From: a virus
Length of the DNA: 26,956 nt
Strand: one strand, 5' to 3'
Virus record (IMG/VR): IMGVR_UViG_3300027749_000429
Location: 1-26,956 of that record
This document shows, piece by piece, positions 1 to 26,956 of this stretch. Both the position numbers and the translations under genes were made by a program. The notes beneath the pieces were generated by a model, which was given only the letters and a program-made list of their open reading frames with translations, was not told the origin of the DNA and made no database searches. Within the stretch, counting starts at the first letter, position 1. Each line of letters opens with the position of its first letter.

Positions 1-1170
1 GAAGAAAAGGAATGGAATATTAATCAAGAAAAAGCTAAACAATTGTCTGAAAAAATTGAAGATTCAACAAAAGATGTAGATAATGAAAAACTAAAAGACG
101 AAACATCAAAAGATCATATATTAAAAATAGCTGATTTATTTGGTAAAGCTTATAGACTTTATGCTACCGGTACAATCCCATCTGGAAGACCAAATGATAG
201 AATTTCAGGTAAAACATATAGAGAATATAAGTATATTGGAACAGGAACACCTAATGTTCCTACTGAAAGTGCTGGTCCTGGATATGGTCCCTGGGCTAAT
301 ATAAAAGTATATAATGAATTTACTGATAAAATTAGTGAAATAATACAAGAAAAGAAATATAGAAAAGTATTTAATGTTGGAACTTTAGCAGGACCAAATG
401 GTAAAGTACCTAACAAAGGTAATGTACTATTAGAGTTTATTAGAAATATGATAGATGAGAATACATTAAAAAGTTATGAAGCTAATAGAACAAAACTTCT
501 TAATAAATATTTTGGATTAAAACCGGATGAATCTATATCTTCACTTGATAATTCTGGTGATGATACTAGTGGTGTAGTAAAGAAAACTGCAGAAAAAGTA
601 ATGTGGCAACAAACAGGTAATTTAGATTTTGATAAAGCAAAAATTGGTGGTTTCATAGCATTAAATGTAGAATATATAGATACTGTAAGTAAATCACCAC
701 ATCATAAATGTTGGATAGGTCAAATATTGAAAAAAGATAAAGATAGAATATTGATTAAATATTTAGTTGATGATGAATTAATACCAGAAACTTATGGTAT
801 GAAAATTACTCCAGAAAATAAGTATGTAAATACTTCTAATCCGTCAAAAGAAGTTTATTATGGTTTAATTAATTTACCACTTAAAGAAGAAGGGAAATTT
901 AAAATGGCTAGATATGGAAGAAGTAAATTAGTGGATTCTTCAGCTCAAAAACCAGATATTTTAGAACCAACGCTTACTAAGAAAAAAGTGGTAGGAAAAA
1001 CTTTTAGAAATTCAGCAACAAGAGCTAAAATAGCAAGATTATCATATCAAGATAAAGATGGCAATGATAAATTGGTTGAAGGAACAATAGCTAATGATCG
1101 TAACAAAATATACAATGATAAACCTATTGGATTGGATAATCTATTTACAAACATGTCAAAAGAATTATAA
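1..1170 (+). CDS. Unrecognised phage protein, 5'-truncated by the window edge
   Basis: The reading frame is open from base 1, so the gene begins upstream. The TTG at 43 has no special context and I do not take it as the start. About 389 residues are visible. The N-terminal 45 residues are Lys/Glu/Asp-rich and probably helical. A soluble globular region follows, with GTGTPNVPTESAGPGYGPW near residues 82-100 (counting from base 1) and a mixed alpha/beta second half. No signal peptide, membrane segment or catalytic motif was recognised. The TAA stop overlaps the ATG of the next gene by one base (TAATG), which implies translational coupling to the coiled-coil protein at 1170. No function can be assigned. 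A virion-associated role is suggested only by the neighbours: the next gene has a capsid-targeting-like N-terminus and the sheath gene follows. Confidence 0.8.
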   Translation, partial: EEKEWNINQEKAKQLSEKIEDSTKDVDNEKLKDETSKDHILKIADLFGKAYRLYATGTIPSGRPNDRISGKTYREYKYIGTGTPNVPTESAGPGYGPWANIKVYNEFTDKISEIIQEKKYRKVFNVGTLAGPNGKVPNKGNVLLEFIRNMIDENTLKSYEANRTKLLNKYFGLKPDESISSLDNSGDDTSGVVKKTAEKVMWQQTGNLDFDKAKIGGFIALNVEYIDTVSKSPHHKCWIGQILKKDKDRILIKYLVDDELIPETYGMKITPENKYVNTSNPSKEVYYGLINLPLKEEGKFKMARYGRSKLVDSSAQKPDILEPTLTKKKVVGKTFRNSATRAKIARLSYQDKDGNDKLVEGTIANDRNKIYNDKPIGLDNLFTNMSKEL

Positions 1171-1802
1171 TGAAATACATAAAAACATACGAAAAATTTG
1201 ATTTAGTTAAACCAGACCAGCCCTTAAGTGTAGATTTAAGGGCTGATATGACTAATTTTAATCAATCCGAATTAAATAAAAAACAATTTGATAAATATAA
1301 AGCTAAATTACAATCAATATACCAAAATTATATTGACGATCAAACACCTAATGAAAATGGTATAGCACAAGATTTATATAACAAATTACTCTCGGCTAAA
1401 TTTATTAAAAAAGGAAATCCTAAATTAAAAGGACAAATAATTTGGAAAAATCCAGATGAAACTGATGAAACTATAGCAAAAGAAAATCCTATGTTTAAAA
1501 TATATGCCGAAGAACTTTCGCAAGAAAGAAAAACAAAAAAAGCGGAAGAAACTTTACAACAAAAACAAAAAGATATGGCTGAAAAAGAACAAGCTATAAA
1601 AAATAATCAAGGAGATGCTTCTGTGGCTAGTAAAGATATAGATAATATAAAAACTGATATATCCACAGAAACAGATAATTTAAGTAAAACTGCCACAGAA
1701 GTTCAAACCTTAAAAAAGGCAGCTAAGAAAGAACTTGATGATAAAAAGAAAGAGTTAGATTTAGGTAAAAGAAGGATTGAAAAACTAAAAGGTTCCAAAT
1801 AA
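1170..1802 (+). CDS. Coiled-coil protein with capsid-targeting-like N-terminus
   Basis: This 210-residue protein begins MKYIKTYEKFDLV, a short basic/aromatic N-terminus that recurs in six other otherwise unrelated small genes of the window (see findings). The N-terminal half is soluble and mixed. Residues about 115-210 are an almost uninterrupted Lys/Glu/Gln-rich heptad-type region, which predicts a long coiled coil. There is no membrane segment or enzyme motif. Its ATG overlaps the TAA of the preceding gene by one base, so the two are translated as a unit. No ribosome binding site is visible. By analogy with T4 internal proteins it could be packaged in the prohead, but that is inference; it could equally be a scaffold-like or chaperone-like protein. 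Confidence 0.8.
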   Translation: MKYIKTYEKFDLVKPDQPLSVDLRADMTNFNQSELNKKQFDKYKAKLQSIYQNYIDDQTPNENGIAQDLYNKLLSAKFIKKGNPKLKGQIIWKNPDETDETIAKENPMFKIYAEELSQERKTKKAEETLQQKQKDMAEKEQAIKNNQGDASVASKDIDNIKTDISTETDNLSKTATEVQTLKKAAKKELDDKKKELDLGKRRIEKLKGSK

Positions 1803-1843
1803 ATCGTGTATTTGAAAACTACTAAAAGTTGGTTTTAAATTAT

Positions 1844-1852
1844 AATATATAA
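1844..1852 (+). promoter_or_regulatory. AATATATAA box upstream of tail sheath gene
   Basis: The 9-mer AATATATAA lies 26 nt before the sheath ATG. The same 9-mer precedes at least six other genes. It resembles the T4 late promoter element TATAAATA in composition, so it may be a late-promoter -10-type element. The role is inferred. Confidence 0.35.
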
Positions 1853-1878
1853 AATAAATATAAAAATAATACAGACAT

Positions 1879-2193
1879 ATGCCATCAGTAATAATCAGTA
1901 ATTATAAAAGACCAGGTATCTTTATAAATGAATATGATAATAGTGTAATAGCGAGTCAAACTTCGCAAGGTATTACAAATCTAGTCATAGGCGTTTCTAA
2001 GACAGGTCCTATAAATACTCCGGTGCTTATACAAACTACACAGGATTTACAAAACATCTTCGGTGGTATTGATAGAACATTAGAAAGAAAAGGTTCTTAT
2101 TTCCAGAGAACAATTGCACAAATGCTTCTATCATCTCCAGTATATGCTATAAACTTATTGGAAACTGATCCAACTTTAGATCAACTTGAATAA
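1879..2193 (+). CDS. Tail sheath protein, N-terminal part (ends at in-frame TAA)
   Basis: These 104 residues are the N-terminal end of a contractile tail sheath protein. They carry the family signature KRPGIFINEYDNS (residues 9-21) and a following strand-rich block ending in an AQMLLSSPVYAINLL segment, typical of the sheath N-terminal domain that contacts tube and neighbouring subunits. The frame stops at TAA 2191-2193, but exactly the same frame stays open from 2194 to the stop at 5838. This is therefore not a complete protein but the first 8% of a 1319-codon gene. The start ATG follows an AATATATAA box and an A-rich leader without Shine-Dalgarno. The stop may be a nonsense mutation, a sequence error or a site of programmed readthrough. 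I cannot tell which from the sequence. Confidence 0.85.
   Translation: MPSVIISNYKRPGIFINEYDNSVIASQTSQGITNLVIGVSKTGPINTPVLIQTTQDLQNIFGGIDRTLERKGSYFQRTIAQMLLSSPVYAINLLETDPTLDQLE
2191..2193 (+). other. In-frame TAA inside the tail sheath gene
   Basis: A single TAA splits an otherwise continuous frame 1 reading frame running from 1879 to 5838. The 76 codons after it (2194-2421, before the next ATG) are open and encode plausible protein (APLSTATNKT...), and the ATG at 2422 has no initiation signal. TAA is the ordinary stop of nearly all other genes here, so code reassignment does not explain it. A single base change from CAA, GAA, AAA, TTA, TCA or TAT/TAC would produce it. Confidence 0.85.
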
Positions 2194-2421
2194 GCTCCTT
2201 TATCAACAGCTACTAATAAAACTAATGATATAGTAAGAACAGGTGCTTATAGTGGCTTCTTCAATACAACTGGTTTCTGGAAATTAGACACAGATTCTTT
2301 CTTAAATTTAGCTTCTGGAAATGTAAATTATCAAAACAGATTATTAAACTTTACTAATACATCGGCTTCTTACATCACAGTATTTGTTTTCAAAACAACT
2401 GCTACTGGATTTGACGTAACT

Positions 2422-5400
2422 ATGACAGCTTGGTATGGTTCAATAACTAATATACCACCTTATGTTTATCCAACAGATTATGTATCCGATTACATGGTAG
2501 ATGTTGTGGTTGTAGCGGGTGATTGGTCAAATTATCAAGCATTATCAGTAGATAAAACTTGGTCAAAATACTTTGACGCAACTGGTTTATTAAAAAATCA
2601 AGTTCAAAATTTCATTAATGATAGAAATGTTACATTATTAAAATACTATCAAGGTTTAAGTTTTATTCCTTATTTCAGAGATTCTAATAATCAAAACATA
2701 TTTATTGAAACAGTAATTAACCAAGATACTCAAATAACTGGCTTATTCTGTGCATTTAACGCTGATTTATTAGATACTGATTTCCCAACTGGTGCTATTG
2801 ACTTAATAGGTAATAACCTTATTAATACAGATAGTTTAGTTGATTCTAACTCTACTAGTATTGATTTCTTATCTTATAATGAAAGTTTAATTTCAACATT
2901 AGAATTTAAAAATACAATTTTAGATGCACCGGGTAATGTAATAGCATTGGATTCTACATTATTATTTAATACAGATATAGTAGATTTTTCGCAAAGATCT
3001 GATAATTATGCAGAAGATACCGTAAGTGGTGTTCTAAGAGCTACTTCGGCTACACACTCTTCAACAGCGGCTAGTGTTGCTTATAATGTTTCTACAACAG
3101 CAAATACTCATAATAGCGAAATGCCATATGCTATAATAGGTGGTAACATAGTTTATGTAACTAGTGGACCAACTGTTTCTATATCTGTTAGCAATACTAA
3201 CTTTGCTTCTAAATCCGCAACAGCAAGTTATTATACAGCAATTAAATTAGATACAAATGGTTCTATAACTAATGTTACTTCAACTGTGGCTTCAGCAAAA
3301 CCTACAGTTGCAGCATCTGATATTATTCTTGGTTATATGTATACAACAGTACAAGGTGGTAACATAGTTGCAAATACTGTTACAGACGTAACAGTTGCTA
3401 CTGCAAGTTATTTAGACTTAGAGGCGAATACAGATTACACGATTACATCTGGTGGAAGTAATAATACATTTACTATTACATTTACTGATACAGCAGTTAA
3501 TCCAGCTACTTCTAACTATGAACAATATAGAAGAATCAAAAGATTTAATTCTTTAAGAACATTATTACAATCAGTTCAAATACAAAAATCAGTAATATTA
3601 CTAGATTTAGATGGATTAGGCGACTACAAAAAGATAAGTATGGCTAACATGGGTATTAGTGTAGTAACTTCTACTTCACAAGATAAATCCATAACAATAC
3701 AAACTAATCTTGGGTTAAGCGAAGCTACATTTGCAGCAAATGTTATAAATGGTTTAGAAACTGCTTTAGTAATATATGCTAACGATAATGAGTTAATCTT
3801 ATCCGATAATAAAATGGTTACAACAACTTCGCCAGCAACATCTAATTTAATTGGCGCAAGTGCGGTTGGTGTTGTGGGACAGTTCTCTACTTTATATCAA
3901 GATTTTTATAATGGTGTTATAAATAGTGGCGACTACTTCTATGCCAATGTTTTACAATATGACGCAGGTCTTGTTTATACAACATATACTGCTTCAAGCG
4001 TAAGCTTTGTACATACAACTAGCGGAACATATTCTGGATTAAACTTTGTAGTAATTGTTACTGACAAAAGCTACTTACCGTTTGATGACGGTTCTGGTGG
4101 AAATAAATTTGGCAACACATTTAATAGTATAGTAGTACCTGATTCAATGCTAAATATGGGTAAATTAACTATAGCATCAGATCCATTTGGACAACACTCA
4201 ATAGGTTATAACTATGCATCAGCATTAGGTTATACACAATCTTATACATATGCTTATTTAGTGGGTGATTCATTAAATACTGAAACAATTTACAATGTAA
4301 CAAGAATTTGGGATGCCGATACTAAGTATTACTTAGCAATGGATATTGATTCTAATAATAACTTAACAGTTAATATAACTGGTGATGATTTATATACTTA
4401 TCAAGGAAATTTAACACAATTAGCTGATTGCTTTAGCGTAAATACTTCTTTCTATGTTAATTCATTCGAATCAGATTATCAAGAAACTGTTGAAATAGTT
4501 GTTCCAACTGGATATACACAAGTACCTAATCAAATTTTAGTAAATGCTGCTAGATATTCAAATATAATAGTTGGTGATTTCTTATTACAAGATAATACTA
4601 CTGCAGAGTTAGAAGTTGGACAACAAGCTAAAAACTTAACAAGAATTCTTTCTAAGAGAGTTTATAGCGGAGATAGTACATTAGCTTTAATAACTTGTGA
4701 TGCGGCAATATACAAATTCCCATTCGGTAATCAAGCATCTACAACTTATCAAACAATGAGATATTCTTCATTAGATAATTATGTATCTACTTATAAGGCT
4801 ATTCCATTAAAAGGATTTAGAATACGTCAAGCGTCTTTACCAGATGGTACTGAAGCAAAACAAAATGAAATACTTAATTTAGTTGCTAAAGGAACTCCTT
4901 TATATAATGCAATTATAAATAAAGATGCATTAGACTTTAGATATTTAATTGATTCTTTCGGACTTGGTTTAACAGAGTTTTCAAAACAACAATTATCTGA
5001 TATTTGTGGTGGTAGATTAAATTGTCTTGGTTTCATAAATATGCCTTCTATGAAGTCATTTAGACAATCAAGTTCACCTAAGTTTACAGATGCAAATGGT
5101 GTATTACAAACTTCTTATATCGCACAAGGTGGTGACTTAGAAAGTAATCCAGCATTCTTATATAGCATGGCAGAAGGAGCGGGTACTACTTGCGTAGGTT
5201 ACTTTGCACCATATCTTACAGTTAATGATAATGGAGCACCACTAAGCGTTCCACCAGCAATGTTTGCTGCATCAACTTATATGAGAAAGTTCAATACTAA
5301 TGTAACTTCAATAGTTCCTTGGACAATTGCAGCTGGTACAACAAATGGTTTAATAACTGGTATAGCTGGTGTTGAAATGGACTTCAATCCAACAGACGTT

Positions 5401-5838
5401 GAAAACTTAAATCAGGCTCAATTTAATCCAATTATTCTTAAGAAGAATAGAGGATGGGTAATTGATACTGAAAATACAGCATTAACTCTTTATAAATCAG
5501 CATTATCTTACTTACACGTTAGAGAGGTATTGATTGAATTAGAAAACGCTTTAAATGATATGTTATTACAATTCCAATGGAAGTTTAATACACAAGATAC
5601 AAGAGCGGAAATTAAGTTAAGAGCAGATGTTATTTGTGCTGGATTTGTTAACAGAAATGGTTTATATAACTACTTTAACAAGTGTGATTCAGAAAATAAC
5701 ACAAATACATTAATAGATAATCAAATAGGCGTATTAGATACATATATCGAACCAATTAAAGGATTAGCTGTTATAGTAAATAACATTACAGTTCTTAAAA
5801 CTGGTGCTATTGCAAGTGGTGGTTTCCAATCTCTATAA
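2422..5838 (+). CDS. Tail sheath protein, main part (continuous frame from 2194)
   Basis: This is the body of the contractile tail sheath protein; coding really continues from 2194. With the N-terminal 104 residues the gene would encode 1319 residues, about twice T4 gp18 (659). The last ~270 residues are the classic conserved sheath C-terminus: GWVIDTENTALTLYKSALSY, then helix REVLIELENALNDMLLQFQW and a terminal strand ending ASGGFQSL, which builds the inner ring contacting the tube. The extra length lies in central Thr/Ser/Ala-rich beta domains (roughly residues 330-900 of the full protein), probably exposed decorations. Codon use favours TTC, AAC and TAC more than neighbouring genes, as expected for an abundant protein. 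A strong terminator follows immediately. The ATG at 2422 is internal and has no leader of its own, so independent initiation there is unlikely. Confidence 0.9.
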   Translation: MTAWYGSITNIPPYVYPTDYVSDYMVDVVVVAGDWSNYQALSVDKTWSKYFDATGLLKNQVQNFINDRNVTLLKYYQGLSFIPYFRDSNNQNIFIETVINQDTQITGLFCAFNADLLDTDFPTGAIDLIGNNLINTDSLVDSNSTSIDFLSYNESLISTLEFKNTILDAPGNVIALDSTLLFNTDIVDFSQRSDNYAEDTVSGVLRATSATHSSTAASVAYNVSTTANTHNSEMPYAIIGGNIVYVTSGPTVSISVSNTNFASKSATASYYTAIKLDTNGSITNVTSTVASAKPTVAASDIILGYMYTTVQGGNIVANTVTDVTVATASYLDLEANTDYTITSGGSNNTFTITFTDTAVNPATSNYEQYRRIKRFNSLRTLLQSVQIQKSVILLDLDGLGDYKKISMANMGISVVTSTSQDKSITIQTNLGLSEATFAANVINGLETALVIYANDNELILSDNKMVTTTSPATSNLIGASAVGVVGQFSTLYQDFYNGVINSGDYFYANVLQYDAGLVYTTYTASSVSFVHTTSGTYSGLNFVVIVTDKSYLPFDDGSGGNKFGNTFNSIVVPDSMLNMGKLTIASDPFGQHSIGYNYASALGYTQSYTYAYLVGDSLNTETIYNVTRIWDADTKYYLAMDIDSNNNLTVNITGDDLYTYQGNLTQLADCFSVNTSFYVNSFESDYQETVEIVVPTGYTQVPNQILVNAARYSNIIVGDFLLQDNTTAELEVGQQAKNLTRILSKRVYSGDSTLALITCDAAIYKFPFGNQASTTYQTMRYSSLDNYVSTYKAIPLKGFRIRQASLPDGTEAKQNEILNLVAKGTPLYNAIINKDALDFRYLIDSFGLGLTEFSKQQLSDICGGRLNCLGFINMPSMKSFRQSSSPKFTDANGVLQTSYIAQGGDLESNPAFLYSMAEGAGTTCVGYFAPYLTVNDNGAPLSVPPAMFAASTYMRKFNTNVTSIVPWTIAAGTTNGLITGIAGVEMDFNPTDVENLNQAQFNPIILKKNRGWVIDTENTALTLYKSALSYLHVREVLIELENALNDMLLQFQWKFNTQDTRAEIKLRADVICAGFVNRNGLYNYFNKCDSENNTNTLIDNQIGVLDTYIEPIKGLAVIVNNITVLKTGAIASGGFQSL

Positions 5839-5852
5839 TAGATTATCAAAAT

Positions 5853-5883
5853 AAAAAATGCTCCCAAATTGGGAGCATTTTTT
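5853..5883 (+). terminator. Rho-independent terminator after tail sheath
   Basis: A perfect 13-bp stem (5853-5865 with 5871-5883) contains ATGCTCCC/GGGAGCAT flanked by A6 and T6, with a 5-nt loop AAATT. It lies 14 nt after the sheath stop and insulates it from the adhesin operon. The A/T tracts make it usable in both directions. Confidence 0.92.
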
Positions 5884-5903
5884 ATTTTGAATACTCATAT
5901 ATT

Positions 5904-5912
5904 AATATATAA
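5904..5912 (+). promoter_or_regulatory. AATATATAA box, 4 nt before the lectin-fibre start
   Basis: The 9-mer AATATATAA is followed by TAAT and the ATG at 5917. It sits just after the terminator, where a promoter for the next operon is expected. The same 4-nt spacing is seen at 8231 and 11545. Confidence 0.4.
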
Positions 5913-5916
5913 TAAT

Positions 5917-7371
5917 ATGAGTAAATTATTAAGCAATACAACTATAAATGGCATAAATTCTTTTAGAAGTTTTGGTCCAGCGACAGCGAGTATTTCTGCT
6001 TTAACTTTTAGCACAAATAGAAATAAAGCGGTAACATTATCAGTCACTAATCCAGTAATACTAAGAGAAGTATCTATATATACACAAATTGGAGATTATA
6101 ATCATATTGATTTAAACAATAGGTTTCAAATAATTATTGCTACTAGTTCATTAGCATATGGCTCATATGTAGGTTGGCAGTCTTCTTGGAATGCAACTGC
6201 TTCAGCTAATTATTATATATCCTCTAATTATACATTTAGTAATTTATTAAGCTCCACACCAATTATACAAAAAATACCATTAGATATTTTATTAAGTCCT
6301 GGTGCTTATGATTTCTATTTAGACGAAACATATAATCTATATTATGGTATGGATAATTTAGGCTATATTTTAACAACAACAACAAGTAATTACCCATATA
6401 TTGACCCAAGTGGTAGTATAAGAGTAATTGGGACATCATCTACTATGAATCAAAGAGGATTGACTAATAGCGTAGGTAATATCTTTTTTAACTGGGTTGT
6501 ATCTGATGTTGAAGATGTGATAATAGAAAATGGTTCTTTAGGCTTATATAATACTACAAATAGTTTAAAATCTTCATTTTCATTTTTATCAGGTAATAAT
6601 GAGCTAGTATCTATAAAAAATAAACCGTTTTCATATACAGCATCATTTGTTATATCAAATGTCACATCAAGCAATTTATTAAAAATAGGTGAAGTTACAA
6701 ATATAAACTCATATTATAAATTAAATACAGGTAAAGTATTAATGGCAAACTCAAGCAATACTGGAATATGGACAACATATAGTAATGCAAACGCTATATC
6801 ACAATCTTTTAATTTTTGGAATACGGGTAATAGCATTTGTGCAACTGCTTCCGAAGGACAAATAATGTCGATACAAGCTCCAGATGGTTGGGTATTTGTA
6901 AAAGTTGATTTTGCATCATACGGACTTCCAAATGGAACTTGCTCTAGTTTTGCGATTTCCACCAGTTACCACGCAACCTCAAGTGTGGATAAAGTTTCTA
7001 GTTTAATTTTAGGTAAAAATTATGCAACAATATCAGCTACAAATGATGTATTTGGTGATCCGGCTTACTCATATCATAAAAGACTTTATGTTAGAGCACT
7101 TTTTTCTTCGGATTTCAATTATGTAACTATTTCAAACGTTTATCCAAGTGCACCTACTTATAGTTATTTAGCAAATTTAAATACATCTTTTAGTAATAAC
7201 TATACTTATCAAATTATAGATAATTCATCTTATAGTCCCGTATCAGCATCAATTTCATTTTATGACGGAAATACAAATTCTGTAACAAGTAATTATTATG
7301 CTGTAATAAGTGGAACTAGTTCTGGTGGACCAAATGTAGCTTATCCAGGATGGAAAATAATAATAATTTAA
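5917..7371 (+). CDS. Tail fibre/adhesin with SUEL-type (galactose/rhamnose-binding) lectin domain
   Basis: This 484-residue Ser/Thr/Asn/Tyr-rich beta protein probably belongs to a tail fibre or baseplate adhesin. I start it at ATG 5917 (MSKLLSNTTINGINSF); an upstream in-frame TTG at 5869 lies inside the terminator and is rejected. Residues ~304-398 resemble the SUEL/rhamnose-binding lectin domain: strand EGQIMSIQAPDG, then FASYGLPNGTC (family YGR), SYHATSSVDKVSS (family CHA-SS), ISATNDVFGDPA (family VFGDPC) and KRLYVRALF (family KYL-V-Y-C). The cysteines that form disulphides in animal lectins are mostly replaced. The rest has no recognised fold. The next gene starts 3 nt after the stop, so it heads a three-gene adhesin operon. 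A saccharide-binding, host-recognition role is inferred from this domain and context. Confidence 0.75.
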   Translation: MSKLLSNTTINGINSFRSFGPATASISALTFSTNRNKAVTLSVTNPVILREVSIYTQIGDYNHIDLNNRFQIIIATSSLAYGSYVGWQSSWNATASANYYISSNYTFSNLLSSTPIIQKIPLDILLSPGAYDFYLDETYNLYYGMDNLGYILTTTTSNYPYIDPSGSIRVIGTSSTMNQRGLTNSVGNIFFNWVVSDVEDVIIENGSLGLYNTTNSLKSSFSFLSGNNELVSIKNKPFSYTASFVISNVTSSNLLKIGEVTNINSYYKLNTGKVLMANSSNTGIWTTYSNANAISQSFNFWNTGNSICATASEGQIMSIQAPDGWVFVKVDFASYGLPNGTCSSFAISTSYHATSSVDKVSSLILGKNYATISATNDVFGDPAYSYHKRLYVRALFSSDFNYVTISNVYPSAPTYSYLANLNTSFSNNYTYQIIDNSSYSPVSASISFYDGNTNSVTSNYYAVISGTSSGGPNVAYPGWKIIII

Positions 7372-7374
7372 CAT

Positions 7375-8229
7375 ATGAAGATACTTAATAGTTTAACAAT
7401 TACAGCAGACGATAGAGGATCATCAAATAATCCACTTGGTAGTAGCAATTTCAATAACCTATCTACAAGTTTATTAAATGATTTTATCATTAGTGGTGAT
7501 ACATTTCAAAGTTATATTGATTCTAATATATTAAATGATATTTGGTATAATGGTGAAGCTTTACCATTTGTTGTATTACCAACAGCTCAAAATAGTGCTG
7601 GTTTATATATTACAAATAGTTATGTGACTATAAACACATCAAATATAACCAGTACCATATTCTCATATTCAGGACTTACAAGTGGTAATCTAATACTAAA
7701 TACTTCCGGTAATCTATCAATAGATTCAAAAAAAGGATTTACTGATTTTATCTTAAATGACAACTCTTCAAATATAGGTAGTTTATTATCTATAAATAGT
7801 GGAAATACTTATTGGGCTAAACCTGGCTTTACACAAACATCATACTATGATTTATATCAAGATATAGGTGGATTTCCAAATCTAAGGTCATTTTCAGCCA
7901 CATTTAGTTTCAGTGGTGCAACAGCAATAGGTGGATTGCGTTACGCTATTCCATGGGGAATGTCATATACCTCTTCTGTTGTATCCGGCATAACATCTTC
8001 GGCTGCAAGTGGATACTATAATATAGATGTATATCATAATTTAGGAAATACATATTCTATTGTTAATTTCTTTGCTTATACTTCATCACAATGGCAAATG
8101 TTATATCCAACTATTGGTTTATCTGGTGTAACTGGAACATTTTCATATTATTCATATGGAAATAACATTAGAATATCACTAACTGGTAGTTTACCAACTA
8201 CACCTATACAAGTAAATATTATAGGATAA
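7375..8229 (+). CDS. Small beta-rich virion/tail fibre protein
   Basis: The protein has 284 residues, starting 3 nt after the lectin-fibre stop with no leader of its own, so it is co-transcribed and probably coupled. The composition is Ser/Thr/Asn/Gly/Tyr-rich with alternating strands, as in fibre and baseplate appendage proteins. The block GNTYWAKPGFTQTSYYDLY followed by FSATFSFSG (about residues 142-182) resembles GSFFWMEPGYSKTWNAY followed by FSASFAT in the next gene, so the two proteins share a module, perhaps a common attachment or trimerisation element. The C-terminus ends in a beta strand (PTTPIQVNIIG). No signal peptide, transmembrane helix or enzyme motif was found. The exact function is not recognised. 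Confidence 0.7.
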   Translation: MKILNSLTITADDRGSSNNPLGSSNFNNLSTSLLNDFIISGDTFQSYIDSNILNDIWYNGEALPFVVLPTAQNSAGLYITNSYVTINTSNITSTIFSYSGLTSGNLILNTSGNLSIDSKKGFTDFILNDNSSNIGSLLSINSGNTYWAKPGFTQTSYYDLYQDIGGFPNLRSFSATFSFSGATAIGGLRYAIPWGMSYTSSVVSGITSSAASGYYNIDVYHNLGNTYSIVNFFAYTSSQWQMLYPTIGLSGVTGTFSYYSYGNNIRISLTGSLPTTPIQVNIIG

Positions 8230-8230
8230 A

Positions 8231-8239
8231 AATATATAA
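8231..8239 (+). promoter_or_regulatory. AATATATAA box, 4 nt before the NHL-propeller gene
   Basis: The 9-mer AATATATAA lies between the stop at 8229 and the ATG at 8244 with a 4-nt spacer. It may be a late promoter element giving an additional near-leaderless transcript, or a translation-initiation element. Confidence 0.35.
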
Positions 8240-8243
8240 ACAA

Positions 8244-10778
8244 ATGAGAAATATTTATAATAAATTATATGTATCAGGTTCATCTGGTTCAACAGATGCA
8301 GTAGCCATTAATGCCTCAGTAGAATCAAATCTACTATCTATTGTATCACCCACATCTAGTCAAACTATTTTTAAAATTAGAAATACACAATACGGATTTA
8401 CTATTTCAACATTAGATATAGTTTCAACAATAGCTGGATCAACTGCTGCGACAAGTGGCTCTTCTGGTGATGGTGGTCCTGCTACTAGTGCATTACTTAA
8501 CTACCCAAGTGGTTCCGCATTTGATAGTTATGGTAATCTTTATATAGCAGATATGTCAAATTACAAAGTTAGAAAAATTGATACAAATGGTATAATAACA
8601 ACTTTTGCTGGTAATGGAACATCTGGCTTATCTGGTGATAGTGGTCCAGCAACATCAGCACAACTATTTAAACCATTTGGTGTAGCTGTTGATTCTAATA
8701 ACAATGTATATATAGTTGATGTATTAAATATAGCCGATACTGGCGCAATAAGAAAAGTTAACACAAATGGTATTATAACAACTGTTTTAGGAATTACAAC
8801 ATCAAGTACTGCAGGAACAGCTGGAATCACTGTGGATAACAATAATAATATCTATTTTACTTGTGGTAACATTGTTAAAAAAATTACACAATCTGGAATA
8901 ACAACAATTGTTGCCGGGACAGGAGTGGATGGTAGTTCTGGTGATAATATACCAGCAACATCAGCACCGTTGTATGGCACTTGGGGAATAGATGTAGATA
9001 ATTTGGGTAATATTTATTTTGCTGATTATTATAATGGGCTGATAAGAAAAGTAGATACAAATGGAATTATAACTACTATAGCTGGTGGTGGTGTTTCGCT
9101 TGTAGAGGGAGTTGGTGCAACATCAAGTTATTTAGTTAATCCAATTGCTGTAAAATATAAAGATGGTGCTATTTATGTATCTAATGGTGGATACTATAGC
9201 ATAAGAGTAGTAAGCTCTATAGGTAAAATTAGGACACTAGCGGGTAGTTCTGCATATGGTTACTCAGGTGATGGTGGTGTTCCGCTATCAGCTAAATTCA
9301 GTTATATTGGTGGTCTAAGTTTTGATAATATCGGTAATTTGTATATAAGTGACAGCAGCAATAATGTAATTAGAAAAATTACTTTATCATCTCTTAATAC
9401 TAGAAGAGATAATTCCGCTTATTTAAATTATGAAAAAAATAATAATCTATTTGCTATAGATGGAAATGGAGTTGTCAATTTAAATGGTAGTATAACTTTT
9501 AAAGATATTAACTTTTTAACACAATCTTATAGAAATGCTAATGGGAATATAAATGGGTTTGTATTACAAGATGGATATAAAATAACCAGTTCTCATTTTA
9601 ATGGTACCGAATTTTTAACACCAGGTTCTTTTTTTTGGATGGAACCAGGTTATTCTAAAACTTGGAATGCATATTCAGCATTAGGAGATATTAGTAAAAT
9701 ATCTTTTAGTGCTTCGTTTGCAACAGATTCATTAGTATCATTTATATTATCACCAACTTCTTCTTATAGTGGTTTAACTTACTCGGATTTATTTAATATA
9801 ACATTATTTAATAATAATCAACCTGTTTATTTACCTGTAATAAAAACTTATTCAACATCAGGTAATTTAAATGTATCTATTGATACATATGATACTAATA
9901 TAACAAATTTAAGTGCAATATTATTAGGTAGAAATATAAATTATTCATACACATATTCCACCTCATTTGCTAACACAACACTAGTAACATTTTATGGTTA
10001 TAATGCTACACCAGTGACATATAGTTTACAATTCAGTAACTATTACTTTGGAACACAAAGTTTTACTATGTCACCATACAAAATTGCAAAACTAACAACA
10101 AAAAATGCTAAATTATTAAATACCAAACGTGAAGTATATAATAATAATGGTGCAGCATTATTTTATGGACACTATTATACAACAGTAGGTAATTATGGAA
10201 ATACTACATCTGGTGTTTCATATACTTATTTACAAGATCCGCTTGTTTCTATTGGTGCTACCGCAGGATTTGTTGGAGCAAATCAAGCTTTTGACACTAG
10301 TGCAAATGCTGATGCAAATTTTATATATGTGATAAGTAGTGCAGCTTATGGTAGCAGTGTACCTGCTTATATAACACGCTATCATATGGTAAATGGAACT
10401 AATGTTACACAAAGTGTAATTTGGAGTAATAATTATTTACCAACACAAAGTTTAGTATTAAGTGCTAGCTCTAGTAAATTTATCGGATATGGGTTTAGTG
10501 ATGTACCAAAAAGTGCATTTTATATAGCCAATACAAGCTCAATATCTGCAACATTCTCAGCAAAACAATATTATACAAAAGGAAACTTTATATCTATAAC
10601 ACAAGACTATAATCCAATTTCATCAGTATTTTCTTCAACACCAACAGGTGCACAAATATACTCAACAAGTAGTACACCCGGAACTAATCTTTATCCAGGA
10701 ACACAATCTTCTGTAATATTTTATTTAGGACGTGGTGAAGCATTTACCTTAACTCAACCGTTACCAGTTGATTATTAA
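8244..10778 (+). CDS. Tail fibre/adhesin with six-blade NHL-repeat beta-propeller
   Basis: The protein has 844 residues. Residues about 60-390 hold six NHL-type repeats, each with a pattern like AGNGTSGLSGDSGPATSAQL, then GNLYIADMSNYKVRKID and NGIITT. Blades begin near STIAGS, TFAGNG, TVLGIT, TIVAGT, TIAGGG and TLAGSS. Blades 3 and 5 have degenerate versions of the SGDGGPATSA segment. This is the bacterial/teneurin-like propeller subtype, which binds proteins or glycans. The propeller is followed by the WMEPGYSKTW module shared with the previous gene and a Ser/Thr-rich beta C-terminal half, probably a fibre shaft or tip. It is the third gene of the adhesin operon. The last four bases overlap the convergent gene on the other strand. 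A virion receptor-binding role is inferred from context; the propeller call itself is strong. Confidence 0.85.
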   Translation: MRNIYNKLYVSGSSGSTDAVAINASVESNLLSIVSPTSSQTIFKIRNTQYGFTISTLDIVSTIAGSTAATSGSSGDGGPATSALLNYPSGSAFDSYGNLYIADMSNYKVRKIDTNGIITTFAGNGTSGLSGDSGPATSAQLFKPFGVAVDSNNNVYIVDVLNIADTGAIRKVNTNGIITTVLGITTSSTAGTAGITVDNNNNIYFTCGNIVKKITQSGITTIVAGTGVDGSSGDNIPATSAPLYGTWGIDVDNLGNIYFADYYNGLIRKVDTNGIITTIAGGGVSLVEGVGATSSYLVNPIAVKYKDGAIYVSNGGYYSIRVVSSIGKIRTLAGSSAYGYSGDGGVPLSAKFSYIGGLSFDNIGNLYISDSSNNVIRKITLSSLNTRRDNSAYLNYEKNNNLFAIDGNGVVNLNGSITFKDINFLTQSYRNANGNINGFVLQDGYKITSSHFNGTEFLTPGSFFWMEPGYSKTWNAYSALGDISKISFSASFATDSLVSFILSPTSSYSGLTYSDLFNITLFNNNQPVYLPVIKTYSTSGNLNVSIDTYDTNITNLSAILLGRNINYSYTYSTSFANTTLVTFYGYNATPVTYSLQFSNYYFGTQSFTMSPYKIAKLTTKNAKLLNTKREVYNNNGAALFYGHYYTTVGNYGNTTSGVSYTYLQDPLVSIGATAGFVGANQAFDTSANADANFIYVISSAAYGSSVPAYITRYHMVNGTNVTQSVIWSNNYLPTQSLVLSASSSKFIGYGFSDVPKSAFYIANTSSISATFSAKQYYTKGNFISITQDYNPISSVFSSTPTGAQIYSTSSTPGTNLYPGTQSSVIFYLGRGEAFTLTQPLPVDY

Positions 10779-11035
10779 TTAGACAATATAATTTCTAAAT
10801 TTTCTTTATTAAAGCCACCTTCAAGTGGCTTTTTTCCTTTTTTTAAATAATCTGCGTAAAGCTCATTATAATCATCATAGGTATACATCTCTCCAGTTAT
10901 ATCAGATGCAATAACTTCTGTATCATTTGTTGTAATTGTATTTGAGAGTTTTTGACTACCTATACCAGGTCCTAGTGAACCTATAAGTTCGGTTCCCGAA
11001 ATAGATTCTAAAAATTGTTTGTATTTTTTTATCAT
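10775..11035 (-). CDS. Small acidic protein with capsid-targeting-like N-terminus
   Basis: This 86-residue protein begins MIKKYKQFLESISGTE, close in character to the T4 capsid targeting sequence MKTYQEFIAE. Gly- and Thr-rich residues follow, and then a helical C-terminal half (DDYNELYADYLKKGKKPLE). No catalytic motif is visible. Its ATG overlaps the TGA of the upstream gene (11032-11466) as ATGA, so the pair is translationally coupled. Its 3' end overlaps the 3' end of the convergent adhesin gene by 4 bp and contains that operon's terminator hairpin within codons. A packaged internal protein is a reasonable hypothesis; nothing in the body identifies an activity. Confidence 0.75.
   Translation of the reverse strand: MIKKYKQFLESISGTELIGSLGPGIGSQKLSNTITTNDTEVIASDITGEMYTYDDYNELYADYLKKGKKPLEGGFNKENLEIILSN
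10811..10835 (+). terminator. Terminator of the adhesin operon, embedded in a convergent gene
   Basis: The 8-bp GC-rich stem AAAGCCAC/GTGGCTTT (10811-10818 with 10825-10832) has a 6-nt loop and runs into a T tract on the + strand. It lies 32 nt beyond the adhesin operon's last stop, inside the C-terminal codons of the minus-strand gene 10775-11035. The other orientation lacks a T tract, so it acts mainly on + strand transcripts. Confidence 0.8.
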
Positions 11036-11466
11036 TTATTTACTTCTATTTCTTCATAATATTCATCTTGGCTAGTTAATGAATATTCATCTTTTTTTAT
11101 ATTATATGTTATGTTATATAACATATTATCACCCATTGTATAATCACCATGTCTTAATACTAATTTATACTCTGGTTTACTAACTTTTAAAATTAAATCA
11201 CCTATTTTACCATTTTTATCAGATAAATCACACCACACTTTTTTCTTCTTATTTAAATAATCATCTATTTTATCACATGCTAAATGCTTTGATAAATAAG
11301 CATAATCATTTAAATCACCCTCCTGTGTTTGATTATATAAGTTCAAAAAGTCATCCTCTCTAATGGTCAAACTTTCTCCTTTTGAAATCTTATCCAAAAT
11401 TCTATTAAGTTCAATCTCTTTAAGAGATTCCTTTAAGATATAATGTTTATACCATTTTTTAATCAT
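11032..11466 (-). CDS. Unrecognised small protein, possible capsid-targeting-like N-terminus
   Basis: This 144-residue soluble protein begins MIKKWYKHYILKESLKE, a looser match to the basic/aromatic N-terminal motif of the window. It contains two [L/I]-x-E sequences (residues 11-13 and 15-17) like those cut by the T4 prohead protease. Residues 18-90 are helical and charged, and the C-terminal part is strand-rich (KYEL-type stretch and YNITYNIKKDEY). It ends in TGA overlapping the ATG of 10775-11035. An AATATATAA box lies 20 nt upstream of its ATG on the minus strand. No family was recognised. Confidence 0.7.
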   Translation of the reverse strand: MIKKWYKHYILKESLKEIELNRILDKISKGESLTIREDDFLNLYNQTQEGDLNDYAYLSKHLACDKIDDYLNKKKKVWCDLSDKNGKIGDLILKVSKPEYKLVLRHGDYTMGDNMLYNITYNIKKDEYSLTSQDEYYEEIEVNK

Positions 11467-11486
11467 TTCAGATTAATTTTTATACT

Positions 11487-11495
11487 TTATATATT
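11487..11495 (-). promoter_or_regulatory. AATATATAA box upstream of the 11032-11466 gene
   Basis: Minus-strand AATATATAA lies 20 nt before the ATG at 11466, comparable with the 26-nt spacing before the sheath gene. Confidence 0.35.
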
Positions 11496-11544
11496 AAATT
11501 ATATTAAAGAAGTTATCATCATTTCATTAAGACTCAATTAATTT

Positions 11545-11553
11545 AATATATAA
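11545..11553 (+). promoter_or_regulatory. AATATATAA box, 4 nt before the repeat-protein start
   Basis: The 9-mer AATATATAA followed by AGAT and the ATG at 11558 is the same box and spacing as at 5904 and 8231. Confidence 0.4.
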
Positions 11554-11557
11554 AGAT

Positions 11558-14497
11558 ATGGATGCTAAAATTTTAACCGCACTTAATAATCTTACCGACT
11601 CTTTAGATGCTATCGCAGAAGCACTTAAAAACAAATCAGCTAAATCTGATGCTGGTAAAATATTACAAGCAATTAATAATGTTGATAAAAAAATTAGTTC
11701 AATTAGCACTGGTATTAAAGGCATCAAAAAAGATACACAACAAATATTAAAAAACCAAGAAACTTTAATTAAATTATCAAGAGATAAAAGTTCAAAAACA
11801 GAAGTATTTGAAACCTCTAGTGATAAAAAATCTAAAATAAAAGATGGTGTAAGCACAGTTTTACTTATTGCTGCCGGCGTTTTAGCAATTGGTTTAGCAT
11901 TTAAAATCATAGGTCATGTTGACTTCTTTTCAGTTATTGCGCTATCCATAGCTTTACCTATTATAGCCAAATCATTTGAAATAATAGCTGGTATGAAACT
12001 TAAAAAAGGTGATATGATAAATCTATTCTTTGTCACAGTTACTATGGCAGCTTCACTGACAGCAGCTTCTTGGATAATGAGTTTAATTACACCTATAAGT
12101 ATTACGCAAAGCTTAACAGCTATTTTAATTGCTGGTTCTTTTGCCTTAATGGGTATGAGTATTGATAAAATAACTAAAGGAGTTAGAGATGTTAGATTAA
12201 TAGATTTGATTAAAGTTCCATTAGTAATGGTAGTAATGGGATATGCAATAACACAAGCTTCACATATAATGCAGGATATATCACCAATTAGCATAGCAAA
12301 AGGATTTACCGCAATAATGCTTGCGGCAACATTTGCACTTATTGGATATTCAATTGGTCAAATTACAAAAAATCTAAAAGACGTAACTGTGGCTGAAGCT
12401 TTATTAATGCCACTTATATTAATACCAGCTACATTTGCAATAGTAGTAGCGTCACATATAATACAGAAGATAGCACCAATAACTTTAAAACAAGGATTAT
12501 CTGCTATTGGAACAGCTATAGTATTAAGTGCAATGGCGTTGCCTTTAATTGTATTATCATATGCTGTAAAGAAAACTAGTGTTGTCGAAGTAGCTTTAAT
12601 GACAATTATTTTACCATTATTATCTACAGCAATTTGGCTATCATCTATGATTTTAGCAAATGTTACCCCAGTTGATACAGGATTACTTTGGAATATAGTT
12701 TTACAATCTTTAGCATACGCCGTAATGACGGTTGCCCTAGGTGTAGGTATTTATGCATTGCAAAAATTAGGTGTTACTCCTGTTACAGCATTGGAAGGTG
12801 GTATATCAATTGTAATTATTGCAGGTGCTATGGCTCTATCTTCAAAATTAATAGCAATGGGTGATTATACTAATGGTCCTTCTATTGATTGGGCAATAGG
12901 AACTGGATTAAGTATAGCTGCTTTTGGTGCCGCAGTTATGTTAATTGGTTCGGAAATAGTAGCCACCGCAGGATTAGGATTATTAGCAGTTGCAGCTGGT
13001 GCATTGGCCGTTATCGTAATTGCCAAAACTATAGTTGAATCAGCCGCAATACTAAATGGTGGTAGCTATGGTAATTATCCAACATTAGACTGGGCATTAG
13101 GTGTAGGATTATCATTAGCTGCTTTTGGAACAAGTATCATGTTAATAGGTGGTTTAGTAGTTGGTTCATTTGGGCTAGGATTAATAGCATTAGCAGCTGG
13201 TGCCGTTGCTATTAATACTATATCACAAGCAATAGTAGATTCTTCTAATATACTTAAAACTGGAACATATACAGGTGGTCCAACAGAAAAATGGGCTAAT
13301 GGTATAGCTTTATCATTAGGAGCATTTGCACCTATTTTTAAATTATTATTTGATAGAGGTATAATTGGTTTATTCTCAAAAGGTCCATCTATGGAAGATT
13401 TTGTCGGAAAAGATGGCAAAGGTGGCATAATAAGAGGTATAGCGGAATCAATAGTCGCTGCGGCAGATTTCTTTGCTAATTCCAAAGCTTCATTTACCGG
13501 AGGGCCTTCCAAAGATTGGGCGGAAGGTGTAGGTGGCGCAATCGGTGCATTTGCACCAGTATTTGAAGCAGTATCAAAATCAAAAAGCTTTTTTGGTGGT
13601 GGCATATCTATTGAAGAGTTTATTGGCACTGATGGAAAAGATGGTATAATAGTGGGTATATGTAAAGCAATAGTATCAGCAGCACAATATTTTAATAGTC
13701 CTGGAATTGGAGATATATTTAATGGTGGACCAGATGAAAAATGGTCTAACAAAATAAGCACAGCTTTATCAGCATTTGCGCCAGTATTTGATTATTTAAG
13801 TAAAAATAATGGTTGGTTTAGCAATCCTTCCGATGATTTATTAAATGCTATAACTAATATAGCACAAGGTATAGTCAGTTCAGCTAATAAATTAGCCGAA
13901 GGAAATTATGCCGTAACAATTCCGGACGATTATATGGATAAATTAGGTAGTAATATCAAAAAATATATTGAATTAGTTGATTATTTAAAAGAGAAAGATT
14001 TAGATAGCTTCTCATTAGGTAATATATTTGATGTTACTTCTGGTTTAGCAAGATTAGCAGGCGATTATGAAAAATTAGCTAAAGGTGTAAAAAGTTTAGG
14101 AAGTGCGTTAAAAGATATAGAATTGGAAAAAATAGAAGCATTAAATAAAGTTACTGGTAGTGTTATATTAATGTCTCTAATGGATCCTGATCAATTTGAA
14201 AAAATGATGGATGCCTTAGAATCTAAAGCAGGTATATTTGTATCAACTATTAAAACATTACAAGATGCTAGCACCAATGCCGCTGGACAAACACCAACAA
14301 CTAATTTTAACCAAACAACAGGTAGTGGCAAAAACAATGGAACATCTGAAATAGTAGGCGTATTAAATACTATAGCCACAAATACTAGTGGATTATCGAC
14401 ATTATCTAAATCAATAGATGGTTTAAAAACAAGTCTAACTAGTTTAATACATGAACTACAAAAAGAATCTTCTACAAGAAAAACAGGTAATAAATAA
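11558..14497 (+). CDS. Large repeat-built hydrophobic protein, candidate tail tape measure/injection protein
   Basis: The protein has 979 residues. Residues 1-90 are helical and charged. Residues ~90-740 consist of hydrophobic helical segments in nine copies of a 64-75 residue repeat. A conserved Pro marks each copy at 179, 243, 307, 371, 441, 508, 575, 650 and 725 (spacings 64, 64, 64, 70, 67, 67, 75, 75). The later copies read like GGPSKDWAEGVGGAIGAFAP with an invariant Trp. Residues ~750-979 are amphipathic helices and a Ser/Thr/Asn-rich tail. The length, helicity, hydrophobicity and position among tail genes fit a tape measure protein that fills the tube and later enters the host membrane. 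I know no exact homologue, so this is a context call. An integral membrane protein of the infected cell is the alternative. Confidence 0.6.
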   Translation: MDAKILTALNNLTDSLDAIAEALKNKSAKSDAGKILQAINNVDKKISSISTGIKGIKKDTQQILKNQETLIKLSRDKSSKTEVFETSSDKKSKIKDGVSTVLLIAAGVLAIGLAFKIIGHVDFFSVIALSIALPIIAKSFEIIAGMKLKKGDMINLFFVTVTMAASLTAASWIMSLITPISITQSLTAILIAGSFALMGMSIDKITKGVRDVRLIDLIKVPLVMVVMGYAITQASHIMQDISPISIAKGFTAIMLAATFALIGYSIGQITKNLKDVTVAEALLMPLILIPATFAIVVASHIIQKIAPITLKQGLSAIGTAIVLSAMALPLIVLSYAVKKTSVVEVALMTIILPLLSTAIWLSSMILANVTPVDTGLLWNIVLQSLAYAVMTVALGVGIYALQKLGVTPVTALEGGISIVIIAGAMALSSKLIAMGDYTNGPSIDWAIGTGLSIAAFGAAVMLIGSEIVATAGLGLLAVAAGALAVIVIAKTIVESAAILNGGSYGNYPTLDWALGVGLSLAAFGTSIMLIGGLVVGSFGLGLIALAAGAVAINTISQAIVDSSNILKTGTYTGGPTEKWANGIALSLGAFAPIFKLLFDRGIIGLFSKGPSMEDFVGKDGKGGIIRGIAESIVAAADFFANSKASFTGGPSKDWAEGVGGAIGAFAPVFEAVSKSKSFFGGGISIEEFIGTDGKDGIIVGICKAIVSAAQYFNSPGIGDIFNGGPDEKWSNKISTALSAFAPVFDYLSKNNGWFSNPSDDLLNAITNIAQGIVSSANKLAEGNYAVTIPDDYMDKLGSNIKKYIELVDYLKEKDLDSFSLGNIFDVTSGLARLAGDYEKLAKGVKSLGSALKDIELEKIEALNKVTGSVILMSLMDPDQFEKMMDALESKAGIFVSTIKTLQDASTNAAGQTPTTNFNQTTGSGKNNGTSEIVGVLNTIATNTSGLSTLSKSIDGLKTSLTSLIHELQKESSTRKTGNK
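12080..13800 (+). repeat. Nine tandem protein repeats of 64-75 residues
   Basis: Translated copies align around xPxSIxxGxxxxAxxFAxxx. Copies 1-4 (TPISITQSLTAIL, SPISIAKGFTAIM, APITLKQGLSAIG, TPVDTGLLWNIVL) are spaced exactly 64 residues apart. Copies 5-9 (NGPSIDW, NYPTLDW, GGPTEKW, GGPSKDW, GGPDEKW) are spaced 67, 67, 75 and 75. The repeats are visible in protein; DNA identity between copies is modest, so the expansion is old. Confidence 0.8.
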
Positions 14498-14527
14498 ACT
14501 TTTTAAATAAATAATAATAAAATTAAT

Positions 14528-14962
14528 ATGCGTAACATATCATTATACAAAAAAATAAAATTATTCCTTTTATATAGGAAAACAATAAAAAACATCGAAA
14601 AACAATTAGAAGCTCAACTTAATATAAGAATTGATAAGGCTTCAAGGATGTACACAGTACTAAATATTCCACCGGACTTAATAGAAGAACCTTATAATTT
14701 GAGAAAAGAAGACGTTGAAATTATATCTCAATCTTTTATAAAAGATTATACAAATAAATTATCAGCGTTACTAAACCAAAACGGATTAGCTGAATTATAT
14801 GATTTTTATGATATATCTAAAATAGATAAGTATAGTTATTTATTAGTATATGGGTTTTCATTATTCAAATCAAATAATTTCATTATGGGATTATATAAAT
14901 CTATACCATTTGTGTTTGGTGGATTATTACTAATGTGCATAATAAAATATCTATTACATTAA
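14528..14962 (+). CDS. Small tail-anchored membrane protein, unknown function
   Basis: The protein has 144 residues. The N-terminus is strongly basic (MRNISLYKKIKLFLLYRKTIK). The middle is a soluble, charged helical region (about residues 30-95). The last ~24 residues form a single hydrophobic helix (FVFGGLLLMCIIKYLL) with only His after it, so it is probably a tail-anchored membrane protein. It follows the repeat protein after 30 nt of A/T-rich sequence in the same orientation. No family was recognised. A role in membrane events at infection or lysis is possible but not shown. Confidence 0.7.
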   Translation: MRNISLYKKIKLFLLYRKTIKNIEKQLEAQLNIRIDKASRMYTVLNIPPDLIEEPYNLRKEDVEIISQSFIKDYTNKLSALLNQNGLAELYDFYDISKIDKYSYLLVYGFSLFKSNNFIMGLYKSIPFVFGGLLLMCIIKYLLH

Positions 14963-15008
14963 TAAACTTCTTTATAATAACATATATAAATTAAAATAAA
15001 AATTTTTA

Positions 15009-15458
15009 ATGAGTAAAGAAGTAACCGGTATTAGCAAATTTTACGAGATTTCCGACGAAACAGTAAATATATTTCACGAAATAGTGAGAAAGAAGTTATT
15101 AAGTGAGGTAGCGTTCCAATTTATTGGTAATGCATCACAAAAAACTGTAATCAAAGTGTCAAAATTATCAGATCAATATGAATATATGTTAAAAAAACAT
15201 ATATTAGTTGCTGTTAATGAGGAGTTAATGTCTAAATTTGATGACGAATCAATTAATATCTTATTTGAACAAGAAATAGATAAAATACACTTTGATGGAG
15301 AAAAGGGTAAAGTTAAATTGGTTAAACCAGATATATCAACTTTCTCTTCTTTAATTAAGAAATGGGGTATAGAAAAAATATCTAGAGCAAATCAACTTGC
15401 TGAAATAACATCCGAACTTACAGTAAGTACGGATTTTGAAAATGATTTCAAAAGTTAA
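15009..15458 (+). CDS. Unrecognised soluble protein
   Basis: The protein has 149 residues with no membrane segment and a mixed helix/strand pattern. Notable stretches are VRKKLLSEVAFQFIGN (about 26-41), KVSKLSDQYEYMLKKHILVA (about 50-70) and an acidic ILFEQEIDKIHFDGEKGK block (about 83-100). A C-terminal helix follows. The ATG follows a CATATATAA-like box and an A/T leader. It ends the + strand run of the repeat-protein genes and is followed by a bidirectional terminator. Function unknown. It is co-oriented with the tape-measure candidate, so a tail assembly accessory role is possible. Confidence 0.7.
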   Translation: MSKEVTGISKFYEISDETVNIFHEIVRKKLLSEVAFQFIGNASQKTVIKVSKLSDQYEYMLKKHILVAVNEELMSKFDDESINILFEQEIDKIHFDGEKGKVKLVKPDISTFSSLIKKWGIEKISRANQLAEITSELTVSTDFENDFKS

Positions 15459-15543
15459 ACTTTTGGTAGTACAACAACAAACTTATTCATATAAGAGCCA
15501 ATATGAATTATTTACAGGCACTACATATACAAAAATATATACC
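15459..15543 (+). other. Noncoding 3' region with small hairpin
   Basis: This short stretch between the stop at 15458 and the terminator has no credible gene. It contains an 8-bp inverted repeat ATTCATAT/ATATGAAT (15485-15492 with 15501-15508, 8-nt loop), which could form a weak 3'-UTR hairpin. Confidence 0.35.
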
Positions 15544-15591
15544 TTTTAATATAAAACCTCACAAATTAATTTGTGAGGTTTTATATTAAAA
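15544..15591. terminator. Bidirectional terminator between convergent genes
   Basis: A perfect 48-bp palindrome (24-bp arms, centre between 15567 and 15568) has the GC-containing core ACCTCACAAATT/AATTTGTGAGGT flanked by AAAA and TTTT. It separates the + gene ending 15458 from the minus gene ending at 15593, and its A/T flanks suit termination in both directions. Confidence 0.9.
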
Positions 15592-15592
15592 T

Positions 15593-16048
15593 TTAGTTTA
15601 ACGTTCTATTTGTTTTAGTATTTCCTACTAAACCTCCTTTAGAGGTTGTTTTTTCTTTAACTCTAAAGTTAAGATAAGAAAATTGTGGCGTGTTTCCGAA
15701 ATCTCTATTATACTGTTCTAAATTAGTGAAAGAAGATAAAAATAATTTCTCAATTTCCTGCAATTTATTCTTATCACCTTTAAGTTGGATTTCAATTATA
15801 GTCTGTTTAGTCTTTGGATCATCCCAATACCAAATAAATGCTGAATTATCACCATATTCTTTATCACCTATTGTTTTACCAAAATCTTGACCTGGAACTG
15901 AAGCGAGTAAAGTTGCTCTAACACCATTTTTTTTAAACCATAGATATAAATCTTTAGCTATTTTTTTAATCTCTAAATTATCTTCGTTTATCATCTCAAC
16001 CATTTCGTCAAAATTTTCAAACAACTTAACATATTTTAATTTTTTCAT
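15593..16048 (-). CDS. Small protein with capsid-targeting-like N-terminus
   Basis: This 151-residue protein begins MKKLKYVKLFENFDEMVE. It carries the KYVKLFENF form of the shared N-terminal motif, shifted four residues in, with LFE matching the [L/I]-x-E prohead-protease pattern. Residues ~25-50 form a charged helix, then strands (NSAFIWYWDD, TIIEIQLKGD), a helix, and a basic C-terminal tail. No active-site motif was recognised. The promoter region upstream lies in or beside the 57-bp palindrome (TATATATATAA about 30 nt before the ATG). It is transcribed toward the bidirectional terminator. Proposed as a packaged internal protein by N-terminus only. Confidence 0.75.
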   Translation of the reverse strand: MKKLKYVKLFENFDEMVEMINEDNLEIKKIAKDLYLWFKKNGVRATLLASVPGQDFGKTIGDKEYGDNSAFIWYWDDPKTKQTIIEIQLKGDKNKLQEIEKLFLSSFTNLEQYNRDFGNTPQFSYLNFRVKEKTTSKGGLVGNTKTNRTLN

Positions 16049-16062
16049 ATTTAATATAATTT

Positions 16063-16272
16063 CTATTTCTTATATATATATAAAAAGAAAAAATAATTTT
16101 TTCTTTTTATATATATATAAGAATTAGGTCTTTGTTCAAATATACCATGTGTTTTACAGATTATTTTAACCTTTATACCATCATTTACATATTCCGACAA
16201 TGAATAGTCAAATAAATCTTCATGTTTTAAGTTGGATTTTTCTATGAATTCTTTATTTGTTAGCCTTCTCAT
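16063..16272 (-). pseudogene. Truncated copy of the zinc-repeat endonuclease gene
   Basis: The first ~53 residues (MRRLTNKEFIEKS... to QRPNSYI) match the N-terminus of the intact endonuclease at 25802, with paired motifs such as IICKTHGIFEQ versus IICKIHGEFEI. Then the frame enters the palindrome at 16067-16123, reads low-complexity Lys/Tyr/Phe, and stops. The second zinc pair (C-x2-C), the second zinc repeat and the whole nuclease domain are missing, so it cannot be an active endonuclease. It overlaps the upstream small zinc gene by exactly 20 nt, the same overlap as in the intact cassette, showing that both genes arrived together. Confidence 0.85.
16067..16123. repeat. Perfect 57-bp AT-rich palindrome
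   Basis: Arms 16067-16094 and 16096-16123 are exact reverse complements (28 bp each) around a single unpaired base at 16095. Each arm has a (TA)n run and A5GA6. It marks the truncation point of the endonuclease remnant and supplies the TATATATATAA upstream of the gene starting at 16048. It could be a rearrangement scar, a DNA cruciform or an assembly fold-back. Confidence 0.9.
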
Positions 16273-16399
16273 TTTTTAATTTATTTTTTAATCTTTGTCT
16301 ATATTTCTTTTCATTCCTTTGACAATTTCCGGAACAATATTTTTTATTCAACTTTCCAGTTATTTCTTTATCACAATTTCTGTAATTACATTTTCTCAT
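16253..16399 (-). CDS. Small zinc-binding protein (Cx4C...Cx3C), partner of endonuclease cassette
   Basis: This 48-residue basic protein has Cys at 4, 9, 22 and 26 (MRKCNYRNCDKEI ... KKYCSGNCQRN), a C-x4-C / C-x3-C arrangement that predicts a small zinc ribbon or treble clef, followed by a Lys/Arg-rich helix. It is a clear paralogue of the 46-residue protein at 25681 (shared YRNC, KxYC, xxC spacing and basic tail). Its 3' end overlaps the start of the endonuclease remnant by 20 nt, exactly as in the intact cassette. Since the endonuclease partner is destroyed here, this copy is likely a relic still able to be translated. DNA binding is inferred from charge and the zinc motif. Confidence 0.75.
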   Translation of the reverse strand: MRKCNYRNCDKEITGKLNKKYCSGNCQRNEKKYRQRLKNKLKNEKANK

Positions 16400-16511
16400 A
16401 TACTATATATTATATTTTTGTCCTCTATTTGTCCTCTATTTGAAAAAATTATTATTTTTATTCTAAACAAATGCTCAATTATATTATAAAAGTTAAAAGA
16501 AAATAAATTAT
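16400..16511. promoter_or_regulatory. Divergent intergenic region with 11-bp tandem repeat
   Basis: This 112-bp gap lies between the small zinc gene (-) and the gene at 16512 (+). It contains the 11-bp unit TTTGTCCTCTA twice in tandem (16417-16427, 16428-16438) plus a further TTTG, in an otherwise A/T-only stretch. Both promoters must lie here. The repeat could be an operator or simple slippage. Confidence 0.4.
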
Positions 16512-17264
16512 ATGAACGAAACAAAACAAAAGACAGAATATGAAACACACGTTACAAAACCAGAAGTTTCAATTTATGAAAACAATCAAGTATTAAGAGC
16601 TATTTCATTTGAAGATGAAATGTACTTAGATAGTAGGATTTCTCAATTAGAATCACTCTTGGTTAATGATCATGGTCTTGGTAAAACAGAAGTTGAAAAA
16701 GATCAACTTTATTATTCAGCACAAATGGGTTGGAAAGAATATGTTGGTAAATTAAAAAGTATGGATTATACTTTCTATTTAAATAGAAAGCAATATAATT
16801 TCTTAACAAATCTCTTAATTTCTAAACTAGAATATGATGTTAATACAGTATTTTTAGCTATAGACCTAACAAAAATGTTAGGTGAGTGGGAAATGACTAA
16901 AGGTAGTAAAGATGTTAAAAATGATACAGAGGTAAAATCTTATACATCTGACGCAACTGAAATTACTTATATGTATCACCTAATCTCAACTTACAAACCA
17001 AAGGGGTTAACAACAGATACTTATTTATTTGCTGAAATACTTAGAAAAATAGGTTTTATATCTAAAATTGTAGCTTATTATGACAATCATGCAAAAACTC
17101 TTAATAAAGATATACAAGATTGGGCTTCTACTTTTGAAGAGGGTGTATATATTGAGGGTAAAGATTGGGGTAGAAAAGAAGCAGCAGCTTTAGGAATTGG
17201 TTCTAAAACAGAAGATTTAAAACCAAAAAAGACTACTAAGAAAAAAGATGACGACAAATCATAA
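16512..17264 (+). CDS. Unrecognised soluble protein with lysine-rich tail
   Basis: This 250-residue, mostly helical protein has no membrane segment. Residues ~1-60 are acidic, residues ~60-215 are a helical core with many aromatic residues (FYLNRKQYNFLTNLL, TYLFAEILRKIGFISKIVAYY). The last ~15 residues are a disordered basic/acidic tail (KPKKTTKKKDDDKS). The start follows an A-rich leader (AAAGAAAATAAATTAT) with no Shine-Dalgarno. It is convergent with the giant baseplate/fibre gene and shares its terminator. Function unknown; a virion structural or assembly role is plausible from context only. Confidence 0.75.
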   Translation: MNETKQKTEYETHVTKPEVSIYENNQVLRAISFEDEMYLDSRISQLESLLVNDHGLGKTEVEKDQLYYSAQMGWKEYVGKLKSMDYTFYLNRKQYNFLTNLLISKLEYDVNTVFLAIDLTKMLGEWEMTKGSKDVKNDTEVKSYTSDATEITYMYHLISTYKPKGLTTDTYLFAEILRKIGFISKIVAYYDNHAKTLNKDIQDWASTFEEGVYIEGKDWGRKEAAALGIGSKTEDLKPKKTTKKKDDDKS

Positions 17265-17300
17265 TTAAAAAAAGCCTCTCAAATGAGAGGCTTTTTTTAA
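17265..17300. terminator. Bidirectional terminator
   Basis: A 16-bp perfect stem (17265-17280 with 17285-17300), core AAAGCCTCTC/GAGAGGCTTT, has loop AAAT and flanking A7/T7 tracts. It lies between the + gene ending at 17264 and the minus gene ending at 17302, and serves both. Confidence 0.93.
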
Positions 17301-17301
17301 T

Positions 17302-20300
17302 TTAAATATGTATTATAACAGGTGTAATTGGCACAAATGGTCCAATACTATCAGTTGGTGTTATACCGGAATATAAATCATTTGAACCCCTTACTTCATA
17401 ATTCTTTTTAGAAGTATAATTTAAACCATAGTTATTATTAGAAGTTACTTCTACTGTTATAAACGGATCTATATTAGAATCAACACTAAAATTAAATGGT
17501 AAAGAAACTTTTAAAGAATTATCAGGCATGACATTATTTGGATACCATAATATATTACTATTAGGTGCTGAAAATGTTAATGTACTAATATTAGTATTCC
17601 TATATTCGTTTATAGTTTGCACAGGAACTAAATCTTGTTGAACCCATTGACTTATATTTAACCATAAGTTAGTTTGATATGGAGTAGGTATACTATAGAG
17701 TGCAGAAGATTGTGTACCAAATTCTATAAAAGAAGATTGTGTGCCTAGATATTCATAAATATTTCTATCATAATTAGCTAATTGTCCATTAAAATATTCG
17801 GTGCCTGAACTCCATTCTGTAACATAATCATATTGTCTTGGGTCATTTAATTTATTATTATCAATAATAGATTTATATATTATACCATAATAAATAACTT
17901 CATCTCCAATATTATAAATAATAAATGGATTCCACTCTTTAAATGTCTTGTAAGTTCTAATTAAAACTGTAAAACAATCTGGAACAGTTGTTATATCTTT
18001 AGTAGAGCATTTAAAATCCATTACTACATTATAAACAGTTGAGCCACTATTAACAGGCATTAAATATGCCTCATTAATGTCAAAATCTACTGGTGTCATT
18101 GTTTGACTAATCTTATAGCTCTTTCTAGCAAATGATTTGTGTATAATATAATTATATCCTCTAAAATCAGCTCTACCAGATATATCTAATATTTTATGAG
18201 ATAATGGGATTACATGCGTTTCTAACCAGTTTTTTAATCCTTGTAATTTGACTAAAACTTCTTGTAAAGAATACATTAAAACATTATTTCCTTGCTTATC
18301 AGTTATTTTATAACTTAAATTAAATAAATTAGTTTCTTCAAAATTAGGATTTGGCATTGTATCAGCTAAATAATCAAAAGTAGTCCAACCTTTAACACTG
18401 TTGTCAAATATATTTGGTATTTCAACTTTAAATAGTTTATAAAAATTAGGTGATTCAATATTTATATTCCTATAATATTCATATAATTCTAAATCATTAT
18501 ACCCAAAATAATTTATAGCATTTATTATAGCTTTATAAGATCCTACATAAGAGAATATACTATTTCTAACAATAAGCATTTCTTTTCTCTTTTTATTTAA
18601 AAATCCCCAATCTATACCTTGCTCATTTATATCATAAGTTTTAAATATATAAGCATCTTCTGGATTTACCACATGACCACCAGAATTATATAATTCGACA
18701 GCATATCTAACATCTTCGATTTCAGTTTGTCCATATAAATTAATACTAGCAATTTCTTTATCAATAGTAGTAAATACTACTTGTAAGTAACTTACGTCAC
18801 CGGTATTTGGATAGTTATTAACTACATTACTCTCATTATAAATTGAAGATATAAACCCATATGAATTAAGAATATATTTAACAACTATTTCGTTATTTGA
18901 AATACTGTCAATTAAAAATTCTTGACCATTATTATATGAAATATATTTATTAGTTAAATTAGTTACATCAGTAACAGTTAATTTTATAATTTGCCCAGCT
19001 TGTAATCCGGTTACACTATCATCGTCATTATAAATGAAGCTTTTAGTAGAATTAGCGTCTAATTTTATAAATCCATATCCATTTGGATATACAGATGAAG
19101 TACCTTTATCTATAAAAGTTATTTGATTATTATATGAGCTATTATATGACATTGTTAGTGATACGTCATAACGCATGTACATTTTTAAAATTGCCTTATT
19201 ATATCCTTCATATGGTGTATTATATCCTAAAAATAATTCAATAGGCTGTGGTAAAATAGATATATCATTTGCTGAATCTAAATAATCTAATGTATTAACA
19301 ATCTCAGTAAATATAGTTTGCTGCGCCGATGGATCGCTTATTTTAGTTATATCCATATTAGGCATAGAATTTAAATATGCATTTTCTAATGGTTTAGAAC
19401 CTATATAAGAATATGATGTACCAGTAGTTAATTGAGTACCAGATAAATCAAACATAAATATTTCAGGAGTTTGGTTATCCACAAATTTATATGCTAATTT
19501 TGCTTGCAATTCTCCAGAATCACTATAATTTTGCCTTGGTCCTCTAATATATTGTCTTGTTTTTAACCATATATCAGTTGGTGCTACATAATTAGGATTT
19601 AATGTTCCAAATAAACCATCACCAATTGAACTAGGAGTTGAATACGTTCCGCTTAATGAAATAGAAGAATTAAGTGTTACAGTAATCTCAATCAATCTAC
19701 CAGCAGTTGTCATAACAATTATACTATCTCTTGCTTGATCATATATAATTTTTTCAGAAGGTGTTCCAAATGGCGCTCCAACATTATTATATTTTACATA
19801 ACCACTTGTTGGATCAATTACCAATAATTTACCAGACAATGAAACCATATAAATATCGCTATCATACTGACTTAAAATAAAATCACCATAATCAATTCCA
19901 TTCGTATATACAATTGTGTCATCAGCTTTAATTCTGCTGAAATTCAAATTAGCTTGTCCTAAAAATAAATCACCAGTTAAATTATCATATAATAATTTAT
20001 TATCACCAGTATTAGTTAAACTAATTGTTGTTATTACACCTTGTGTATATTTATACAATGTATTACTTACACCCAGAGTAGTATCACCCCACACATATAT
20101 AGAACCATATATAGGCTCAGTAAAGATATATCTATTATCAGGTGTATTTATAGAAATAGTAGTATGTAATACTCTATATGTGGTATTTATAAGATATAAA
20201 GAATCTCCAATTATATAAATATAATTATCAATTAAATTATATTCCATTTTACCGGCTCCACTTAATGATAAATTAATATTTGGAACATTTGTAAAATTAT

Positions 20301-23121
20301 TATAGTAAAATATTTTAACACCACTAGTTCCGTCAGTAACATAAACATCACCATTTGATTGATTAACTAATATATCAAATGCCGCTATATTAATAGTTGA
20401 TAAATAAACATTTGTCGCTGGATCTATTACCATTATATTTGTACTTGTTGCGGCATAAATATAATTATTATAGTTGTTATAAACTATTTTTTTAATACCA
20501 GTGTGTGTTGGTATATTAATAACTTGTTTCAAAACTAAATCAGTAGCACCTACATTGCTTACATTATAACCACCTGTGTATATGCTATCAAATTTATTGA
20601 TATATATCATATCTCCTAGATTTGTATTACCAGAATCATAATAACTTACTTCATAGCTATTTATACTAATATATGTTATATTAAATCCATTTCCATATTC
20701 AGCAATAGCAAAATTACCACCACTGCCAGTTCCAGGTATTATAACTGGACATGCAGTTACCCCATATGCTAATGGTGAAAACGCTAGTGTCGTAAATGCA
20801 GATAAAGTACACTCATTTAATTTAGTTTGAAAAAATGGACCTTGATAACTCAATCCTAATTGGTTAGAATCAACATAAATTGTATTATATTCTTGGTTAT
20901 TATACGGATAAGGAGTATTATTTATAGCAGTAATCATACCAGTTGCAAATCCAGCAATTTCAAAACTTTGACTACTAGTTGCGGATAAAACTATTTCATT
21001 TCCAGAAATTAATAAACCAAAATTACCCGGAACATAATTTTTTACATCCCATTGATTTACACCAGGAGTTGCTGATTTATTTGTCTTAATTGAATAATTT
21101 AATCTAGTTGTTGGTTCAATTGTATTAAAATATAAAATATTTCTAATGTTAGAAACTAAGATACCATATCCAGATAATATAGATGAGTATGTATTTACCC
21201 AACTAGTAATACCAGTTGATATATCTGGCTGAAAATAGCTTGCCGTTAAAGAAGGTATAACTTGACCATAAGTTTTATTATTTATAGTTATAGTTAAATA
21301 ATTTCCCAAATCAGCAAAATTAACTTCGGAATGCTTTATATAATAAGCTGCCATTGAGCCCATTTGAACCGCTATTTTAAGTGGAACATTTGGATAAATT
21401 GTTTGAAAAGTTATAGTATCTTTATAAAAATCAAATTCAGGATTATAAATATTAGATTCTAATACCGCATTAATACCAATTGATGTCAATCTAGCAAAAT
21501 TATTAAATACAAAATTTCTTAAAGTTCTATCAATTGTCTTTCTTAAATCAAGATTTAATCCAGTATAAATATACTCGGTAGATTCTTCGTAAATATTTCC
21601 ATTTATCGTAAATTTAATACCAAAATCATCTATATCGTTTATCACCATTGAATAGTTAAAATTATATGAAATATTTGTGTTAATTTGAGGTGTTAAAACT
21701 TCCTCAGTTGCCATAATAAATTCAGATACTATATCTGTATTTGTAATAGATTGTGTACCTATTAAATATTCAACTGTTGCATAATTTGAACTCCAAATTA
21801 AATCAGAATTTAATTTACCCAATGAATAATATAGATTTATATTAAATAAGCTAAACCCACTGCTATAATTTTGAGCAAATAATGCCATTGTAACAGCATT
21901 ACTTTGTGTAAATGGTTGAATAAAACTAAACTTATTAGTAACCAAATGAATTACGCCATTTAATAATCCTTCATTAGATAATGTATTTTGAGAAGGTAAA
22001 TATGTAATTGAGCTTGTCCAATAACTACTATTATCAGGAGTTATACTAGATGTAACACCCCAAGTGTAAGCTTGTATGCATTGATAAATTAAATTATTCC
22101 AAATAACTTGTGATTGAGTCGCATAGTAAGTAGTTACTACTATACCATTAAAATAAGGTATAGTAGCTACTGTTATTTCATTAGTATTTAATAGACTATT
22201 ATTTATAACAAATTGTGTTCCAGGTTTTAAGAATATCTGTGGTATAGAGTTACTAAAATATAGATTAGAAGCATTTGTAGCTGTATTGGTAACTATATCT
22301 ATTCCACCAGTATAAATAGTAGGTAAGTCTGCAGTAAGCGTTAAATTAATACTTAAATCGCTACTTTGTGTATAGGTTATTGTATCTATATTATACTTAT
22401 AGTATTTTCTATCAAGTAAATCATTATTTATAACGGTAGCTAAAAAATTAGCGTTGTTATTTATAACAGTAGTTCCACTTGACGTGACATTTATAATATT
22501 TAATTTTTTCTTTTTATAAATTAAATTATAAAAAGCTGGCTCATTCCAACTTGATAATTGATTTATTACACCTCTTCTATAATCATAAATACCAATTGTA
22601 TTTAATCCAGTAATTGTCACATTAGAAAATGTTAAACCACCGTATAAATTAGTAAATGTTCTATTATCAATAGCGGATACAATCATTATAGCATTTCTTT
22701 GAACACTAACAACGGTATATGAAACTACTGGATTATTAAATTCGAATATAGGTGTATTAAATATAAAACAGGAGCCAACAGGAAATTTTAAGTCAAAATC
22801 TTGACCATAAATCCATTTAGAATAAAATGACGAATTATTATTAGAGGCTTGTATGCTACTAACACTTTGTGTAAAATTAGAATTACCAGTAATAGTAATT
22901 CTATTTTCATTAAATAATTGAAATTTTTGAGTGGTTAAGTCACCACCAATAGAGTTTAAATTAATAGAAGGTATTGATTCAAATAAATATAAACCAATAG
23001 ACTTAAATGTATCAGAACTATTCTCATCAAAAAATAGAGTCCCGTTATAAATCCCGGTATTTGTGTCTTGCGACATATTTATAGCATCTCCCTGCTCGTT
23101 AAACCATATTAAGTTATTCAT
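17302..23121 (-). CDS. Giant baseplate/tail fibre protein with beta-propeller and CBM-like modules
   Basis: The protein has 1939 residues. Its start (MNNLIWFNEQGDAINMSQD...GTLFFDENSSDTFKSIGLYLFE) looks like a baseplate-type domain. Residues ~327-370 and ~1725-1800 carry carbohydrate-binding-like blades of the CBM5/12 kind (e.g. WNPFIIYNIGDEVIYYGIIY, then YFNGQLANYDRNIYEYLG). Residues ~870-1145 form a YVTN/NHL-like propeller (repeats like NNYIYAATSTNIMVIDPAT and DIYMVSLSGKLLVIDPTSG). Residues ~1490-1700 include a helical block (RNSIFSYVGSYKAIINAINY) reminiscent of phage baseplate wedge/tail protein I domains. The rest is Asn/Thr/Tyr-rich beta sequence. It has its own divergent promoter and a strong terminator. 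It is probably a baseplate-attached fibre combining attachment and receptor-binding parts; the exact role is inferred. Confidence 0.7.
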   Translation of the reverse strand: MNNLIWFNEQGDAINMSQDTNTGIYNGTLFFDENSSDTFKSIGLYLFESIPSINLNSIGGDLTTQKFQLFNENRITITGNSNFTQSVSSIQASNNNSSFYSKWIYGQDFDLKFPVGSCFIFNTPIFEFNNPVVSYTVVSVQRNAIMIVSAIDNRTFTNLYGGLTFSNVTITGLNTIGIYDYRRGVINQLSSWNEPAFYNLIYKKKKLNIINVTSSGTTVINNNANFLATVINNDLLDRKYYKYNIDTITYTQSSDLSINLTLTADLPTIYTGGIDIVTNTATNASNLYFSNSIPQIFLKPGTQFVINNSLLNTNEITVATIPYFNGIVVTTYYATQSQVIWNNLIYQCIQAYTWGVTSSITPDNSSYWTSSITYLPSQNTLSNEGLLNGVIHLVTNKFSFIQPFTQSNAVTMALFAQNYSSGFSLFNINLYYSLGKLNSDLIWSSNYATVEYLIGTQSITNTDIVSEFIMATEEVLTPQINTNISYNFNYSMVINDIDDFGIKFTINGNIYEESTEYIYTGLNLDLRKTIDRTLRNFVFNNFARLTSIGINAVLESNIYNPEFDFYKDTITFQTIYPNVPLKIAVQMGSMAAYYIKHSEVNFADLGNYLTITINNKTYGQVIPSLTASYFQPDISTGITSWVNTYSSILSGYGILVSNIRNILYFNTIEPTTRLNYSIKTNKSATPGVNQWDVKNYVPGNFGLLISGNEIVLSATSSQSFEIAGFATGMITAINNTPYPYNNQEYNTIYVDSNQLGLSYQGPFFQTKLNECTLSAFTTLAFSPLAYGVTACPVIIPGTGSGGNFAIAEYGNGFNITYISINSYEVSYYDSGNTNLGDMIYINKFDSIYTGGYNVSNVGATDLVLKQVINIPTHTGIKKIVYNNYNNYIYAATSTNIMVIDPATNVYLSTINIAAFDILVNQSNGDVYVTDGTSGVKIFYYNNFTNVPNINLSLSGAGKMEYNLIDNYIYIIGDSLYLINTTYRVLHTTISINTPDNRYIFTEPIYGSIYVWGDTTLGVSNTLYKYTQGVITTISLTNTGDNKLLYDNLTGDLFLGQANLNFSRIKADDTIVYTNGIDYGDFILSQYDSDIYMVSLSGKLLVIDPTSGYVKYNNVGAPFGTPSEKIIYDQARDSIIVMTTAGRLIEITVTLNSSISLSGTYSTPSSIGDGLFGTLNPNYVAPTDIWLKTRQYIRGPRQNYSDSGELQAKLAYKFVDNQTPEIFMFDLSGTQLTTGTSYSYIGSKPLENAYLNSMPNMDITKISDPSAQQTIFTEIVNTLDYLDSANDISILPQPIELFLGYNTPYEGYNKAILKMYMRYDVSLTMSYNSSYNNQITFIDKGTSSVYPNGYGFIKLDANSTKSFIYNDDDSVTGLQAGQIIKLTVTDVTNLTNKYISYNNGQEFLIDSISNNEIVVKYILNSYGFISSIYNESNVVNNYPNTGDVSYLQVVFTTIDKEIASINLYGQTEIEDVRYAVELYNSGGHVVNPEDAYIFKTYDINEQGIDWGFLNKKRKEMLIVRNSIFSYVGSYKAIINAINYFGYNDLELYEYYRNINIESPNFYKLFKVEIPNIFDNSVKGWTTFDYLADTMPNPNFEETNLFNLSYKITDKQGNNVLMYSLQEVLVKLQGLKNWLETHVIPLSHKILDISGRADFRGYNYIIHKSFARKSYKISQTMTPVDFDINEAYLMPVNSGSTVYNVVMDFKCSTKDITTVPDCFTVLIRTYKTFKEWNPFIIYNIGDEVIYYGIIYKSIIDNNKLNDPRQYDYVTEWSSGTEYFNGQLANYDRNIYEYLGTQSSFIEFGTQSSALYSIPTPYQTNLWLNISQWVQQDLVPVQTINEYRNTNISTLTFSAPNSNILWYPNNVMPDNSLKVSLPFNFSVDSNIDPFITVEVTSNNNYGLNYTSKKNYEVRGSNDLYSGITPTDSIGPFVPITPVIIHI

Positions 23122-23170
23122 ATCATATATATTAAAGTATATAACATATGTTAAATTAAATATATAAATA
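23122..23170. promoter_or_regulatory. Divergent promoter with 12-bp palindrome TAACATATGTTA
   Basis: This 49-bp A/T gap lies between the giant fibre gene (-) and the ParB-like gene (+). A perfect palindrome TAACATATGTTA sits at 23142-23153 in the centre, an arrangement suited to a dimeric regulator acting on both genes. An AATATATAA box occurs at 23159-23167, 3 nt before the + strand ATG. Confidence 0.45.
23159..23167 (+). promoter_or_regulatory. AATATATAA box, 3 nt before the ParB-like gene
   Basis: The 9-mer AATATATAA is followed by ATA and the ATG at 23171, within the divergent promoter region that also has the TAACATATGTTA palindrome. Confidence 0.35.
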
Positions 23171-23551
23171 ATGAAATACCTAAAATTATTTGAAAATTAT
23201 TACAAGGAAACATCTTGGACTACCAAAATTGATGGCAAAAAAGAAACTATTACTATACAACAAATTCAGGATTATCTTAAAAAGCAGCCTATTATAGAAA
23301 TACCTGTTGAAGAAATTACGGATATGTGCGTCCACAAAGATAAAACTGACATAGAAACTAAACAAAGATCAGAAAAATCGGATTTATCATATCCAATAAT
23401 TATATCAAAAGATTTAGATGGTAAGTATAACATGATTTTAGATGGACACCATAGATTATTAAAAGCTATAAATACAAATCAAGATACAATTAAAGCAAAA
23501 GTTTTGGATTTAAGAGAAGCACCAAAAAAATATCAAAAAATGTTTAATTGA
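23171..23551 (+). CDS. ParB/sulfiredoxin-fold protein with capsid-targeting-like N-terminus
   Basis: This 126-residue protein begins MKYLKLFENYYKET, one of the best copies of the shared N-terminal motif, with LFE as a possible prohead-protease site. The body has a ParB/Srx-like N-terminal-domain pattern: a strand with PIIISKDLDG, then YNMILDGHHRLLKAI with the signature DGHHR at residues 91-95, then a strand KAKVLDLRE. In this fold the GxHR segment binds nucleotide or DNA (CTP in ParB, ATP in sulfiredoxin, nuclease activity in some relatives). The remainder of a typical ParB (helix-turn-helix) is absent. It ends with TGA, unlike most neighbours, and its 3' end is only 2 bp from the convergent nuclease gene with no clear terminator. 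A packaged effector acting on DNA or nucleotides is a hypothesis. Confidence 0.75.
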   Translation: MKYLKLFENYYKETSWTTKIDGKKETITIQQIQDYLKKQPIIEIPVEEITDMCVHKDKTDIETKQRSEKSDLSYPIIISKDLDGKYNMILDGHHRLLKAINTNQDTIKAKVLDLREAPKKYQKMFN

Positions 23552-23553
23552 GA

Positions 23554-24654
23554 TTAGTCTAATTTCTTTTTTGATTCTTTATAGATTTCTATTACAGAAT
23601 CAAATTCAGTTAATATACCATTTTTAACTTTATCTGTACCATAATCAACACTCATAATATAGTTCTTTATATATTCACTGTAATCTAAATTGATTGTTAA
23701 ATTCTCATTAATAGCCTCATCATTAGATATAGCTTCATCTTTCGAAGCTATATCATCGACATATTCAACAGAAGCAAATGAACCATTTTGTAAAATAGCT
23801 TCCATTTTTCTTCTTATCTTTCTATTATTAACTAATAGACTACTAGATACAAATAAATCTACCCAATCTTTAGTTAATCCTTCGGTTAATAAATCTATAT
23901 CTTCTTCTTTATTTACATAAATCTTTTTAAACTTAGGAGATATATTATTTGGTATGAATAATTCCTCATTTCGGTTTGTATCTAAGATAAATATACCCTT
24001 CTGATTATCAATATCATTTCTATCCATTTCATGGATGGAACCAACAAAGGTGAAATTTTTATTTTTTTGCACTAAATGGATATGACCCGAATAAACATGT
24101 TTAAAGCCTGTAAAATCATCGACATCTATTTTATCAGAGTTTCTATGCCCAACTGAAGTTAAGTGCATTTTTGCACCATTTAAATCAGAATGGCAGAACA
24201 AATAATCGCACCCAGAATATTGTTTTAGTAATTCAACTTGTTCTGGTCTATTTTCAACCCATGGCATTAATAATATATCTTTACCATTAAAATTTATTTT
24301 AGTTGTGGTTTCATACACATGAACATTAGGCATATAATTATATGCTTTTAGTGAGTTTACTTCATTATCAGATTTATTATAAATATCATGATTCCCAATT
24401 ATAATATGTACTGGACATATATTAGACATTCTTTCTAATATTGATTGTGCATAATTTAAAATATTAATAGGAACAATATTCCTATTATCAAATAAATCAC
24501 CCAAATGAACGATGATGTCATCTTTGGTTAATTTACTAATAATTGGAAATAAAAATTTCTCAAAATATTCTTGAGTGACTCTAAAATAGTGTTCAAGTTT
24601 GTTTGGATAGCCTAAGCCTAGGTGGGTATCTCCGATAAGTAAAATTTTCGACAT
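23554..24654 (-). CDS. Recombination nuclease subunit, T4 gp47/SbcD/Mre11-like metallophosphoesterase
   Basis: The 366 residues contain all calcineurin-like phosphoesterase motifs in order: GDTH (8-11), GDLFD (52-56), GNHD (87-90), His155 in FCHSD and GHIH (190-193). These coordinate two metal ions. The architecture and length fit the SbcD/Mre11 nuclease subunit, T4 gp47 (339 residues), which works with the SbcC/gp46 ATPase in DNA end resection and recombination-dependent replication. The C-terminal ~130 residues (after EELFIPNN) match the region that binds the ATPase partner. No gp46-like gene lies in this window. It is the only clear replication/recombination enzyme here, sitting among tail genes. 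The start ATG is preceded by an A/T leader. Confidence 0.9.
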   Translation of the reverse strand: MSKILLIGDTHLGLGYPNKLEHYFRVTQEYFEKFLFPIISKLTKDDIIVHLGDLFDNRNIVPINILNYAQSILERMSNICPVHIIIGNHDIYNKSDNEVNSLKAYNYMPNVHVYETTTKINFNGKDILLMPWVENRPEQVELLKQYSGCDYLFCHSDLNGAKMHLTSVGHRNSDKIDVDDFTGFKHVYSGHIHLVQKNKNFTFVGSIHEMDRNDIDNQKGIFILDTNRNEELFIPNNISPKFKKIYVNKEEDIDLLTEGLTKDWVDLFVSSSLLVNNRKIRRKMEAILQNGSFASVEYVDDIASKDEAISNDEAINENLTINLDYSEYIKNYIMSVDYGTDKVKNGILTEFDSVIEIYKESKKKLD

Positions 24655-24675
24655 AATACTTATATTATCAATAGA

Positions 24676-24888
24676 TTAAATAGTTTCTAAATCTTCTTCG
24701 CTGTTTTGTAAACATTGTTCTTCGCTATGCGTTGTTATATCAACAACTTTGCCACACTCTTTACAAGTACCCATTCTATTTGCACCGTCATCATGAATGT
24801 CATCAAACCGATAAGTTTGTGATTTACCTTTGAATTCTGCTGGCTGCTTACCCGTAAAAAATGTTTTAAAACTTTCTAAAAATTTCAT
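24676..24888 (-). CDS. Small zinc-knuckle protein with capsid-targeting-like N-terminus
   Basis: I place the start at the ATG at 24888, giving 70 residues beginning MKFLESFKTFFTGKQ. An upstream in-frame ATG (24924) would read through the preceding gene's terminator and is rejected. The N-terminus is a variant of the shared basic/aromatic motif. Residues ~40-57 hold CKECGKVVDITTHSEEQC (C-x2-C, then His and Cys), a likely single zinc site. The C-terminus is acidic. TATATATA lies 2-9 nt before the ATG, directly after the terminator of the tail tube gene, so its mRNA may be nearly leaderless. Function unknown. Confidence 0.7.
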   Translation of the reverse strand: MKFLESFKTFFTGKQPAEFKGKSQTYRFDDIHDDGANRMGTCKECGKVVDITTHSEEQCLQNSEEDLETI

Positions 24889-24901
24889 AAAGTATATATA
24901 A

Positions 24902-24935
24902 AATAAAAAAAGATGGTTTCCCATCTTTTTTTATT
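24902..24935 (-). terminator. Terminator of the tail tube gene
   Basis: A 15-bp stem (24902-24916 with 24921-24935) has core AGATGG/CCATCT and long A/T flanks with a 4-nt loop TTTC. It begins at the tail tube stop codon and ends about 13 nt before the next minus-strand ATG. Confidence 0.85.
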
Positions 24936-25548
24936 AATAACCATGTATATAAGGGTCTGTAATTACGACACCATTATCAATGTAATCATCAATCCAGTAA
25001 TCCGCTATGAATTTAGCTGTTGCATTTCCAATATCATTAGAATCAAATTTCAATTCAGTTGAATTTATACCCATAAGCTGAACATTTTGAAAAGTTACTC
25101 TTCTTAAAACTAATCCTTTTTTATCATGTTGATTTACTATTACAGTTCCAATAGTATCTGCTTTGTAGTGTAAAGCACCAGTTTGAGAGTTCCAAACTAA
25201 ATCATACCAAGCTTTTAAAGTAGCCCAAGTCTCCATAGAACCAGAATTATTTACGTTTACATTAAAAGTAATATCAAACGCAGTATCTGTTTTTTCAGGA
25301 GTCTTTAAAAACATTCTAGTTGAATATTTAAACTTTTGAGTAGCTGTTGGAATATCTGGTGTTAAATCTAAAGTTACATTAGTAGCTTGCTCCAATAACA
25401 TCAGAGAATCACGTTTCTGACCTTGTAAAATTGTTGGTAAGATAAACGATATCTCAAACAGGTTTAAAAATACTGGTTCCTGTGGTGTTGTACCTGGAGC
25501 ACCTGGTGCACCGGTCATCTCTAATTGATTATAGTGAGGTAAGGGCAT
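24934..25548 (-). CDS. Tail tube protein (T4 gp19-like)
   Basis: This 204-residue protein is predicted to form the inner tail tube that the sheath contracts around. It begins with a Pro/Gly-rich arm (MTGAPGAPGTTPQEP). The core has the gp19/VgrG-tube beta-barrel pattern: NLFEISFILP, FDITFNVNVNNSG, a central helix WATLKAWYDLVW, then TIGTVIVNQHDKKGLVLRRVTFQNVQL, where a [I/V]xQxDxxGxxxRRxTFxN-type stretch is typical of the family. The C-terminus is ATAKFIADYWIDDYI. The length is right for gp19 (163-210 residues). It has its own promoter region, a long A-rich leader (about 50 nt) and its own terminator, fitting high monocistronic expression. It is remote from and opposite to the sheath gene, unlike the adjacent sheath-tube order of T4. 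Confidence 0.8.
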   Translation of the reverse strand: MPLPHYNQLEMTGAPGAPGTTPQEPVFLNLFEISFILPTILQGQKRDSLMLLEQATNVTLDLTPDIPTATQKFKYSTRMFLKTPEKTDTAFDITFNVNVNNSGSMETWATLKAWYDLVWNSQTGALHYKADTIGTVIVNQHDKKGLVLRRVTFQNVQLMGINSTELKFDSNDIGNATAKFIADYWIDDYIDNGVVITDPYIHGY

Positions 25549-25622
25549 TTTATTGTTATTATTTTTTGTGGTTTCTCAACCTATAAAGTATATATAAAAA
25601 ATAATTTACCACCTATTATCAA

Positions 25623-25656
25623 CTTTTTATAATTTATTTATATAAATTATAAAAAG
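25623..25656. repeat. 15-bp inverted repeat (AT hairpin) upstream of endonuclease cassette
   Basis: CTTTTTATAATTTAT pairs perfectly with ATAAATTATAAAAAG around a 4-nt loop. There is no T tract after it on the + strand. It may be a weak terminator or transcript leader structure, or the boundary of the inserted cassette. Confidence 0.6.
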
Positions 25657-25670
25657 GGCTATACAAAATT

Positions 25671-25679
25671 AATATATAA
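25671..25679 (+). promoter_or_regulatory. AATATATAA box, 1 nt before the small zinc gene
   Basis: The 9-mer AATATATAA is followed by T and the ATG at 25681, the first gene of the endonuclease cassette. This is the tightest spacing of the boxes listed. Confidence 0.35.
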
Positions 25680-25680
25680 T

Positions 25681-25821
25681 ATGAGAATATGCAAATATAG
25701 AAACTGTAATAAGATCTTAAAAGGCAGAAAAGATAAACAATACTGCGATAGGTCTTGCAAATGTATGGAAAATACATATAGAAAAAGAGATATAAAAAAA
25801 TATGAAAAGATTAACAAATGA
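25681..25821 (+). CDS. Small zinc-binding protein (Cx4C...Cx3C), first gene of endonuclease cassette
   Basis: This 46-residue basic protein has Cys at 4, 9, 22 and 26 (MRICKYRNCNKIL ... KQYCDRSCKC), predicting a small zinc ribbon or treble clef, plus a Lys/Arg/Tyr-rich C-terminal helix. It is the intact-locus paralogue of the minus-strand protein at 16253-16399. Its last 20 nt overlap the endonuclease start in another frame (25802-25821), so the two are co-translated. The TGA stop is one of few here. It may assist DNA binding or regulate the endonuclease, or bind zinc for it; none of this is proven by sequence. It is too short to be picked up by usual length cut-offs. Confidence 0.75.
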   Translation: MRICKYRNCNKILKGRKDKQYCDRSCKCMENTYRKRDIKKYEKINK

Positions 25822-26497
25822 AGATTTTATTATAAAGTGCAAAGAAATACATGGTGATAAATTTGATTATTTTAAAACTAACTATATAAATACCAGGACA
25901 AAAATAATTATAATATGCAAAATACATGGTGAATTTGAAATAACACCAGATAATCATATTAATCAAAAACAAGGGTGTGTCAAATGTGCAAGAGATAATC
26001 ATAAATTAACAAAACTTTCTAATGAGAGGTTAGAAAGTTTTAAAAAAATACATAATAATAAATATTCATATTTAGATTTATCAGTAAATAATGGAATAAT
26101 TAATATAATTTGCCCAGAACATGGTAAATTTGAGCAAATTATTTATAATCACGAAAAAGGGCATGGGTGCCCAGATTGCAACTCATCTAAAGGAGAAGAA
26201 AAAATTAAATCAATTTTAGAAAGTAAAAATATCAAGTTTAAAAGAAATCATGAATTTGAAGATTGTAAAAGGAAAAGAAAATTAAGATTTGATTTTCATT
26301 TACCAGAACTCAATACATGTATTGAGTATGATGGTGAGCATCATTATATAGAAAATCAATATTTTGGCGAAGGTAATTTAGAATACATGAAATTAAATGA
26401 TGATATAAAAAATAAATATTGTTATAATAATGGTATAAAATTAATTAGAATACCCTACTGGGAATTTGAAAATATTGATGATTTAATTAATATATAA
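25802..26497 (+). CDS. Free-standing homing-type endonuclease: two zinc repeats plus Vsr-like nuclease
   Basis: The protein has 231 residues. Two tandem zinc modules each carry C-x2-H ... C-x2-C: C39/H42/C59/C62 and C104/H107/C123/C126 (IICKIHGEF...GCVKC and IICPEHGKF...GCPDC). They are followed by a Vsr/PD-(D/E)XK-type nuclease domain (about 130-231): FDFHLPEL (D164), CIEYDGEHH (E175, D177, H180/H181), then KNKYCYNNGIKLIRIPYWE. Such proteins are common in phages as free-standing homing endonucleases that cut a cognate site and spread by repair. It overlaps the small zinc gene by 20 nt. A 5'-fragment of a second copy remains at 16063-16272. The gene lies between the tail tube and a small packaged-type gene, a typical intergenic insertion. 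Cleavage activity and target are unknown. Confidence 0.85.
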   Translation: MKRLTNEDFIIKCKEIHGDKFDYFKTNYINTRTKIIIICKIHGEFEITPDNHINQKQGCVKCARDNHKLTKLSNERLESFKKIHNNKYSYLDLSVNNGIINIICPEHGKFEQIIYNHEKGHGCPDCNSSKGEEKIKSILESKNIKFKRNHEFEDCKRKRKLRFDFHLPELNTCIEYDGEHHYIENQYFGEGNLEYMKLNDDIKNKYCYNNGIKLIRIPYWEFENIDDLINI

Positions 26498-26500
26498 TAA

Positions 26501-26806
26501 ATGAAGTATATTAAATTATTTGAAGATTTTAATTCACCATATAATGCCGCATTATATGATATAATCAAAAAAACTATTATTAAGTTACGTTACGACACCG
26601 ATAGAGATTTTAAAGAAGTTGCTGATTTATTATCATCAAATGGATTGTCTAAACCAATGGCAGCACAAGTATCTAAATTATTAATTAGAAATAAAATAAA
26701 AGAACCAGAAAAAATAGATAATTATATTGATAGTATAATCCAATTAATGGAATATACAAATGATAAACCTATACTTACAAACTTGTGGGGTCAAGAAGGA
26801 ACATAA
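26501..26806 (+). CDS. Small helical protein with capsid-targeting-like N-terminus
   Basis: This 101-residue protein begins MKYIKLFEDFNSPYN, the cleanest copy of the motif shared by seven genes of the window, with LFE matching the T4-type prohead protease pattern. The body is helical: residues ~15-60 (DIIKKTIIKLRYDTDRDFKE, VADLLSSNGLSKPMAAQVSKLL) and a second helix ~68-88. A short VADLLSSNGLSKPMAAQ stretch has the feel of a helix-turn-helix, but this is not strong. It starts 3 nt after the endonuclease stop behind TATATAATAA and ends at a strong terminator. Its function is unknown; capsid packaging is proposed from the N-terminus. Confidence 0.8.
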   Translation: MKYIKLFEDFNSPYNAALYDIIKKTIIKLRYDTDRDFKEVADLLSSNGLSKPMAAQVSKLLIRNKIKEPEKIDNYIDSIIQLMEYTNDKPILTNLWGQEGT

Positions 26807-26807
26807 A

Positions 26808-26837
26808 AAAAAATCAACCAATATTGGTTGATTTTTT
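26808..26837 (+). terminator. Rho-independent terminator
   Basis: A 14-bp stem (26808-26821 with 26824-26837), core AAATCAACCA/TGGTTGATTT, has flanking A and T tracts and a TAT-rich tight loop, directly after the stop at 26806. It ends the cassette transcript. Confidence 0.9.
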
Positions 26838-26889
26838 AATTATTTTTTTGTTAGATTAACTAACTAATAAAGTATATATAAAATATTTT

Positions 26890-26956
26890 ATGGCACTATT
26901 AGTTATTTTACTAAACTTTTTTTATTTTAAAAATATAAAGCTATTTTTAATATATA
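26890..26956 (+). CDS. Possible start of a further gene, truncated by the window end
   Basis: The ATG at 26890 opens a frame without stop to the window edge (22 codons, MALLVILLNFFYFKNIKLF), a hydrophobic start that could be a signal or membrane segment. GTATATATAAAATA precedes it by about 8 nt, the same kind of box seen before other genes. It is too short to be sure it is coding. Confidence 0.35.
   Translation, partial: MALLVILLNFFYFKNIKLFLIY

Follow-up and report, generated by a model that had tools for sequence, protein, structure and literature searches.

The 26,956-nt stretch of viral DNA analysed here (the window, a 27-kb fragment of a huge phage whose kin, LR756502 and LR745206, each exceed 600 kb) encodes small proteins that begin with variants of one short peptide, and the question arises of what this peptide does. 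In the internal proteins of phage T4 a capsid targeting sequence (CTS) of ~10 residues is found at the N-terminus (IPIII begins MKTYQEFIAE), and the T4 protease gp21 cuts after [L/I]-x-E. By analogy, the initial annotation had inferred that seven window proteins share a modular signal loading diverse proteins into the capsid. All seven frames and their N-terminal peptides were recovered at the same coordinates and on the same strands, and the basic feature, a short N-terminal peptide common to proteins with unrelated bodies, was present.

Leaders were scored with a gapped N-terminal profile trained on the relatives W01 and W02, with a cut-off exceeded by only the best 0.5% of internal-Met 16-mers. 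Five of the seven candidates passed: MKYIKTYEKF (1170..1199, + strand; 210-aa protein 1170-1802; score 13.4, cut-off 2.4), MKKLKYVKLFENF (16010..16048, - strand; 151-aa protein 15593-16048; score 18.8), MKYLKLFENYY (23171..23203, + strand; 126-aa ParB/sulfiredoxin-like protein 23171-23551; score 18.8), MKFLESFKTFF (24856..24888, - strand; 70-aa CxxC/HxxxC protein 24676-24888; score 6.5) and MKYIKLFEDF (26501..26530, + strand; 101-aa protein 26501-26806; score 16.1). By chance, ~0.1 of the 22 window genes would be expected to pass at 0.5%, and ~0.1-0.7 at the start-site background of the control phages. The proteins 11035 and 11466 remained under the cut-off. The former (MIKKYKQFLESI, 11000..11035, - strand; 86-aa protein 10775-11035) was retained as a leader of a second, T4-like class (class D), because its W02 ortholog 220566 (55% identity over 69 residues) begins MIKKFYQFINEISGTEL. 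The homologs of the latter (MIKKWYKHYILKESL, 11422..11466, - strand; 144-aa protein 11032-11466) in W01 and W02 start ..FKKFIKHYLLGES and FKKLIKYYILGES, respectively; its N-terminus is conserved along with the body and therefore provides no clear evidence of a leader. The proposed set thus holds for five members far above chance and for 11035 via its ortholog, but 11466 is doubtful; six proteins of the window are convincing leader carriers.

Homologs of several of these proteins retain the leader. That of 1170 is preserved in L242-L244 as M[KR]Y[IL]KTYE[KN]FDL, and the homologs of 24888 (L239, 69% identity) and 26501 (L240, 86% identity) begin MKFLESFTSFF and MYIKLFEDF. The initial Met of 24888 sits inside a longer ATG-started ORF (24924); L239 begins at the same MKFLESF. 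No loci related to 16048 were found in viral_contigs. As regards the bodies, the ParB-like assignment of 23171 is backed by PHROG, a structure model and a weak Foldseek match, while the zinc knuckle that had also been proposed rests on a sub-threshold Pfam match only.

The analysis of related genomes revealed the scale of leader use. Of the ~930 genes called in each of the two closest relatives, about 170-200 carry leaders (of the types MKHLKxYNES, MKHLKTYKIFES, MKYLKLFENF and MIKKYNQFINE), mostly on unrelated bodies: in BLAST clustering, 192 leader proteins from W01 fell into 175 clusters and 171 from W02 into 161. The profile was passed by 169/941 gene starts of W01 and 148/921 of W02 vs 15/3320 and 18/3117 internal Mets, and by 1/256, 4/183 and 18/588 gene starts of the control phages T4, MaF61 and Lak-B2 (4/256, 4/183 and 20/588 when the class D pattern was added). 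This fixed W01/W02 profile was chosen for comparisons because training on single genomes leads to overfitting when few leaders are present (16/256 for T4, 7/183 for MaF61, 38/588 for Lak-B2); in W05, the genome-trained profile seems to have placed several P1 positions out of register. At least 118 IMG/VR stretches contain the peptide MKYIKLFE or MKYIK[LF]FE, compared with 8 for a scrambled peptide; a 20-aa leader query against a phage collection gave LR756500 as its sole match. The codons differ among the window copies, as had been stated, and 85 matches to MKYIK[LF]FE are encoded by 47 different 24-mers; the peptide and not the DNA is therefore conserved.

Leaders are also exchanged on one and the same body. 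Homologs of the 23171 body begin MKYLKLFE, MKYLKTFE, MYKFQTFKEWLNE or MKTYYQFINE, the last being identical to the T4 sequence MKTYQEFIAE at residues 1-4, 7, 8 and 10, and homologs from Erwinia and Pseudomonas phages are leaderless, with annotated starts at the body. Leader-positive proteins were at least 5 residues longer N-terminally than leader-negative homologs in 50% of 128 pairs, compared with 15% of 1361 control pairs, although the leaderless partner was longer in 20% of the 128, a point against capsid targeting. In the predicted structure of 23171 the body is folded and residues 1-11 have pLDDT under 50. By these alignments and this model, the leader is an add-on to the body. Among 424 W01/W02 reciprocal pairs, 52 carry a leader on both proteins (10.1 expected). 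Conservation in distant orthologs is poor, which counts against the capsid-targeting reading: both partners carry a leader in 2 of 156 W01/W03 pairs (0.7 expected) and in 3 of 162 W02/W03 pairs, with 18 one-sided cases in each comparison, and no pair with leaders on both was found for W01/W05 (75 pairs) or W03/W05 (76 pairs).

Leader genes and virion genes have the same upstream ATATATA, for which no transcript data are available. In the window, this candidate late-promoter element precedes 23171 (23160..23166, + strand), 24888 (24893..24899, - strand) and 26501 (26490..26496, + strand, within the 3' end of the preceding gene), as well as the tail sheath gene 1879-5838 (1845..1851, + strand), and lies 21 nt 5' of 11466 and 22 nt 5' of 16048. 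It was not detected within 100 nt of 1170, which begins at the end of the preceding gene. In W01, ATATATA was present upstream of 81/92 leader-positive vs 131/340 leader-negative genes, and of 9/9 chosen leaderless virion genes. The T4-type TATAAATA was not enriched before leader genes, and the host-type TAnnTTTG was rarer there, not commoner.

The initial annotation had called for a search for a gp21-like prohead protease and a scaffold; the protease was found in relatives, fused to a scaffold-like half. The gp21-type domain PF03420 was matched in 6/7 records searched (above cut-off in 2/7), GE[LF][ND]HP and SSR are common to T4 gp21 and the six aligned proteases (7/7), and a T4-type portal and capsid protein scored above the Pfam cut-off in 5/5 relatives. 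This head module was observed in relatives only; protease, portal and capsid protein are all absent from the window fragment. The scaffold-like half contains 11-14 YSEYIAEN-like copies in 4/5 genomes (2 matches in W05, none in that of Lak-B2). With a profile built from these copies, IPII and IPIII took the first two ranks among the N-termini of T4, and matches were enriched at N-termini in W04, weakly in W01, W02 and W05, and not in W03. However, it is worth mentioning that the source copies had been selected with a T4-shaped pattern.

Alignments read by eye revealed a site [IML]xE|N in the capsid protein (5/5) and [LIV][NT]E|[SA] where the protease domain ends (7/7); P1' of the leaders in W01, W02 and W04 is mostly S, E, N or A. 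The idea that cleavage follows LFE can apply to some copies at most and is not general, given the residues after LFE: among 74 MKYIK[LF]FE proteins, position 10 is aromatic in 51, and a further [ILVMFY]xE occurs at 11-13 in 14. Class D leaders carry [LI]xE, the other classes end FE, NE or KIFE (no cleavage data), and several window leaders lack [LI]xE at T4's position. According to the available part of PMC9026906, residues 4 and 7 (Tyr, Phe) of the T4 CTS serve targeting, and 8 (Ile) and 10 (Glu) processing; all four are matched in L237. Residue 4 of the leaders is mostly Leu/Ile, not Tyr. A hydrophobic residue 4 combined with an aromatic 7 was present in 71%, 70%, 77%, 23% and 54% of leader-positive proteins of W01-W05 vs 3-7% of leader-negative ones, a partly circular result, as the profiles used these columns; in W04 the aromatic pair is shifted, and 74% have aromatic-x-x-aromatic. 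Depletion of cut-like sites in leader-positive bodies was sought, with no effect.

We therefore consider it probable that the leaders act as propeptides that target the capsid in the manner of the T4 CTS and are clipped after loading cargo into the prohead, although packaging, clipping and injection have not been demonstrated. The inference of a T4-like modular loading signal is supported, in the absence of virion data for these uncultured phages, by independent comparative lines, because one body can carry different leaders, including a T4-like one, while leaderless homologs start at the body; because relatives have a gp21-type protease, a T4-type portal and capsid protein and CTS-resembling scaffold copies; and because the upstream element is common to leader and virion genes. 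By inference, leader proteins would be made late, alongside head proteins. The basic/aromatic N-terminus, through a hydrophobic residue 4 and aromatic 7 or an aromatic-x-x-aromatic pair, would bind the assembling core, probably the scaffold half of the protease-scaffold fusion, and so enclose the cargo in the prohead. The gp21-type protease would then cut behind a glutamate, at [hydrophobic]-x-E sites that frequently read NE|S or FE|S/N; the freed cargo would remain in the head and probably enter the host with the DNA. More tentatively, and at somewhat less than even confidence, huge phages of this group may give as much as roughly one fifth of their genes (150-200 different proteins per genome) to labelled virion cargo for delivery, more than 10 times T4's known number, the scaffold half with its T4-CTS-like copies acting as a docking array where the labels zip in and get cut.

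The leader could instead target the prohead while its carriers serve as parts of the core or in head assembly and not as delivered effectors, which we regard as unlikely. T4 core proteins follow the same cleavage logic (PMC9026906, available in part), the majority of leader proteins are small and of unknown function, and in W01 the leader gene 222007 adjoins the portal gene. Against this, the set is lineage-specific (a W02 reciprocal match for 72/197 leader-positive vs 367/744 remaining W01 genes) and includes methyltransferase, SET, Nudix, T4-type RNA ligase and poly(A)/CCA-type polymerase enzymes, and is therefore cargo-like; moreover, T4 Ip1-3 are injected anti-restriction proteins blocking GmrSD enzymes, as described in the accessible portion of PMC12373910. 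The bodies are not basic like those of T4 internal proteins, which counts against the capsid-targeting reading: per 100 residues, the median net charge was -3.2, -4.8, -1.1, -1.9 and +0.6 for leader-positive bodies of W01-W05 vs -1.5, -2.2, -0.4, -1.7 and -0.8 for the remaining proteins, i.e. more acidic in W01-W04. The peptides were therefore classed as CTS-like leaders, and their carriers not as IP-family proteins.

Even less probable is that the leader sends proteins to a different phage-made site (a nucleus-like compartment, the membrane or a replication factory). Binding to a membrane or shell is conceivable for a basic/aromatic N-terminus, and the RNA ligase and polymerase mentioned above are nucleic-acid enzymes; yet a T4-CTS-like leader occurs on the same body as the others, glutamate-ended leaders resemble the capsid-protein and protease-end sites, and the upstream element is that of virion genes. 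Equal frequency of the motif on cytosolic enzymes had been named as part of a refutation. In a partial run of this test, DNA polymerase, gyrase and topoisomerase matches were confined to the 91 leader-negative proteins sampled, and the single leader-positive DEAD-box helicase scored low; some leader proteins are enzymes all the same. That no signal exists, and that gene-family expansion or start-codon/AT-rich N-terminal bias yields alike N-termini, is largely excluded: although leader genes of W01 form tandem clusters (94 adjacent pairs vs 39.7 expected), 48/58 members of one paralogous family bear leaders, lysine-rich starts are common in W01, W02, W03 and W05, and the three control phages are 1.6-3.4% positive, the numerous body clusters, the excess over the scrambled peptide, the many DNA versions and the switching of leader kind on one body all stand against it.

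Three further ideas were rejected. By eye, a hydrophobic or lipobox-like stretch comes after the leader in a few W01 proteins (580926, 395896). A signal peptide unmasked by leader cleavage was dropped, because only 2/194 leader-positive W01 proteins had such a stretch above threshold and leader-positive proteins are poorer in hydrophobic stretches overall (8/194 vs 59/706). An N-terminal extension of S21 acting as a leader, suggested by the available parts of PMC7162821 and PMC9723584, was absent from S21 of W01, W02 and W03. W01 25633 and 492945, taken by eye for ADP-ribosyltransferases, matched only PHROGs of unknown function, with no such family in Pfam scans and, for 492945, no PDB sequence match.

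With these leaders, some 170-200 genes of each huge phage, mostly listed as 'hypothetical', can be grouped in a single class that is open to testing, that of predicted particle passengers. The leaders also bear on the contents of giant virions and on the means by which phages overcome host defences upon entry, and offer natural tags for loading proteins into capsids. We found no report of them in the literature on capsid targeting, huge phages and prohead proteases, nor by searching for the peptides themselves (open-licence PubMed Central, mostly not full text). Like the gp21-cut CTS of IPI-III, the leader is a short N-terminal peptide on unrelated bodies, apparently also with hydrophobic or aromatic residues 4 and 7 and a glutamate end; as in T4, related genomes encode gp20/gp21/gp23-type proteins, and a homolog of one window protein has MKTYYQFINE. 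Unlike T4, there are several interchangeable leader classes, residue 4 is mostly aliphatic, bodies are acidic in W01-W04, and in the relatives a single ORF encodes both protease and scaffold, with CTS-like copies in tandem. The scale is likewise not known from this model virus: the counts in the closest relatives compare with 3 leader genes in T4 and at least 10 reported for T-evens (PMC12373910, seen in part). The ejection proteins of SPN3US/phiKZ are similar in that the head protease cuts after x-x-E and much internal protein mass is present (PMC5694885 and PMC7411985, both partly available), but their propeptide is common to fewer bodies, and in SPN3US most propeptides are long, four of them exceeding 100 residues, with the motif AxE (PMC5694885, same portion). 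In the Lak megaphage MK250021, we observed an N-terminus KKxLYESIMKSVSK..VKKxxNE on 5 proteins that also ends [IL]NE; it differs from the leaders in its greater length (about 27 residues), its sequence and the small number of proteins that carry it.

The short basic/aromatic N-terminal peptides (leaders) carried by unrelated proteins of these phages are most plausibly read as capsid targeting signals, an interpretation inferred from sequence that is well supported by comparison but not proven; the lack of proteomics behind it counts against it. All seven N-terminal peptides claimed by the initial annotation, i.e. those of the genes starting at 1170, 11035, 11466, 16048, 23171, 24888 and 26501, were found. 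Their treatment as one leader set held only in part: five pass the leader profile and 11035 is recovered through the ortholog in W02, but 11466 is not recovered.

The tail sheath encoded at 2422-5838 of the 26,956-base virus record linked it to five uncultured huge phages: LR756502 (W01, 642 kb; 50% identity), LR745206 (W02, 635 kb; 48%), LR756501 (W04, 735 kb; 42%), LR756504 (W03, 636 kb; 40%) and LR756500 (W05, 462 kb; 37%). According to PMC9723777, W01 and W02 are each other's nearest relatives, and a 2020 survey (PMC7162821) gives Bacteroidetes as predicted hosts of the five genomes >634 kb. The sheath frame (1879-5838) contains a single in-frame stop at 2191-2193; this stretch is intact in a near-identical contig (L017/L241), and the stop is therefore likely a sequence error or a rare defect. 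W01-W04 and the control phages Lak-B2, MaF61 and T4 were analysed whole, and W05 minus its last 2,018 bases. Gene numbers are approximate, because a simple in-house codon-usage caller was applied.

A strict leader pattern was detected at 74/941 gene starts of W01, 51/921 of W02, 8/894 of W03 and 0/652 of W05, versus 2/3320, 2/3117, 3/2740 and 0/1843 internal methionines, respectively. With a gapped profile trained on W01 and W02, the numbers in these four genomes rose to 169, 148, 68 and 45 starts (internal methionines: 15, 18, 16 and 13). Addition of a pattern for a second, T4-like leader class (class D) gave 192, 171, 79, 102/973 and 50 starts in W01-W05, versus 31/3320, 33/3117, 22/2740, 33/3893 and 25/1843 internal methionines. 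The corresponding values for the controls were 20/588 and 20/2825 (Lak-B2), 4/183 and 5/1146 (MaF61), and 4/256 and 3/938 (T4). The T4 positives comprised IPII, IPIII, 61.1 and one chance-looking match; IPI was not flagged by this combination. Given the control background of 1.6-3.4% at starts, W01 (20%) and W02 (19%) exceed it by far, and W04 (10%), W03 (9%) and W05 (8%) exceed it too. Genome-specific profiles, which overfit small sets, identified 197, 173, 77, 160 and 85 leader-bearing starts in W01-W05. Back-translated MKYIK[LF]FE was present in at least 118 IMG/VR stretches, and the scrambled MKFIYLKE in 8. The 80 loci listed for the former represent 77 distinct proteins, 71 with the peptide at the first methionine of the ORF, and the 74 listed proteins of at least 50 aa form 59 body clusters. 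In Lak-B2 (MK250021), the genes at 41475, 203010, 233647, 237447 and 532082 share a longer N-terminal stretch, KKxLYESIMKSVSK..VKKxxNE, possibly the Lak counterpart of the leader.

The proposal that the bodies behind the leaders are unrelated was largely borne out: in W01, BLAST sorts the bodies of 192 leader proteins into 175 clusters, 163 of them singletons, although remote homology is missed by such clustering. One diverged family with the motif DILLDLxDDGF has 58 members in W01 and W02, 48 with a leader; by eye, many of those in W01 are arranged in tandem within the 11-45 kb region. Leader presence is kept in near orthologs: among 424 reciprocal W01/W02 pairs, both partners carry it in 52 (10.1 expected), one only in 12 and 15, and neither in 345. 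It is not conserved in distant orthologs (both and one only: W01/W03, 2 and 18 of 156; W02/W03, 3 and 18 of 162; W01/W05, 0 and 3 of 75; W03/W05, 0 and 1 of 76), which speaks against capsid targeting. With per-genome profiles, 53 W01/W02 pairs have leaders on both sides; the named classes differ in 6, and another 11 have one partner without a class. In a clear swap, W01 MKYLRTYEGFDHL, which begins at an internal methionine of the called gene, corresponds to W02 MIIKKYIKFINEEFDHL, with bodies 84% identical. Across the relatives, leader-bearing proteins were N-terminally longer by at least 5 residues than leaderless homologs in 50% of 128 pairs (reverse, 20%), versus 15% either way in 1361 control pairs; the pairs are not independent, and some "leaderless" partners look like missed leaders. 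An RNA ligase exemplifies the extension (W02 MKLFKYIEFINENSKNEYSIPSYEE vs W03 MIEKFHIPSYEE).

The clearest case is the 23171 body, which starts MKYLKLFENYYKETSW in the window and in one homologous locus (L234), MKYLKTFEYYNHYQETSW in two others (L235, L236), MKTYYQFINEVNNYEETSW in L237 and MYKFQTFKEWLNEGYYEETSW in L238. The L237 ATG nearly abuts an upstream stop on inspection, and a longer in-frame ATG is also present. MKTYYQFINE equals the T4 MKTYQEFIAE at residues 1, 2, 3, 4, 7, 8 and 10; T4 genetics (PMC9026906) assigns residues 4 and 7 mainly to targeting, and 8 and 10 to processing. Homologs from Erwinia Machinavirus and Pseudomonas phages are annotated as beginning at the body (MNMGMYREG, MGTYREG, MAYQEYG; starts from 3 of 14 matching records). 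An AlphaFold2 model had pLDDT <50 at residues 1-11 and a confident body; its top Foldseek hits, sulfiredoxin and ParB, were weak (best E 2.7e-3), with no match at E <=0.001.

A gp21-like prohead protease, named in the initial annotation as a check on targeting, was identified (PF03420) in 6 of the 7 records searched, above the cut-off in W05 and Lak-B2 only; all six aligned proteases retain GE[LF][ND]HP and SSR of T4 gp21. In all five relatives, both the portal (PF07230) and the capsid protein (PF07068) score over the curated cut-offs. Protease and a scaffold-like half share one ORF in W01 (225272-227371), W02 (198546-200669), W03 (185342-187636) and W04 (73913-76336). In this half, the pattern [YFW]xx[YFW][ILVM]xE is matched 11, 11, 11 and 14 times, respectively (W05, 2; Lak-B2, 0); the copies are YSEYIAEN-like in W01-W04 and mostly spaced 14 residues. 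The next protein along holds 2 such matches (W01) or 7 (W04). A profile of these copies, which had been picked with a T4-shaped pattern, ranked IPII and IPIII as the top two T4 N-termini (14.8 bits each; >12 at 2/204 starts and 0/612 internal stretches). Above 8, starts versus internal stretches numbered 15/801 vs 5/2403 (W04), 7/530 vs 4/1590 (W05), 7/776 vs 6/2328 (W02), 5/802 vs 7/2406 (W01) and 5/750 vs 11/2250 (W03); the leaders thus clearly match the scaffold in W04, and do so weakly or not at all in the other genomes. The weak match of the commonest W01 and W02 leaders is a further argument against capsid targeting.

As read from alignments, the predicted cut sites of the capsid protein ([IML]xE|N, 5/5), the protease-domain end ([LIV]NE|[SA], 6/6; ITE|S in T4) and the leaders appear to agree. 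The residue following the leader Glu is S (41%), E (14%) or N (10%) in W01, and E (33%) or D (30%) in W05, where misregister may contribute. Capsid targeting is again weakened by the fact that cut sites are not depleted, and that the bodies are acidic. In W01 580926, 395896, 56658 and 544849 the leader directly precedes, by eye, a signal-peptide- or lipobox-like stretch that clipping would expose, a pattern not general in W01. The L239 homolog of window protein 24676-24888 (70 aa) carries an added C-terminal part, with LNE-S at the join.

A Pfam scan of 182 of the 197 W01 leader proteins (10 crossing piece borders and 5 of <60 aa were left out) returned 37 family rows, by our grouping about 18-20 proteins. 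A random 91 of 503 leaderless proteins gave 49 rows, 25 of which alone represent about 21 proteins, and included DNA polymerase, gyrase, topoisomerase and RNase H. Leader-bearing PrkA and DEAD-box helicase score low (2.5 and 3.6 bits) and are probably false calls; an RNase_T exonuclease is picked up solely by the class-D pattern. Leader-bearing enzymes include a methyltransferase, SET, Nudix, T4-type RNA ligase 1 and a poly(A)/CCA-type polymerase, and the enzyme domains do not begin before residue 34 (methyltransferase models, 24-42). Compared with the rest, leader genes show greater lineage specificity (W02 reciprocal matches for 72/197 vs 367/744 other W01 genes) and are tandem-clustered (94 adjacent pairs vs 39.7 expected), which fits accessory cargo. 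That prohead cargo would become injected effectors is an inference. In T4 Ip1-3, according to PMC12373910, the leader is the sole common part and each protein blocks a GmrSD enzyme. No report of leaders such as ours was found in the literature searched, insofar as the sources were available (including PMC9026906, PMC5694885, PMC7162821, PMC9723584, PMC9391042, PMC12373910 and PMC9723777). The window protein 25802-26497 has relatives across many phages, some annotated as HNH endonuclease. Together with a short ORF resembling it (16063-16272) and small peptides at 25681-25821 and 16253-16399, it is likely, by eye, a homing element present in two places beside leader genes.

Among genes with an upstream gap of at least 25 nt, ATATATA preceded 81/92, 66/73, 45/50 and 58/62 leader genes of W01-W04, versus 131/340, 132/342, 125/450 and 145/330 leaderless ones (W05, 12/24 vs 51/214), in W01-W04 usually some 4-22 nt ahead of the start codon ATG. 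Within 60 nt it occurred in 80/92 W01 leader upstreams (mean of 8.2/92 after base shuffling). The host-type TAnnTTTG was rarer before leader genes (7/92, 2/73, 3/50 and 6/62) than before leaderless genes (69/340, 81/342, 110/450 and 54/330). In hand-selected W01 lists, with several identities assigned by eye, ATATATA preceded the transcription unit of 9/9 leaderless virion genes, 2/2 leader genes beside them and 4/11 replication/metabolism genes. In the window it lies within 100 nt upstream of five of the seven genes, the doubtful 11466 included, and of 9/15 others, among them sheath and tube; the two of the seven without it abut or overlap the upstream gene. Common to virion and leader genes, ATATATA is a candidate late-promoter element, for which there are no transcript data. 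T4's own element, TATAAATA, differs from this candidate late promoter of W01-W04.

Follow-up and report, generated by a model that had tools for sequence, protein, structure and literature searches.

The DNA analyzed here, a window of 26,956 nucleotides comprising positions 1–26,956 of the IMG/VR record IMGVR_UViG_3300027749_000429, contains two examples of what appears to be a mobile two-gene unit, in which a small zinc-finger ORF precedes and overlaps the gene for a homing endonuclease. Comparison with sequences of related environmental phages established the pairing and overlap of the two genes, purifying selection on the small ORF, its mobility within an insert, its exchange among nucleases, its fusion to a nuclease, the existence of nuclease-free forms, and the association of the small ORF with an upstream box. 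With regard to function, it is about an even chance that the unit is a homing cassette of two genes whose small protein binds the box beside the promoter and restrains expression of the nuclease that follows. Phages commonly carry free-standing homing endonucleases, and the restraint of their toxicity has been detailed for few of them.

Both small-ORF/nuclease pairs reported by a first-pass annotation of this DNA, at 16063–16399 on the minus strand and 25681–26497 on the plus strand, were found there. In copy 1 (minus strand), a small zinc ORF of 48 aa (16253–16399; MRKCNYRNCDKEITGKLNKKYCSGNCQRNEKKYRQRLKNKLKNEKANK), assigned to its family by HMM and belonging to the RNE subfamily, is followed by a nuclease fragment of 69 aa (16063–16272) that matches PHROG 559 at 2e-10; the two overlap out of frame by 20 nt (16253–16272). 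In copy 2 (plus strand), a small zinc ORF of 46 aa from the ME..YRKR subfamily (25681–25821) overlaps an intact free-standing homing endonuclease of 231 aa (25802–26497), again out of frame and by 20 nt (25802–25821). The pattern C-x4-C ... C-x3-C is present in both small ORFs. Immediately 5′ of copy 1 are two tandem AGAGGACAAA boxes and a AATATATA late-type promoter motif (16404–16437, minus strand), and 5′ of copy 2 are a GGGCTATACAA box and the same promoter motif (25656–25678, plus strand). While the pair itself recurs in relatives, the 20-nt overlap common to the two window pairs is not general: overlap length varies from 11 to 43 nt among 19 split pairs and is 20 nt in only four of them. 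The same relative frame is used in 15 of the 19, and none is in frame. The nuclease codons LTN[K/E] themselves contain the stop of the small ORF; the matching overlap lengths therefore do not count as separate evidence, and the identity of the 20-nt overlaps in copies 1 and 2 is judged to be inherited.

Copy 1 had been described as a decayed second copy whose nuclease is lost past about residue 53. The decay was confirmed, as homology stops at that point, inside the first zinc repeat, with residues 1–56 of the fragment aligned to the copy 2 nuclease at ~48–49% identity (E 1.2e-11). Descent as a copy of copy 2 was not, since contig L022 is nearer to copy 1; identity to L022 is 58% for the nuclease fragment and 71% for the small ORF, while the small ORFs of copies 1 and 2 are 48% identical. 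A recent duplication linking the two copies is ruled out by this closer kinship, and the copies are judged to be one kind of cassette from two different sublineages. A perfect inverted repeat of 57 nt with 28-bp arms (16067–16123) starts exactly at the end of the copy 1 nuclease homology; this palindrome may be a terminator or a scar that a template switch left at the truncation.

The copy 2 nuclease is of a known kind. It belongs to PHROG 559 (2.6e-57), scores 23.3 bits against DUF723 (curated cut-off 20.9), and consists of two DUF723/DUF4379-like zinc repeats followed by a Vsr-like/EDxHD catalytic domain (about residues 129–226); residues D164, E175, D177, H181, and D200 are invariant in 10 nuclease homologues. 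The catalytic fold was tested on an AlphaFold model of the homologue L338, which is 58% identical to the window nuclease, with the window protein included in a 32-row alignment. This model aligned with 3R3P at Z 10.9 over 91 residues and with Vsr (1CW0) at Z 10.6, and Foldseek ranked 3r3p first, at an E value of only 0.0046. As modeled in this homologue, the catalytic fold of the copy 2 nuclease is of the I-Bth0305I/Vsr EDxHD type.

The small-ORF family was gathered by iterated scans of IMG/VR together with profile searches. It comprises 26 distinct loci, usually one per contig, and profile searching recovered the ORF in about 27 further records. No convincing match was found in Pfam, PHROG, or NCBIfam, there was no match to DUF723, and no solved relative was found by sequence. 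A tblastn search of isolated phages with three family members returned only Vibrio phages 230E39-1/137E35-1, in which no nuclease adjoins it, one unrelated larger protein, and LR756502.1, a metagenomic phage record in which the small ORF occurs in fused form. The relative in Vibrio phage 230E39-1 (L004; OX241570.1 32249–32374) is annotated in other frames and has no adjacent homing gene. The small ORF was not found in plasmids, nor in GTDB genomes with the single pattern used. An AlphaFold model of the copy 2 small protein (pLDDT 94.6) has a cysteine knuckle and a helix (residues 24–45), with C22-x3-C26 at the start of this basic helix, and the small protein carries 17 lysines and arginines against four to five aspartates and glutamates. 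The protein is predicted to form a treble-clef-like finger with a basic helix, a term used for description rather than membership because its best solved structural neighbors are weak (Z 5.2 and 3.5); a Foldseek search with the finger model gave no significant match. It probably binds both zinc and DNA.

An absence of purifying selection had been named in advance as evidence that would count against the small ORF, and selection was found in most of the pairs tested. When dN/dS was computed on the first 38 codons, the part of the small ORF outside the overlap, values were 0.03–0.54 where calculable and mostly below 0.3. Nonsynonymous change was lower than synonymous change in 16 of 18 separate-ORF pairs (bootstrap P < 0.05), the weaker pairs being L019–L017 (P 0.13) and window copy 2–L152 (P 0.07). 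Purifying selection was seen for the copy 1 small ORF in comparison with L022, and also between the small ORFs of L050 and L052, although the nuclease frame of L052 is broken.

Almost all small-ORF loci adjoin a homing endonuclease, and at least four types are represented. The possibility that the zinc protein accompanies only the endonuclease type seen in the window can be set aside: EDxHD/Vsr-like nucleases lie behind it in the window and in L017, L020, L021, L022, L024, L058, L139, and L144, HNH nucleases in L016, L018, L023, L051, L152, and L324, a GIY-YIG nuclease in L050 (decayed in L052), and DUF7487-type nucleases in L047, L053, and L361, with those of L361, L018, and L023 typed by sequence motif only. 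The arrangement of the two genes also varies. A gap rather than an overlap separates them in L018 and L023, an HNH gene or remnant is found 5′ of the small ORF instead in L029 and L054, the nuclease is likewise upstream in L015, the HNH gene accompanying the small ORF is truncated in L019, and the small ORF is solo in L027 and L386. The small ORFs of L050 and L051 are closely alike, with many silent changes between them, and precede unrelated nucleases (GIY-YIG and HNH); the module has therefore been exchanged. Likewise, the genes neighboring the small ORF differ among loci, and it therefore moves. It had been stated in advance that the functional pairing would be refuted if related endonucleases usually lacked the small ORF. 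This is true family-wide, as only 2 of the best 80 loci of the wide EDxHD/zinc-repeat nuclease family have one, but false within the cassette's own clade. No small ORF was found at the nucleases of isolates such as GAP32, KP13-7, FpV4, and fHSPT3, and the L060/L061 and L383/L390 nucleases have none.

Copy 2 and its relatives are inserted in the intergenic region upstream of a conserved neighbor gene of unknown function (PHROG 32623; 24934–25548, minus strand). In relatives, this site is found empty or occupied by a split pair, a nuclease only (L383, L390), a fused gene, a short fused gene, or a solo small ORF. Of 76 contigs whose sequence was long enough for a census, many of them near-copies so that the counts are not independent, 38 had the zinc domain (in 14 as a separate gene, in 9 fused, and in 15 short fused), two had the nuclease alone, and 36 had neither. 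The insert thus lies between genes conserved in relatives, some of which have the site unoccupied, as expected of a free-standing homing endonuclease gene. Alignment of the empty sites of L349 and L350 with the occupied sites of L351, L336, and L354 placed the left junction upstream of the box and promoter, while at the right junction the alignment picks up again in the final nuclease codons. This comparison of empty sites, which the first-pass annotation had called for, locates the small ORF, the promoter, and the upstream box all inside the insert.

Small ORF and nuclease are fused in frame as a single ORF in L338, L334, L360, and others. The fused proteins align end to end with the small ORF plus the nuclease, and in L356 and L334 the start methionine of the separate gene survives where the two parts meet. 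The fused sequences group as a single clade (100/99) within the split clade, and the split arrangement is therefore the older state there. L022 and L144, both split, fall in other parts of the nuclease tree, surrounded by nucleases that lack a small ORF; the pairing therefore arose more than once. Short fused proteins (L371, L392, L394) of 112–118 aa have both zinc modules without the nuclease, with dN/dS of 0.05–0.12 among the three, and purifying selection is also seen between the small ORFs of L361 and L386, the latter solo. Such nuclease-free two-finger proteins (L371, L392, L394, and near-copies) are present at the homing site in many contigs and are candidate domesticated repressors or immunity genes. 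Nucleases of the isolates Munch, phiKp_21, Vibrio 1.086, and PS17B.1 that matched the fused protein from residue 14–26 onward were rejected as carriers of the finger, as they have only zinc repeats in that part. In L201 (G004:C1:58875), an HNH gene behind a GGACA box has an N-terminus resembling a degenerate zinc finger; joined at a methionine to the usual HNH start, this is possibly a second, independent fusion. Taken together, the pairing, the selection, the placement within the insertion, and the fusion clade support the original suggestion that the small protein is a functional component of the mobile unit.

The AATATATA motif just 5′ of the ATG is a general motif of the window phage, but the box above it is not. 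Small ORFs of the N subfamily (C-x3-C-x-x-N-E) have AGGACA in all 14 cases with a box, those of the M subfamily have an ATACA-type box in 8 of 8, and the window has one box of each type. In the nuclease tree, the small-ORF subfamily changes four times and the box changes each time, with two of these contrasts on well-supported branches. The box is judged to follow the small-ORF subfamily and not the nuclease, a match (p = 3e-6) for which boxes were defined after sequence inspection and descent was ignored. The two being linked, the match may come from shared descent. Of 20 GGACA-box matches in the contigs searched, 18 are located in front of a small ORF or another homing nuclease, and five of the seven distinct matches not before a small ORF precede nucleases. 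The nucleases of L189, L194, and L197 have the box without a small ORF of their own. On the minus strand of L282, a GGAGGACAAAACATTTAATATATA element was observed before an SprT-like metallopeptidase, which shows that the box can also precede genes other than homing genes. The box takes the form of a dyad, GGGAGGACAGTCCTCCC, in L021, and is lacking at the small ORFs of L018, L023, L054, and L015; in the fused clade, the sequence upstream is different. When all of IMG/VR was scanned for the GGACA box combined with the promoter, most hits were due to chance, and the scan was unusable as a test. Elsewhere in the window, a TTAATATATA-type motif is found ~4 nt before the ATG of the genes at 11558, 23121, 23171, and 26501; if it is a −10 element, it would give leaderless or near-leaderless transcripts. 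An N-terminus of the form MK(Y)(I/L)K(L/T)(F/Y)E(N/D/K)F is shared by otherwise unlike proteins (window genes at 1170, 16048, 23171, and 26501, and many related loci) and is perhaps a targeting leader, by analogy with the capsid-targeting sequences of T4-like phages.

In the proposed mechanism, one putative late-type promoter with a cassette-specific upstream box would drive both genes. The ~46-aa zinc protein would be translated first and the endonuclease via the 11–43-nt out-of-frame overlap, probably through translational coupling between the two. The small protein would be a DNA-binding module that moves between nucleases of unrelated folds and, at the box, would restrain the nuclease behind it, an autoregulation like that of I-TevI at its own late promoter. 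Autoregulation would account for one small protein serving unrelated nucleases, for a box that follows the small ORF, and for a small ORF that outlives its nuclease. The fusion clade, however, supports a recognition subunit at least as well. It is possible, if doubtful, that the small protein serves the nuclease as a subunit for target recognition or assembly, encoded by a gene of its own, that binds homing-site DNA or bridges to the zinc repeats, the fused proteins doing in one chain the work of two split ones. The in-frame fusion is to a zinc-repeat nuclease, homing endonucleases are built of modules, the DNA-binding ones being exchanged among them (PMC3943268, PMC10448857), and small-ORF and nuclease distances are weakly correlated (Mantel r 0.32, p 0.003), all of which would suit a subunit. 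Four unrelated nuclease folds would nevertheless require four interfaces, and the small ORF lasts alone or without a nuclease under selection, while the box tracks the small ORF rather than the nuclease. A role as an antitoxin of the nuclease was also considered, and is not separated from regulation by the data here.

Given that the cysteines and helix of the small protein are strongly conserved, with dN/dS mostly below 0.3 outside the overlap, it is very unlikely that the small ORF is only a translated leader, a functionless peptide whose coupling keeps nuclease translation low; conservation of the overlap and the T4 genes segC, mobA, mobC, and segF, which overlap an upstream ORF by 11–24 bp (PMC2988022), would fit this explanation, but a fusion clade, loci with a gap (L018, L023), and loci with the nuclease upstream (L015/L029, L054) would not. 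Programmed frameshifting within the overlap, making the natural product a fusion as in the L338 clade, would draw on the A-rich overlaps, the real fusions in relatives, and the same relative frame of 15 of 19 overlaps. The majority frame, however, needs a +1 (or −2) shift and four overlaps need another, the overlaps show no slippery site or stop context in common, and every nuclease has a well-placed ATG of its own, leaving little probability for this mechanism. The solo copies (L027, L386), the upstream nucleases of L029 and L054, and the Vibrio phage 230E39-1 relative without such a neighbor might suggest a gene resident in its own right, next to which homing genes have inserted by coincidence. 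This is improbable, as the small ORF is absent from empty sites, is enclosed by the junctions, and occurs in many different gene neighborhoods, and the solo copies can be remnants.

A broader version of the autoregulation proposal is offered more tentatively. The small protein may be a portable regulator that, with its cognate operator box, forms the shared front end of homing cassettes with unrelated nucleases, acting in cis, perhaps in trans on other homing genes of the phage that have the box, and persisting without a nuclease as an immunity or repressor gene. A cassette-borne zinc-finger ORF common to unrelated homing nucleases was not found in a limited literature search. If the partner gene restrains unrelated nucleases, it would represent a general solution to homing-nuclease toxicity, and the natural series of split and fused forms with matching boxes makes its role directly testable. 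The nuclease-free forms would suggest a route from selfish genes to DNA-binding proteins without a nuclease, and the small ORF can serve as a marker for finding such cassettes in metagenomes.

Several known systems bear comparison with this cassette. The profile of phrog_4605 (unknown function) matches L392 and L338 over the zinc repeat and the last part of the fused finger, but it does not match the separate small ORF, and the isolates checked have zinc repeats only, without the YRNC finger. Autorepression of I-TevI at its late promoter (PMC2988022) is a precedent for the proposed regulation. The T4 seg and mob genes are alike in overlapping an upstream ORF, likely with coupling or ribosome scanning (PMC2988022); in T4 that ORF belongs to the phage itself and not to the mobile unit, whereas here no such resident partner is involved and the small ORF lies inside the insertion. 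I-Bth0305I (EDxHD, Vsr-like) has the catalytic domain in common with the cassette nuclease, as judged on homologue L338, but the DNA-binding part here consists of DUF723-like zinc repeats and is preceded by a separate, overlapping zinc ORF. The phage homing endonucleases of the DUF723/DUF4379/CapR group are alike in their zinc repeats and in modular swapping with nuclease domains (PMC10448857). They also provide a precedent for nuclease-free repressors in CapR, which originated from the zinc fingers of homing endonucleases (PMC10448857). In contrast to that group, the C-x4-C/C-x3-C finger of the present cassette is another domain, usually encoded by a gene of its own.
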